Origin: an uncultured Pseudomonadota bacterium
GTDB lineage: Bacteria > Pseudomonadota > Gammaproteobacteria > Ga0077536
DNA length: 51,841 bases
Direction of reading: 5' to 3'
NCBI GenBank assembly: GCA_903825645.1
Contig: CAIKBL010000012.1
Coordinates: 1-51,841, forward strand
The notes under the pieces were generated by a model. That model saw nothing but the letters and a program-made list of their open reading frames with translations, ran no database searches and had not been told where the DNA came from. Position numbers and translations under genes: made by a program. This document shows, in pieces, positions 1-51,841 of this stretch. The first letter of the stretch is position 1; each line of letters begins with the position of its first letter.

Positions 1-141
1 GTCATAAACATGCAATCGAACCCCCCACCCGGATACACATTAAGCGGGGTAACGTCGAATAACGGCGACCATATTTCAACTACTAGCAGTAGTGGGGGCG
101 GGTACACGGTATCTAGCGATTTCGTTCGCGTCTCCCACTAA
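1..141 (+). CDS. C-terminal end of small secreted protein (partial), paralogue of the gene at 1155-1586
   Basis: The first 46 codons of the window are open and end in TAA at 139-141; the start lies to the left of the window. The last ~30 residues resemble the end of the protein encoded at 1155-1586: both contain GVTS-(D/N)-NG-(N/D)-HIS and finish F/Y-VRVS. This indicates neighbouring paralogues. The shared ~45-bp terminator repeat follows the stop. The function is unknown; by analogy with the complete copy it is probably an exported protein. The resemblance was read by eye. Confidence 0.6.
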   Translation, partial: VINMQSNPPPGYTLSGVTSNNGDHISTTSSSGGGYTVSSDFVRVSH

Positions 142-178
142 GGGACAACCCGCTTTCGTTACTCCCGCATAGGCGAAA

Positions 179-225
179 GTAACGCGACGCAACCTGACGT
201 GCACACCCCGCTTCGGCGGGGTTTT
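179..225 (+). terminator. Terminator repeat, copy 1
   Basis: The hairpin CCCCGC-TTCG-GCGGGG (206-221) is followed by TTTT, a classical intrinsic terminator. It is embedded in a ~45-bp unit starting AGTAACGCGACGCAACC that recurs at 1041 and 1620. Confidence 0.85.
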
Positions 226-276
226 ACTTTTTAGAACAGCTTTCGCGGCTTCGTCAGAAATACCCTGTAGAAATTG

Positions 277-294
277 TGTAAAGTCAACTTTGCA
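277..294 (+). promoter_or_regulatory. Palindromic upstream activator site of the PEP-CTERM gene
   Basis: TGTAAAGT-CA-ACTTTGCA is an almost perfect palindrome. It lies 121 bp before the GG of a sigma-54 promoter. A matching palindrome with the same spacing stands upstream of the PrsT-like gene (12669). The ~45 bp after both palindromes are also alike (G run, TTTTTCTTAT, AATTTTACA). PEP-CTERM genes are known to be controlled by the PrsK/PrsR two-component system with RpoN, so a PrsR site is the natural inference. Confidence 0.6.
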
Positions 295-412
295 AATGAG
301 GGGCGGTTTGTAGGGGGTTTTTCTTATAAATTTTACACTGCTGTTTTTGGGTTAAGCAGAGTTTTCGAATTAACCCGAACGTTATTAGTGAGTTAGCGTA
401 TCCGCAGAATAC

Positions 413-430
413 TTGGCCCGAATAGTGCTT
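413..430 (+). promoter_or_regulatory. Sigma-54 (-24/-12) promoter of the PEP-CTERM gene
   Basis: TTGGCCCGAATAGTGCTT holds GG at 415-416 and GC at 427-428, exactly ten bases apart, as RpoN requires. It precedes the start codon at 491 by about 60 bp. Confidence 0.7.
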
Positions 431-490
431 CTGGAACGTATATGTCTCGCGAATTGGTCGTCAGACAGGAACCAAATTCAGGAGTACTGG

Positions 491-1045
491 ATGATGAGAA
501 CAAAGCTATTGGGGGTATTGGCGGCAGGGATGTTGATGGCAGGTGGCGCGCAGGCGGGCCCGATCACGTTCAATTTTTTATTGAACGACAATACAGACCC
601 GACTCACTTGATACCCCTCGCGGAGCTGTCCTTCACCTATCAGGACGCCAGCCAGATCAACCAGACGTCAACGATCGTCTACTCTCCCTTCCAGTCGGAC
701 CCCAATTTTGAGGGCGCTTCGCTTACCCCCTTATGGCTGTGCAGCTCTCAGTGCCCACAGTTTCCGGCGATATCCAGTTTAGGGGGTGCGGCGTTGGAGG
801 TGAACGGTGGCTTGGCAGCGTTTTTTGATTACGTCAACGTTCCTTCCCTCGCTTATGTGCTTGTCTTGTGGGACCCCTCTCACCTGGTGGTCCCGGGGGA
901 TCCAGTTAGTGGCTGGGAAGCGATCGGCTTCTTTAATGCTTATTTTGACGGGGAAGGCGCGGTAACGGTCCCAGAACCCACCAGCATAGCCCTCCTAGGC
1001 CTCGGCCTTGCCGGTCTCGGCATCAGCCGCCGGACGCGCCAGTAA
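491..1045 (+). CDS. PEP-CTERM sorting-domain protein
   Basis: This exported protein of about 184 residues has an N-terminal signal peptide (basic MMRTK, a hydrophobic run, cleavage near AQA-GP). Its C-terminal sorting signal is VPEP, then a hydrophobic helix rich in L, G and A, then RRTRQ. In the known system an exosortase recognises this tag and delivers the protein to the surface in exopolysaccharide-forming bacteria; no exosortase lies in the window. The mature part (~135 residues, two CSSQC-region cysteines) is not recognised. ATG 491 was chosen because AGGAG stands just upstream and the signal peptide begins there. The gene lies under a sigma-54 promoter with an upstream palindrome, and its stop codon is inside terminator repeat copy 2. 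Confidence 0.85.
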   Translation: MMRTKLLGVLAAGMLMAGGAQAGPITFNFLLNDNTDPTHLIPLAELSFTYQDASQINQTSTIVYSPFQSDPNFEGASLTPLWLCSSQCPQFPAISSLGGAALEVNGGLAAFFDYVNVPSLAYVLVLWDPSHLVVPGDPVSGWEAIGFFNAYFDGEGAVTVPEPTSIALLGLGLAGLGISRRTRQ

Positions 1046-1085
1046 CGCGACGCAGCCTGACGTGCACACCCCGCTTCGGCGGGGT
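1041..1085 (+). terminator. Terminator repeat, copy 2
   Basis: The same unit as at 179 and 1620, with hairpin CCCCGC-TTCG-GCGGGG at 1069-1084. No T run follows it, so it may terminate weakly or protect the 3' end. Its first bases include the TAA stop of the PEP-CTERM gene. Confidence 0.6.
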
Positions 1086-1154
1086 ACTGACAGGTCTGGC
1101 GAGTGATCACGAGACAGCCCCCAAATTCAGCCCTTAAAAACAGGACGCCCGTAA

Positions 1155-1586
1155 ATGCAAAAAATTAAAACTATCCTCGCCCTCGGCGCGCTGTTAGGCA
1201 GTGCGGCTGCTTATGCCGGAAATTGCGATACCGGCACGGTGGAAGGCACGTACGCGATCACAGGGAATGGTTGGTCCACTAAGACGGTAGATAGCATTAC
1301 TACCCGTACGCCTTTCAGCGGCGTTGGCGTGCGCCAGAATGATAGGAATGGCACCTTTTCGGTGTCTCAACAGTTCATTCAGGATGGTATCTCAGGTGGG
1401 CAAACGGCCTATTCAGGTACATACACGGTCAGTCCTCTCCCTAACACCAAAGGCACCTGCATCGTAAGTGACTTTGGAATACACCCGCATACGGGCGTGA
1501 CTTCAGATAACGGGAACCACATTTCTGCTATCACCATTTCTCCGGGCAACACGATATCTTTCGAGTATGTTCGCGTCTCCAGATAA
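1155..1586 (+). CDS. Small secreted protein of unknown function
   Basis: This protein of 143 residues has a clear signal peptide (MQKIKTILALGALLGSAAAYA, cleaved near AYA-GN). The mature part is short, rich in Thr, Ser and Gly, and has a few cysteines that could form a disulfide, as in small beta-rich extracellular proteins. It has no PEP-CTERM tail. Its end resembles the partial gene at 1-141, so the locus probably carries an array of related secreted proteins. It has no clear promoter of its own and may be read from the sigma-54 promoter through weak terminator copy 2. The start is supported by the signal peptide, and the nearest purine-rich stretch is weak. Function unknown. Confidence 0.75.
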   Translation: MQKIKTILALGALLGSAAAYAGNCDTGTVEGTYAITGNGWSTKTVDSITTRTPFSGVGVRQNDRNGTFSVSQQFIQDGISGGQTAYSGTYTVSPLPNTKGTCIVSDFGIHPHTGVTSDNGNHISAITISPGNTISFEYVRVSR

Positions 1587-1619
1587 GCAACCCGTTTCCG
1601 GAGTCTCTCCGTAAGCGGC

Positions 1620-1669
1620 AATAACGCGACGCAACCTCACGTGCACACCCCGCTTCGGCGGGGTTTTTT
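1620..1669 (+). terminator. Terminator repeat, copy 3
   Basis: Hairpin CCCCGC-TTCG-GCGGGG at 1648-1663 followed by six T. It sits in the third copy of the AATAACGCGACGCAACC unit, directly after the small secreted protein gene. Confidence 0.85.
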
Positions 1670-1847
1670 AGCGCACGAACGTCGATTTAACGTCAGAGGC
1701 TAGGTCGACAATAGCGCGGCTATCGTGCATTCGGTTCCAGTCCATCGGCGAGGGGTATCCGGTGCAATAGCGGGTATCCTAGCGGGTATCAAACACGATA
1801 GTCTGGAGCGATGTCCTTATAAAACAAAAGGATATCCGCCTATGCTG

Positions 1848-2144
1848 CTAACAATAGAGAAGCAGCATCGCCTCGGCATATGCGCTCTCGCGTTTCGCCT
1901 TTGAATCGGACTGCGTGTATTCGTTGGTTTTGATGACGACACGCGCAATGTCGGCATGATCTCGAAACACCCGCGCGATCTCACGGTATAGCCAATTGGC
2001 CTTTTCGGAGGGCGATGTGACGCCTGCCGGATGGGATAGGCGAGTTTCGCCGGCGGCGTTCGCCAGACTAATGGCGGCGCCATCGTTGACGACGATGGCG
2101 TATCGCGGGCCGGTTGGGTCTGCGCGGAAGCCAAGCACCTTCAT
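1848..2144 (-). CDS. Hypothetical protein coupled to the hsdS remnant
   Basis: This frame of 98 residues starts with ATGA overlapping the TGA stop of the hsdS fragment, so the two were once translated together. It contains YAIVVNDG near the start and a charged second half (KAKRESAYAEAMLLL). I do not recognise the family. It ends abruptly after a hydrophobic stretch and may be C-terminally truncated. It probably belonged to the same restriction-modification operon and may no longer be functional. Confidence 0.45.
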   Translation of the reverse strand: MKVLGFRADPTGPRYAIVVNDGAAISLANAAGETRLSHPAGVTSPSEKANWLYREIARVFRDHADIARVVIKTNEYTQSDSKAKRESAYAEAMLLLYC

Positions 2145-2460
2145 GCTGCAATCCCCTCGTCACCATCGACCTTTACGCGCCATTCGCCCGTCAGCAGCTT
2201 CTGCATCAGGCCGCGCTTTTGCCGGGTCCGGGTTTCGATTTCCGTGCTCAGTCGAGCGATGTCAGCGTTAGCGGTTTGCAGGACCTCGACGATGGCTCGC
2301 TGCTCGGCGAGCGGAGGCAGCGGGAATGGCAATTTAGAGAACTCGCTCCACCGCAGACTGCCGCGACGATCAACTGAAGCGCTCGTGCTGACCTTGAAAA
2401 TGTGGCGATAGAGGCCTGTTTTCAGGACCGACTTCTTCGTAGCCGGCCCCGGCGAGCGTA
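2141..2460 (-). pseudogene. hsdS: C-terminal remnant of type I restriction specificity subunit
   Basis: The frame is open on the minus strand from about 2460. It reads through SVDRRGSLRWSEF and LPFPLPPLAEQRAIVEVL to KRGLMQKLLTGEW before stopping at 2141. The PLPPLAEQ...QKRGLMQKLLTG pattern is the typical conserved end of HsdS, the subunit that sets DNA target specificity of type I restriction-modification enzymes. Only the last ~105 residues of a normally ~400-residue protein remain. No start codon, target recognition domain, hsdM or hsdR lies nearby, so this is a remnant. Confidence 0.75.
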
Positions 2461-2544
2461 CCCGCTTAGCGTGTCATGAGCCTTCGGATAGCGTGGCATA
2501 TCGCCGTGAAGCCACCGCGCCTGAACACAACCGCACGGCCTGCG

Positions 2545-3591
2545 TTACGTGACTTTGGCAAAGCGCGCCTCGGGTGATAACGCGTGTAAGCGGTCGCGTG
2601 CTTGTGTCTCGATCATCCAACCCGGGTACTCGATCGGCAATGCGCTAGCTTGGTTCAGCCGTTCCAACTGCGCAGCACTCAGCTGCAGCGTCGGTGCGGC
2701 CAGGTTGTCGCGCAGCTGCGCGTCGTCGCGTGCGCCAATGATCACGCTGGTGGTCACGCGTTGGTGAAGGAGCCAGGCAAGAGCTACGCGGGCAACCGAT
2801 ACGGCGTGTTCGTGTGCGACCGCGGCTAACGCGTCCAAAACTACATAACCCCGTGTCTCATCGACCGGGGGAAAATGAAAACTCGCGCGGCGTGCCCCTT
2901 CAGGGCCCTTGTGCGTACGTGAGAACTTTCCACTGAGGAAGCCGCCTGCCAGCGGGCTCCAGATGAGCAAGCCGACTTGCTCGGATTCCAGTAGCGGGCA
3001 CAATTCACGTTCCAGATCGCGGCCGGCAAGCGAGTAATACGACTGCAGGGTCTCGAAGCGTGCCAGGCGGTCGTGCGCACTGATCCCCAGCGCCTTCATC
3101 AGGTGCCACGCCGCCAAGTTCGACGCGCCGATATAGCGGACTTTGCCCGCCCGGACCAAATCGTCGAGCGCGCGCAGCGTTTCCTCCCAAGGTGACAAGG
3201 CGTCGTAGCCATGAATTTGATAAAGGTCGATGTAATCGGTGCGGAGCCGGCGCAAACTGCGATCGATGGAGTCCAAAATGTGACCCCGCGACAGACCGAC
3301 ATCATTGGGTCCTGGACCCACCCGTCCGCGGACCTTGGTTGCCACGACGACTTCGGGTCGACGAGCACCGAGCGCCTTCCCCAGCATTTGTTCCGAGCCG
3401 CCACTCGAGTAAGTGTCCGCCGTATCGAAAAAATTGATGCCCTCATCAAGACAGGTGGCGATGAGACGATCGGCCTCGGCCTGGGTCGTTTCGCCGATCA
3501 CCTTGTACATCCCATCGCCGCCGAACGTCATCGTTCCAAAGCATAGCGCTGAGACCCGCAAACCGGTTCTGCCCAACGGTCGATAGTTCAT
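2545..3591 (-). CDS. Aldo/keto reductase
   Basis: This full-length AKR (348 residues) would be an NADPH-dependent reductase of carbonyl compounds. Visible landmarks are MNYRPLGRTGLRVSALCFGTM at the N terminus, FFDTADTY with catalytic Asp and Tyr, the Lys of VVVATK, the His of YQIHGYD, and SVIIGARDDAQL for NADP binding near the C terminus. It belongs to the subgroup with LAGGFLSGKF, annotated as general AKR. The start ATG has GGAGAGA upstream. It is a single gene facing a geneless stretch; the physiological substrate cannot be read from the sequence. Confidence 0.9.
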   Translation of the reverse strand: MNYRPLGRTGLRVSALCFGTMTFGGDGMYKVIGETTQAEADRLIATCLDEGINFFDTADTYSSGGSEQMLGKALGARRPEVVVATKVRGRVGPGPNDVGLSRGHILDSIDRSLRRLRTDYIDLYQIHGYDALSPWEETLRALDDLVRAGKVRYIGASNLAAWHLMKALGISAHDRLARFETLQSYYSLAGRDLERELCPLLESEQVGLLIWSPLAGGFLSGKFSRTHKGPEGARRASFHFPPVDETRGYVVLDALAAVAHEHAVSVARVALAWLLHQRVTTSVIIGARDDAQLRDNLAAPTLQLSAAQLERLNQASALPIEYPGWMIETQARDRLHALSPEARFAKVT

Positions 3592-4566
3592 CTGTCTCTC
3601 CTCATGTGATGGATGGCAACGGACAGCGGTCTTGATCGGATGGCCGTGTTTAACTGCCCGAATCGGCCTGCCGTTCCGGCCACTCAGTTGCTCGACCCGG
3701 ATCCGCTGATCCGTAGCCTCCGGTATTTTAGGTTTTTATGCACGCTTCAGACCGGTAGCGGCGTCGGGTCTACCCACACGCAGACACTCGCCTCACCTTT
3801 CAGCGGCTTTATGGGCTCGCTTCCCTATAGTCAGCGAACGCAGCAAATCTGCCAAACGGAAGCGGGCGACGGCGCTGAGATCGTCGGGCGCGGTACGGGC
3901 AGGACGCGCGTCCCGCTGAAAGTCGGCCACATCTATCCCAAGCGCTCGCGGTCTTTGCGTAATGGCCACGAGGACCAGGAACCCTGCCGAGAAAGGGGCG
4001 CAGGGACTGCGGGTTGCGCGATGGAGGCACTTGAGGCCAGGGGCGGCACCGCCAGCCCTCGGAGCCAAGAAAAGGCCCCGCAATTCGACCCAAGCCTCGT
4101 CGCTACACCGCAAGAAGTTGGTTCGAACGCGCTTAAAGCTGCGTGTTGAGGACGCGCGGTGCGCGGCCGATTCGATGAGCCAGCACGCATGAGCCGCCGC
4201 CGGATATGTTCGGCGCGCACGCGCCCGGAAATTTTTCCTTAACATCCTCGGGCGACATGTGCGCTGCCGCAGACGGACAAACCGTTCACCCTCCGAGCGC
4301 CGCCAGAAACGCCGATTCGATACCGAACAGAATGCTGTTGACAGCACGATGGGGCAGGCGCGGGTGTCCGCCAGCCCCAAATGTGTCTAACTGAAAATTT
4401 TCCCGAAAATAAGGAGACATGCACAATTGTGTCCAACTTTCTCACCTAATGTTCGCCCACTGGGGTTGTGGTTCCCGTGCCTGTGTGTGGTCGCTTGCAG
4501 CGGGCGCTCAGGGGGCTAACCGGATAATCAGCGGGGTTGAGGCACCCATCGCAGAACAAGCTCGTT
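3592..4566. other. Gene-poor stretch
   Basis: Both strands carry long overlapping open frames, as expected in GC-rich DNA. None shows a signal peptide, known motif, plausible ribosome site or family resemblance. It may be degraded coding sequence, but I cannot name it. Confidence 0.4.
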
Positions 4567-5880
4567 ATGAAAAGATCCTTCAATCCTCTACCCGATCATC
4601 GGCTTTGGTCCGCGCGCATGGCGGTGGGACGCCTGTATCCCGGATTTCCGGGCGGTATTGTCCGGCTGCGGGGTTTGGTTTTCTCACGCGCGGCGCGCGC
4701 TGCTCAGTCTCAGGATGTCATCCCTTCAACCGATGGCGCGGTGCTTGATGGCATACAGTATTTGCGTGCCTTAGGGGCGCTAATGGTGGTGGCCATCCAT
4801 GCACGGTTTTATTTTGGTGAGGCAGTCTGGGTCTCGCTCGGCACCGGCGGCGCCACTTTGATGTCCTTTTTTGTGATTAGCGCCTTTGTCATTGCCTATA
4901 CGACCGATCAGATTTGTCAGGTCGGATTTTCACGCCTTTCCGGGAGTTTCCTTAGAAAGCGCCTCCTGCGGATCCTGCCCCTTTACTGGCTAGCCTTGTT
5001 CTTGGAATGCGCGGGGCACTGGGTTTCCTGGATTAACACGAGTCATTCGATCCGGGCGCTGTACTGGAACTGGAATCAGTATCTCTCCGCTTGTGTCATG
5101 GACGCTTTTTTCATTCCTCATCCGAGCGTCGAATATTCCGGTCACGTCTGGCCCATCATCGTGCCCGCCTGGACGCTTAATTACGAGATGCCGTTCTATT
5201 TTTTATTCGCAGCCGCGCTTTTGGGCGGGCGATTTAAATACCTGATCGCCCTAGGAGGGCTTGGGTTGGCCGCAGCGATAGGCGCCTGGCAAGGTGACAG
5301 CGGATGGTTTGGAAAATTGTATGGCGGATCGGTTTTTATGGAATTCGCGCTCGGCCTCGGATTGTTCTTGATGTACAAACACGGCAAGCGATTCGGTCCG
5401 CGAGGTTTACATGCCGTCGGGATCCTCGTGTTCGGTACAGTTGCCGTCTATATAGGCGCTTGGATGCATGCGCGTTTTTGGGTTGCTATCGGGGCCGCGC
5501 TCTTGATATGGGGATCGGCGTTCCTGCCAAGATCAGCACACCTTTTTCTGAAAGTCTTGAAATACATCGGAGATGCTTCCTATTGCATCTATCTTTTCCA
5601 TACGGTGATCGCATTTCATTTGGCGCATTTGATTCTTGACCGCTTTACCAACGTGAAGACGCAAGTCGCACAGGGACACCACGCGCAGTTGACCATCGCC
5701 GCGACGATTCTTTTTACGGTACTCCTCAGTACGGTCGTAGGCATCCTGCTGCATGAAACGCTGGAGAAGCCTTTGGCCAGACGCCTGTTCCGGGCGCCAG
5801 CCCGAGTCCCGCGCCCTGCGCCCTGCGCCGGTGATCTCAGCCCAACTCAACGCAGAGCGCTAAAGTCGGGTAGCCTCTGA
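4567..5880 (+). CDS. Acyltransferase family 3 membrane protein
   Basis: This polytopic inner-membrane protein of about 437 residues has around ten hydrophobic helices. It has the usual family start: IQYLRALGALMVVAIHARF contains the R-A and the conserved His, and SFFVISAFVIAY and FLRKRLLRILPLYW follow. Family members O-acylate surface or exported sugars, with acetyl or succinyl groups for example. In a bacterium with a PEP-CTERM system, modification of exopolysaccharide or lipopolysaccharide is plausible but inferred. About 50 residues before the first helix look poorly conserved, so the true start could be further downstream than ATG 4567. No operon partner is adjacent. Confidence 0.85.
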   Translation: MKRSFNPLPDHRLWSARMAVGRLYPGFPGGIVRLRGLVFSRAARAAQSQDVIPSTDGAVLDGIQYLRALGALMVVAIHARFYFGEAVWVSLGTGGATLMSFFVISAFVIAYTTDQICQVGFSRLSGSFLRKRLLRILPLYWLALFLECAGHWVSWINTSHSIRALYWNWNQYLSACVMDAFFIPHPSVEYSGHVWPIIVPAWTLNYEMPFYFLFAAALLGGRFKYLIALGGLGLAAAIGAWQGDSGWFGKLYGGSVFMEFALGLGLFLMYKHGKRFGPRGLHAVGILVFGTVAVYIGAWMHARFWVAIGAALLIWGSAFLPRSAHLFLKVLKYIGDASYCIYLFHTVIAFHLAHLILDRFTNVKTQVAQGHHAQLTIAATILFTVLLSTVVGILLHETLEKPLARRLFRAPARVPRPAPCAGDLSPTQRRALKSGSL

Positions 5881-6310
5881 CGGGCGAATGGGTTGAGTGC
5901 GCCAAATAACTGCCCGGGGGCCCTTAAACCCTGACGCGGGTATGCACCGAACCCGTTCGGGCGAGTCTCTTCACTGGCTTATCCGGGTTGACGCCCGTGA
6001 GGCGCCTATTGCGCGTGCCTTGAGAGGATCGATAACCCAGGGTTGCGACTTGCTTACGGCCCGCGCGCGTGGATAGCCTGAGAGCACGACAGGCGGACGG
6101 TAAGGCATTATCGCCCAGCAGCGCCCGGATCCCCGCCAACGGTTAGGTCCGCGGCGGGGATAATCTTGCCAGTCACCTCATCGCGACGCCGCGGACGGTG
6201 CACGCGCCCCGGCGACTACCGGGTTGAACAGGACGACGCTTGCGGCCGCTCACGCTTTGAGGTGTCGACAGGTGCGCGGAAATGATAGCGCCAGCACCGT
6301 CAGTGTGACT
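5881..6310. other. Intergenic stretch without recognised gene
   Basis: It lies between the convergent acyltransferase and TetR genes. No coding frame, RNA or strong terminator was recognised. Confidence 0.4.
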
Positions 6311-6904
6311 TCATGCGTGCAGCGCCTCCAGACCGGCCTGTGCGGCGCTGATGGCACCCGTCACGAAGGCCACCTCAACGCCGGCCCGCATGAGGACGCT
6401 GAGGCCGATCAGCGTGGCCACCAAACGCTTGCTCTGCGTCTCGCACACGGTCTGTGGTGGTAATTCGCCGCGGGCTTTTGCGTTGCGCAGGGCATTGAGG
6501 ATGGCCTTGTCCATATAGTCGATATGGCTTGCCACGTAGTCATGACTGGCGGGATCGCTGGCGGCCCGTTCGCTGGCGACATTGCAGGCCAAGCAGCCCA
6601 GAGCCGCGTCGGGAGCGGCCGCTCTGTCCGCGAACAAATTGAGCAGTTGATCGAGCGTCTCGAGTCCGGCATCGGGCTGCAGGAGCGCGCCGAAGACGTG
6701 GGTCACCACCTCGCGTCGGTAGAGGGCAAGGGCGGCTTCGTACAGTCCCTGCTTGGATTCGAATTCGGCGAACAGGCTATAGCTGTTGATGCCCATCTGC
6801 GCGGCCAGATTTTGGGTCGAGGTCGCCTCAAATCCTCCGCGCCAGAACAGTTGCATGGCTTTGCGCGTCACGTTTTCACGCTCATAGGTTTTGGGTCTGC
6901 CCAT
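6311..6904 (-). CDS. TetR/AcrR family regulator
   Basis: The protein has 197 residues. Its N-terminal HTH region runs from MGRPKTYERENVTRKAMQLF through GGFEATSTQNLAAQMGIN to SYSLFAEFESKQGLYEAAL, the typical TetR fold with the recognition helix near SYSLFAEF. The C-terminal ligand domain contains the GCLACNVASE stretch seen in the TetR_C_16/YxaF-like group. The ATG at 6904 has GGAGA upstream. The gene is divergent from the YghU-type glutathione transferase, and a perfect inverted repeat lies between them (6988-7005), so it probably represses itself and the transferase in response to an electrophile or other small molecule. Confidence 0.88.
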   Translation of the reverse strand: MGRPKTYERENVTRKAMQLFWRGGFEATSTQNLAAQMGINSYSLFAEFESKQGLYEAALALYRREVVTHVFGALLQPDAGLETLDQLLNLFADRAAAPDAALGCLACNVASERAASDPASHDYVASHIDYMDKAILNALRNAKARGELPPQTVCETQSKRLVATLIGLSVLMRAGVEVAFVTGAISAAQAGLEALHA

Positions 6905-6987
6905 GCTAATCTCCAAGTATCCAACTGCTTGCTTGGTTTTTATTCTAGCGCCTGACATAATCATCAGCCTAGCGGTTTATGCCGAAA

Positions 6988-7005
6988 CTGAGTCATCAGA
7001 CTCAG
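6988..7005. promoter_or_regulatory. Likely TetR operator
   Basis: CTGAGTC-ATCA-GACTCAG is a perfect 7-bp inverted repeat. It is placed between the divergent tetR-type gene and the glutathione transferase gene, the usual position of a TetR-family operator. Confidence 0.5.
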
Positions 7006-7112
7006 GCTCACCCGCTAATCGGTAAGGCGGGCGGCGATGATTTTATTTTTTCGACGGGCCCAGACGCGGAGCGTAGTGGTCCGTCCCTTCAAAACACGGG
7101 GAGAATCTGCAC

Positions 7113-7970
7113 ATGACCGAAACATCGGACTATACGCCACCCAAGGTCTGGCAATGGGATTCAGAGTCCGGCGGCACCTGGGCCAAAATTAACCGGCCTG
7201 TGGCAGGTGAGACGCACGAAAAAACTCTCCCGGTCGGCGTCCATCCCCTGCAGCTCTATTCCCTCGGCACCCCGAATGGCGTGAAGGTCACGATCCTGCT
7301 GGAAGAGCTCCTGGCGTTGGGTAAAACGGGCGCTGAATATGATGCCTGGCTTATCGATATTGGAGCGGGTGATCAGTTCGGTAGCGGTTTTGTCCAGATT
7401 AACCCGAATTCCAAGATCCCGGCCTTGCTTGATCACAGCGTCACGCCAGCCATCCGGGTGTTTGAATCGGCGGCGATTCTTTTTTATCTGGCTGAAAAAT
7501 TTGAGGCTTTCCTGCCGATCACCGCGGCGCAACGGGCCGAGTGTCTGTCCTGGGTGTTCTGGCAGATGGGGAGCGCGCCTTATCTGGGCGGTGGGTTCGG
7601 GCATTTCTACAGCTACGCGCCGACTAAAATCGAGTACTGCATCAATCGCTTTACGATGGAAGTGAAGCGCCAACTCGACGTGTTGGATCGCAATCTTTCG
7701 ACCCGTCGCTATCTCTGCGGGGACGAATACACGCTCGCCGATATCGCGGTATATCCGTGGTATGGCGCGCTGGTCACCCAAGATCTCTATGGTGCGGCAG
7801 AATTTCTGGACGTTGCTTCTTACCAGCACGTCGTGCGGTGGGCGCTTGATCTGGAAGCACGCCCGGCAGTGCAGCGCGGTCGCCGCGTGAACAAAACGTG
7901 GGGGCCGGAAGAAGGGCAACTTCGGGAGCGGCATGACGCCGGTGATTTCGACAAAACGCCGGGGGCTTAA
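7113..7970 (+). CDS. yghU: YghU-type (Nu class) glutathione transferase / disulfide-bond reductase
   Basis: The 285 residues follow E. coli YghU almost along the whole length as I remember it: INRPV near residue 26, THEKTLPVG, HPLQLYSLGTPNG, KVTILLEELLALG, YDAWLIDIGAGDQF, NPNSKIPALLDH, RVFESAAIL and GGGFGHFYSYAP. Known Nu-class enzymes bind two glutathione molecules and have disulfide-bond reductase and peroxidase activity in the cytoplasm. The start ATG has GGGAGA upstream. It is divergent from a TetR gene and followed by a nitroreductase on the same strand, which suggests a detoxification unit. Confidence 0.92.
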   Translation: MTETSDYTPPKVWQWDSESGGTWAKINRPVAGETHEKTLPVGVHPLQLYSLGTPNGVKVTILLEELLALGKTGAEYDAWLIDIGAGDQFGSGFVQINPNSKIPALLDHSVTPAIRVFESAAILFYLAEKFEAFLPITAAQRAECLSWVFWQMGSAPYLGGGFGHFYSYAPTKIEYCINRFTMEVKRQLDVLDRNLSTRRYLCGDEYTLADIAVYPWYGALVTQDLYGAAEFLDVASYQHVVRWALDLEARPAVQRGRRVNKTWGPEEGQLRERHDAGDFDKTPGA

Positions 7971-8111
7971 CGCCTACGCTATTCGTCCGACGGGGCGCAG
8001 GCCTTCACGCGCAAAGCCCCGTCACGGGACGAACCGCGTGAAAACCGCTCCGATTTCAGGCGGGTGACGGGGTGGGTACCACGAACCGCTCAAGACTGGA
8101 GATTAATCCCC

Positions 8112-8783
8112 ATGACGGGTAACGATCACGATATTCTGCAGGTCATGCATACGATGCGTGCCATGCGTCGCTTGAAACCAGATCCGGTGCCGGACCAGCT
8201 GATAGCGAAAATCCTCGATGCCGGCGTGTGTGCGCCGAGCGGTCAGAATTTGCAGCGCTGGTCTTTCCTGGTAGTCGACGATGTCGACGGTAAGAAATTC
8301 TTCGGCGAGCGCTACGCTTATTGGCTGCGCGAACGTTTCGCCGCGTCGCTGCGCAATGTTGATGACAGCACCTCGGAAGGGCGTCAGATCAAAGCGGCCT
8401 TACATCTCGGGGATCACATGCATGAGGTCCCGATTTTGTTATTTTGCTGCGGTACCCGCGACTGGCCTTTTGCGGTGCCCGCAGAGCAGCGCGTCGGGCG
8501 CGCGCCGCCGTCCTATGGCTCCATTTATCCCTGCGTGCAGAACATCCTGTTGGCCTGCCGCGCACTCGGGCTGGGGGCCAGTTTGACGACCATGCATCAA
8601 ATGTTCGAGGACGACATGCACAGTTTTTTTGGCATTCCAGAATCGCATGGCGTGGTCTCGGTTATTCCGATCGGCTTCCCGCTCGGCAAGTTCGGGCCGG
8701 TCACCCGCGAACCGGCCGCAAACAAAACCCATTTCAATCGGTGGGGACAACATAAACCAGGACTCGCGTCGCCGGTCGCTTAA
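8112..8783 (+). CDS. Nitroreductase family protein
   Basis: This FMN-dependent oxidoreductase of 223 residues has R-A-M-R-R-L-K-PDP followed by VCAPSGQNLQRW, the FMN-binding N-terminal pattern of nitroreductases. GASLTTMHQMFEDD and the IPIGFPLGKFGPV end contact cofactor in the family. ATG 8112 has GGAG seven bases upstream. It is 141 bp downstream of yghU on the same strand and may be co-transcribed. Substrates of such enzymes include quinones, nitroaromatics and enones; the specific one cannot be told here. Confidence 0.88.
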   Translation: MTGNDHDILQVMHTMRAMRRLKPDPVPDQLIAKILDAGVCAPSGQNLQRWSFLVVDDVDGKKFFGERYAYWLRERFAASLRNVDDSTSEGRQIKAALHLGDHMHEVPILLFCCGTRDWPFAVPAEQRVGRAPPSYGSIYPCVQNILLACRALGLGASLTTMHQMFEDDMHSFFGIPESHGVVSVIPIGFPLGKFGPVTREPAANKTHFNRWGQHKPGLASPVA

Positions 8784-8959
8784 GGGGCGCGGCATGGCGT
8801 CGGGCGCACCATCGACCTCGGCGAGGGCGCTTTATTTCAAGGATGAAGCGTTGCCGCGCGCGATCTGGAGTCCGCTGCCCCGGCAAGGGCGGTCTACGTG
8901 ACAAACGCGCGGACGGCGGTGTCGTCACCGTCTGGGTGATCCGCACGGTTCACGGTTGT

Positions 8960-9433
8960 TCAGAGGCGCTGATTGGTGACCGGTGGTAGCCGTGGCCGTT
9001 GAATTTCGATGAAGTCGTGCGCCGTCTCTCGATGACAGGCATTACAGGCGTCGGTGAGGGCGTCGAAGGCCTGGCGAAACCGGGTGGGATCGTGACCGTC
9101 GATCGCCGCGCCAAGCGCGTCGATGGGCTTATGGGTATGGGTGGCGATCAACGCCGCCACGGGTCTGCCTTTGAACACCGGGATCGCCGCCGTGATGGCT
9201 TCTAAAGTCTCCTCGAGCTCGCCGAGTTCGTACTTTGCCAGTGCCCAATGACGCCGCTGCCCCGCGAACCATAATTTCGCGTGATGGAGTTGGTTGGTGG
9301 TCATGTATTCGCCGAGTCCTGGACCCTGAGCCGGCGGGACGTTGTCGGCAGGCAGGGCTTCCAGCGGCAGCAGGATGAGCAAGCCGAGGAGGGCACGACC
9401 TACCCGCCCCCTCCAAGGCCGCTGACACCGCAT
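8960..9433 (-). CDS. Exported CxxCH haem protein
   Basis: The protein has about 157 residues. A signal peptide is visible (VGRALLGLLILLPLEALPA). A helical middle carries HHAKLWFAGQRRHWALAKYE, and one CNACH haem-c motif lies near the C terminus. A C-terminal CxxCH after a helical bundle is the layout of cytochrome c' or c-556 types. The ATG at 9433 was chosen because the signal peptide follows. It lies about 50 bp behind the luciferase-like oxidoreductase on the same strand. A periplasmic role in electron transfer or gas binding is inferred. Confidence 0.75.
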   Translation of the reverse strand: MRCQRPWRGRVGRALLGLLILLPLEALPADNVPPAQGPGLGEYMTTNQLHHAKLWFAGQRRHWALAKYELGELEETLEAITAAIPVFKGRPVAALIATHTHKPIDALGAAIDGHDPTRFRQAFDALTDACNACHRETAHDFIEIQRPRLPPVTNQRL

Positions 9434-9483
9434 GTGTTGCGGGGATTGGCTCGGTTTTCTGGCGTGCGTGCGCGGTCGGGCGG

Positions 9484-10428
9484 TCACGGCGTGGGCGCGA
9501 ACGCTTCCACGGCGCGCCAGCAGACGGCTGCGGGGTTCTCCGGGTCGATGGGTACCATCGGCACGTGCGTGGCGCCTGCGGCCAGGTGGGCCTCGACGCG
9601 TGACCACACGGTTTTCTCGTCGCCCCAGGCAAGCATCGCGTCGATCAGTCGATCGCTGCCGCCATGCGCAAAATCGGCATCGGTGTACCCGGAGTCGCGC
9701 CACATATTGACGTAGTTAGGCAGTTCAAGGTATAGCCCGAGCAGCTGTCGCCCGACGCGTCGGGCGACGGAAGCATCTTTCGTCAGGCATACCCGCACCT
9801 GCGGCACGATCCACGGGTGAGGGCCTAAGATTTCTCTCGATTTCGCAGTGTGCTCTGGCGTGGTGTTCACCGGATGGGCACCCTGCGCGATACGGCCCGC
9901 CAAAGCGGTCATCTTCGGGCCGAGCGCCGCGAGCATGAGGGGCATCACCCCGACCGCCGCTTCTAACGCGCCCTCAGCGGTACGGCTGACAGGTTGTTCG
10001 GTCATCCCGTCAACCACCAGGTTCTTTTTGATGGCGATCATCTTGTGGCTGGCGGCGATATTGTTGACGTAGGCCTCCATGGTGGCGAGCGGCTTGCCGT
10101 ACGTATGCCCGCGAAGATTCACGAACATGGTGTGGGAGACGCCAAGACCGAGCAGGAAGCGCCCATTCGATTGCTCGGTCAGCGTCTGCTGCATCATGGC
10201 GCAGGCCATCGGATCTCGGCTGTAGATGTTGACGATCCCGGTGGCGGCGATAAGCTTGCTGGTATTGGCAAGCACCCAGCTTGCCGCGAGCACGGGTTCG
10301 CGTCCGACCGCTTCCGGAAACCACACAGCGCCGTAGCCGAGGCGCTCAAAGCGCTGCGCTGCTGTCGCGAGTGCTGAGGCACTCATGCCCTCGCTGAAAA
10401 GAAAAATGCCGCGTTGCGTCAGATCCAT
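9484..10428 (-). CDS. LLM class (F420-type) oxidoreductase
   Basis: The 314 residues have the luciferase-like TIM-barrel pattern: LGYGAVWFPEAVGREP, LIAATGIVNIYSRDP, NGRFLLGLGVSH and VMPLMLAALGPKM. They resemble the TIGR03620 group of probable F420-dependent oxidoreductases. Such enzymes oxidise or reduce with F420 or FMN; the cofactor here cannot be decided. The start ATG has AAGGAG seven bases upstream. A haem protein follows on the same strand. Confidence 0.85.
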   Translation of the reverse strand: MDLTQRGIFLFSEGMSASALATAAQRFERLGYGAVWFPEAVGREPVLAASWVLANTSKLIAATGIVNIYSRDPMACAMMQQTLTEQSNGRFLLGLGVSHTMFVNLRGHTYGKPLATMEAYVNNIAASHKMIAIKKNLVVDGMTEQPVSRTAEGALEAAVGVMPLMLAALGPKMTALAGRIAQGAHPVNTTPEHTAKSREILGPHPWIVPQVRVCLTKDASVARRVGRQLLGLYLELPNYVNMWRDSGYTDADFAHGGSDRLIDAMLAWGDEKTVWSRVEAHLAAGATHVPMVPIDPENPAAVCWRAVEAFAPTP

Positions 10429-10928
10429 GGAGAGCTCCTTACCGAACTGTGAGCGAAAAGTGTCGTGTCGGCAGGTTACGCTAAACCCAGCAGCTGAGCA
10501 TCCCGCAGGTGACGGGCCGCACCGCGATCCGCAGCCGGGACCTCGGCATGTTCGTCAGTAATGTGGGCTGCTGGCGACAGATCGGACGTGCTGTCTCAAT
10601 TGCCAAGCACCTAAAATTTTTGAGACTTTTTGTCCGGGAGAAGGATTTCCTTGTGCACGATACCCGACTTGCGCGTGTAGTCGTGCGTGATGTCCTGTCG
10701 CTCGTCATACAGGCGTTCGCCCGCCCGATAGGCGGCAGCCGCGACCGGGCTCTGCCCGGCCGAGCGCTCCGTCTATGTCACTAGCAGCGACGTTCCGAAT
10801 GCACGCTATTGATGATGGGCTGAGGTGAGTCCGCGATGGTGCGTGCACGGCCGCTTGGCCGTCCACGTTTTGTGCTGTGCTATACGCCGTCGGGCACTCG
10901 CCGCGACGGACATGGGTGTCCGGCCCGC
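10429..10928. other. Intergenic stretch containing a relaxase remnant
   Basis: Apart from the MobA/MobL fragment listed separately, no coding frame or regulatory site was recognised. Confidence 0.4.
10611..10784 (-). pseudogene. MobA/MobL relaxase N-terminal remnant
   Basis: The minus strand reads TERSAGQSPVAAAAYRAGERLYDERQ, ITHDYTRKSGIVHKEI and LLPDKK before a stop at 10611. R-S-A-G...AAAYRAG...HDY.RK.G..H.EI..P is the conserved N-terminal motif of MobA/MobL (TraA-type) relaxases, which nick plasmid DNA for mobilisation. The stop TAG at 10773-10775 interrupts the frame just before the motif. The His-rich catalytic part and the start codon are absent. It is a trace of a former mobilisable element. 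Confidence 0.7.
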
Positions 10929-12068
10929 TTAATGAGCCACTGCGGCCTGCGGTACCTGCCAGACTTTCAGGAATTTGCCTTTGTAGTCATCCCCGAAGCC
11001 CTTGTCATAATCGGCGGGCACGCCCGCTTCAGCGGCGTTTTCCCGGGTGAAGATCCGGTACGGAAGCGCTAGGCTTTTGACCGCACGTTGGCCGGCCAAG
11101 ATGCGCATCTCGGCATCCGCAATGGCGTACCCGGCCCAGACCAGTCCCTCGCCGATGACCATTTCGACCTTGCCTTCGCGCACCAAATCGATCGCGGTCG
11201 GCCATCCGTTGAAACCGAGAATATGAACGCGATTCTCCGCATGGACCTCGGCCAGCGTCTTGGCAATATCAGCGGCCATGTAGTCGTAGATGCCAATGAT
11301 GTAGGTTAGCTTGGGGTCGCTCGCGACCGCAGCGCGCACCGCGGGTGGAATTTTGGTTGCCCAGTCGCTAATCGCGGACAAATCCTTGATGACATAATGG
11401 ATGTCGCTGCCACCATAGCGGCCGAATTCGGCGGTGATGCCGCGCTGCAAGACTCGACTAGACGAGAGCTCGCCGGAGACCAACACCAGGACGTGCGCAT
11501 GGGGATCCTTAGTGATGATCCAGTCCGCCATCAACCGTCCCGCCCTGCCGTAGTCGTTCGGAACACTGTATGTCACGTTGGGTACTTTGATACCCACACC
11601 ATACTGGTGAGACGCCACGACCGGGATCCCGGCCGCCTTGACGGCCTCAATCTCCGGCTTGAGATCCTTCGGATCTGGACACGCGAGGAGATCGACCAAT
11701 GACGGCTTGGTCGCGATGGCATTGGCCAGCCCCTGGCGGTATTCCGACATCTTAGCCCGATTGACCCAGACCGATATCGGATATTCGACGGCTTCCGAGG
11801 CGTCTTTCATGCCGCTGATGATATGAGCACCAAAGGTCAGGTTGGGGGCGCACGGAATCGTCAGAATGGATTTTCCCGCCATGGCTTTGCGTGCATCGAA
11901 GGCGGGGCCGGGATTGATGAACTTGGGTTTCTCCGTCAATCCTTCGAGTTCATGTCTGGCATGTGCCTGGTCGGCGATTTTTTCGGCGGCGACGACGGGT
12001 AGGCTAGAAAACGCGATCGGTAGACTGACGATCAGTCCGACGAGCGCACGGGGAAGCGGAATCTTCAT
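10929..12068 (-). CDS. Periplasmic substrate-binding protein (sugar type)
   Basis: The protein has about 379 residues, with a signal peptide (MKIPLPRALVGLIVSLPIAF, cleaved near VVA-AE). The mature part has the fold pattern of periplasmic binding protein type 1 of the RbsB group: ILTIPCAPN, IEAVKAAGIPVVAS, GRAGRLMADWI, VLVLVSGELSSS, YIIGIYDYMAADI and ILGFNGWPTAIDLVREGK. ATG 12068 is preferred over a TTG two codons earlier, and AAGGA lies upstream. No ABC permease or ATPase gene is next to it, so it is an orphan that may feed a distant transporter or a sensor. The ligand is unknown. Confidence 0.85.
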   Translation of the reverse strand: MKIPLPRALVGLIVSLPIAFSSLPVVAAEKIADQAHARHELEGLTEKPKFINPGPAFDARKAMAGKSILTIPCAPNLTFGAHIISGMKDASEAVEYPISVWVNRAKMSEYRQGLANAIATKPSLVDLLACPDPKDLKPEIEAVKAAGIPVVASHQYGVGIKVPNVTYSVPNDYGRAGRLMADWIITKDPHAHVLVLVSGELSSSRVLQRGITAEFGRYGGSDIHYVIKDLSAISDWATKIPPAVRAAVASDPKLTYIIGIYDYMAADIAKTLAEVHAENRVHILGFNGWPTAIDLVREGKVEMVIGEGLVWAGYAIADAEMRILAGQRAVKSLALPYRIFTRENAAEAGVPADYDKGFGDDYKGKFLKVWQVPQAAVAH

Positions 12069-12668
12069 CTGCAAAATATCCTTTGTGGTGGATGACCTGC
12101 GACGTCGCCTCAGCGACGGTGGACAGGAGCGTGTTGAGGCGGATTATTTTTGGGTATGGCGCGGGACCCATTCGGGCATGCGATGCGGGAACCGCACGGT
12201 AAGCTTGAGGACCCACCAGAGAGGACCCGAGCCATTAGGAATGATCCCGAGTCCTAATGCAAATTAATCGCAGTAGACGCGCCGCGCGGTGACACGCCTG
12301 GCGCGCTTGAGGAGATTCGGACCGTCCACCCAACGGCACCAGGCTTCCGTACCACACGCGGCACCGGTCCGTCACGACAGCGGTCTACAGCGCTTGCGCG
12401 CTGGGGGATGTCATCGCGCCATCACGCGAAATATTTCCCAATGGGGCTTCAGATAACGAACAGCCGACTCCCGCAAGGGGAGGAGATGGCGCCGGTAATG
12501 CGTTATCTCCTGAGACGGTTTCTCGCTCAGCGGCCAGCGGCTATCGGACTTTGTGGCATCTAAGCAAGTAACGCCCCGCAACCGGCGCTGTCGAGCCAGC
12601 TTCGGTGGGGCTTGGCTTTGGGGGGATATCCCCTATCTGGCAGCACAGGAAGTATTATAGCGCGTGGA

Positions 12669-12686
12669 TGTAAAGCGCACTTTACA
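12669..12686 (+). promoter_or_regulatory. Palindromic upstream activator site of the PrsT-like gene
   Basis: TGTAAAGC-GC-ACTTTACA, palindromic outside the centre, matches the site at 277-294. The following ~45 bp are similar in both places. The distance to the sigma-54 GG is 121 bp, the same as at the PEP-CTERM gene. Confidence 0.6.
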
Positions 12687-12804
12687 AATGGGGGGTCGGT
12701 TATAGGGGTTTTTTCTTATGAATTTTACAGTTCAATGTTTGGGAAAATCTGAACTTAAAGAAAAAAGATAATTTTATCAGTCTGTTATAGCTTAATTTCA
12801 GGTA

Positions 12805-12822
12805 TTGGTCCGAATTTTGCTA
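12805..12822 (+). promoter_or_regulatory. Sigma-54 (-24/-12) promoter upstream of the PrsT-like gene
   Basis: TTGGTCCGAATTTTGCTA has GG at 12807-12808 and GC at 12819-12820, ten bases apart, with TTGG and TTTGC contexts close to the RpoN consensus. Confidence 0.7.
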
Positions 12823-13460
12823 GAACTTATTTCAAATCGTTCTTAACAAACCTGTGGCGCTGACAAACGAGCGTTATCCGTAAAGTCACGGGGGCCGGCT
12901 ATAGGAAATGCGATGGATCTACGCGACAGCCTAAAACGCCCTAAAACATGGAACCAGTTAGGCAGCGCTGCGAATCCGGTACCCGGCCACGACGATGCGG
13001 TCCGGGGCATTTAAGTGGCGATCTCGACCTGTTGTGACCGAGGGGTTCCTGCGCGACGCAGATACTCTCGGCTCTCCGTTACAAGAATTTAAGGGCGGCA
13101 ATCTCGCTGGTTCTATGCATTGGATAAACACACGCCGACACGAAGTCCGATTCGTGGTGCCTCGCCAACTTGGCGTCGCGCCTGTCGCGCGCCTTGCTCG
13201 CGAACAAACGGCTCACCTGCTCGTCGCTGACCATCACCTCGTCGACCGCATTCCCCGACGCAGGGCGGTCGCCGCCCAAAGACCTGAGCAAGGCCGGACG
13301 TGTGTGTATTACCCGCGTATTGCGATGGTCTGCTGTGGGCGTGAAGCGATTCTCGATGACTGACGATCGCCATCGAAAAAAAAGTAGCGCGGCGCAAAAC
13401 CGTGACTTTTACTCGAATCAAGTTGGCCCGAACAGTCAACGCACGGCAGAGAGTCGCTTG

Positions 13461-16310
13461 ATGCGTAGAACAGGACAAGTCCTGCTGACGGTGCTGCTTA
13501 TGGTCGCGGCGGTTAGCCAGGTACAGTCTGCCGAGAAGATGGTATCGCAACGCTACGAAGAAGCGTTGTCGCTGTATCAAAAGGGTGACTTTCTCGCATC
13601 GGTGACGCAGCTCAAAAATGGTCTCCAGACAGCCCCACGCCATCTTCCTTCCCGAATCTTGTTGGCGCGTGCTTATCTAGCGCAGGGTTTCGGCGCTGAT
13701 GCTGAACGCGAAATCAAGAAAGCCGCGACAGAGGGCGCAGACAAATCGCTGACGGTGCCTGTGCTCGCAGCCGCCTACCTCAGGCAGTTTATGGGTAGGC
13801 GGCTCCTGAAAGAATTACAGCCTGATGGATTGACGAGTCAGGCCAAGGAAGAGCTTCTGTTGGTGCGTGCCGAAGCGTATCTCAATATGGGTGATAACCC
13901 CAGCGCGATTGATACTTTTCATCAAGCGGAAGTCCTGGTGCCGGGCGGTTCTCGCGCGCTGGTAGGCCGAGCGCTTGTGGCGCTTCGGCAGGGGCAGCTC
14001 GAGGTGGCGGTCCAGCTCTCAGAAAAAGCAGTCAGATTCAACGCGGACGATTCGGCCGCGCTCACCGCGCGCGCGATTGCTCGTCAGTTTCAGGGAAACC
14101 TACTGCAGGCTCTTGATGATTATGATAAGGCTATAAAGCTGACGCCCGCTCTTCATGACGCCCGCATCGGGCGGATCGCGCTTCTCTTGCGTTTGGGACG
14201 CGACGATGAGGCGGATGCTGATTTGCGTTATGAGGCACAGCAAAACCGCACAGATCCTCGCGGTGCTTATCTTCATGTCATTAGGTTAGCGCGTGAGGGG
14301 GACACCGCAGGCGCGGGCGCCGTCTTGTCTGACGTGAATTCTCTCGTTAAGCGCATGGATCCGGAGTGGGTCGCGAATAATGTGCAGTTGTTAGGTCTTG
14401 CCGGAATCGCTAACTACGGATTAGGTGCCTTTGAATTGGCGCATCGGTATTTTGACATGGCACTTGCGGCGAGTCCCCGATCCGTTTCGTTCAGAAAAAT
14501 ACTCGCGGCTACTAACCTGTCACTCCACGCGCCTGATTCCGCCCTTAAGGTGCTTGAGGATGCAGATAGCGACGGGCCTCAAGATATCCCGATCCTTACC
14601 CTTCGTGCACAAGCTTGGATGATGAAGGGGGGGGCTGAGACCGCGTTACGACTGTTGAAAGAGGTGGGTAAGCTGCCGAAAACCGTGCCAGGGATCCAGA
14701 CCGCTATCGCGTTGAACGACTTGTCTCGAGGGAAAATCGATCAGGCGCAGGCTGGGTTGACCGCAGTGCTCCACGACGCACCGAGTAATGTGCGGGCCAA
14801 TCTGATGATGGCGGTGCTAGATGAACAACGCGGCGATTATCAGGCGGCGGACGCGATTGCAAAAAAACTGTTGGGTCAGGCGCCGGACAATCTGGTGCTG
14901 CTCAACTTGTCAGCGAGTGCGCGAGCTGGTCTGGGCGATCGGATCACAGCCCGGAGAAGCTTGGCGCAGTGTTTGATCGTCCAGCCCAAATTCGCAATTG
15001 CTTCGATTAATCTTTCCCGGCTTGATGTCGCCGAGGGCCATTACGACGCGGCGCGCCTGACGCTCCAGACGGCGCTGAAAGACGACCCGGCCAGTAGCGA
15101 AATTTCACTCGATCTGGCCAAACTTGAAGACAACACCGGAAATCATGAAGCGGCAATACGCGTGCTTGAAAAATCGCGGACTGCAACAAACAATTTGTCG
15201 TTAGCCGAGCGAGATTATCTTATCAAACTCCTCCTGGAGGCGAAGGACCTTGACCGCGCCAAAACCGAGATTGTGGATGCGAAGGTGCACTTTCCGAAAA
15301 ACATACGCCTACTGCAATGGGAGGTGCAACTACTGGAGGTGCGAGGAGAGCCTGAACGCGCTAGAGGACCCTTCAAAGAAATGACTGATTTGGCAGGCGA
15401 CGATACTACCGGACTCACCAGAATTGCCCTGCAGCAAATTGCGTTTCGCTTACCGGAAGATGCGCGATACACCGTCGCCAAGGCGCAGCGAGCTGATCCA
15501 GATTTTTTGCCGGCTTGGGTTGTGGGGGCAGACCTCGCCATGAAGCGTGGCGACAAAGCCGCTGCAGCGCAGCAGATTAAAGAGATAACGGACCGCGAGC
15601 CTGATGCGCCGGTCGTGGCGAGGCTTGCCGGCGACTATGCCCTGTTGGCGAACGATGCCACGACCGCCTTGGTGCATTTCCATCGCTTCTATGGGCTTAA
15701 TCCTTCGCCGTTCGCTATGGCGCGTGTGGCAAGCGCGCTCATGAGCGTAAAGCGCTTCTCCGAGGCGGCGCGGTGGGTAGCTGATTGGTTAAATACCCAT
15801 CCCAAGGATGAGGCGGCGCAAAAATTACTCGCCGCCGTGTATGACGCCGACGGCAAGCGGGCTGCGGCACGGGATACGCTCGCCCGTCTTATTAACCAAT
15901 CGCCCAATGATTCAGAAAGCCTGAACAATCTGGCCTATCTTAGCGAGCAGACAGGTCAACCCAATGCGCTCGAATTTGCACGGCGCGCGTATGCGTTAGC
16001 ACCAGAAAGCGCAGAGATCAATGACACGCTAGGTTGGATTCTTGTCAGGCATGAACAACCGGAAGAGGGATTGGGTTATCTCCGGGAAGCGGAAGTCCGT
16101 TCCATGCAATCCAAGGTGTTCAAGTATCACATCGCGATGGCCCACGCAGCCCTTCATCATAACCGTGATGCACTGACGGCGGTCACCGACGCTTTAGAGG
16201 ATGACACTGCATTTGCGGAGCGTGATGACGCCAAAACGCTTCAGGCGAAATTGGCACAGGGGACACTGGAGACGACTACCTTGGGTGCCGCCGGACGTCT
16301 AGGACGGTAG
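13461..16310 (+). CDS. prsT: PEP-CTERM system TPR-repeat protein (PrsT-like)
   Basis: The protein has 949 residues. A signal peptide (MRRTGQVLLTVLLMVAAVSQVQS) is followed by TPR repeats over the whole length, starting YEEALSLYQKGDFLASVTQL. Length, export signal and repeat content fit the TIGR02917-type PrsT lipoprotein or periplasmic family, which accompanies exosortase/PEP-CTERM loci; no lipobox cysteine is visible. Its role is probably scaffolding of exopolysaccharide secretion or protein sorting in the periplasm. ATG 13461 was chosen for the signal peptide; longer versions add an unrelated basic extension. It stands downstream of the sigma-54 promoter shared in design with the PEP-CTERM gene. 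No epsH, xrtA or prsK is in the window, so the assignment rests on length and repeats. Confidence 0.75.
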   Translation: MRRTGQVLLTVLLMVAAVSQVQSAEKMVSQRYEEALSLYQKGDFLASVTQLKNGLQTAPRHLPSRILLARAYLAQGFGADAEREIKKAATEGADKSLTVPVLAAAYLRQFMGRRLLKELQPDGLTSQAKEELLLVRAEAYLNMGDNPSAIDTFHQAEVLVPGGSRALVGRALVALRQGQLEVAVQLSEKAVRFNADDSAALTARAIARQFQGNLLQALDDYDKAIKLTPALHDARIGRIALLLRLGRDDEADADLRYEAQQNRTDPRGAYLHVIRLAREGDTAGAGAVLSDVNSLVKRMDPEWVANNVQLLGLAGIANYGLGAFELAHRYFDMALAASPRSVSFRKILAATNLSLHAPDSALKVLEDADSDGPQDIPILTLRAQAWMMKGGAETALRLLKEVGKLPKTVPGIQTAIALNDLSRGKIDQAQAGLTAVLHDAPSNVRANLMMAVLDEQRGDYQAADAIAKKLLGQAPDNLVLLNLSASARAGLGDRITARRSLAQCLIVQPKFAIASINLSRLDVAEGHYDAARLTLQTALKDDPASSEISLDLAKLEDNTGNHEAAIRVLEKSRTATNNLSLAERDYLIKLLLEAKDLDRAKTEIVDAKVHFPKNIRLLQWEVQLLEVRGEPERARGPFKEMTDLAGDDTTGLTRIALQQIAFRLPEDARYTVAKAQRADPDFLPAWVVGADLAMKRGDKAAAAQQIKEITDREPDAPVVARLAGDYALLANDATTALVHFHRFYGLNPSPFAMARVASALMSVKRFSEAARWVADWLNTHPKDEAAQKLLAAVYDADGKRAAARDTLARLINQSPNDSESLNNLAYLSEQTGQPNALEFARRAYALAPESAEINDTLGWILVRHEQPEEGLGYLREAEVRSMQSKVFKYHIAMAHAALHHNRDALTAVTDALEDDTAFAERDDAKTLQAKLAQGTLETTTLGAAGRLGR

Positions 16311-16455
16311 CGACAAATGAATCTTTATTTCACACGGAATCATGCTCCCGCGCAGCCGGATGCGCATGTTAAGGATTGCACGGCATTGAATAAACGTACG
16401 AGCCGACGCTATTTTAATGAGGTGGCGCCGGGGATTTCTCGTCCGTGGTAATTCT

Positions 16456-17169
16456 ATGACAGCCGCCGGAGCGATGCGCGAGATGCAAAAAGCAAAAGGA
16501 ATTGTCCGCGGCGGTATCGTCTATGGGTTGCGCTTGCTCGCGATCGCGCTGGCCGCGACCGCGCCGGCGCAAGCAGGTTCAACCTTTCAGATTTATCCGG
16601 ACGCGGTCGCGAGTTGTGCGGCGAACGCTTGTTTCGGCGACAGTAGCGAGGTGAGCCCCACCGGGGGCAACAGCGGTGCGGATCTCCGTCCGCGTTCAAA
16701 CCCGACGGGTGCGGTGAAAAATATGCTGCTGGTGCTTGCCGTCCCTAATGAGGCGACAAATCTTCTCGACCGCGATCCCATTTCAAGCGTGACCTATTAT
16801 CCTAACGCTGTCACCAGAACCTCAGGCGCTTTAGGGAGCGCCCATAATCATGCGCCGCTCTCGACTATTTCAAACGAGGGGCTACCGGCTGTGGGTGAGG
16901 GACACGCTACAGGCGGGCATTTTCAGCAAAGCGTAGCGACCGCAGCTATTTATGCGATGCTTGGAGTGGCGCAGGTGAAAATCTCGAATCCTGTTGCAAA
17001 ACCGAATACTTGGGACGGGCAAGTCAATTTGCTGACAGCCACGCATTCCGACCGCGCTTTTTTGAGTTTTCAGCTGCCGATGAATGTGATATCGGACGGT
17101 AATGATTTAATCGATGCGCTGCTTAATGACTGCGCCGTGCCTGTGGGGGGCCACGCGTACGATCACTAA
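16456..17169 (+). CDS. Exported protein of unknown function
   Basis: The protein has about 237 residues. The signal peptide (VYGLRLLAIALAATAPAQA) follows a basic start; ATG codons at 16456, 16474 and 16483 are all possible. The mature part has one cysteine pair early (CAANACF) and one late Cys, is rich in Asn, Ser and Thr, and ends abruptly after DCAVPVGGHAYDH. No PEP-CTERM or other anchor follows, so the C terminus may be lost. It lies ~145 bp behind prsT on the same strand and may be co-expressed with it. I do not recognise the family. Confidence 0.6.
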   Translation: MTAAGAMREMQKAKGIVRGGIVYGLRLLAIALAATAPAQAGSTFQIYPDAVASCAANACFGDSSEVSPTGGNSGADLRPRSNPTGAVKNMLLVLAVPNEATNLLDRDPISSVTYYPNAVTRTSGALGSAHNHAPLSTISNEGLPAVGEGHATGGHFQQSVATAAIYAMLGVAQVKISNPVAKPNTWDGQVNLLTATHSDRAFLSFQLPMNVISDGNDLIDALLNDCAVPVGGHAYDH

Positions 17170-17899
17170 TGCCTGAAACGCACGAGACTCGAACACCGGC
17201 CAATCCAGCGCAGTAAGCAGGGGCACGCATGAACGACACGGTGGCGGATCTTCAAAAAGAGAAGCGCGTCTTGTCGCTCGCTTCTGTCGGGGCAGCTGAT
17301 GAGTGATCAATACCCGCGGCTCTGATCACGGCGTTCTCAGTGCGCTGCTGGATACGCAAGACTTCGTGACACGCCCCCCCTCAAACGGGTATCGGCGTGG
17401 CGCGCCACTGGGCGAATGCGGGATCTGAGCCTGGTCGAAAATCACGTGGTTGAGAAACCACTGTCCGCCCTTAAAACGGATATCAACCGTGTCCCCACAT
17501 TCCCAGCATCCATGAGATCCGCGCCATAGTGAACCGCCGTCAGGGGTTCGACGAGAGGGTCGCCACTGTACAAACCCACCGCAGGACGCCTTCGCGGCTG
17601 GGGCCCACAAACGGCAGATCAAAAAACCAGAGACATCTCGGACTCATCAGGGCTTTCCGGAGACGAGCGCGCACAATTTCTCGGCATCCACAAACAAGCG
17701 GGGGACATCCTTAACGCCGTTACAAAACCGCGCTAAGGGGGCATCCGTCATGAGCGCTGCTGGACACGCGTCGCAGTAACGCCCCGTCATCTGATATTGC
17801 CAACTGTCCCGCAGTTTTCCTTATCGACGCTCCAGATGTCCACGCGCGGGCCGTTAGTCGGGCTAATCGTTACCCACTGTTTCAGTGTCAGGAGGTCTC
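17170..17899. other. Intergenic stretch without a supported gene
   Basis: Only short or shadow-like frames are present. A 34-codon minus-strand frame (17647-17751) lacks a ribosome site. AGTAACGCCCCG near 17777 faintly resembles the start of the terminator repeat. Confidence 0.4.
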
Positions 17900-18868
17900 G
17901 TGCGTCATGCCATTCAAGTCCTCGCGCTCGGCGCGATCGCATGTAATGTTAACGCTGACAACCGCACGTCATTTACGGCGCCGAGGGCGGCATCCCACGC
18001 GGATCGACCGCTGGTCATCCATTCGACGGTGGAAGCCATGGGCAAGGTACGAAAAGCTCACCGAAGCGCCACCGGTTCGACGGTGGCCCCTAGCCAGCTG
18101 GCGTATAAGGGCGGTATCGGCGGTAACGGTGTCGAGATTACGCCGAAGATCTATCTGATCCTCTGGGGCGCACAGTGGAGCCGAGATCCGGCTGGCGAGG
18201 CAAGCCTCCTGCAAGGTTTTTACAGCAATATGGGGGGCACGCAGTGGCTCAGCGACGTGACGCAATACTGTCAAGGCCTTCCCGTGGGCACCACGAATTG
18301 CAATGGCGCTGGCGCGGCGGCCGGTAATGGCGCGGGCATGCTGGCGGGAGTCTGGTCTGATAACGCGAGCGCTGCCCCTACGCATCCTACGCAAACGCAG
18401 CTTGCAGCGGAAGCGTTGAATGCAGCTAATCACTTCGGTAACGCAACGGTCGCCGCGAACGTTAACGTTCACTATGTTGTCGCCACGGCCCACAACAACA
18501 ACACGTCGGGCTTCGGCACTCAGTTTTGCGCCTGGCACAGTTGGACAAACTCGAGTACTCGCATCGCCTACACGAACTTGCCCTACATGACGGATGCGGG
18601 GGCGAGCTGCGGCGCCAATTTTAATAGCCTTGGTCCCAATGCGGGGATCACCATCGTGGCCGGTCACGAAGTGGCTGAGACCATCACCGATCCCTTCCCG
18701 AGTACTGGTTGGGTGGACGGAGGGGGGGCGGAGATCGGTGACAAATGTGCCTGGATTGGGACGGGGAAGATCGGCGCTGCGCAGAGTCTAAGCATGGGCG
18801 GCGCTGTCTATCCCCTGCAGTCGTTGTGGAGCAACGCCTCATCCAGCTGCACCGTGACGGGCCGCTAG
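17900..18868 (+). CDS. Secreted protein, Exordium/phosphate-induced-like
   Basis: The protein has 322 residues. The GTG at 17900 was chosen because AGGAGG lies just upstream and a signal peptide (MRHAIQVLALGAIACNVNA) follows. The middle contains ITPKIYLILWGAQWS and a Gly/Ala/Asn-rich stretch. The most marked motif is GHEVAETITDP (His256, Glu257, Glu260), followed by GWVDGGGAEIGDKCAW. The HE-x-x-E...DP...GEI.D.C pattern is what I remember from Exordium (phosphate-induced protein 1)-like and related bacterial secreted proteins, some annotated as peptidases. It is not the zincin HExxH, so peptidase activity is unproven. Four cysteines may form disulfides. It stands alone. Confidence 0.65.
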   Translation: MRHAIQVLALGAIACNVNADNRTSFTAPRAASHADRPLVIHSTVEAMGKVRKAHRSATGSTVAPSQLAYKGGIGGNGVEITPKIYLILWGAQWSRDPAGEASLLQGFYSNMGGTQWLSDVTQYCQGLPVGTTNCNGAGAAAGNGAGMLAGVWSDNASAAPTHPTQTQLAAEALNAANHFGNATVAANVNVHYVVATAHNNNTSGFGTQFCAWHSWTNSSTRIAYTNLPYMTDAGASCGANFNSLGPNAGITIVAGHEVAETITDPFPSTGWVDGGGAEIGDKCAWIGTGKIGAAQSLSMGGAVYPLQSLWSNASSSCTVTGR

Positions 18869-19187
18869 CGTTCGGGGCATCGCGTCTGCCATCCTCATGG
18901 CAGGGCGCGGGTTGAGAAGCGCGAAGGCGGCAGGCACCGCGCCCCTCAACCCCTCCTGGCGCCCGTTGCTCGGCCGCACCTCTTCCACGGTAGCGGTCGT
19001 CGATGCGAAGGACAGCGGCCTTGCCGAGCGCCGTGACGATTTCGACCTTTGGCTTATCTGTTGTCCAGGCGTTTCCCACGTCAGTGCGTTCGCCGCGTTG
19101 CGCTTTACATGATGACGGCGTCCCCACCTCGCGCGTCAGTACCGTAACGCCTTTTCACGCCTGCTCAATGCCGACCCGTTAGCACGG
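18869..19187. other. Intergenic stretch
   Basis: No gene or site was recognised. The frame of the following methyltransferase remnant is open from about 19115 but has no start codon before 19188. Confidence 0.4.
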
Positions 19188-20043
19188 GTGCTGATGATGG
19201 GGACCGCTCAGCGTGACTTATTCGTTCCGACCCTGCGCGCTACCGCCGCAACTTACCTGCCCACGGGCGGGCACGTGTTTGATGTGGGCGCCGGCGATGG
19301 ACAGACCTTCGCCTTGATTGCTGACGTCATGCCCGCCGGGACTACGGTGTCTTTCGAAGCGCCTAATCTCGATTACTTCGCCGACTATCGAGATGTCCTT
19401 ACGCGTCTAACGTATCTACAGTCGGGATGTGCACTGTCGGTCGGCTTTGATGATCTCGATGCCGTCGCTGAGCACCGGGCTGCGGATGTGCCGGCGGACG
19501 CCAGCCAAGATCTCGTGATGGCGCTACACATGATTTACTGTCTCGCCGATCTGCCGGCGGGGCTCTCGCGGATGGCGCGTTTCGTGCGTCCGGGCGGCAT
19601 GTTGTTCATCGTGTTCGCGGATGAAACCACCGGCTATATGGGGTGCACTGGAGGCGTTCGTGGCCTCCGCTAGCGGCGATGGTCACGCACACGGTCTCGC
19701 AGCGATTGCGCAGCGGCAGCACTTGCTCGGGCCATCAGAACAGGGCGGTGGGGCGTTACGAAGCCTGCTGCATCTGCAGCTGCCAGCCGCCGAGTTCACG
19801 CTCGAAACCGTGCGGCAACCCAGTCGGCTGTACGGGCATAGCCTCGCGGATCTTATTACGCTGGCTGACATCACTGCCCTTGCCGGCGTCGACGATTTGA
19901 CCAAATTCGATGCCGCCTGCCAGCTATTGCGCACGGCGCCGGGATCGGTCGGTCTGCGTATCGAGGAGAACGGGGTGCACGCCGGCATGTGGAGCGTGCG
20001 CCAGCCCCAATTCATCACCAGGCTGTGTCGTTGCTCCGGCTGA
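19188..20043 (+). pseudogene. Frameshifted class I SAM-dependent methyltransferase
   Basis: The first part (19188 to about 19645) has the SAM-binding motif VFDVGAGDGQTFALI, an acidic motif (FEAPNLDY) and LSRMARFVRPGGMLFIVF, all standard for class I methyltransferases. In-frame sequence ends shortly after DETTGYMG, while the continuation WGALEAFVASASG to about 20043 is in the next frame. One extra base near 19640 (GGGGT) explains the break, and a whole protein of about 285 residues would result. The substrate is unknown. A sequencing error cannot be excluded, but no other copy of the missing frame exists here. Confidence 0.65.
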
Positions 20044-20520
20044 AGCCGCTCACCGTACTGCCGCCGGCTGAGCCAGGACGAAGTCAGTGTACAGGCGCAC
20101 CCGCAAATGCCGCCGGGGAGCGTCCCCAGACACCGGCGCGGCGGCCGCCGCGGGAAAACCGATTGTCTTCACGTTCTCACGGCGCGCTAATAAAGGGGGC
20201 ATAAAAAACGTCGTGGGCACGATGGTTGTGTCCGTGCGCGGTGCGGCAAGTGGGCGGGTGGCGATGTCGCCTGGCGGCGAGCTTGGCAACTGTCGGATGA
20301 AGACGCTGACAGGGCACGAAGAGGCGCAAGCGCTGGTTTGGAGATCTGTCAGTGATTTTAAAAATAAGTCTAAAAATAAACTATTTAAAGACAATTAAAT
20401 TATTTAAAAGACTAAAAATAAAATAAATCTCTCAATATTTAATTTTTTAATCTAAAAATAGACCTTTAATTTTAAAATTAAATTTTAAGAGGCTATTATT
20501 AGGTTATAACATTGCATGAA
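20044..20520. other. Intergenic stretch with a strongly AT-rich island (about 20350-20510)
   Basis: From about 20350 to 20510 the DNA is almost only A and T, in contrast to the GC-rich surroundings. TCTAAAAATA-like words occur three times (near 20370, 20410 and 20450). The island ends just before the HipB-like gene. It may hold its promoter or operator, or be a target for a nucleoid silencer. No gene was recognised. Confidence 0.6.
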
Positions 20521-20530
20521 ATGACTAATC

Positions 20531-20839
20531 ATGAGGTGGCACGTGCACTGGCGTGCGGCGCTGAGGGCTTGGCGGATATCTCCCGATGGCGCGCGTTTGA
20601 CCCAAGCCGAGCTCGCCCATAAAAGCGGCATCGGTCTGACACCCTTGAAACGGTTTGAAAAGATGGGCGCGATAACCTTGCGCAATTTAATCGCTATTTT
20701 GCGGGCGATGAATTTGCTTGAGGGACTGGTCGGCCTGATGCCAGATCCCCATAGTCCAAGTCCTCTGGCGGTGCTGGCGGCAGCGCAAAAACAAGTCAGG
20801 CAAGTCCGCAAGCGCGCGCCACGCGCCCGCAAGGAATAA
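20531..20839 (+). CDS. HipB-like antitoxin/HTH regulator, N terminus possibly frameshifted
   Basis: The protein has 102 residues with a Cro/C1-type HTH: ARLTQAELAHKSGIGLTPLKRFEKMG, then ITLRNLIAILRAMNLLEGL, and a basic tail. This is the DNA-binding antitoxin layout of HipBA modules, and the hipA-like gene follows three bases after the stop. Another frame starting at ATG 20521 reads MTNHEVARALA, which looks like the usual start of this family, and would join the HTH frame through a one-base shift before ~20580. The N terminus may therefore be frameshifted, or translation may simply begin at 20531. It probably binds the AT-rich stretch upstream. Confidence 0.7.
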   Translation: MRWHVHWRAALRAWRISPDGARLTQAELAHKSGIGLTPLKRFEKMGAITLRNLIAILRAMNLLEGLVGLMPDPHSPSPLAVLAAAQKQVRQVRKRAPRARKE

Positions 20840-20842
20840 TCG

Positions 20843-22168
20843 ATGGCGGAGATCCCGGCCGTGCAGGTCAATCTCTGGGGGCAGTTCATGGGGGCGGTCG
20901 CGCCGCTAAGGAACAAGCCGGGGCTCTACGAATTCAGTTATGCCCCCGCGTTCGAAAAAGGAGGCCTCGAAGTCTCACCCCTGCGCATGCGACTGAATTC
21001 GCAGCGCCGTTTCAGTTTTACCGACCTGTCGCAGGAGACGTTTTACGGTCTTCCAGGCCTCTTGGCCGACGCCTTGCCGGACCAGTTCGGCAAGGCACTG
21101 GTGGATGAACAGCTATCGCGTCGAGGCCTGCGGCCGAGTGAGGTGACCCCCTTGCACCGCTTGGTGCACGCGGGGCGGTGCAGCTGGGGGGCACTGGAGT
21201 TCGAATCGGCCGAAACACCGAACAGGCAAGACGTCGCCCCTTCAGCGTTGGAGTTGGCGCGCTTGCTCGAGGATGTCCGGCACGCACGAAAAGGCGAATT
21301 TTTTGCTATCGCCCAAGATCTCATCGATATCGGCAGTACCGTCAGCGGCGCGCGGGCGAAGGCCGTGATCGGATGGAATCCGCAGACCAAGGCGATCGTC
21401 TCCGGTCAATTCGACGTGCCGGAAGGTTTTGAACACTGGTTGCTGATCTTTGATGTCGGCCGAGACGGCGAACCAGGGGCAACGACCGGCTCCGGTCAGA
21501 TCGAATACGCGCATTTCTGCATGGCTGAGGCCGCGGGCATTGAGATGAGTCCCTACCGCTTGTGGGCGGAAGACGGTCGCATGCATTTCATGACCAAGCG
21601 ATGCGATCGAGAAGGTAATTACAAGCTGCACACCCAAACGCTGTCCGCGCTCATGCATCTCGATGCCCCCACCGCCTTGCACGGCTACGATCAATACCTG
21701 CGCGCCGTCTTAAGTCTGAATTTGGGTGCTGACGCTCTCGAACAAGCGTGGGCGCGTTGTGTCTTCAATGTCGCGGTCGGGAACTGCGCGGATCCCACCA
21801 AGAATCTGAGCTTCCTGATGGACCCGACAGGCCAATGGAAGCTTGCCCCCGCTTACGGCAACGGGTTCTCGTTCAACCCGGATGATCAAAAGTGCGCGCG
21901 TCTACACCAGAGGCACGTCACGGAAATAAAAGAGGACATCACGTCCGAAGTGCTACTCGATCTTGCAAAGGCCTATGATCTGCGTCGCTCCCGCGAAAAG
22001 CTGCAACAGATCCTCGATGCCGTGGCGCGCTGGCCGGAGTTTGCAAAAAATGCCGGGGTGCCTGCGGCGGAAATCCGTCGAATCAGCCTGCGTCATCTGA
22101 TTTTGCAGCGCGAGCCCCGACCTCGAGTTATGCGAGATCTCCATCTGCAACTTGAGCTGTTTGACTGA
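20843..22168 (+). CDS. HipA-like kinase with degenerate active site
   Basis: The protein has 441 residues and the HipA domain order. An N-terminal domain contains PGLLADALPDQFGKAL, a nucleotide loop region IGSTVSGARAKAV is followed by EGFEHWLLIFDV, and the C-terminal part contains RCDREG and LHTQTLSAL. HipA toxins phosphorylate glutamyl-tRNA synthetase or other tRNA synthetases. Two expected catalytic positions differ. The catalytic loop reads GNCADPTKN instead of the usual GNTDDHxKN, putting Ala316 in place of the catalytic Asp. LAPAYG carries Gly339 where the metal-binding Asp of LAPAYD stands. The two sites are 23 residues apart, as Asp309 and Asp332 are in E. coli HipA, which supports the alignment. 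It is probably a pseudokinase or decaying toxin. It follows the HipB-like gene after 3 bp. Confidence 0.8.
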   Translation: MAEIPAVQVNLWGQFMGAVAPLRNKPGLYEFSYAPAFEKGGLEVSPLRMRLNSQRRFSFTDLSQETFYGLPGLLADALPDQFGKALVDEQLSRRGLRPSEVTPLHRLVHAGRCSWGALEFESAETPNRQDVAPSALELARLLEDVRHARKGEFFAIAQDLIDIGSTVSGARAKAVIGWNPQTKAIVSGQFDVPEGFEHWLLIFDVGRDGEPGATTGSGQIEYAHFCMAEAAGIEMSPYRLWAEDGRMHFMTKRCDREGNYKLHTQTLSALMHLDAPTALHGYDQYLRAVLSLNLGADALEQAWARCVFNVAVGNCADPTKNLSFLMDPTGQWKLAPAYGNGFSFNPDDQKCARLHQRHVTEIKEDITSEVLLDLAKAYDLRRSREKLQQILDAVARWPEFAKNAGVPAAEIRRISLRHLILQREPRPRVMRDLHLQLELFD

Positions 22169-22748
22169 CCAACCCGGCCGGTTCAAAACCCCGGGACTGT
22201 CCCTGATGAGCGGCGAAGGGCTGCTTTCCCCTCGACGAGGCAGATCAGGTTCGCTTTTAGGCAAACAAGGTTTCAGTAGATAGATTTTATGACCGACGAG
22301 CGGGCTGTTATGGCCTGCCTGGACGCGTCCCTGCTTGCGGGTAGGGGGCACGGTGGGCCGATGAAGGCTTTCTACACTTCAAGCCTGTTCAGGCGGCAGG
22401 ACAGACAGTCGCGCTGGCGTTGACTAATCTAGAGGACGACGTGCGTGGCGGATAGCGGTTGTGATCGGCCACAGTAGAGAGTAGGCGGATTTTTCTCACG
22501 ATGTCAGCTTTGGCGGTAGTCGGGGACCACCGACGATCGGGGTAACTTGCCGTCGTCAGGTTTTTCCAGCGCGGTGTCCAGCGTTTAGGCGATGGTTTTA
22601 TGCTGGGCGCTGTGTCGGCAGCCCCAACCCAGCAGGATACCCTCCTGGACGCCGCGGGGCGGTATGCGTGAGGGACGCTGCGCAACGATCAGATGGCGCG
22701 CATACCCCCTGCTGGAAAACAAGCAGGGGGTACGCGCGTCGAAACGGG
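22169..22748. other. Intergenic stretch without recognised gene
   Basis: Open frames on both strands match nothing I know. The only clear structure is the inverted repeat at 22703-22732. Confidence 0.4.
22703..22732 (-). terminator. Inverted repeat after the third PEP-CTERM gene
   Basis: TACCCCCTGCT (22703-22713), an 8-nt loop, then AGCAGGGGGTA (22722-22732) form a perfect 11-bp stem, with near-complementary GCGCG outside it. It lies 17 bp after the end of the minus-strand PEP-CTERM gene. No T run follows, so it may act as a 3'-end stabiliser or a weak terminator. Confidence 0.6.
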
Positions 22749-23414
22749 CTAGGTGGTTGTGGAAGACCGTCGTGCACGACGTTGGAATCCGAGGCCGGCG
22801 AGTCCGAGCGCAAGCAGGGCAGCGCTGGCGGGTTCAGGCACAGAGGGAGTCGGCGGGGTAGCGGCGTTGTCCCCACCGAACTGTACCAGGGTACTGTCGC
22901 GGTCAGAGTTCCCCTCGTGCTCCCCCTGCGTATACGCCACGAACAGGGCATTGACGTTATAGCCGTCGATCTTCTGAGCCGTTGGATCGTAGAAGAAGCT
23001 ATAACGGTTATCCCCTTCTCCCTTCATCGTGAATTCGACCAGTCCGAGCCATTTGTCGTCAGAAGAATCGATGTCAAGCTTGAAGAGATTTTTTGCGAGC
23101 TTCTGCAGATCATCAAAAGCCTTATCGCCTGTCTGAGCATCGGGATCCGTTTTCTTCGCGCCGTCACTGGTGAAGGTGACTTGAGCGAACGGGCTAATAA
23201 CTTCATCGACCGTGATGTTCCAGGCTTTGATATTGGAGCTATAAGAACCGGCATAATCGAATGGAGAAAATGAGATGCTTTTAATATCTAGTGACTCACC
23301 GGAAGAGTAAGCGAACCACGTACCGCTGATGTCATGTTGTGTCACGGGAGTCGCGAGCGCTGCATCGGCCAGAAGTAGGCCGGCAGCTATCCAGCCGAAC
23401 TGTCGAATTTTCAT
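22749..23414 (-). CDS. PEP-CTERM sorting-domain protein
   Basis: The protein has 221 residues. A signal peptide (MKIRQFGWIAAGLLLADAALA) is followed by a mature domain of ~165 residues rich in Asp, Ser and Phe and without cysteine. The C-terminal sorting signal is SVPEPASAALLALGLAGL then FQRRARRSSTTT: PEP motif, hydrophobic helix, basic end. It should be processed by an exosortase and remain with the surface or exopolysaccharide. The tail is longer by a few Ser/Thr than usual. No palindrome or sigma-54 site like those at 277-430 was found upstream. The gene is a singleton. Confidence 0.88.
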   Translation of the reverse strand: MKIRQFGWIAAGLLLADAALATPVTQHDISGTWFAYSSGESLDIKSISFSPFDYAGSYSSNIKAWNITVDEVISPFAQVTFTSDGAKKTDPDAQTGDKAFDDLQKLAKNLFKLDIDSSDDKWLGLVEFTMKGEGDNRYSFFYDPTAQKIDGYNVNALFVAYTQGEHEGNSDRDSTLVQFGGDNAATPPTPSVPEPASAALLALGLAGLGFQRRARRSSTTT

Positions 23415-23933
23415 TATTTTGTACCTTGCTTGATGGTTCTGTTCTGTCGATGTCTACGGCGCGCTATTCCGGTCCGCGCGATAACATCACCTTGCCCTGG
23501 CATCATCAGCACCTGCAGCAAGTGGTGTCACACGTCCGGATCGCGTCTCGATGGCCACCTCCGTGGCGTGGGCGAAGAGTAGTCGACGACCGCAACTGAC
23601 TTCAGCTGCTTCATGTGTGTTTTGTGAAGCAGTTCCCAATTCGGGGGGAGGCATAAACTCAAGTCCTCGTCGGAATATCCGTTCCTCCCCGTGCGATACG
23701 GCGCCACGCCGGAAAAGGCTCGCGGGCCGAGCGCGACACTTGTCACGAAGCCGCGGCCTCCGCTGCTGACGGTCGTGTGATCGATAGATAAGCCAGTGGA
23801 TTTGAGGAGTGCTTGATCGGCCGAACCGTCAAATGGTGTCGCGGCGCGTTGGTCATTCCGAGCGAACGCGCGTCATCGAAACGCGGCAGAGCTATCCCGC
23901 GCGGTGAGCGCGCCGGGCGGTCATCGCGAACCG
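23415..23933. other. Intergenic stretch
   Basis: It contains the upstream region of the PEP-CTERM gene and lies behind the monooxygenase gene. No convincing promoter, gene or repeat was recognised. Confidence 0.4.
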
Positions 23934-25559
23934 TCAGGGTCTGAGGATAAAACCCTCGAAACCGCTGTCGATAACGCGCTGCAACTCAGCGACATGGGCG
24001 GCCATGCCACCGACGAACACCATGGTCGCTTTGGGCTTGCCGGGAATATTACTACCATTGATCCACGAGTCGGTCTCGTGAAACAACGTCCCTGCTGCCA
24101 AGGTGTCGCACTGCGCCATGAAGGTATCCTCGACCGTTGTCTCAAGCTCGATGCTGGCAGCACCGGTGGCCCGTACATGCCGGATTGCCTCGGCGATGAA
24201 CTCGACTTCCACCTCATGAGCGGGGGGTTGACTGGTGAAGGGACACATGGGGCCGAAAATCATGAACCAGTTTGGGAAGCCGGCAGTGGTGACGCCATGC
24301 CAGGCGCGCGGGCGATGTGCCCACTTTTCGCGCAGACTGAGCCCATCACGGCCGAACTGATCGAACTTGAGATAATTCCCCGTGAAGGCGTCAAAGCCGG
24401 TGGCAAAGACAATCACATCAAGGGCAATTTCTCCGGCATCCGTGCAGATCCCTGCCGGCGTGATCTCGATAAGGGGATGTCGCTTCAGATCGATCAACGT
24501 CACGTTGTCGCGATTGAAAGTCGCGTAATAGCCATCGTCACACAGCGGACGTCTGGCGTAGAGATCGGTGGGGGTGAGCGCAGCTGCAGTGTCGGGATCC
24601 GTGACGATATCGCGGATTTTGCCCGTGATAAAACGCGTGGCCGCCGCATTGGCGTCGCGATTCGTCACGATATCCGCGTAGACACTCAGCATGAACTGGA
24701 AGCCGCCGCCACTCTGCCACTGGCGTTCGAAGGCCGCGTGCTGCTCAGCAGGGGTATCGAGGCCGGCTGTTCGCGTACTTTCGTGGATCCCGAAAGCCGA
24801 TACGGATTGTCGCACGCGCGCCCAGTAGCCACGGTAATCGGCCTTTATCTCGGCTAAAAACACCGGGTCGACGGGGCGGTGCACGGCTGGTACCGTATAT
24901 TGCGGCGTTCGCTGGAACACGCTCAGATGCGCGACCTCCGGGGCAATGGTGGTGATGAGCTGCACGCCGGTCGACCCGGTACCGATGACGCCAACCCGTT
25001 TGCCGCGCAGATCCATACCGGTCAGCGGCCACCGCGAGGTGTGGTGGATTTCGCCCTGGAACTGGTCAATGCCCTTAAAGTCCGGAACGTGACGGGCAGA
25101 AAGAAGGCCCACCCCCTCGACGATGAATTGAGTGGAGTAGTGTTGTCCGTCGCCGGTGACCACCTCCCAGCGACCGGTGTCGTCGTTGTAACGCGTGCCG
25201 ATGACGGTGGTGCCGAAACGATAACTGCGATGCAAATCGTAGCGATCGGCCACGAAATTGAGGAAGCGCAGGATCTCGGATTGGCGCGGGTAGCGTTCGG
25301 ACCATTGCCAGTCATGGAAAAGCTGCTCGTCGAACGAATAACAATAGGCGGTCGACTCCGTGTCGGCACGTGCGCCAGGATAGCGATTCCAGTACCAGGT
25401 ACCCCCGACGCCTGTGGCGGCATCGAAACCCTGAACCTGCAGGCCGAGTTCATTGCGGAGCTTGTGCATCGCATACAAGCCGCCGAAGCCGGCACCGATT
25501 AGGACTACGTCGGTCTGGATGGCGTCACGGACGAAAGGAATGGAAGCCGGATTATGCAC
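23934..25559 (-). CDS. Baeyer-Villiger-type flavin monooxygenase
   Basis: The protein has 541 residues and two Rossmann motifs, GAGFGG (22-27, FAD) and GTGSTG (193-198, NADPH). Between them the Baeyer-Villiger fingerprint FxGxxxHxxxW is intact as FQGEIHHTSRW (Phe167, Gly169, His173, Trp177). GTWYWNRYPGARADTES is typical of the cyclohexanone monooxygenase group. The enzyme inserts oxygen next to a ketone using FAD, NADPH and O2. The start is GTG at 25559. It is a single gene without catabolic neighbours, so the ketone substrate is unknown. Confidence 0.92.
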   Translation of the reverse strand: MHNPASIPFVRDAIQTDVVLIGAGFGGLYAMHKLRNELGLQVQGFDAATGVGGTWYWNRYPGARADTESTAYCYSFDEQLFHDWQWSERYPRQSEILRFLNFVADRYDLHRSYRFGTTVIGTRYNDDTGRWEVVTGDGQHYSTQFIVEGVGLLSARHVPDFKGIDQFQGEIHHTSRWPLTGMDLRGKRVGVIGTGSTGVQLITTIAPEVAHLSVFQRTPQYTVPAVHRPVDPVFLAEIKADYRGYWARVRQSVSAFGIHESTRTAGLDTPAEQHAAFERQWQSGGGFQFMLSVYADIVTNRDANAAATRFITGKIRDIVTDPDTAAALTPTDLYARRPLCDDGYYATFNRDNVTLIDLKRHPLIEITPAGICTDAGEIALDVIVFATGFDAFTGNYLKFDQFGRDGLSLREKWAHRPRAWHGVTTAGFPNWFMIFGPMCPFTSQPPAHEVEVEFIAEAIRHVRATGAASIELETTVEDTFMAQCDTLAAGTLFHETDSWINGSNIPGKPKATMVFVGGMAAHVAELQRVIDSGFEGFILRP

Positions 25560-26007
25560 CGTAGCAGTCTCTCAGATTGGGATTTAAAATAAGCCAGCAT
25601 GCCATGCTGCGACCGGTTGCGGCGAGCGTTTTCGTTTACGCGGTTTCGTGTCCCCCACGGAATCAGCAAGGCCTTGGGTTTTTCCCCTCAACCTATCTGG
25701 CCACCAAGATTTTCTCACCCGGCGCTGCCCGGTCAGGCTTGCCGGAAGCCGACCGCTGAGGTCGCTGTGCTGTGCGTCGGTTGCGGTCCGTCGGGAACAG
25801 CTGATGTATTCTTGTCGGCGAGGACGGTCAGATTCATTCTGTCGTTGGGCGCGGCGCCCCGAGCAGTGGGGCGGTTGCTCGTCCTCACGCAGGCATTCCC
25901 TGAGGGAAGTCATACTATGGTTGATCGCAACCGAACCTGAAAAAGAATAAGACGTGGCCACAAGGCGGCGCAGGGTCACCGCGTAAATCGTCGCGGCTCA
26001 ACAAGCA
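25560..26007. other. Intergenic stretch
   Basis: It lies between the divergent monooxygenase and methyltransferase remnant. No gene or site was recognised. Confidence 0.35.
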
Positions 26008-26810
26008 GTGCAGCAGACGCTTGAACAATCGAATCGACTTTTAGAGGATCCGATTGTTGCGCGTCTCGTTGACGTCGAGGCGGAACCGCGACGTACGTTT
26101 CTTGGCAACGTGCATGGACTCGAAGCAACTGTTTCTTCGCCGTTCCGATCAGTGTGCATCATGCGCACGCGATACACCGAAGATTGCCGCCGCGAAGCGG
26201 TCGAGCGGGGCGTTCGGCAGTACGTAAACCTAGGTGCAGGACTCGATACCTTCCCTTTTCGTCAGCCGCCATGGGCGCAACCGCTGAAAATTTTGAGGTA
26301 GGCCATCCGTCATCTCAGACCTGAAAGCGCGAGCGGTTGGTCAGTGGCGGCATAGCGATGCCAGGGAATTTTATCTTTGCGCCGGTGGATAAAAAAACGA
26401 CCCTGCAGACCGGGCTTGCGGCGGCACCGTTCTATTTTAAAGCGCTGAGTTTTTGCGCATTGTTAGGCGTTTCACAGGACATTACGCCAGACGCTATCGA
26501 TCTGATATTCCGGTTTTTCCGGACTCTCCCGTCGGGTAGTGAACTTGTTCGCGAATTCCGCCCGCCGCCCGTTCTGATGCCGGCGGCGGAAGCTGCGTTT
26601 TTCGACACCGCAGCAGCCCTCTCGGCTGCCAGAGGAGAACCGTGGTTGATGCGGTGGCGTCCTGCTGAGTTAAAGACGAGATTGGAAGGGCTCGGGTTCG
26701 TCGACGTCTTCCACCTGACGCCAGAGACGGCTAACGCGCGTTATTTCAACTATCAGAACGATGATTTGTCTGCGTGGTCGGCAGTGCAGATGATACGGGC
26801 GCGGGTATAG
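26008..26810 (+). pseudogene. Broken PPM/LCMT-type SAM methyltransferase
   Basis: The first frame (26008-26300) ends VNLGAGLDTFPFRQPPWAQPLKI, the SAM motif of the TIGR00027 leucine carboxyl methyltransferase-like group. The rest (to 26810) is one frame over: GGIAMPGNFIFAPVD, then LQTGLAAAPFYF, to ARYFNYQ. Two lesions separate them. A base is missing in the T run near 26291-26294 (KIFEV becomes shifted), and TGA at 26322-26324 replaces the Trp expected in QTWKRERL. No large deletion is needed. The repaired protein would have about 270 residues. Two independent lesions make this a true pseudogene. Confidence 0.75.
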
Positions 26811-26815
26811 TGCTT

Positions 26816-26842
26816 CGCAAATTGAGTTGCGGGTTTTTTTTT
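26816..26842 (+). terminator. Intrinsic terminator behind the methyltransferase remnant
   Basis: CGCAA-ATTGAG-TTGCG is followed by GG and a run of nine T. The stem is short, but the T run is strong. Confidence 0.55.
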
Positions 26843-26869
26843 AGCTACGATTGCCATGCGCGATGACTT

Positions 26870-27372
26870 GATTTTTTGCGAGACAGATACCTGAGATTAA
26901 CGTCAGCGCACAGTGACTCCAGATTAAACTGGAACCCTGCGCGTGCGCAGGCGACCTTGCCTTGGTAATCCAAGGCTTCACCGGCGAACAGCCCCGGATA
27001 ATCGCAACGGCATCGCGGAGTGCCGTGAGGGGGTTTATCGGAGGGGCTCCCTGTTTATTTTCTTCGACCCAAAGTTTTATCGTGCCACCGAGACCGAGTA
27101 TTGCTCGGCCGTTTTAAATCTGATCGAGCGATGCGAGTTCCATCGCCGTAAGAACCGGGTGTCGCGTGAACGGATTGACTACTCCAGTATCTGTTTTTAT
27201 CTTCGTGGTCGACGCCGCGATTGCCCCGCATGCGCCAAATTTGCAGGGAAACGCGTAATCCTCAGGCACCCAGAAACCATCAAACCCCCCTGCGTTCGGC
27301 GAATTTCGCCTGCTGGATATAGAGGCGTGCATTCAGGTTTTCGGTGATGAGCGCGATGCACTTAAGCTTCAT
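26870..27372 (-). pseudogene. Broken LLM class flavin oxidoreductase
   Basis: It starts at 27372 with MKLKCIALITENLNARLYI. After a frameshift at a G6 run (27285-27290 on the plus strand) it continues GFDGFWVPEDYAFP and TDTGVVNPFTRHPVLTAM, the luciferase-like N-terminal barrel. TAA (27114-27116) stands where SNGRAILGLGG would be expected. The frame goes on through LGLGGTIKLWVEE, then shifts again in a G4 run near 26993 to LFAGEALDYQGKV. Only about 165 residues of a normal ~320 remain recognisable, with the C-terminal half absent. It is related in family, but not closely, to the intact gene at 9484. Confidence 0.75.
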
Positions 27373-27476
27373 GGCCAGGATGTCCCGCCGTGTCGGTTTC
27401 GACGCGATTTCTTCGAAATCAGCTTGTTGCTGAGGCCTGCGTTGGCTGGCGTCCGCGCAGGCCTCAGATCGTCCCG

Positions 27477-27811
27477 CTAAATAGTCTCGGACATCTTCCT
27501 GGCCCATGATCGGGTCGCGAGGTCTATTTCACCTTCGGCTGTCAGTCGACTTCCATCTGCGACGTTGAGAAGCATTTGGGTTTTCCAACGATGTTTCCGG
27601 CCGCGCGCATAGGATCCCGCACCCATCCGGTGATTGTGTCGCCGGGTTCTAAATGAGCGATCGAACACCAGCTAACGGTTTCGCTCTTGGCGCCGACGAA
27701 TGTGCCGAAACCCGCAGCAGTCCCTTCGACATTTCCTTGCGGGATTGTGCTGGCACCCGGGCCGGGCGTCAGCGAAAGTGATGTGGATTTGAACGAAAAA
27801 TCACTTAACAC
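27477..27811 (-). pseudogene. Frameshifted small beta-rich protein (DUF3237-like)
   Basis: The upstream part reads SLTPGPGASTIPQGNVEG, TAAGFGTFVG and SWCSIAHLEPGDTITG. The continuation, RWKTQMLLNVADGSRLTAEGEIDLATRSW, lies in another frame of the same strand, with the switch near 27640. The joined sequence resembles small lipocalin- or DUF3237-like barrels ending GEIDLA.R.W. It lies next to the broken LLM gene. Family recall is weak. Confidence 0.45.
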
Positions 27812-28283
27812 CCCCCCTTGGATATTATTTTAGATTGGTTTTTTGAGCATGATTTGGGTGATTCGAAGGAAGAAAATTGAGATTGACCAAGAAAAAATTC
27901 TCACTGGTTTTTTAAAAGAGCGGAGAGAAGGGTGGCGCTCGGGCAGGGCGGTGAGATGGCGCAGGTGGCCGGCATAATAAAACGCATTGAGATTGTTTTT
28001 TTAAGCATATTTTTTCGAAAAATAGCACCGGCTGCGCTGGGTTCTCGCCCAACAAGGGTTGGAGCCGAAGACGTGATGTCTCCGACAGCACGGGGCGTTT
28101 GTGCACGCTCTCTTAACCCGGTGATGTTGAACACGTGCTTGAATCTACGCTCCATATATTAAGAATGATTGAAATCCTAGTTGATGACGTCGGAGTGGCG
28201 TGGGGTGGCGAGCGCATCGACTCGAAACGTCGCACAAAGCGTGCTGTTCTGCGTTTCGCCCACCACGGCGCTTGGGTGGCGCT
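27812..28283. other. Intergenic stretch, partly AT-rich
   Basis: Runs of T and A occur near 27830-27920 and 27990-28020. Open frames on both strands are not recognised. Confidence 0.35.
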
Positions 28284-28631
28284 TCATGCTTGGCGCAGAT
28301 CTCGCGCCATTTCCCTGAGGGTCGTGATCGTCTCTGTGTATAAGTTGTCTAGGGCATCGAGCGGGGCGGTGTCGTGGGGAAGTTCATCGTGTTCAAGGGC
28401 CAACGCGGCGGCGCCAAGCGCCGTAGCGCCAAAGGTCTGTGCGTTGGCTTTGAGGGAATGTGCCGCGCGCCGGAAAGGCTCTGAGGCCCGTGCGGCGAGG
28501 GCGGTGCGCATGGCCGCCAGGTTCTCGGGGGCCTCCCCGAAAAAGGCCTCAAGCAGTTCGACCACAAAATCGGCACCTGCCGTCTGCTGTAGCTCGTCAA
28601 AGATCTCCAGGTCAATCAGGGACGCCGCCAT
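28284..28631 (-). CDS. HPt domain protein
   Basis: The protein has 115 residues and consists of a single histidine phosphotransfer domain. The phosphorylatable His58 lies in RAAHSLKANAQTFGA, preceded by a helix (ADFVVELLEAFFGEAPENL), as in the four-helix HPt bundle. Such proteins relay phosphate between receiver domains in phosphorelays. A good ribosome site (AGGAG) precedes ATG 28631. No sensor kinase or receiver gene is adjacent, so its partners are elsewhere. Confidence 0.9.
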   Translation of the reverse strand: MAASLIDLEIFDELQQTAGADFVVELLEAFFGEAPENLAAMRTALAARASEPFRRAAHSLKANAQTFGATALGAAALALEHDELPHDTAPLDALDNLYTETITTLREMARDLRQA

Positions 28632-29469
28632 CTTCGAACTCCTGTTGAGGACACCCGTCGCCGCGCCAGGAGCGGGAGGGCACCGCTTGATGGGGTTGGG
28701 TAGGTCTCATTATCCCCGTTTGCGGCGAGACACGCTTCCCTGTCGTCCTGGATCACATTGCCCATCATCGCCATGGAACAGTGCCGACGGTTGGGTAGCA
28801 AGCGCCCAGCCGGGTAGTGCCGCGTTTTAGGTTAATTCGCTTGCGGCGTCCGGATGCTCAGCAAGCAACGCGCTCGTCGCCCCGGATCCGCTTCCGGTGT
28901 CGGTTGTGAATAGGATGCGTCGCGAGTAACGAGCAGCCACGCGGGAAGTTATCCCTTTGCCCCACGATTGTTAGGGCTGGGGCAGCATTTGACAAGACCC
29001 GGATCAGCGCATCGAGCAAGCGCGGCAGTCTCCTCCGTTACTCTAGGGCGCTTGGTAGCGTATTTTAAGCTTTTGACGGTTGTTTTGTTGCCCCGCCGTC
29101 ATCGAAGGACTGGTCCGGATGCTGCGCCCGACGACGGATCCAGTCGACATGTTTGCGCCAATGAACAGTTGGTGCCTAGCCCCCACGTCGCAAAAAAAGC
29201 GATTGAGTCGCGCGACGTCGACCGGTTGCGGTGTCCATGGCGGACTGTAGCCGTGCGGGTCGGCTGAGCCGCCAGTGCGGGCCGGACTGCATGTTACGAC
29301 GGCACGGGGCGAATGTCGGCCATCACACCTGTCCAGTGTGAGAATGACGACCACTTTCTGTTTTAGCTGCGCCGCGCGCGCAACAGCAGCGTGCTTTTAG
29401 CGTAAAATGCCTTGCTCGAGCGTAGCCACCACTTAAATTGCAGCCAGACGTAATCCGAAGAGGCGCCGT
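28632..29469. other. Intergenic stretch without recognised gene
   Basis: 838 bp between the divergent HPt gene and the VMG-repeat protein. Short frames exist on both strands but none has a recognisable product. No RNA gene or clear promoter was recognised. Confidence 0.4.
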
Positions 29470-29934
29470 ATGCGATATGCCCGCAACATCCTGAAATTTG
29501 CCGCCTGTGTCATCCTCGTGTTCCCGCCGCTGATTCTGGCGGACGAGCCAGAAGACGTGCAGCGATGCCTGAATGCGTGGGGCGACCATCCCTTCGGGCA
29601 CAACCCTTCGTTTAGAACCATGTCGACGTCGGTTAAAATATTCGGGATTGGCCAAGATCTCGGCGACCATGAGCAGACGAATTCGCCGCGTCTGGTACTG
29701 GTCAATCCGTCCGTGAACATCATGGGCGGGGCGGTCATGGAGTTATTGAACCCGAATGGCTGGTACTGCCTGCGTTCGAATGTGAACGTGATGGGCGGTG
29801 TCACCATCAGGGCGCATTGCGCGGCGCATATCGCCTCGGCGACCGACAACGTGACGGTCATGGGCACTAATTCGGCCGACAAGGGCATCACGGTGATGGG
29901 GAGTACGAAAATCGAGTTGACGGGCTGCCGCTGA
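29470..29934 (+). CDS. Secreted protein with VMG repeats, unknown function
   Basis: The protein has 154 residues. A signal peptide (MRYARNILKFAACVILVFPPLILA) is followed by a short cysteine-containing domain. Four repeats then follow, spaced about 20-30 residues: VNIMGGAV, VNVMGGVT, VTVMGTN and ITVMGST, ending IELTGCR. The regular V-x-V-M-G strands suggest a small beta-solenoid or beta-prism exported to the periplasm or beyond. Cysteines near the start (QRC) and end (TGC) could clamp it. The family is not recognised. It stands ~110 bp before the halogenase gene on the same strand and could be transcribed with it. Confidence 0.75.
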   Translation: MRYARNILKFAACVILVFPPLILADEPEDVQRCLNAWGDHPFGHNPSFRTMSTSVKIFGIGQDLGDHEQTNSPRLVLVNPSVNIMGGAVMELLNPNGWYCLRSNVNVMGGVTIRAHCAAHIASATDNVTVMGTNSADKGITVMGSTKIELTGCR

Positions 29935-30048
29935 GGTATTGCGCGCGGTTTGCCTCGGCGTTAAGACAGGCCCCGTGGCGAGCGACTCCGGCGCGCTGAA
30001 GGCCGCTGCCTGAAACCGCCATCCTTCCGCATTAGCGCTTGGATCTGA

Positions 30049-31371
30049 ATGTCAAACACCGGGGCCATGGAACCCAGAATGCAAAATTCGATGCTGACGC
30101 ATGACGTGTTGGTGATTGGCGGCGGCCCGGCAGGGTCGACGATCGCGGCCTTACTGGCGAGCCGCGGAAAATCAGTCATCCTCGTGGAGAAGGATACGCA
30201 TCCCCGCTTTCATATCGGGGAATCACTGCTGCCTTTCAATATTCCGCTGCTCGATAGGCTCGGCGTCTTGGCGCAGGTCAAGGCTATCGGGATGCAGAAA
30301 TTCGGCATTGAATTCATCTCACCCCATCACGACAAACCCAGTGTCCTCGAGTTCGGCGCAGGCTGGTATAAGGACATGGATTATGCCTTCCAGGTTCGAC
30401 GCGCCGAGTTTGACGACATCCTGTTACGCAATGCGGCAGCGAAAGGCGCGGAGATCGTCGAAGCGCACCGGATCACCGACGTCGATTTTTCGCAGACGTC
30501 GGCCGTCATCGCGCGCGCGACCGGCGCGGATGGAACACCACGACACTTTTCGGCGCGTTTCGTGGTGGATGCCAGCGGTCGGGATACCTTTTTGGCGGGA
30601 CGACTGCGCGTCAAGGAAAGAAACCGCCGGCATGCAAGCGCGGCGGTGTTCGGTCATTTTGTAAATGCTGAACGACTGGAAGGGCGCGCGGAGGGTCATA
30701 TCAGCATCTTTTGGTTCGACAAGGGATGGTTCTGGTTTATTCCACTCGCGGACGGCACCACGAGCGTCGGAGCGGTCTGTGCACCGGAGACCGTAAAGTC
30801 GCGAGGCGACGACATTTCTGCCTTGTTTGATGCCCTCATAGCGCGTTGCCCGGCGCTCAAAAAGCGCTTGGCGCAGGCGACACGGGTGGGGGCGGCGACC
30901 GGGACGGGAAATTATTCCTATTCCACGACTCGGATGGTGGGCGATCGCTACTTGCTGGTGGGTGACGCAGGCGGTTTTATCGATCCGGTTTTCTCGACGG
31001 GGGTCTACCTGGCGATGCATGGCGCCGAACGTGCGGCGGAGGCGGTGGCGGTGTATCTGGCAACCCCGGCACGCGCGCGCGGGGCATTACGGCAGTTTGA
31101 ACGCGAGACCCGGAGCGAACTGAATCGCTTCTCGTGGTTCATCTATCGCATGACCCGGCCGGCCATCCGGAGCTTATTCATGGCGCCCCGCAATTATTTC
31201 CGGATTGAGGAAGCCGTGCTGGCCCTGCTTTCCGGCGATGTGGGTGTCAATTCACCCATCCGATCGCGCCTGACTTTGTTCAAGGGATTGTTTTATCTGA
31301 AGACCTGCTTCATCTCGGCCAAGACGGTCGGTACGCGTCTCTTTTTGCGCACGGGCCGATTCGGTTCGTGA
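30049..31371 (+). CDS. Flavin-dependent halogenase-type oxidoreductase
   Basis: The protein has 440 residues. GGGPAG (24-29) binds FAD. Trp227-Phe-Trp229-Phe-Ile231-Pro232 is the WxWxIP signature of flavin-dependent halogenases. Phe310, Pro313, Ser316 and Gly318 in GDAGGFIDPVFSTG match the second FDH motif. Lys84 in QKFGIEFI aligns with the catalytic Lys79 of tryptophan halogenases (alignment by eye). The enzyme would chlorinate or brominate an aromatic or polyene using FADH2, halide and O2. It overlaps the glycosyltransferase gene by 4 nt (GTGA) and faces the aryl-polyene operon. Xanthomonadins, aryl polyenes of Xanthomonas, are brominated, so this is the probable tailoring halogenase. The start may be any of several ATGs from 30049 to 30091. 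Confidence 0.85.
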   Translation: MSNTGAMEPRMQNSMLTHDVLVIGGGPAGSTIAALLASRGKSVILVEKDTHPRFHIGESLLPFNIPLLDRLGVLAQVKAIGMQKFGIEFISPHHDKPSVLEFGAGWYKDMDYAFQVRRAEFDDILLRNAAAKGAEIVEAHRITDVDFSQTSAVIARATGADGTPRHFSARFVVDASGRDTFLAGRLRVKERNRRHASAAVFGHFVNAERLEGRAEGHISIFWFDKGWFWFIPLADGTTSVGAVCAPETVKSRGDDISALFDALIARCPALKKRLAQATRVGAATGTGNYSYSTTRMVGDRYLLVGDAGGFIDPVFSTGVYLAMHGAERAAEAVAVYLATPARARGALRQFERETRSELNRFSWFIYRMTRPAIRSLFMAPRNYFRIEEAVLALLSGDVGVNSPIRSRLTLFKGLFYLKTCFISAKTVGTRLFLRTGRFGS

Positions 31372-32177
31372 CGCCCGCACCAGGCCACCCGGCCCGCGTG
31401 GCAGGACCGATCAACGCGTCTGCGCAGACCCATCTGGTGCTCATTCCGAGCTATAACTCGGGCCCCAAACTCATCGAGACGGTGCGTGAAGCGCGGTGCT
31501 ATTGGGCCTCGGTCTGGGTGGTGATCGACGGCAGTACCGATAACAGCATGGTGGACGTTGAGCGTCTCGCGGCGACCGATGCGGGCATACGGCTCTTTGT
31601 GTTGTCGCGCAATCAGGGTAAGGGGGCCGCTATTCTGCACGGGTTGCGCCAAGCCGAAGCGGCCGGTTTTACCTATGTGCTGACGATGGATGGCGACGGA
31701 CAACACCCGGCGGCGCTCATCCCCGAGTTCATGGCAACCTCCATCGCCCATCCCGACGCGCTCATCCTGGGGCGTCCGGTTTTTGATGACAGCGCGCCCT
31801 GGATTCGACGCATGGGCCGAAAGGTCTCCAACGGATGGACACGCGTGGAGACCTTGTGGCGAGCCGACTTTGATTCACTGTTCGGTTTTCGGGTGTACCC
31901 GGTAGTGCGGTTACGCGAGATCCTGGAGAACAGCTGCTGGATGCGAGGCTTCGATTTCGACGCGGAAGCCGCGGTCAGACTGTGCTGGGCGGGCTTCGCG
32001 ACGCTTGATGTCCCCGCCCCCGTCAAATATCTCACGGTGCAGGAGGGCGGTGTCTCTCACTTCCACTATGTCCGGGATAATCTGCTGTTGGCTTGGATGC
32101 ATTTGCGTTTGATGGGCAGTCTCTTGCGGCAGTTGCCCCGCATGATGGCGCGGCAGCTCAAATCATCCCGCCGTTGA
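31368..32177 (+). CDS. Family 2 glycosyltransferase
   Basis: The protein has 269 residues with a GT-A fold: HLVLIPSYNSGPKLIETVRE, then VWVVIDGSTDNS, GKGAAILHGL and YVLTMDGDGQHP, in which D-G-D provides the metal-binding acidic motif. The C-terminal hydrophobic segment (LLAWMHLRLMGSLL) may anchor it to the membrane. The start is GTG inside the halogenase stop (GTGA). Its 3' end overlaps the convergent ketoreductase by 20 bp. In aryl-polyene clusters a GT2 is thought to link the polyene to a sugar or glycolipid. The acceptor here is unknown. Confidence 0.88.
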   Translation: MTPAPGHPARVAGPINASAQTHLVLIPSYNSGPKLIETVREARCYWASVWVVIDGSTDNSMVDVERLAATDAGIRLFVLSRNQGKGAAILHGLRQAEAAGFTYVLTMDGDGQHPAALIPEFMATSIAHPDALILGRPVFDDSAPWIRRMGRKVSNGWTRVETLWRADFDSLFGFRVYPVVRLREILENSCWMRGFDFDAEAAVRLCWAGFATLDVPAPVKYLTVQEGGVSHFHYVRDNLLLAWMHLRLMGSLLRQLPRMMARQLKSSRR

Positions 32178-32877
32178 TCGAAATAATCTGACCTGAAATG
32201 TAGCTCGCCTTCTCGGAGATCAGGAACGCTGCGAGATCACCTACTTCTTCGGGTGTTCCGGTCCGCTTCATCGGGACCAACCGCTCAATCGTCGCCTTGT
32301 CGAACACCGCATCGCTCATCGGGGAGGTGATAATGCCGGGGGCGATCGCATTGACCGTGATGCCCCGACTGGCGAGTTCGAGTGAGAGTGATTTGGTGGC
32401 GCCGTGGAGCCCGCTTTTGGCCGCAGCATAATTCACCTGGCCGCGGTTTCCCGTGATGGCGGCGACGGAAGAAATATTGAGAATTCGTCCCCACCGCGTG
32501 CGGATCATGGGCATGAGTAGCGGCTGCGTGACGTTGAAAAAACCATTGAGGGTGACGTCCATGACACGCTGCCACTGCTGGCGCTGCATGCCGGGCATCA
32601 CGGCATCGTCATGCAAGCCCGCGTTGTTGATCACGATTTGGATGACGCCCTCCGCGAGCAATGCGGTCAGGGCGGTCTCGGTGGCGTCCGCATCGGTGAT
32701 ATCAAAGGCGACGGCCGTGGCGGATTGACCTTGGGCACGTATCGAAGAGGCAATTTCTTCGCTGTGCGCCAGCTGCGAATTAGCATGGACATAGACGTGA
32801 ATGCCGTCTTCGGCCAAGCGTCGGCAAAGGGCACTGCCGAGCGCGCCACTGCCGCCCGTGATCAGGGCTCGTTTCAT
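32158..32877 (-). CDS. 3-ketoacyl-ACP reductase (ApeQ/FabG type)
   Basis: The protein has 239 residues and is a short-chain dehydrogenase. TGGSGALG (7-14) binds NADPH, and NNAG (84-87) is followed by the catalytic Ser136/137, Tyr150 and Lys154 (SSVAA...YAAAK). It ends ISINGGMI. It would reduce the 3-keto group of the ACP-bound aryl polyene after each elongation. It starts in a 4-nt ATGA overlap with the upstream dehydratase and is the last gene of the minus-strand operon. Confidence 0.93.
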   Translation of the reverse strand: MKRALITGGSGALGSALCRRLAEDGIHVYVHANSQLAHSEEIASSIRAQGQSATAVAFDITDADATETALTALLAEGVIQIVINNAGLHDDAVMPGMQRQQWQRVMDVTLNGFFNVTQPLLMPMIRTRWGRILNISSVAAITGNRGQVNYAAAKSGLHGATKSLSLELASRGITVNAIAPGIITSPMSDAVFDKATIERLVPMKRTGTPEEVGDLAAFLISEKASYISGQIISINGGMI

Positions 32878-33308
32878 TTAATTGACGCTCCAAAGAGGAT
32901 GGTGGCACGACCGGAAATGATCGTGCGATTAGCGTGCACAATGGAGAACGCATAGCTGGCGCCGTTGTGCGCGCTGGCCAACAGCGTGGCCGTAATGCCG
33001 AGATCGTCCGACAAATCGTCGAGGCGTGCTACCTGCAGAAGAAGATCTCTGACGCTAGCCAGGTAGCCGATCCGAGGTCCCTCGCTCGGATCGCCCGTGA
33101 TGCTCCCATGGAAGGCCATCGCCTGGGCGGCATATTCGATACCGCACACGGCGTCCAGCCGGCCCGCTCGTGCGAGTGGATTGGATGGGTCACGGTGCGT
33201 GCTGGACAAGCCGTGTATCGTGTGCCGGTCGTAGGACAGAATGGTATCCAGCAGACACATGCGACCTGCATGGGGGATGTGTGTCTGGATGTCTGCACGG
33301 TGAATCAT
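32874..33308 (-). CDS. Hotdog dehydratase, ApeP type
   Basis: The protein has 144 residues. IPHAGRMCLLDTI carries the active-site His region of the ApeP-like 3-hydroxyacyl-ACP dehydratase family, and GIEYAAQAMAFHG the conserved helix. In the known pathway it pairs with an ApeI-type dehydratase, and the pair removes water to form each conjugated double bond. ATGA overlaps couple it to the genes on both sides. The partner dehydratase is at 41240. Confidence 0.85.
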   Translation of the reverse strand: MIHRADIQTHIPHAGRMCLLDTILSYDRHTIHGLSSTHRDPSNPLARAGRLDAVCGIEYAAQAMAFHGSITGDPSEGPRIGYLASVRDLLLQVARLDDLSDDLGITATLLASAHNGASYAFSIVHANRTIISGRATILFGASIK

Positions 33309-34117
33309 CGAACGGTTGTCCCTAGGGGAGTCACGGTAATCCTGAGCAGGCTGTGGGCCATGTAGTCGAGGTCAACAGTCTGCACGCGCGACGCCGTCAA
33401 CGCGCGTAGCAAGGGCAGCGCCCGTGCCGCCGGGTTACTGTGCCGTAAGGCTTCCCAACTCGCTTCCGGCAGCCCGGTTATCGTCTCTCCCCGGCGGGGC
33501 CGCAAGGCGAGCGCGAATGCGGCCAGACTGCGGGGGGTCTCGTGGGGGGTCAGGACAAAGGCGATGCCAAAACTATCCTTAATTGGTCGTGCGGCCTGTA
33601 AGGGGGCCGGGTAGCGCAGATCGTAGAGCGCTAGCAGGACCGGTTGTCCGGTGCTCGCGGCCTGACTGGCAGCTTCCAGCAGGCCCGCCCCGCAGCTCCA
33701 GTCATAGGCGCAGACACTGGTGGAGGCAGCCATCGACTGGGTGCCGATGCTCCAGTAACCGGCCGGCGCGTTATGCACCGAGTTGTGGAAACGCGTCGGC
33801 GAAATCTCGGGGGCGTCGCCCGCCAGGACTTCGAGGATAGCGGTAATGGTCGCCCCATCGCCGCCGGACGAGGCAAAAACCGAGGCCAATGTTTGGGGAT
33901 CGCGCTCAGCGTGCGCGCAGGCTTCACTACAGACTTCAATCGCCAGTTTTACCGCATCGGTTGCCCGGCGCCGTTCGGCGGGCGGCAAGAGGGCCGGCGC
34001 AGTCAATTGAAAATCGGGGACACCGCGCGCGTGCAAGGTTTGCAGCACAGCTTTGCCGGCCGGCCAGTTGGCGATCCCCGGCGCGCGCAGTCCGATGCCT
34101 TCCACGAAGACTTTCAT
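33305..34117 (-). CDS. Chain-length factor-like ketosynthase partner (ApeC type)
   Basis: The protein has 270 residues. It contains FASSGGDGATI, FHNSVHNAPAGYWSIG, and SVCAYDWSCGAGLLEAA in place of a full active site. It corresponds to the N-terminal half of a ketosynthase only, the layout of the beta-ketoacyl synthase chain-length factor family found in aryl-polyene clusters. It should form a heterodimer with the adjacent ketosynthase and help fix polyene length. It overlaps both neighbours by ATGA. Confidence 0.85.
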   Translation of the reverse strand: MKVFVEGIGLRAPGIANWPAGKAVLQTLHARGVPDFQLTAPALLPPAERRRATDAVKLAIEVCSEACAHAERDPQTLASVFASSGGDGATITAILEVLAGDAPEISPTRFHNSVHNAPAGYWSIGTQSMAASTSVCAYDWSCGAGLLEAASQAASTGQPVLLALYDLRYPAPLQAARPIKDSFGIAFVLTPHETPRSLAAFALALRPRRGETITGLPEASWEALRHSNPAARALPLLRALTASRVQTVDLDYMAHSLLRITVTPLGTTVR

Positions 34118-35307
34118 CCGGTGCGGCCCAGAATGAGGCTGCAGTTGCTGCCCCCAAACCCGAACGAATTCGTCATCACATGCGTCAGCGGCAGATCTTG
34201 CCCCGCCTGCAGGTAGCGGCTGCGTAGTTCGGGGTCGAGATTTTGCGTGGTCGGACTCGCCGGAATGAATGCGTGGCGGAGTGCCAACATCGACAGGATG
34301 ACTTCCAGCACCCCCGAGGCACCCAGCGTGTGGCCGGTGAGGCCTTTGGTGGAGGTACAGGGCGTGTCTCGACCGAACAGCGTCGACACGGCATGGTCTT
34401 CTGCGAGATCGCCCGCTTTCGTGGCCGTGCCATGGATGTTGATGTAATCAATCGCCTGGGGCCCCAAGCCTGCCGAGGACAAGGCAGCCTGCATCGCCTG
34501 CCGTGCGCCCAATCCGTCCGGGTGCGGACTCGACATGTGGTAGGCGTCACTGCTTTCGCCCACGCCGAGCAAACGGATGTTCGCGCCGCGGGCGTTGGGC
34601 TCATCCCGCTCCACCAGGACAAAGCCGGCGGCTTCCCCGATGGAGATCCCATCGCGCGCGACGTCAAAGGGTCGGCAGGGTCTGGTTGATGTTAACTGCA
34701 GCGCGTTGAATCCGTATAACGTCGTCAGGCAGAGGCTGTCTGCACCGCCGACGATGGCCGCGTCGCATAAGTCCAGCGCAATCATCCGGGCCGCGACGCC
34801 AAAGACTTTGGCGGTGGAGGCGCAGGCGGCCGAGACGACTAACGCCGGACCCGTCAGCGCAAACGTCTGCTGCAGGAAGTCCGCTATCGAATAGGTGTTG
34901 TGCTGCTCGCGATATCGAAATTCAGGGGGCAACGCACCGCTGTCGGGGTCGCGTCGGCGAAAAGCCTGTTCTGACTCTAAGATCCCCGCGGTACTGGTGC
35001 CGGCAAATACCCCGATACGGTGCGCGCCATACTGCCCGCGGGCGCGGATCACCGCATCGACGAAGCCGTCCCGCTCGAGGGCGCGTTGGGCAAGACGGTG
35101 ATTGCGGCAATCGTAGGGGGCGCGCACGCCGAGGATGGGCGCCGTTTCGAGTCCGGTCACGCGACCGATGTGGGTCTCCAGCGCGGCGCCTTCGAAATCA
35201 CAGGGCCGTAAACCGCTTTCCCCACGGCGCAGTTGACGCAGCGTCTCTGCCTGGCCAGCGCCGAGACAGGAGACCACGCCGACGTGGGTGAGCAGGAGTG
35301 GGCGCAT
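34114..35307 (-). CDS. 3-ketoacyl-ACP synthase (ApeO/FabF type)
   Basis: The protein has about 397 residues and the complete catalytic triad: Cys163 in SAACAST, His293 in INIHGTATKAGD, and His327 in TKGLTGHTLGASG. SFGFGGSNCSLIL closes the fold. It condenses malonyl-ACP with the growing aryl-polyenyl chain. It is the only full-length ketosynthase in the cluster; E. coli-type clusters have at least two. ATG 35307 sits inside TGATG with the preceding lipoprotein stop. Confidence 0.92.
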   Translation of the reverse strand: MRPLLLTHVGVVSCLGAGQAETLRQLRRGESGLRPCDFEGAALETHIGRVTGLETAPILGVRAPYDCRNHRLAQRALERDGFVDAVIRARGQYGAHRIGVFAGTSTAGILESEQAFRRRDPDSGALPPEFRYREQHNTYSIADFLQQTFALTGPALVVSAACASTAKVFGVAARMIALDLCDAAIVGGADSLCLTTLYGFNALQLTSTRPCRPFDVARDGISIGEAAGFVLVERDEPNARGANIRLLGVGESSDAYHMSSPHPDGLGARQAMQAALSSAGLGPQAIDYINIHGTATKAGDLAEDHAVSTLFGRDTPCTSTKGLTGHTLGASGVLEVILSMLALRHAFIPASPTTQNLDPELRSRYLQAGQDLPLTHVMTNSFGFGGSNCSLILGRTG

Positions 35308-36677
35308 CAACTGCTCGCGCCGTCGCCGAGTTGGGCGAGCGCAAGGCGAGTCACGCGGCGCTGCGTTTCGACATAGCGGTAATACCGCGCATAGAACGTC
35401 CGGAATGCGGGACCTTCTGTTGGCGGAATATCCGGGTGATGGACCAGATAGGATTCTACGGGTTGGCGCGACTCCAGGATTTTGGTGTAGAGGGCGTCGA
35501 AATACTGGAGGTTATCCTGCAGTCGCGCGTAGCGGGGCTGGCGCAAGATTTCCTCGAACCGGCGCTGATAGGGTCCGAGCCACGGTTGGTCATAGAAGAT
35601 GATCTCCGAGTGGGTATTGTACAGCGCGTTGACTGCGAGGAGAGGCCCGAGATCGATGATTGACCCGGGTGTCGTGGGCAGCTGATCAAAGGTCATCAGT
35701 TGGGTGCGGGCGCTGAGATCTTGGTAAATCGTGGCCGGATCGCTGATGTCGAAATCATTGGTCCGCCGCACCAGGTTCACGAACTCATTCTTGGGGACCG
35801 GGAAATTAAAGATCGAAATCCAGAGTGGCCTGTCCATCGGCCATTCCGCCCAGACCTTGGCGGCACTCAGCGCATTGTGGTTAATGTGCGCGCAGTTGTG
35901 CGTGAAGATGTTCCAGTCAAAAACTTTCTGCGCGGTTCGATAGGGTTCGTTGATCCGGTTGAGAAAACTGACGACTTCGAGCATTTGCGCGCGACTCATC
36001 GGTACCCGCGCGCAATAGCGATTTCGACCAAAGGCGATCGCATAGTCAGTAGCGATGGAGATCTCATAGCGAAACTCGTCGCGGGTGAAGCCACCTGGCA
36101 TGTCCCGCAAGAATTCGGGATGGAACTCGATGCCATCGTAAATGCCGCGCCGGACGGCTTCGCGCTGGACTGCCCGATACTGTTCACGGGTCAGCGCTTC
36201 GTCCGCGCGAAGATCGCCCGAGAAGAAAAATCCCCGCCCCTCGACGGCGACCCAGGCGGCATTGCGGTAATGGGCGTTAACCGTGATGCCGACCCCGTCC
36301 GCGTCTCGCGTGCGGGGAGCGGCGTCGCACATTTGGAGCACGGGATAAGCCTGGGCGGGCGTTCGGCATACGCCGTTCAAGTACAGGACATCATGACCGC
36401 CGACACCGCTGTAAATCTCCGCCCCAAAGCCGGATTTCTTGCCGAGTTGCGTGAGGGCACAGGTCTCCGCATAGTAAGGAAAAAACTGCTGATAGACCGC
36501 TTCCTCGCGTGCGGTGGGCGTCGCGGGCTCGATGACGGAGCGCGTGAGGGCGCAGCCGCCCACATTCAGCAGCAGCATGAGCAACGCCATGCGCCAAGCC
36601 CCGGCGTTCTCCCGCCTTGCTGGCCACGCGCCATGCAATACGCCGCACGGGCTAGGCACGGGTGGTGTTCTCTTCAT
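35307..36677 (-). CDS. Large lipoprotein with a Cys-His motif, unknown function
   Basis: The protein has about 456 residues if it starts at ATG 36677, which overlaps the hydrolase by 26 nt; ATG 36590 is a second choice. The signal MALLMLLLNVGGCALT has a lipobox (LNVGGC), so the protein should be lipid-anchored on the outer membrane or periplasm. The central HNCAHINHNALSAAKVW carries Cys-x-His, and RYCARVPMS another Cys. This recalls the NC-motif of DUF4105/NlpC-P60-like cysteine hydrolases, but I cannot confirm it. Coli-type aryl-polyene clusters have a smaller DUF3261 lipoprotein in this place. It may help attach or transfer the pigment at the outer membrane. Confidence 0.7.
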   Translation of the reverse strand: MKRTPPVPSPCGVLHGAWPARRENAGAWRMALLMLLLNVGGCALTRSVIEPATPTAREEAVYQQFFPYYAETCALTQLGKKSGFGAEIYSGVGGHDVLYLNGVCRTPAQAYPVLQMCDAAPRTRDADGVGITVNAHYRNAAWVAVEGRGFFFSGDLRADEALTREQYRAVQREAVRRGIYDGIEFHPEFLRDMPGGFTRDEFRYEISIATDYAIAFGRNRYCARVPMSRAQMLEVVSFLNRINEPYRTAQKVFDWNIFTHNCAHINHNALSAAKVWAEWPMDRPLWISIFNFPVPKNEFVNLVRRTNDFDISDPATIYQDLSARTQLMTFDQLPTTPGSIIDLGPLLAVNALYNTHSEIIFYDQPWLGPYQRRFEEILRQPRYARLQDNLQYFDALYTKILESRQPVESYLVHHPDIPPTEGPAFRTFYARYYRYVETQRRVTRLALAQLGDGASS

Positions 36678-37344
36678 TGCGCGCGGGGAGCGGACAAACC
36701 GCGAGAAGCTGTGACCACAGGCGCTCCCACGTGGGCCAATCGTGTCCCCCCGGCGCTTTGATGCATTGGTCTGGCGGCAGTCGCGCGGCGAGCAGCCCAT
36801 GGGCGCGGGCAAACCGGTCCGTCTCGCCATAGCCTAGATAGATTGTGGGAGACGCGGGCGGGTCCGCGGGGCGATCACCCAGCCAGGCCAGCACCGACGC
36901 TTGCGGGTTGCACGTCTCGGCGCTGGCGGGGCGCCAGGCGCTGAGCCCACCGGCACGTTGGATGTCGGCGATCAAGCCAGCGGAGCCTAGAAACGGCGCG
37001 ATCAGGATGACGCCTTCGACGATCTCGGGATAGGCTTGGGCGTAACGCAACGCGCCGAATCCGCCGGCCGAAATCCCGGCAAGCCACACGCGCTGTGTCG
37101 GGGCGGTGATTGTCGGGCGCATGATTTCGCTATGCAAATTAACCGCCAAGGTGTCGTCCAGATAACAGGCCATCCCGGTCTCGACGGCGATGATGTCAAT
37201 CGGTGCCCCGGTGCGATGCACGTCATCGAGAAACCCATGTGTCTCGAAGTCACCTGCCCTCATGCCTGCGCCGGGCAGCAGCACCAGCAGTGGCGTATCC
37301 AGCCCGGTGCCCGCGCGCGATCTACAGGCCACTTCCATCTTCAA
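36652..37344 (-). CDS. Alpha/beta hydrolase
   Basis: The protein has 230 residues. The nucleophile elbow is GISAGGFGALRYA (Ser), the acid is likely Asp in YGETDRF, and the His is in PGGHDWPTW. It has no signal peptide, so it is cytoplasmic, and is short with a small lid. It overlaps the MMPL stop by ATGA and runs into the lipoprotein gene. No hotdog thioesterase of the ApeK kind is found in the cluster, so this hydrolase could release or edit acyl-ACP intermediates. That role is inferred. Confidence 0.82.
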   Translation of the reverse strand: MKMEVACRSRAGTGLDTPLLVLLPGAGMRAGDFETHGFLDDVHRTGAPIDIIAVETGMACYLDDTLAVNLHSEIMRPTITAPTQRVWLAGISAGGFGALRYAQAYPEIVEGVILIAPFLGSAGLIADIQRAGGLSAWRPASAETCNPQASVLAWLGDRPADPPASPTIYLGYGETDRFARAHGLLAARLPPDQCIKAPGGHDWPTWERLWSQLLAVCPLPARNEENTTRA

Positions 37345-39710
37345 TCTCCTCCACCGGGAAGCTCAGGTGCAGCGCCCTGCGCTGCGGGAGTGAGAATCAT
37401 GGCGGCGATAAGACTCAAGGCGGTCCCCAGCGCCACGGTCTCGCCCAGATCGCGCAGTACCGGGATGCGAGAAAACGACAGGGCGCCAAACCCGATGACC
37501 GTACACGCATTCGCGATCAGCAGCGAGGCCAGCGTGGTCGAGTGTTTAGCGCCGGCCATCGCCGCGTTCTGAAAGAACAAGCAATAGTTGGAGCCGACGG
37601 CAATGATCAGCAAGAGACCGAACAGGTGAAATATCGACAGGCGCCCGTGCGGCCAGACCAGGATCGCTACCGTGAGTACGGTGGCCACGAGCAGCGGCGC
37701 GAGGATCTGGGCGACGCGCTTTGGCGAGCGAAAAAAAATCAGCAACAAACCGGTAATCACGATCAGGCCGTAGCCATTCAGCGCGAGGGCCTCATGACGG
37801 TAATGCGAGAGCAGCGCGTCAGACTCGGCCTTCAAGTCCAAGAACACGACCGCGACCCCTTGTTGTGCGGCAAATGTCTTGACGGCCGCGGCGATACTCA
37901 CGGCATCGCGCACACCCCTGAGCGGCAGCACCGCCAGGGTTTTGTCGGGCTGTCCGAGTAATAGCGCCCCGACTTTCAGGGCAATCGCGGTGCCCTCGAG
38001 CGACTGCCGCGAAAGAGCCGGGGCCTCTCGCGCCGCGGCCACATCACGCAGAAAGGGCGTAAAGGTCTCGGCCTTGAAGGGGAGCCCAACCAGCGCGGTG
38101 TGGAGGGCCGGGCTGAGCACCTCGGCGGCGGGTAGCGCAGCGCGACGAAGCGCTTGGCTCGCGCGACTCGGCAGATAGCGATCCGGCGCGTCAAAACCTT
38201 GCAACCGACCCTGCGTGATTAACGTCTGCAGGCGTACCGATACGCGTCCCGATAAGTCGAGTGCGTCATCCTCAGTGGCGCCTGTCGCCATGACGAGGTA
38301 ACGGGCATCAGGTGCCCCCATGTCGTCACGCAATTGTCGATCGATCGCCTGATCGGCGGCCGATAGCGGACTCAGGCTCATCAATTCTGGCTGCCAGAGA
38401 TGTCCGGCTTGTAGGCCAACGCACAAAAGTCCCGTGCAGGTGGCCGCGATCAACACTGCCCGGGGCCAGCGGCCGTCGGTCAGCCATGCGGGCGCTTTGA
38501 TGTCCAGCACGCGGGCACGGTGCCCGGTGGTACTGGTGAACATGAGTGTCGGCAGGACAAAGCGGGTGACGCCCAGCGCGAGACCGATACCAACCACGGT
38601 AAACAACCCGAGCTGCGCGAAGCCAGGAAATCCGGAACACATCATGGTTGAAAAACCGCAGACCGACACCAGTGCGCCGCGCCGCAGGGTCGGCCAGATC
38701 CGATGCAGTGTCGCCCCCGGCTGCACATCGGCGCTACTTTGCACAAACAGATAAATGGCATAGTCGATCGATTCGCCGATGAGGGTAATCCCGAAGCCCA
38801 CCGTGATCCCATGCACCGCGCCAAACACGAGGGTCACGGCCGCCAAACCGCCGAGCGTCGCGGTCAGCACGGGAGCGAGGGTCAGCAGGAGGATGCGCGG
38901 CGAGCGATAAACCCACAGCAGGAGGCCGAGGATGAGGGCCAACGCCACGCCAGAGTAATGGCTGACATCATGCTTCATCTCATCCCGCGTCCTAACCGCA
39001 AAACTACCCGGACCGCTCACCAGCAGGCGGGCGTCGTTGGTTGGGCGTTGCGCCATGCGGGGCTCCTGAAACGCGGCGTGGATCGCCGCCAGCGCCTTTT
39101 CCTGGGCGTCGATGTCAAAGCCCGGAGCACGGGTCTGCAGGAGCAGTAGCGCGCGTGTCCCGTCTGCCGAGCACCACACGCCGTCGCATAACCGACGCGC
39201 CTTGCCCTCGAACAGAGCAGTGACGAGGTGTCTCGCTTCGCCGGTAGGATCGTGCGCGATCGCCTCCTTCATCAAGGGCTCCATGTCCGAGCGGAGAACG
39301 TCGAGATCTTGCGTCAAGGCGGCATGCAGCCCTTTTTCCGAAAATTGCGCGGTCGACACGGTCGGACTGAGCAGGTAGCGGTTACGCCAGACATACGCCT
39401 GGTCCAGCCGGTTAATCGGGACCGCGCCGTTGTCGACGCGCGTAAAGGCGTCCACTCGACCGAGGCGCTCGGCGAGTGTACGACTGAGCTGCGCGCGCGT
39501 AGGGGCGTCGCTGCCGGCGATCCCCACCATCAGCAGTCGTGAGGCGACGCCATCGCGCAATTGGTCGACGAGGATCTGCTGTTCAGGTTTGGGTGAGCGG
39601 GGCAAAAAAACGGACATGTCGGTCGTGAAAGGCGCCTGTATCACCGCGCTCCCCAGGACGCCCAGCAGGAGGATCCAGGCGACGAGGATATAACGGGCCT
39701 GCGCGTTCAT
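37341..39710 (-). CDS. MMPL/RND-type exporter (ApeM-like)
   Basis: The protein has 789 residues with about twelve membrane helices in two similar halves, each with a large periplasmic domain. The first half ends with MKHDVSHYSGVALALILGLLL and the second is similar near ALNGYGLIVITGLLL. FITLIGESIDYAIYLF contains the MMPL signature region. This is an inner-membrane transporter of lipids or polyketides driven by the proton gradient. In aryl-polyene clusters it is thought to move the lipid-bound pigment across the inner membrane. It overlaps its neighbours by ATGA. Confidence 0.92.
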   Translation of the reverse strand: MNAQARYILVAWILLLGVLGSAVIQAPFTTDMSVFLPRSPKPEQQILVDQLRDGVASRLLMVGIAGSDAPTRAQLSRTLAERLGRVDAFTRVDNGAVPINRLDQAYVWRNRYLLSPTVSTAQFSEKGLHAALTQDLDVLRSDMEPLMKEAIAHDPTGEARHLVTALFEGKARRLCDGVWCSADGTRALLLLQTRAPGFDIDAQEKALAAIHAAFQEPRMAQRPTNDARLLVSGPGSFAVRTRDEMKHDVSHYSGVALALILGLLLWVYRSPRILLLTLAPVLTATLGGLAAVTLVFGAVHGITVGFGITLIGESIDYAIYLFVQSSADVQPGATLHRIWPTLRRGALVSVCGFSTMMCSGFPGFAQLGLFTVVGIGLALGVTRFVLPTLMFTSTTGHRARVLDIKAPAWLTDGRWPRAVLIAATCTGLLCVGLQAGHLWQPELMSLSPLSAADQAIDRQLRDDMGAPDARYLVMATGATEDDALDLSGRVSVRLQTLITQGRLQGFDAPDRYLPSRASQALRRAALPAAEVLSPALHTALVGLPFKAETFTPFLRDVAAAREAPALSRQSLEGTAIALKVGALLLGQPDKTLAVLPLRGVRDAVSIAAAVKTFAAQQGVAVVFLDLKAESDALLSHYRHEALALNGYGLIVITGLLLIFFRSPKRVAQILAPLLVATVLTVAILVWPHGRLSIFHLFGLLLIIAVGSNYCLFFQNAAMAGAKHSTTLASLLIANACTVIGFGALSFSRIPVLRDLGETVALGTALSLIAAMILTPAAQGAAPELPGGGD

Positions 39711-40282
39711 GGGCCGTCCGGGGTGATCAACATCACAGACTGATCGCCATCAGTTTCCTGGATCCCCACTGTAGTGATTTGCGTCTCGCGGCCGGAGAGG
39801 ACAAGGGTACTAATGCGTGCGGCGACAGTCGGCTCGCGGGGGCGCAGGGTGAGTTGCCAGTTCGCCTGAGCGCCGGAGAAATCAATCGAATAATACTGCC
39901 CTAGTGTCGCGAGATCGCCGCTGAGCGTCGAGCGGATCCCCTCCACGAGGGACGCGATTTCCGGATGTCCCATCAGACTCAGGGTGTAGGGCTCTCCATG
40001 GCGTTCGGTACCGGTTACGATCTCGCCATTCAGGGAGAAGGTTTCGCGCGTGGGGGTCAACGTGATTTTTTCAAGCCGATCGGGCGCTTCATAGCGCAAG
40101 GTCCCCGTGCTCTGCAGTTGTCCCATCAAGAACTTCAATTGCTTGCGCTCCACAAACGTCGCAGAGGACGACTTGATCTGGTGCAGTGCGGCCATGAGAG
40201 TTTTTAGATCCCAGTCCTGCGTGCTTGCGACCGGGGAGAATGATATCGCCGTCATGCACAGCAGACGGGAGAGCAGACTCAT
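39707..40282 (-). CDS. LolA-like outer-membrane lipoprotein carrier
   Basis: The protein has about 191 residues. ATG 40282 begins a signal peptide (MSLLSRLLCMTAISFSPVAS). The mature part has the LolA pattern: LHQIKSSSATFVERKQL, GTLRYEAPDRLEKITL and ETFSLNGEIV, folding into the half-barrel that carries lipids through the periplasm. Aryl-polyene clusters contain such a carrier (ApeL-like). It should deliver the lipid-anchored product from the MMPL exporter towards the outer membrane. It lies 34 bp behind the acyltransferase gene. Confidence 0.88.
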   Translation of the reverse strand: MSLLSRLLCMTAISFSPVASTQDWDLKTLMAALHQIKSSSATFVERKQLKFLMGQLQSTGTLRYEAPDRLEKITLTPTRETFSLNGEIVTGTERHGEPYTLSLMGHPEIASLVEGIRSTLSGDLATLGQYYSIDFSGAQANWQLTLRPREPTVAARISTLVLSGRETQITTVGIQETDGDQSVMLITPDGP

Positions 40283-40316
40283 CGACAGGGCACGGGCTTT
40301 GATGTGTCTCAACACG

Positions 40317-41216
40317 TCAGCGCCAGAGATCAAAAAAATTGAACCAGTTGTAGGGTGCGAGACGGGCATAATGCTCCAGTCGCTCGACATAGCGGCGCAC
40401 GATGTCTTCGAGCGCTGCGGCGCTCATGCGACCGAGATCGGCCGTGCGAGCGTCCATAAACGGCTCAAAATGCACGTCATAGCGATTGCCACCTTGATAT
40501 AAGCCAATCATCAAGACCACCGGGACTCTCAAGATCCCCATGATCCGAAACGGGTTGACGGAAAAAGAGGCAGGGACGCCCAAAAACGGATGCGCTATTT
40601 TACGCTCAGCGGTGAGGCTGCGGTCCGCCAGAATACCGACGAATTCGCCCGCCGCCAGACTACTTTGGACTTGCAGAAACGAATCCGGTTTGCCGAGATT
40701 GATTGTATCGCCGACAAGATCGGGCGCAATGGCATTGAGCACGGAGGTCACCTTGCGAGCATTTTCTTCGAACATCAGCATGCGGACCCGCAACGCGGGC
40801 TTGTTTCGCCCGATCACGCGCAGCACCTCGAAACTGCCCATATGGGCGCCCACCAGAATACAACCGGTCCCCTTCGTGAGGATGTCATTTACGAGGGACT
40901 CCCCGAAGATTCGGATGTCGAACGCGTCCTTCTGGTTGCGTAGCAAAAAAACACGATCGAGTACGCAGGATGCAAAGCAATGGTAATGGCGAAAAAGATC
41001 GCGCATACGGGCCGTCCGGCCAAGCGCCCGGCTCAAGTATTGCCGGGAGGCAGCACTCGCGCGCGAACTGAAAAGCATGAAATAAAGACAAATCGGAGGC
41101 AGGAAAAATCGACTTGGGCGTCGTCCAATCAGCAGGGCAAGTCGTGTGAACAGACCGAGGAGAAAAGCATTCCCGCGCTCCTGTCGACGCAACCACTCTG
41201 GTGGCTGGCTGGGCAT
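40317..41216 (-). CDS. LpxL-type acyltransferase
   Basis: The protein has 299 residues. An N-terminal hydrophobic segment (FLLGLFTRLALLIG) is followed by the catalytic H-x4-E motif, His125 and Glu130 in LVGAHMGSFEVLRV, as in lipid A lauroyl/myristoyl acyltransferases. GILADRSL and FSVNPFRIMGILRVPVV continue the family pattern. Here it probably transfers the aryl-polyenoyl chain from ACP to a lipid or sugar. ATG 41216 is 23 bp after the preceding dehydratase; longer frames upstream overlap that gene and have no support. Confidence 0.88.
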   Translation of the reverse strand: MPSQPPEWLRRQERGNAFLLGLFTRLALLIGRRPSRFFLPPICLYFMLFSSRASAASRQYLSRALGRTARMRDLFRHYHCFASCVLDRVFLLRNQKDAFDIRIFGESLVNDILTKGTGCILVGAHMGSFEVLRVIGRNKPALRVRMLMFEENARKVTSVLNAIAPDLVGDTINLGKPDSFLQVQSSLAAGEFVGILADRSLTAERKIAHPFLGVPASFSVNPFRIMGILRVPVVLMIGLYQGGNRYDVHFEPFMDARTADLGRMSAAALEDIVRRYVERLEHYARLAPYNWFNFFDLWR

Positions 41217-41239
41217 GTCGCGCTCGCGGGACGCTGAAC

Positions 41240-41566
41240 TCACGGGCGGCTTCGGAGCGTGCCGGCGACCGCGGGGGTGGGGGTGCCGTGCAGATAGAGT
41301 TCGAATTTGAATTGGTCGAGAGCCTGCGCGCACCAGCGAATCGTGACACTGTGATCGGGACGGACGGGTTGCATGAATTTTACTTGGATGACCTCGAGGG
41401 GATAGCTCAGGGGCTCCGACTGCCGGATGGCAGACAAGATCTCCTCCAGCAATACCGCACCGGGGATGAGCGGGTAGTCGGGGAAATGGCCCGGCTGAGT
41501 GGGATGATCGCCGGCAAATCGCGTAATACATTCAACCCAGGGCGTGGTGCTGTCGGAGGCGCCCAT
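41240..41566 (-). CDS. Hotdog dehydratase, ApeI/FabZ type
   Basis: The protein has 108 residues. DHPTQPGHFPDYPLIPGAVLLEEI carries the catalytic His in GHFP and the acidic residue in LLEEI of FabA/FabZ-like dehydratases. It should dimerise with the ApeP-type subunit encoded at 32874. ATG 41566 starts one base after the ligase stop. The usual length of ~110-150 residues is met at the low end. Confidence 0.85.
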   Translation of the reverse strand: MGASDSTTPWVECITRFAGDHPTQPGHFPDYPLIPGAVLLEEILSAIRQSEPLSYPLEVIQVKFMQPVRPDHSVTIRWCAQALDQFKFELYLHGTPTPAVAGTLRSRP

Positions 41567-41567
41567 C

Positions 41568-42875
41568 CTACAAGGCCCTGAGCGCGTCAAGCGGGAGCTT
41601 CCCGAGCATATTACGCGGTAGCGCCTCCACAAAATCAATCGAACGGGGCAGGAATGCCGCGTCGACGCGCTGTCTTAAGGCCGCGTTGATGTGCGCCGCA
41701 TCGAGGCTGGGCGCGACCACGTAGGCCTTGAGTCGTGGCGTTGGGCCCCGCTCCTGCAGGACGAACACGCCATCCTCGACACCGGGAATGGCGTTCAGCT
41801 GACTGTTCAGGTAGGCGAGTGAACTTCGTTTTCCGGCGATATTGATCATGTCGGCTTTGCGCCCCTTCAAGAGGAAGGTGCGATCCGCAGTCAACTCAAT
41901 CACGTCGCCGAGCGGCGATGGGGCGGCAGCGATAGTGCCGGAGGCCCAGATTTCGTCTGCCCTTGCGTCGAGTTCGATGCCGTCCAGACAGGTCCATCTG
42001 TCCGTGTGGACGGTGCGTCGGACCGCGATTTGACCGACCTCGGTGCAGCCGTAAATCTCCCACAGCGGGGCCTGCAGTTTTTGCTCCGCGGCAAGCGCCA
42101 GATCCGTCGCCAGCGGCGCAGTGGCGCAAATGATCTGATCCAGGGGCGGGGCTTTGATGCGCACATCCATGAGACTGCGCAAATGAATGGGGGTCGTCAC
42201 GAGGAGACGGGGCCGCGCCATGGTCGCGAGCTGCGCCACAATATCGGCCGGAAATAGTGGCCGGGTAGCTTCCAGCGTAAAGCCATGCTGCAGGCTCAGC
42301 ATGATGAGCGATTCCAGTCCGAAGCTGTGCTGATGAGGGACCGTGCCGGTGAGCGAGGCCCCCGCCAGCGCACTGAGATCTAGTTTCTGGGCGGCGGCCT
42401 GGGTGCTCCCCACTAGGGCACCCCAGGTCCGCAGATGAGGGAGCGCCTCACCCGTGGAGCCGGACGTAAAAAGGACCACGGCCGCTTGCGTCGCCCTGAA
42501 GGCCGGTATCCTGGGGGCGGCCCGGCGGTCGGCGGTCGGCGGAAACGGAAACAGCGGGATGCCTGATAAGGCGACCGGCTCATCCGTTAGCGCATACAGG
42601 GCCGGATCGGCATCGGCGAGATCCTTAATCGGCTTTTCAGCCAGCGACGCAGGCAAGAGCGTAATCTGGTGACGCATCATCGCCGCGATCAAGCCGACCG
42701 AAAACCGATATCGATTGGCGCACAGATTAACCACCTGGGTAGCCACCGGCAGACCTTCGGCGAGACTCACGACCTCGGAGAGAAAGCGTGCCACCGTGAT
42801 CAGCTCACCGTGATCCCGGAAAATTACCGAGTCGGCGTTGACGTGACGCAGGGCGGGAAGGACAGGATCGTGCAT
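41568..42875 (-). CDS. Acyl-ACP synthetase / AMP-dependent ligase (ApeH-like)
   Basis: The protein has about 435 residues. It has the adenylation motifs FTSGSTG (with AVVL before it), YGCTEVGQIAV and KGRKADMINIAGKRSS, and the C-terminal catalytic Lys in LGKLPLDAL. It is shorter than full CoA ligases, as aryl-polyene ligases are. It would activate an aryl carboxylic acid such as 4-hydroxybenzoate with ATP and load it on the ACP. No gene for making that acid is in the window. ATG 42875 is preferred to TTG 42881. Confidence 0.9.
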   Translation of the reverse strand: MHDPVLPALRHVNADSVIFRDHGELITVARFLSEVVSLAEGLPVATQVVNLCANRYRFSVGLIAAMMRHQITLLPASLAEKPIKDLADADPALYALTDEPVALSGIPLFPFPPTADRRAAPRIPAFRATQAAVVLFTSGSTGEALPHLRTWGALVGSTQAAAQKLDLSALAGASLTGTVPHQHSFGLESLIMLSLQHGFTLEATRPLFPADIVAQLATMARPRLLVTTPIHLRSLMDVRIKAPPLDQIICATAPLATDLALAAEQKLQAPLWEIYGCTEVGQIAVRRTVHTDRWTCLDGIELDARADEIWASGTIAAAPSPLGDVIELTADRTFLLKGRKADMINIAGKRSSLAYLNSQLNAIPGVEDGVFVLQERGPTPRLKAYVVAPSLDAAHINAALRQRVDAAFLPRSIDFVEALPRNMLGKLPLDALRAL

Positions 42876-42901
42876 GGGCAACCTTGAATTCGTACCCTAT
42901 T

Positions 42902-43600
42902 TTAGCGAGACGCTTTCGCCCTGATAAGGTCAGCGAGCCGCAGGATGTCGTGAAAATTTTCTTTGGGTGCGGCAGCAACCCACCAAGCACGTGTCATCCG
43001 TTCTACGCCTAACATTAACAGTACCAGGGGTATATTCAGCAGGTTTACAAACGCCGACCACCAGCCGAGGGGCGCGCAAAGCAGGAGCGTGCCCGACACC
43101 AAAATCTGCAGGAAAAAGAAAAGACACCAGGCTGCAGTGATCCGCCGGGTATAGCGTGCCAGATCGGGCGAGGGCATGCCGTGGATCGCCCGGGCAAAAT
43201 AGGTCACGACGGGCTCGCCGCCGGGGCGCAATGAACGGCCGAAAACAAGCAGCAAGCCCAGATAAACGAGGGTGTGCGGGATCCCCGTGGACAAGATGAG
43301 TCCGCTCTCGGCATCGCACGCCCCCAGCAATGCGCCCACGGTCACGAGTCCGGCGATCAGATATCCCCGAGGAGACTTGAACCGGCTGCACACCACTATC
43401 CCGGCCAAGCTTAGCTGCGCCCAGATCAAGAGGGTGACTTCAGGCCCTTGGGACGCACGGCGCAGTAGACTATGGGCTGCCAGAGGCAAGGCCAGCATGA
43501 CGGGGATCAAGGTGAGGCGCCGTGCCTGCTGCCACAACGATCGGGCCACGGTGTTAGCGGGCGTCGGGGCAGCAGGCGGACTGGTGGATTCGACGCGCAT
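42902..43600 (-). CDS. COG4648-type membrane protein (ApeG-like)
   Basis: The protein has 232 residues from ATG 43600 (43651 is possible). It has five to six hydrophobic helices: LIPVMLALPLAAHSLL, LIAGLVTVGALLGA, TLVYLGLLLVFGRSL, WCLFFFLQILVSGTLLL and LLNIPLVLLMLGVERM. Short conserved loops include ARAIHGMPS and YTRRITAAW. This is the COG4648 inner-membrane family regularly found in aryl-polyene clusters, with unknown biochemical role. It lies between the ACP gene and the ligase gene. Confidence 0.85.
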   Translation of the reverse strand: MRVESTSPPAAPTPANTVARSLWQQARRLTLIPVMLALPLAAHSLLRRASQGPEVTLLIWAQLSLAGIVVCSRFKSPRGYLIAGLVTVGALLGACDAESGLILSTGIPHTLVYLGLLLVFGRSLRPGGEPVVTYFARAIHGMPSPDLARYTRRITAAWCLFFFLQILVSGTLLLCAPLGWWSAFVNLLNIPLVLLMLGVERMTRAWWVAAAPKENFHDILRLADLIRAKASR

Positions 43601-43692
43601 GGAACTCACGACTCTGCGGTAAGGATCGGTCGGTACCCGAAAGACGGACACAGGGTCTGCCGTGCCACCTGAGCGCTGGGCGCTCAGCGCTG

Positions 43693-43950
43693 CTAGCGCG
43701 GTCGCTTTTCTTCAATATACGAAGCCAGCGCGCGAAGGGAGCTGAAGATTACCACGTTGTTCTCATCGTCCGAGCGCAGTTTGACGCCGTGGTGCTGGGA
43801 GATGGCCAGCGCCACCTCGAGAATATCAATGGAATCGAGTCCAAAGCCTTCTTTGTAAAGTGGGGTATCGCCAGTCGCGAGCGCGATGTCGAAGTCCAGG
43901 TTAAGGGTCTCGATAATCAGCCGCGCGAGATCGTTTTCCGCCGGGGACAT
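43693..43950 (-). CDS. Acyl carrier protein
   Basis: The protein has 85 residues. Ser40 in GFGLDSIDILEVAL is the phosphopantetheine attachment site. The helix-rich ends and acidic composition are typical. It is the first gene of the minus-strand operon and the only ACP seen; the E. coli-type pathway uses two (ApeE and ApeF). It carries the aryl starter and the growing polyene as thioesters. A phosphopantetheinyl transferase must be supplied from elsewhere. Confidence 0.93.
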   Translation of the reverse strand: MSPAENDLARLIIETLNLDFDIALATGDTPLYKEGFGLDSIDILEVALAISQHHGVKLRSDDENNVVIFSSLRALASYIEEKRPR

Positions 43951-44266
43951 GGTGATGAGCTGATCTGCAAGTGATTCGTAGGTCCATTATATTCAGGCTA
44001 GTCGTCCATTGGAATGGCGACCGGCGTTTGTGCCCTGCGCGACAAGGGGGGGGTGTCGTCACCGGCACGAAGCGTACGCGCAGATGTCTTCGCCTTCAAA
44101 TGTCGGTGTTTGGCTGGTCCCTGCGAGATCGTCTGCGCGCTTATTCCCCCCCTGGGAGTGGATAAGCCACGCGCCCAGAAAAAATTTCGTCGAAGTCGCG
44201 TGGGAAAACGACATAATTCGCCCGCAGCTCATTCGCGACTGCAGTGTTTTAGGGGAATTGGTCTGT
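43951..44266. promoter_or_regulatory. Divergent control region of the aryl-polyene operon and methyltransferase
   Basis: The 316-bp region separates the minus-strand operon start from the plus-strand methyltransferase. It is the likely site of back-to-back promoters. No clear -35/-10 or operator was identified. Confidence 0.4.
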
Positions 44267-45313
44267 ATGCGTCTCAGAACTGTTGCCGAAAGCTGGCTTG
44301 AACGTCTGGTCCTGAAACTGAATCAGGTCCCCGAGCCCCTCATCGAAACCCAGATGGCGTTCAATATGGCCCGGACCATCATGACGGGCGTCAAGCTAGG
44401 CGTTTTCGAAGCGATGGCAGAAGGGCCGGCCCCGGCCCTTCAGGTCGCTTCGCTGTGTCAGTGCGATGCAGCGGCCATGGAAAAATTACTTAATACGCTG
44501 GTTGCGTGTAACTATCTGCGGTGGCGGCGCGACGGCTACGTGCTGACTCCAAAATCCCGGAAATGGCTCCTTCGGCGCTCGCCGCATAATCTGTGCGACA
44601 AAATGCTTTTCCAGTTTTATGAATGGGACATAGTCAGCGGGTATGAGGAATACGTCCGTACCGGCAAGTCGGTGACATCGCACGCTTCCGTGGTGGAAGA
44701 CGACTATTGGTCTACGTACCAACGAGGCATGTACAGTCTTGCCCGACTCTGGGCTAAGGATGTGGCCGCGCGGTGCCCGGTACCCGCAGGCGCGCGTGAT
44801 CTGCTGGATATCGGTGGCTCACATGGCTACTACTCGGTCTGTCTGTGTCAGCGCTACCCCCGTCTCAACGGCGTTATCCTGGATTTGCCGAATGCCGTAA
44901 AATATGCGGCACCGTTGCTTGCTGCGGAAGGCATGGGCAATCGAATTACTCATCGAGCGGAGGACGTCCTTACAGCGACGCTTCAGCCACAATCCGTCGA
45001 CGTGGTCTTCATGTCCCAGCTAGTCCACCATTTCACCGATGAGCAGAACCGTCAGTTGCTGATCAACATCACGCAGGCCCTGCGACCGCAGGGGGTATGC
45101 GTGGTCTTGGACTACTTCGGTCCGGGGCCCGCAGGCAAGGGCGACCAAGCGGCGGCGCTCCTGGATCTCTATTTTGCGACGCTGAGCGCGTCGGGGATTT
45201 GGTCGGCGGACACGCTACAGGATTGGTTCCGAGCAACCGGGCTGATGATCTCAGCGCCGATCCGTTTTCGGAACATGCCCGGCGGGGCGCTGGTGGTCGG
45301 CGTGAAAGGTTGA
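44267..45313 (+). CDS. O-methyltransferase (ApeB-like)
   Basis: The protein has 348 residues. An N-terminal winged-helix dimerisation region (FNMARTIMTGVKLGVFEAMAEG) precedes a SAM domain with LLDIGGSHGYYSVCL, VILDLPNAV and SVDVVFMSQLVHHFTDEQN. It belongs to the small-molecule O-methyltransferase group. ATG 44267 has AGGGGA in front. It probably methylates the phenolic hydroxyl of the aryl head group, as the methoxy group of xanthomonadin suggests. It is divergent from the ACP gene. Confidence 0.88.
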   Translation: MRLRTVAESWLERLVLKLNQVPEPLIETQMAFNMARTIMTGVKLGVFEAMAEGPAPALQVASLCQCDAAAMEKLLNTLVACNYLRWRRDGYVLTPKSRKWLLRRSPHNLCDKMLFQFYEWDIVSGYEEYVRTGKSVTSHASVVEDDYWSTYQRGMYSLARLWAKDVAARCPVPAGARDLLDIGGSHGYYSVCLCQRYPRLNGVILDLPNAVKYAAPLLAAEGMGNRITHRAEDVLTATLQPQSVDVVFMSQLVHHFTDEQNRQLLINITQALRPQGVCVVLDYFGPGPAGKGDQAAALLDLYFATLSASGIWSADTLQDWFRATGLMISAPIRFRNMPGGALVVGVKG

Positions 45314-45325
45314 GGCGTGATTGCG

Positions 45326-45931
45326 TTATTGGACTTTTTCGCCCCGCGCCCATTTGTCCGCCGATTCCGCTACTTCTTCGCCGAGCCGAACAAATAACTC
45401 CTCTGTGGTCAGCAAATCAGCGCCACCTGCCCCGGCGCCGCCTAAGTAGGAGCGCCGCGCGGTAAACCCCCCAAGACTATTGCCGGCGTCGTCGCCGAAC
45501 TTGAAATCACCGACGATACTAGCCTGTCCAGCACCCATCCCGACCAGCATTCGCAACGCTAAATTGCCTTTTTCAACCTCGTGAATGGTCGCTGTTAAGA
45601 CGACCGAGCCGGGAGATAACGCCGTAGTGGCCGTGAGATCGGCAACCGCATTGAAGCCATGATGGGCGAGGTTCCAGTTGGCAATGCCTCTTCGGACTGC
45701 AAACGCGAAGGTCTCTGCCTCCGGCTTGGCTATCCGTGCATCCGTAATTTTTATTTCGCCGATCAGCAGGCTCGTCACGTGTCTGGCCGTGGGCGTCACG
45801 GGGCCGCCCCCCCCGCTGGTCGACAGCGGCTTCACTTCGCCAAAGGTTCCGGCACACCCGGTCAGCACGGTGACTGCCACGAGTAGCGGCAGCAATCTCC
45901 ACAGCGGAGTCAGGCTTTTCGAATGATGCAT
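45326..45931 (-). CDS. Lipoprotein of DUF4410 type
   Basis: The protein has 201 residues. The signal peptide with lipobox (LLVAVTVLTGC) marks a lipid-anchored protein. The domain contains FAFAVRRGIANWNLAHHGFN and VEKGNLALRMLVGMGAGQASIV, the pattern of DUF4410 proteins as I recall it. ATG 45931 was chosen for the lipobox. It is convergent with the methyltransferase gene, only 12 bp away. Whether it belongs to the pigment cluster is unknown. Confidence 0.75.
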   Translation of the reverse strand: MHHSKSLTPLWRLLPLLVAVTVLTGCAGTFGEVKPLSTSGGGGPVTPTARHVTSLLIGEIKITDARIAKPEAETFAFAVRRGIANWNLAHHGFNAVADLTATTALSPGSVVLTATIHEVEKGNLALRMLVGMGAGQASIVGDFKFGDDAGNSLGGFTARRSYLGGAGAGGADLLTTEELFVRLGEEVAESADKWARGEKVQ

Positions 45932-46411
45932 CAGGCGGCGTCCGTGTCCGCTGGTGTTCGAGTATGCCTCTAGGAGCACGCACTGGCAACAAGTAAGCGC
46001 TGCCTATGTCGGCGTGTCGGGTCGGACGGAGTCGTCTAATCAAGTCAATTGACACGCACATCCCATACGACGTCACGCGACCAATGGCCGGGGAAGGCGG
46101 TTTCGTTTAGGACGTTATGGAAACATGAGCGCGAGTTTGCGCTTTTTTTTTTAGAATTTTGCCGAAGATTTAAAGGTGATCCCGCAAACGCGTGGGCTTA
46201 TGAAAAGGGCGTGCGCGATGAAATTTTACACGATCAATCATTTGGCCATGGTCACGTGACATGTTCCGTGAATCATTCTGTGGATCTTTCCCTCAGCCGC
46301 CTTAATTCAAAGTTTTAAAATGGAGTTCTCATTAGCGAGGAAACGAACACAAGCGCCGAGTCTATCGTCGGCATCAGGCTCATTTTCCCGGGAACCGAGG
46401 CACTCAGGCAT
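45932..46411. other. Intergenic stretch with an isolated terminator
   Basis: The stem-loop at 46128-46152 lies in it. A 13-codon frame (MKFYTINHLAMVT) occurs near 46210. No gene was recognised. Confidence 0.35.
46128..46152 (+). terminator. Isolated intrinsic terminator
   Basis: AGCGC-GAGTTT-GCGCT is followed by a run of nine to ten T on the plus strand. No plus-strand gene ends just before it, so it may end a small RNA or be a relic. Confidence 0.5.
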
Positions 46412-47590
46412 TTGATTGCCGAAGTCGCCGCAAGTCCTACGGATAGCGGACGGACAACAAGAGGTCCGCACGAAGCGGTGGATCTACTACGCAAGGCGTG
46501 CTTTGGCGCCTTGCGCGTGCCGCGTGCGCAGGGTGGTTTTGGCGCAAGCCTGCGAGAGTTCTTCGCGACGCTAATGGATCTCGCGGCTGCCAATTCGGAT
46601 GTCGCGCATATTCTGCGTGCACATTTCTGGTTTGTCGAAGAGAGACTCCGGTCACCCGACGAGAAACAGCGCGACTACTGGCTGGCACGCATTGTGGCGG
46701 GTGAACTTTTCGGAAACGCCATGTCGGAGTTAGGCGGAAGTGATGCGGTAGGAAGTTGGGCTTTCCGGACCACCCTCAAGCCGGAGGGTGATGATTATGT
46801 GTTAGACGGAGACAAATACTACTGTACCGGCACCTTGTTTTCGGACTGGGTGAACGTCTTTGCCGTCCTTCCGGATGGACAATTGGCGTCGGCCTGCATC
46901 CCGGTTTCTCGTTCGGGCGTTGAGCTTGTTGACGATTGGGATGGTATCGGTCAGCGGTATACGGGGAGCGGTACAGTTTTCTTTAGGCATGTGGTGGTTT
47001 ACCCGCATGAGGTGTTGATCAGCGCGGTAGAGACCGCTGATGTCGCTATTGAGGTGAAAAGCGGCGATCCGTATCTGATTGGCCAATTCCTTCAGTTGAT
47101 AATAACGGCGATAATCGCCGGCGTGCTCCGTAACGTGGTGGGCGATGCCACGGATCTGTTGCGCTCCCGAAAACGTTCTTATAGTCACGCCACAAACGCT
47201 TCTCCTTCGAGTGATCCGCTGCTGTTGACCGTCATGGGTGATATCTCGGCGACGGCATTCGCCGCAGAGGCAGTCGTACTCGCAGCCGCGGATGCACAGG
47301 AAGCGGCCCTTGTCGCACACGCTTCAGGCCTTGATAGTTTTGCTGCCGCACACCACGGCTCGGTGGTGACGGCGCAGGCGAAAATTATCGTGGACGATCT
47401 CGCCCTTCGAGCGGCAAATCGGCTTTTCGAGGTCGGCGGCTCGGCCGCAGTGAAAGCCAGCCGGGGATTCGATCGCCATTGGCGTAACATTCGTACGCTC
47501 GCTTCCCATAACCCCACTATTTACAAGGCGCATGGGGTGGGGGATTGGCTAGTCAACGGCACTGAGCTCCCCAATAGCGGCTTTTTCTGA
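46412..47590 (+). CDS. Acyl-CoA dehydrogenase-fold flavin monooxygenase (SfnC/DszC-like)
   Basis: The protein has 392 residues or more. ALRVPRAQGGFGASLREF, LFGNAMSELGGSDAVGSW, YVLDGDKYYCTGTLFSDW and the C-terminal NIRTLASHNPTIYKAHGVGDWLVNG identify a monooxygenase of the acyl-CoA dehydrogenase fold. SfnC and DszC relatives oxidise organosulfur compounds using reduced flavin from a partner reductase. No reductase is adjacent. The first codon used is TTG, and the frame is open back to 46319 without an ATG, so the start is uncertain. It is convergent with the porin gene. Confidence 0.85.
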   Translation: MIAEVAASPTDSGRTTRGPHEAVDLLRKACFGALRVPRAQGGFGASLREFFATLMDLAAANSDVAHILRAHFWFVEERLRSPDEKQRDYWLARIVAGELFGNAMSELGGSDAVGSWAFRTTLKPEGDDYVLDGDKYYCTGTLFSDWVNVFAVLPDGQLASACIPVSRSGVELVDDWDGIGQRYTGSGTVFFRHVVVYPHEVLISAVETADVAIEVKSGDPYLIGQFLQLIITAIIAGVLRNVVGDATDLLRSRKRSYSHATNASPSSDPLLLTVMGDISATAFAAEAVVLAAADAQEAALVAHASGLDSFAAAHHGSVVTAQAKIIVDDLALRAANRLFEVGGSAAVKASRGFDRHWRNIRTLASHNPTIYKAHGVGDWLVNGTELPNSGFF

Positions 47591-48045
47591 CACCCGCCGG
47601 AGGCGTGCGGATTGGTGCGCTGGATTTGTTTTGGCGGCGTCGCCTTGTGGCGTGAAATAGCGGGGACTATTTTAGGAGACGGGCGCTGATAGCACCTGTC
47701 TTGGCTCTCCCTCTTGAGAAAAATAGCCAGACCCGCGAAGCGTTTAATTATGAGAGTTCCAGAACAAACGCAATAGGGAGAGGACGCAGCAAAGTGCATT
47801 TTTCGAGGAGATCAAAAGCCGGCGAAGCAATAGGGACGGGGACAACGAATATCTGAAAATTAAAGCCTGGTTGGCTTCACGGGTGCGGCTACATGAGGTT
47901 GATGACTGGGCATCAGGCGTGCGTGCGACGCGTTGTTTTCTTCGCGGGTTTTTCGACTAGTACCTCGCCGTGACGTATTCGGCCCAAAGATTAGGCCGAA
48001 TACATCTCTTTAAGGCGGTCACGGCATCATTCTGTTTTTCAAAAC
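47591..48045. other. Intergenic stretch ending in a bidirectional terminator
   Basis: A plus-strand frame of ~60 codons without a start codon is charged and unlikely to be a gene. Apart from the inverted repeat at 47976-48002, nothing was recognised. Confidence 0.4.
47976..48002. terminator. Inverted repeat between convergent genes
   Basis: TATTCGGCC, a 9-nt loop, then GGCCGAATA form a perfect 9-bp stem. It lies between the monooxygenase (plus) and the porin/small-ORF unit (minus), the place of a bidirectional terminator. Confidence 0.6.
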
Positions 48046-48183
48046 CTATTCGCAGCCTTCACGATATGCGGTGAATAGACTTTGAACTCCTCCGTGCGCC
48101 CTGCCGATTAACTCGGCACCGATATTGCGCACCGTGAATCCGAGCCCGATCACGGCGATTGTCGTCCATCCCCACCCGATCAT
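48046..48183 (-). CDS. Small membrane-type protein ORF, unknown function
   Basis: The ORF has 45 codons. A single hydrophobic segment (WTTIAVIGLGFTV) opens it, and a basic stretch (GRAHGGVQSLFTAYREGC) with one Cys follows. GTAGGTA directly precedes the ATG at 48183. It begins 76 bp behind the porin gene on the same strand, before the inverted repeat that probably ends the unit. Small ORFs of this size are easily missed or chance events; the start signal and helix speak in favour. Confidence 0.4.
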   Translation of the reverse strand: MIGWGWTTIAVIGLGFTVRNIGAELIGRAHGGVQSLFTAYREGCE

Positions 48184-48258
48184 TACCTACAGCTGAGTGA
48201 TCCTTCAATTGGAGATGACGCTTGATAGCATTCATCGTGCGGTGACTAAGACGAGCCA

Positions 48259-49911
48259 TTACCACTTCATGGCAACTTCAGCTTGCAGCTCTTGGTAATT
48301 GTTTATCGTCTGGGTGGATATGGAATCAGAATTGGTACCTGCGGTACCGGCCTTCTTGTCGAGGCGCGTGGCAAGCCCGTATTTCAGCGTGGTGACGATA
48401 CCATCTACGGGGGCATAGGCTGTCGCAATATAGACTCCTTGCATGTTTGTTCGCTCAAAGAAATCGGAGTCAAGCAGGTTCGGGTCAATTGCCGCAAGTC
48501 CTACTCGTTGAAAATAGTTTCTAATCTCCCAAGAGCCGGCGCGAGCAGTGCCGCCATTCCAGAGTCCTTGATTGATAGTGAGGGACGACACGCCTGCGCT
48601 GGCGATCGACCATCCGAACATGAAGGCATCAGCACCGCCGTCTGCGTTGTGATTGTCCGCGAACTGATAAGGGGTGTGACCTACTGTCAATTTCCCTTTT
48701 TTTATTGCCACATTTCCGAGGCCCAAACTATCCAGTGCCATTCGTTGGTTTGCCTCCATGTTGTGCGCAAAGTCCATGAAGACCAGGCCCTTGTAGTCCG
48801 ACACTGGGAACGTGATCTGAACCGGGATTTCTATAATTGACAAATTATTGATGTAATTATCTGTCGCCACCCCACCGGTGCCGGTAAAGAAGTAACCCGT
48901 CGTGCCGAGCGCACCACCTGCCGGCAAACCATCGCCCTTCGCCTTGGAATACGAATAGCCGGTCAACCCAGCTTTTAGTTCCACCGTTTCGGTTAACTTT
49001 TGAATGATCCCAGCTTGTGAGGCGAACAAGAACGTCGAGCCCGTGCTGTAGTTAGCCAGCGTGGCGACGGTAGACGGCGGACTGTCGGCGCTGTATACCC
49101 ACTGCCCCGCAGTGAGGAATAGTTTCGTATCCTTGCTAACGGGATAGACATATTGTTCCGATAGCCCTTCGACGTTGATATCCGGATCCCACACCATGGA
49201 GGTGGTCATCAGCGGATTTCCCATTCGCCCGGCAGTAATTTTCAGACCCTCGACAGGCTTATAGGCGAGATAGGCCTGGCCGACGTTGAAGGAGGTTGCG
49301 CTCTTGTCCCCGAGCGTGTTGTTACTGGGACTACTCGTGCTGTTGTAATAGTTTTTCTGCGCCATGGTGAGCCAGGTACCGCGTCCGTTGGTGCCCGTTT
49401 CCAGACGAAAACCGTAATCCCATTGAGGACTGATTTCCCCACGGACGCCCGCCCGAAGGGAATAGCGGGCGCGGTCCCGCTCTGTAGCATAAGGCGTGCC
49501 GAGGTTGCTGGGATTAAGATTGCCCAAGTAAGCGGTAGATGGCGCCATGGCGTCACGGTACTCATAACGTACGCGGAGATCCCCGAAAAACGCGGCGGTC
49601 TTGATGGCATTCCCCACCGTGATTCGCACACCGCTTGTGCTTTTGTCGTTGCCAGAGGCGGCTGCGACTTTTTGCGCAACAACATCGGTCTTTTTAGACA
49701 CAGCGGCCACCACGGCAGAATTGTGAGCCTCGTCAGTTTTAGTCGCAGCGATGATAGCCTCATACGAGGCGTCATCAATCGTGCCCTTAGCATGTAACAC
49801 GTTGAGCAGCTGCAACATGGCCTGGTTATCTGCAAACGCTGGACCTGCCCCCAAGGCGAATAAGCCACCGAGTGCGATCGCCCATTGGGGAAGTTTGGTT
49901 TTGCAGTTCAC
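48259..49911 (-). CDS. Outer-membrane porin, Porin_5 type
   Basis: The protein has 550 residues. The signal peptide ends near AFA-DN. A short helical region follows (MLQLLNVLHAKGTIDDASYEAIIAA), as in Porin_5 putative porins, before a long series of aromatic-rich beta-strands such as VRYEYRDAM and KPVEGLKITAGRMGNP, ending EVAMKW. It should form a diffusion channel in the outer membrane. It has neither the motifs nor the partners that would show substrate. A small ORF follows on the same strand. Confidence 0.88.
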   Translation of the reverse strand: MNCKTKLPQWAIALGGLFALGAGPAFADNQAMLQLLNVLHAKGTIDDASYEAIIAATKTDEAHNSAVVAAVSKKTDVVAQKVAAASGNDKSTSGVRITVGNAIKTAAFFGDLRVRYEYRDAMAPSTAYLGNLNPSNLGTPYATERDRARYSLRAGVRGEISPQWDYGFRLETGTNGRGTWLTMAQKNYYNSTSSPSNNTLGDKSATSFNVGQAYLAYKPVEGLKITAGRMGNPLMTTSMVWDPDINVEGLSEQYVYPVSKDTKLFLTAGQWVYSADSPPSTVATLANYSTGSTFLFASQAGIIQKLTETVELKAGLTGYSYSKAKGDGLPAGGALGTTGYFFTGTGGVATDNYINNLSIIEIPVQITFPVSDYKGLVFMDFAHNMEANQRMALDSLGLGNVAIKKGKLTVGHTPYQFADNHNADGGADAFMFGWSIASAGVSSLTINQGLWNGGTARAGSWEIRNYFQRVGLAAIDPNLLDSDFFERTNMQGVYIATAYAPVDGIVTTLKYGLATRLDKKAGTAGTNSDSISTQTINNYQELQAEVAMKW

Positions 49912-50003
49912 GCTGTATTGTTTCCATTTAAAACTGAGGAAGAAAATGTAGTCGGGCGGATCGGTTGGGTAAACAAAAAAAACGGAGAATCCTTATGACT
50001 TAA

Positions 50004-50216
50004 TTATATAAGCCTTTTCATAACCAGCTGTCGAAAGCAGGTTTTGCGCGGTTCATGCAGGCGCTGACGTCGCCCGTGTTATCGACGCTGGTGGTGGAGG
50101 TGCTGAAGCCAGCACGCGGGGGGCTACTGGCGGAATTCGGTCGGGTGTTGATTCAGGATGGCAGCGCATTTTCCGTCAAGGACGCCCTGCACCGAGACTA
50201 TCCCGGCCGCGGTTGA
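50004..50216 (+). pseudogene. IS4-family transposase remnant
   Basis: The plus strand reads YKPFHNQLSKAGFARFM, QALTSPVLSTLVVEVL, KPARGGLLAEFGRVLIQDGS and FSVKDALHRDYPGRG, then TGA. This is the N-terminal section of IS4-type transposases, with the first acidic motif region in LIQDGS. The start codon and everything after PGR are missing. The cut falls next to the IS3-type element, which probably interrupted it. Confidence 0.75.
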
Positions 50217-50218
50217 TT

Positions 50219-51514
50219 TCAAGCTACTTGTCGCATGAGTGGGTTGACGGCAGTTTGTTTTTCGATTGAATTACCTGGTTCGTTAGGCTCCGTTTTGTCG
50301 GCTTTATCTGGATTTAGGTGGACGACCGTGACGCGGCGCCAGTTTCTTGTTTGACGCTTCCAGCGAAGCAGGTTTTTGAGTCGCGCGTACGCGTACAAGT
50401 CGTGGCGTATCGCCAGGAGCGCCGCGTCCAGGCCCGCATGGCGTTGCCCTCGGGTGACGAAACGGATAGCGCCGTGACGATGGTCGTGGTTGTACCACCG
50501 CACGAGCGTCGTGACCCACGTGCGCGCAGCCGCGCGGTCGGCGCACGGCCGCAACGGGTATTCCGGACGATACTTCAAGGTTTTGAACAACGATTCTGCG
50601 TACGGATTGTCGTGGCTGACCGCCGGCCGACTCAACGAAGGCATGACACCCAACGTCTGGAGCGTCACCCGCATCGTGGATCCCTTTAGGGAGCCACCGC
50701 TATCCGCGTGCAGCGTCACTTGGCCCGGCACGATGCCTTCTCGCCAGCACAGGTCTTCCACGAGGCGACCGGCATGCTCGCCACTTTCTTCCGCGTAGAC
50801 CTGCCAGGCGACGATCTGGCGGCTGAACACATGGACGAATAGGTACAGGTAAAAATACAGCCCCAGCACGCGAGTCGGCAGGTAGGTGATATCCCATGAG
50901 TCAATCTGATTCGGTCCGGTGGCGGCCAGTGCCCGCGGTTTGGCACGCTTGCGCGAGACGCGCTCACGGCGCCGATGCGCGAGTTGTCCTGCGCTGGGGA
51001 ACACCCGGTAAAACGTCGATTCAGACGCCAGATAACGATTCGGATCTGCGAGCCGCGGCACGATCTGGCTCGGGGGCAGATGGCCGAATTCGGCCGAGTT
51101 CGCGACCGCCAACAGTTCGGCACGCTCGGCGCTAGAGAGCCTGTGGCCCGGGGCCTCATGCCGAAGAATGCGGCCGTCGATGCCCTGACCTTCCCCCTGC
51201 CAGCGCTGGCAGGGGCGGGCACTGATCCCGATCACCGCACAGGCAGCGGCTAACCGTGCCCCTTCGGTCACCGCCACGGCGATCAATGCCGTCACTGACG
51301 TACGCACCTGCGCTGCGCTCATGCGTCCTCGGCCGCCCACAGCGCCTGGAATTTTTTTTGGAAGCACCCGCAGGGCCGCCGCTTCCGCCAACGCTTTGTT
51401 CTTACGGTTCATTTCGCGCTGCAGCTGTACCTGGGCGAGGCGTAACTCGCGCAGCGCCACCGTCTCTTGCTGGCGCGCCTGGCGCCCGCCTGGCGTCCAG
51501 AATGCCTCCCCCAG
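50219..51514 (-). CDS. IS3-type transposase, catalytic part (OrfB frame)
   Basis: From about 51514 this frame reads LRELRLAQVQLQREMNRKNKALAEAAALRVLPKK, a leucine-zipper-like link. The HTH_21-like region (STFYRVFP) and the integrase core follow: DSWDITYLP with the first Asp, HADSGGSLKGSTM with the second, and YAESLFKTLKYRPEYP with the Glu. The DDE set is complete. The frame has no good own start here. It is reached from OrfA by a -1 shift at a run of five G (C5 at 51508-51512), or a base was lost there. Confidence 0.8.
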   Translation of the reverse strand: MGEAFWTPGGRQARQQETVALRELRLAQVQLQREMNRKNKALAEAAALRVLPKKIPGAVGGRGRMSAAQVRTSVTALIAVAVTEGARLAAACAVIGISARPCQRWQGEGQGIDGRILRHEAPGHRLSSAERAELLAVANSAEFGHLPPSQIVPRLADPNRYLASESTFYRVFPSAGQLAHRRRERVSRKRAKPRALAATGPNQIDSWDITYLPTRVLGLYFYLYLFVHVFSRQIVAWQVYAEESGEHAGRLVEDLCWREGIVPGQVTLHADSGGSLKGSTMRVTLQTLGVMPSLSRPAVSHDNPYAESLFKTLKYRPEYPLRPCADRAAARTWVTTLVRWYNHDHRHGAIRFVTRGQRHAGLDAALLAIRHDLYAYARLKNLLRWKRQTRNWRRVTVVHLNPDKADKTEPNEPGNSIEKQTAVNPLMRQVA

Positions 51515-51816
51515 TGCGCCAAATCCCGCGCAAATACGCCGCGCTGCCGACACCAACCCAGCAGGGCTTTCTCGTTCATCCCATGGGTCTCGTGCAGCGC
51601 CAGCAACCGGTCTGCCAGTGAAAAAGCTGCCGCCCGCATCGGGCTCGGCGACCAGTGCTTCTGCGCCCGGGTCGCCGCCTGTATCCAACCCTTCAAAGTA
51701 CCCGGGCTGAGCTGCAAGCGGGCGGCCATCTCGTTGATATCTTCGCCGCTCGGTCGCGCTAACACCTTCGCAACCGCGTGGGCCTTGAATTCATCCGTGT
51801 AACTTTTCTTGTTCAT
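51409..51816 (-). CDS. IS3-type transposase, DNA-binding part (OrfA frame)
   Basis: It starts MNKKSYTDEFKAHAVAKVLA and continues NEMAARLQLSPGTLKGWIQAA, a helix-turn-helix that binds the terminal repeats. Genuine coding continues to about residue 100 (RDLAHW); the remaining 30 residues are out-of-frame tail. The protein should be fused to the catalytic part by frameshifting, or the gene is broken. ATG 51816 has AAGGATGAAC in front. Confidence 0.75.
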   Translation of the reverse strand: MNKKSYTDEFKAHAVAKVLARPSGEDINEMAARLQLSPGTLKGWIQAATRAQKHWSPSPMRAAAFSLADRLLALHETHGMNEKALLGWCRQRGVFARDLAHWGRHSGRQAGARRASKRRWRCASYASPRYSCSAK

Positions 51817-51841
51817 CCTTCACATTATCCTCGCTCTCCAC

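Follow-up and report, generated by a model that had tools for sequence, protein, structure and literature searches.

What product do the tightly packed genes at positions 30049 to 45313 of a contig from an uncultured gammaproteobacterium direct, and is that product a xanthomonadin? The window, meaning the whole stretch of DNA analysed here (51,841 nt; contig CAIKBL010000012.1 of GenBank assembly GCA_903825645.1), belongs to a draft genome of 90 contigs; its family comprises 36 genomes, and the class set used for comparison comprises 369. An initial annotation had described a fifteen-gene aryl-polyene (APE) cluster with its own halogenase and O-methyltransferase. Profile matches and homology support an APE cluster that includes a halogenase-like enzyme and a Methyltransf_2-type methyltransferase. 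All fourteen parts that had been named lie on open frames at the positions given for them, and the total becomes sixteen with an alpha/beta hydrolase (36652-37344) and a lipoprotein (35307-36590) that had been overlooked. With a probability of roughly 0.85, this segment is a complete cluster for an APE pigment, of the type known from the arc genes of Azoarcus, and its 16 genes very probably specify a yellow, membrane-bound APE pigment of a kind already known. The genes are as follows.

30049..31371, + strand: flavin-dependent halogenase-like protein HAL (ArcA type); Pfam Trp_halogenase 1.6e-36, FAD_binding_3
31368..32177, + strand: family-2 glycosyltransferase (GT; ArcE / Lysobacter ORF15 type); Pfam GT2 1.6e-18
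32158..32877, - strand: 3-ketoacyl-ACP reductase KR, FabG-type (ArcH type); NCBIfam PRK05653, 354 bits, above cut-off
32874..33308, - strand: dehydratase 2, DH2 (ArcI type); homology to proteins of other APE clusters
33305..34117, - strand: half-size chain-length factor CLF (ArcJ / Lysobacter ORF16 type); Pfam Ketoacyl-synt_2 5.9e-25
34114..35310, - strand: ketosynthase KS (ArcK type); NCBIfam PRK09185, 512 bits against a cut-off of 407
35307..36590, - strand: lipoprotein LPP, between hydrolase and KS; lipobox-like GGC read from the sequence
36652..37344, - strand: alpha/beta hydrolase ABH (position of ArcO); Pfam Esterase 1.5e-6, Hydrolase_4 1.3e-6
37341..39710, - strand: MMPL/RND exporter (ArcP type); Pfam MMPL 6.1e-22
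39707..40390, - strand: LolA-like carrier (ArcQ type); Pfam LolA_3 1e-19
40317..41531, - strand: LpxL-type acyltransferase (ArcR type); Pfam Lip_A_acyltrans 9.2e-10
41240..41638, - strand: FabZ-like dehydratase 1, DH1 (ArcS type); NCBIfam FabZ 5e-4, weak, below cut-off
41568..42881, - strand: aryl-acid AMP ligase (ArcT type); Pfam AMP-binding 3.8e-15
42902..43651, - strand: COG4648-type membrane protein (position of ArcU); homology to other APE clusters
43693..43950, - strand: acyl carrier protein ACP (ArcV type); NCBIfam PRK09184, 109 bits against a cut-off of 70
44264..45313, + strand: Methyltransf_2-type methyltransferase OMT, divergent from ACP; Pfam Methyltransf_2 2.3e-17, Dimerisation 2e-9

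Overlaps of 4 nt occur within the cluster, as between GT and HAL. Start codons are uncertain for the acyltransferase, DH1, ligase, lipoprotein and OMT; that of the acyltransferase probably lies near 41240. The content of the cluster includes the entire core set (KS with CLF, ACP, KR, dehydratases and aryl ligase), as judged from profiles, homology and conserved catalytic residues: C163, H293 and H327 of KS across 64 aligned rows, and, in the respective alignments, S137, Y150 and K154 of KR and S40 of ACP. The APE envelope module is likewise complete (LolA, MMPL exporter, acyltransferase, GT and COG4648 protein, by profiles and homology). Individual assignments differ in strength. The ligase matches TIGR02372 below cut-off (1.7e-32), the two matches of ABH barely exceed theirs, DH1 reaches no profile cut-off, and neither Pfam nor NCBIfam matches DH2 or the COG4648 protein; these three are assigned through their relatives in other APE clusters. 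The COG4648 protein has a 36% identical relative within the E. coli ape cluster; the designation also appears in passages of PMC8253772.

The distribution of these genes speaks to the identity of the cluster. Among 80 named loci retrieved through KS alone, relatives of the other genes lie nearby in many cases: CLF in 51, MMPL in 49, ACP and DH2 in 41 each, DH1 in 36, the COG4648 protein in 24 and ABH in 12. Because ACP and MMPL relatives recur this often, chance is not a sensible explanation. Fatty-acid synthases contain enzymes that resemble the KS and KR of the cluster, so that a fatty-acid or dialkylresorcinol cluster might be imagined instead, and the initial annotation had named best hits of KS, CLF and DH in such clusters as the finding that would speak against it. 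Applied to the KS, this check favours APE clusters: by the definition of an APE cluster adopted here, 32 qualify among 35 named loci whose KS shares 50% identity or more. The KS tree, the co-occurrence of half-size CLF, LolA, MMPL and aryl ligase as in APE clusters, and the lack of any recognised DAR gene among the cluster ORFs argue in the same direction. A fatty-acid or resorcinol identity is thus exceedingly improbable and was rejected on KS relatives and gene content. Two of the three remaining loci (L081 and L116) are short or cut contigs; the third, L091, runs against a simple reading, as its KS is 54% identical yet no other cluster gene lies within 21 kb. A Variovorax hit whose annotation shows no further gene of the cluster was left out, as was a CFT073 stretch that lacked the ape cluster.

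The APE reading is made more specific by gene order. A genome from another genus of the same family (G013) contains all 16 genes in identical order and orientation, with 68% identity for the glycosyltransferase. It counts against the reading that, among six genomes of the window's own genus, only the source genome has the KS at E<=1e-60. The same order is seen in loci of Azoarcus, Azonexus, Polaromonas and Azospirillum. In the passages of PMC3949708 on the arc (arcuflavin) genes of Azoarcus sp. BH72, it runs ACP, ArcU, ligase, DH, acyltransferase, LolA, exporter, arcK, arcJ, DH, KR, GT, halogenase; these passages place the arc genes at two loci, unlike those of the window. BH72 arc also has arcB (XanB2), which the window lacks, and the tightly packed gene list of the window leaves no room for genes of the arcC, arcD, arcF, arcG and arcL types. 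Conversely, the ApeB-like methyltransferase of the window sets it apart from Azoarcus arc. The plasmid cluster of Azospirillum ramasamyi (NZ_CP029832.1) shares 13 of the 16 genes in the same order, with a polysaccharide deacetylase and a class I methyltransferase in place of ABH and LPP; neither of its class I methyltransferases resembles OMT. Thus, the arrangement does differ from that of E. coli, as initially remarked, but it is not unusual, since it matches Azoarcus arc and A. ramasamyi. The E. coli ape cluster, in a different order and with a 39.5% identical KS, matches 11 of the 16 genes at E<=1e-3, including an ApeB-like methyltransferase (26%) and the COG4648 protein; it has no match to HAL, LPP, ABH, LolA or DH2. 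As far as the passages of PMC3691225 describe them, xanthomonadin clusters of Xanthomonas and Lysobacter share KS and half-size CLF, a LolA-type carrier, exporters and GT, and that of Xanthomonas, compared here by this published description, also has a halogenase. Lysobacter, Luteimonas and Pseudoxanthomonas loci have another order, a KS that is 46-48% identical, and weak or absent halogenase matches. A 14-gene xanthomonadin cluster outside the Xanthomonadaceae, with a dibromo pigment, is described in passages on Steroidobacter cummioxidans 35Y (PMC5979037) and is likened to the window by that description.

The slot between hydrolase and KS is occupied by LPP. Other clusters, such as that of Azoarcus L1K30, carry arcN-type and arcM-type genes there. 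LPP is found in 5 of 52 APE loci, never alongside an arcN-type deacetylase gene, and has no Pfam or NCBIfam family above cut-off. H66, N232, C233 and H235 are invariant in its four aligned members, and they include a His followed by an Asn-Cys pair (H66, N232-C233), as looked for in Lnb_N, a permuted papain-like fold; the link to Lnb_N is weak. With the Lnb_N profile, LPP scores 18.8 and 20.1 bits, below the cut-off of 22.2, and only one of the four members is matched at all; hhalign gives a probability of 19.9% (E 0.0011). A PDB sequence search returned a single match (E 0.72), and an AlphaFold2 model built from four sequences was unusable (pLDDT 42).

A pathway can be proposed in which each chemical step is predicted from the genes. 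The ligase would load a hydroxybenzoate onto ACP, and extension with malonyl units by KS, its half-size CLF, KR and the two dehydratases would give a fully conjugated polyene acid. HAL, the flavoenzyme of halogenase type, would probably halogenate the ring or the chain, and the methyltransferase would probably methylate the ring head group. The acyltransferase and glycosyltransferase may attach the polyene to a lipid, which the MMPL exporter, LolA and the lipoprotein would carry to and fix in the outer membrane, where it would serve as an antioxidant. Published passages report that plasmid insertions in arcK and arcT, polar according to the authors, render Azoarcus cells colourless (PMC3949708), and that Lysobacter KS and CLF-like mutants lose pigment (PMC3691225).

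The nearest APE methyltransferase found for OMT is ApeB-like (26% over 156 aa, 4e-14, covering the SAM domain; 9e-12 by tblastn), which makes OMT a remote relative of ApeB from E. coli. Relatives at E<=1e-40 occur in 2 of the 369 class genomes. The product of ApeB is ring-C-methylated. A methyltransferase is indeed present, as first annotated, whereas the O-methylation ascribed to it was an assumption; the enzyme may methylate either O or C.

For HAL, the best PDB matches are halogenases (3e1t, 3e-66; PltA, 5dbj, 3.9e-44). The signature of flavin-dependent halogenases is taken here to be GxGxxG, a catalytic Lys, WxWxIP and an FxPxxSxG-type motif; by alignment HAL has this set, with GGGPAGS at position 24, K84 (which falls on a Lys of 3e1t), WFWFIP at 227 and DPVFSTG at 312, and the key residues of these motifs are conserved in 95% or more of 24 aligned rows. 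As in xanthomonadin clusters, a halogenase-type gene thus lies within the cluster itself, by Pfam, PDB matches and motifs. Close relatives occur in 34 of the 369 class genomes, one protein of the A. ramasamyi cluster is 60% identical, and halogenase-like genes are common in APE clusters of the Azoarcus arc arrangement. However, the halogenated methoxy-aryl polyene that had been expected is too strong a prediction: Azoarcus BH72 has the halogenase gene arcA, yet passages of PMC3949708 describe arcuflavin as a nonbrominated aryl-heptaene. The same APE cluster might therefore contain a flavoenzyme that does not halogenate, being a hydroxylase or silent, and yield a non-halogenated, methylated pigment like that of Azoarcus. 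Among the best 25 of 74 NCBIfam matches of HAL, none attains its cut-off, which agrees with such an outcome; the conserved motifs and the halogenases that head the PDB matches argue against it. The pigment of S. cummioxidans also counts against it (C27H28Br2O3 in the text of PMC5979037, O2 in a table), and the passages concerned link no halogenase to that pigment. A non-halogenating enzyme is a real possibility that falls somewhat short of probable.

The remaining question is that of the starter unit, on which the comparison with xanthomonadin turns. The xanthomonadin head is 3-methoxy-4-bromo. A true xanthomonadin pathway would convert a 3-hydroxybenzoate starter into a brominated 3-methoxyphenyl polyene; the halogenase and methyltransferase genes are compatible with xanthomonadin I, and of the 20 APE loci in which a close halogenase occurs, 12 also carry XanB2. 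It is, however, the defining gene XanB2 on which the comparison drawn in the initial annotation fails: no homologue was found in the cluster or in any of five genomes, including the source genome and G013. Run against loci rather than whole genomes, the same query found 22 of 91, itself included and the window not, and recovered diverged genes down to 34-35% identity. A true xanthomonadin is thus rather unlikely. Aromatic ammonia-lyase (PF00221), UbiC (PF04345) and Rv2949c-type (PF01947) genes were also not found in the 90-contig draft of the source genome, which does have the 4-hydroxybenzoate prenyltransferase UbiA. Because these enzymes and XanB2 were not found yet UbiA is present, the starter of the arc-type APE cluster is probably 4-hydroxybenzoate drawn from the ubiquinone pathway rather than 3-hydroxybenzoate, and would be formed by some other enzyme; a diverged enzyme or uptake is a possible alternative source. 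Counting against 4-hydroxybenzoate, the Azoarcus pigment is reported in passages of PMC3949708 to have incorporated an analogue of 3-hydroxybenzoate and not one of 4-hydroxybenzoate. In G013 a single PF00221 lyase was found, encoded on a different contig from the cluster; it is perhaps, at a guess, a histidine ammonia-lyase.

A bolder version of the arc-type reading would combine 4-hydroxybenzoate from a still unknown chorismate-converting enzyme, a 3-halo-4-methoxyphenyl head that mirrors xanthomonadin, and an LPP that replaces the deacetylase ArcN as a cysteine-dependent Lnb/papain-like transferase or hydrolase for the outer-membrane polyene lipid; as a whole, this is distinctly unlikely.

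The family of the cluster is ordinary, and the variant is modestly new. Three of its features are unusual: the methyltransferase, the lipoprotein in the arcN slot, and the failure to find a XanB2-type chorismatase, or any of the other starter enzymes sought, in cluster or genome. No description of the methyltransferase-lipoprotein combination in an APE cluster was found in the titles, abstract openings and text passages searched, a body of literature without supplements and most subscription journals. The cluster brings together one methyltransferase, one halogenase and one candidate anchoring lipoprotein within some 15 kb, which makes each of them accessible to single-gene removal. The known chorismate lyases were not found beside UbiA, which points to another source of 4-hydroxybenzoate in this family.

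The source genome (4.1 Mb in 90 contigs, 99.5% complete) includes the window as one whole 51,841-base contig, in which positions 30049-45313 hold 16 genes. The initial annotation had assigned this span to an aryl-polyene (APE) cluster, and both the observation and the class are borne out, the class by the arc-type gene order and a halved CLF of the type described in Lysobacter (PMC3691225): the locus is a real, complete APE cluster of a known branch, of which it is a modest variant.

Genes of the cluster at 30049-45313, in window order
First two, plus strand: halogenase-like flavoprotein, family-2 glycosyltransferase (GT2)
Next seven, minus strand: KR, dehydratase 2 (DH2), CLF, KS, lipoprotein (LPP), alpha/beta hydrolase (ABH), MMPL exporter
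After MMPL, minus strand: LolA, LpxL-type acyltransferase, dehydratase 1 (DH1), ligase, COG4648-type protein, ACP
Last gene, beyond the ACP, plus strand: methyltransferase (OMT)

Profile support above cut-off was obtained for 12 of the 16 genes; both dehydratases and the COG4648 protein were identified through homology to other clusters, and the LPP matched no family. A 4-nt overlap occurs at 7 of the 15 gene junctions, a pattern as in coupled operons, and the GC content is 61.2%, versus 58.2% and 56.8% in the flanks. Just past the cluster lie a DUF4410 protein (45329-45979) and an SfnB-like oxidoreductase (46412-47587, below the NCBIfam cut-off), and near the contig end is an ORF that reads as an integrase-type transposase (50219-51688). 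Elsewhere in the window, translations reveal two short proteins (413-1045 and 22749-23414) with a VPEP...GLAGLG...RR tail resembling a PEP-CTERM sorting signal and, near them, a TPR-like protein of 1046 aa (13170-16310).

The assemblage is more than chance, given its conservation in a relative and the recurrence of its genes around related KS genes. A genome from another genus of the same family (G013) contains all 16 genes in identical order and orientation (38-77% identity). The KS alignment was scanned against named genomes, and the best 80 loci among the matches listed were taken. Neighbourhood relatives, counted at E<=1e-4 with several loci cut by contig ends, comprise KR (55), CLF (51), MMPL (49), LpxL (48), GT2 (47), LolA (42), ACP (41), DH2 (41), DH1 (36), ligase (35), halogenase (28), COG4648 (24), ABH (12), LPP (3), and methyltransferase (2, both weak at 24-27% identity). 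When an APE locus is defined as KS plus CLF plus at least one of LolA, MMPL, and LpxL, 45 of the 80 qualify: 32/35 with KS identity of at least 50%, 10/12 at 45-50%, 3/9 at 38-45%, and 0/24 below. A real exception is locus L091, whose KS is 54% identical to that of the window with no other cluster gene found in 21 kb. The definition also overlooks clusters with a diverged or out-of-reach CLF, such as those of Pectobacterium (L119) and Stenotrophomonas (L118), which contain several other APE-type genes.

The order ACP-COG4648-ligase-DH1-LpxL-LolA-MMPL-...-KS-CLF-DH2-KR, with GT2 and halogenase genes next in inverted orientation, recurs in Azoarcus L1K30, in Zoogloeaceae, Polaromonas, and Acidithiobacillus MAGs, and in Azonexus hydrophilus; Azospirillum ramasamyi has the same order with 13 of the 16 genes. 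It is also the published order of the Azoarcus BH72 arc genes, a set split over two loci, in which plasmid insertions in arcK (KS) or arcT (ligase), described by the authors as polar, gave colourless cells (PMC3949708). In Lysobacter, pigment was lost when either ORF16 or the KS was deleted, and the same report notes halogenase genes near the KS/halved-CLF pair in several genomes (PMC3691225). Thus, the arrangement does differ from the E. coli type, as had been remarked, but it is not new and leads to the known arc branch.

At E<=1e-60, the KS is present in 1 of 6 genomes of the genus (the window only) and 3 of 36 of the family; the third family genome, G033, has a KS that is 46% identical and lies in a separate clade. 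In the KS tree, the window clusters with G013 and loci L067, L089, and L068 (support 0.79-0.99). Such a pattern could reflect either acquisition by transfer or repeated loss. L067, a Rhodospirillales-labelled MAG contig, has 15 of the 16 genes with order kept and a KS 68% identical, explained either by transfer or by a mislabelled MAG.

The halogenase-like protein has matches among structurally characterised halogenases (3e1t, 3e-66; 8zop, 3.3e-59; 5buk, 5.8e-53; PltA, 3.9e-44). It contains GGGPAGS, K84, WFWFIP, and DPVFSTG, which we take to be motifs marking halogenases, and the key residues are conserved in 95% or more of 24 aligned rows. In 34 of 369 class genomes, the window's included, a relative is found at E<=1e-70. 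Of the 10 neighbourhoods inspected among these 34, 9 contain a GT2 relative (all but genome G318), 9 contain further APE genes (all but G170), and 6 satisfy the APE definition. These 6, the 45 named loci, and the window make up a set of 52 APE loci, 20 of which have a close halogenase, although 6 of the 52 had been selected for it. From these counts, a halogenase inside an APE cluster is common. Steroidobacter cummioxidans 35Y, with a 14-gene cluster, is reported to yield C27H28Br2O3 (O2 in one table; PMC5979037). Azoarcus, however, makes a pigment described as a nonbrominated aryl-heptaene despite having arcA (PMC3949708), so the gene is no proof of halogenation. The halogenated methoxy-aryl polyene proposed initially is plausible rather than established, and we consider halogenation of the window pigment somewhat favoured.

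The LPP gene lies between ABH and KS; in Azoarcus BH72, arcL, a peptidoglycan-binding protein gene, adjoins the KS (PMC3949708). Among the 52 loci, LPP is present in 5, an arcN-type polysaccharide deacetylase in 28, neither in 19, and both in none; the MMPL-KS interval houses the deacetylase in 26/28 and LPP in 4/5 (not locus L099). Similarly, an ArcM-type methyltransferase is present in 12, OMT in 2, and both in none. Mutual exclusion is only suggestive, given the small sample size and shared inheritance among relatives. GGH and N-C-x-H are common to 4 LPP sequences; scores against Lnb_N fell under cut-off with a weak profile comparison. Any papain-like role should be regarded only as a lead.

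OMT belongs to the Methyltransf_2 family, with a dimerisation domain, and is similar to many small-molecule methyltransferases of known structure. Compared with ArcM, it is not ArcM-like; it is distantly related to the ApeB-type protein of E. coli (26% identity, 4e-14). The E. coli APE product is C-methylated. Consequently, although a Methyltransf_2-type gene is present, the methoxy group initially expected is not secured. ApeB is the presumed methylating enzyme of the APE head group (PMC8253772). At E<=1e-40, OMT is found in 2 of 369 class genomes, those of the window and G013, the same two with LPP (sought in 274 class genomes). It looks like an accessory gene, since it was not found on the syntenic L067 contig, which stops 1.1 kb past its ACP and has there a different reading frame. 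A frame upstream of the L067 ACP reads as flavoprotein-like.

XanB2, the chorismatase giving 3-HBA, is present in 18 of the 52 loci, of which 12 also have a close halogenase and 6 lack one. A XanB2-type gene lies near the halogenase in L089 (Acidithiobacillus-labelled) and L069 (Azonexus), comparable to arcB beside arcA in Azoarcus. XanB2 was not found in the window, in its genome (G000), or in G013. Aromatic ammonia-lyase (PF00221) was not found in G000, and UbiC (PF04345) and the Rv2949c type (PF01947) were found in 0 of 5 genomes searched; control genomes did match. UbiA, which uses 4-hydroxybenzoate, scores above cut-off in all 7 genomes searched. In G000, G013, and their family relatives G001, G004, and G005, UbiA is present and the UbiC, XanB2, and Rv2949c-type enzymes converting chorismate to hydroxybenzoate were not found. 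Because the known starter enzymes were not found, yet UbiA is present, the simplest reading would be that some other enzyme makes 4-hydroxybenzoate, which the cluster ligase takes as starter. Such use by the ligase has been proposed in E. coli (PMC8253772). Counting against it, ArcT, the Azoarcus relative of the window ligase, accepts 3-HBA, and that pigment is described as incorporating a 3-HBA analogue and no 4-HBA analogue (PMC3949708). If 4-hydroxybenzoate is nevertheless the starter, the pigment is predicted to have a 4-oxygenated head, unlike xanthomonadin.
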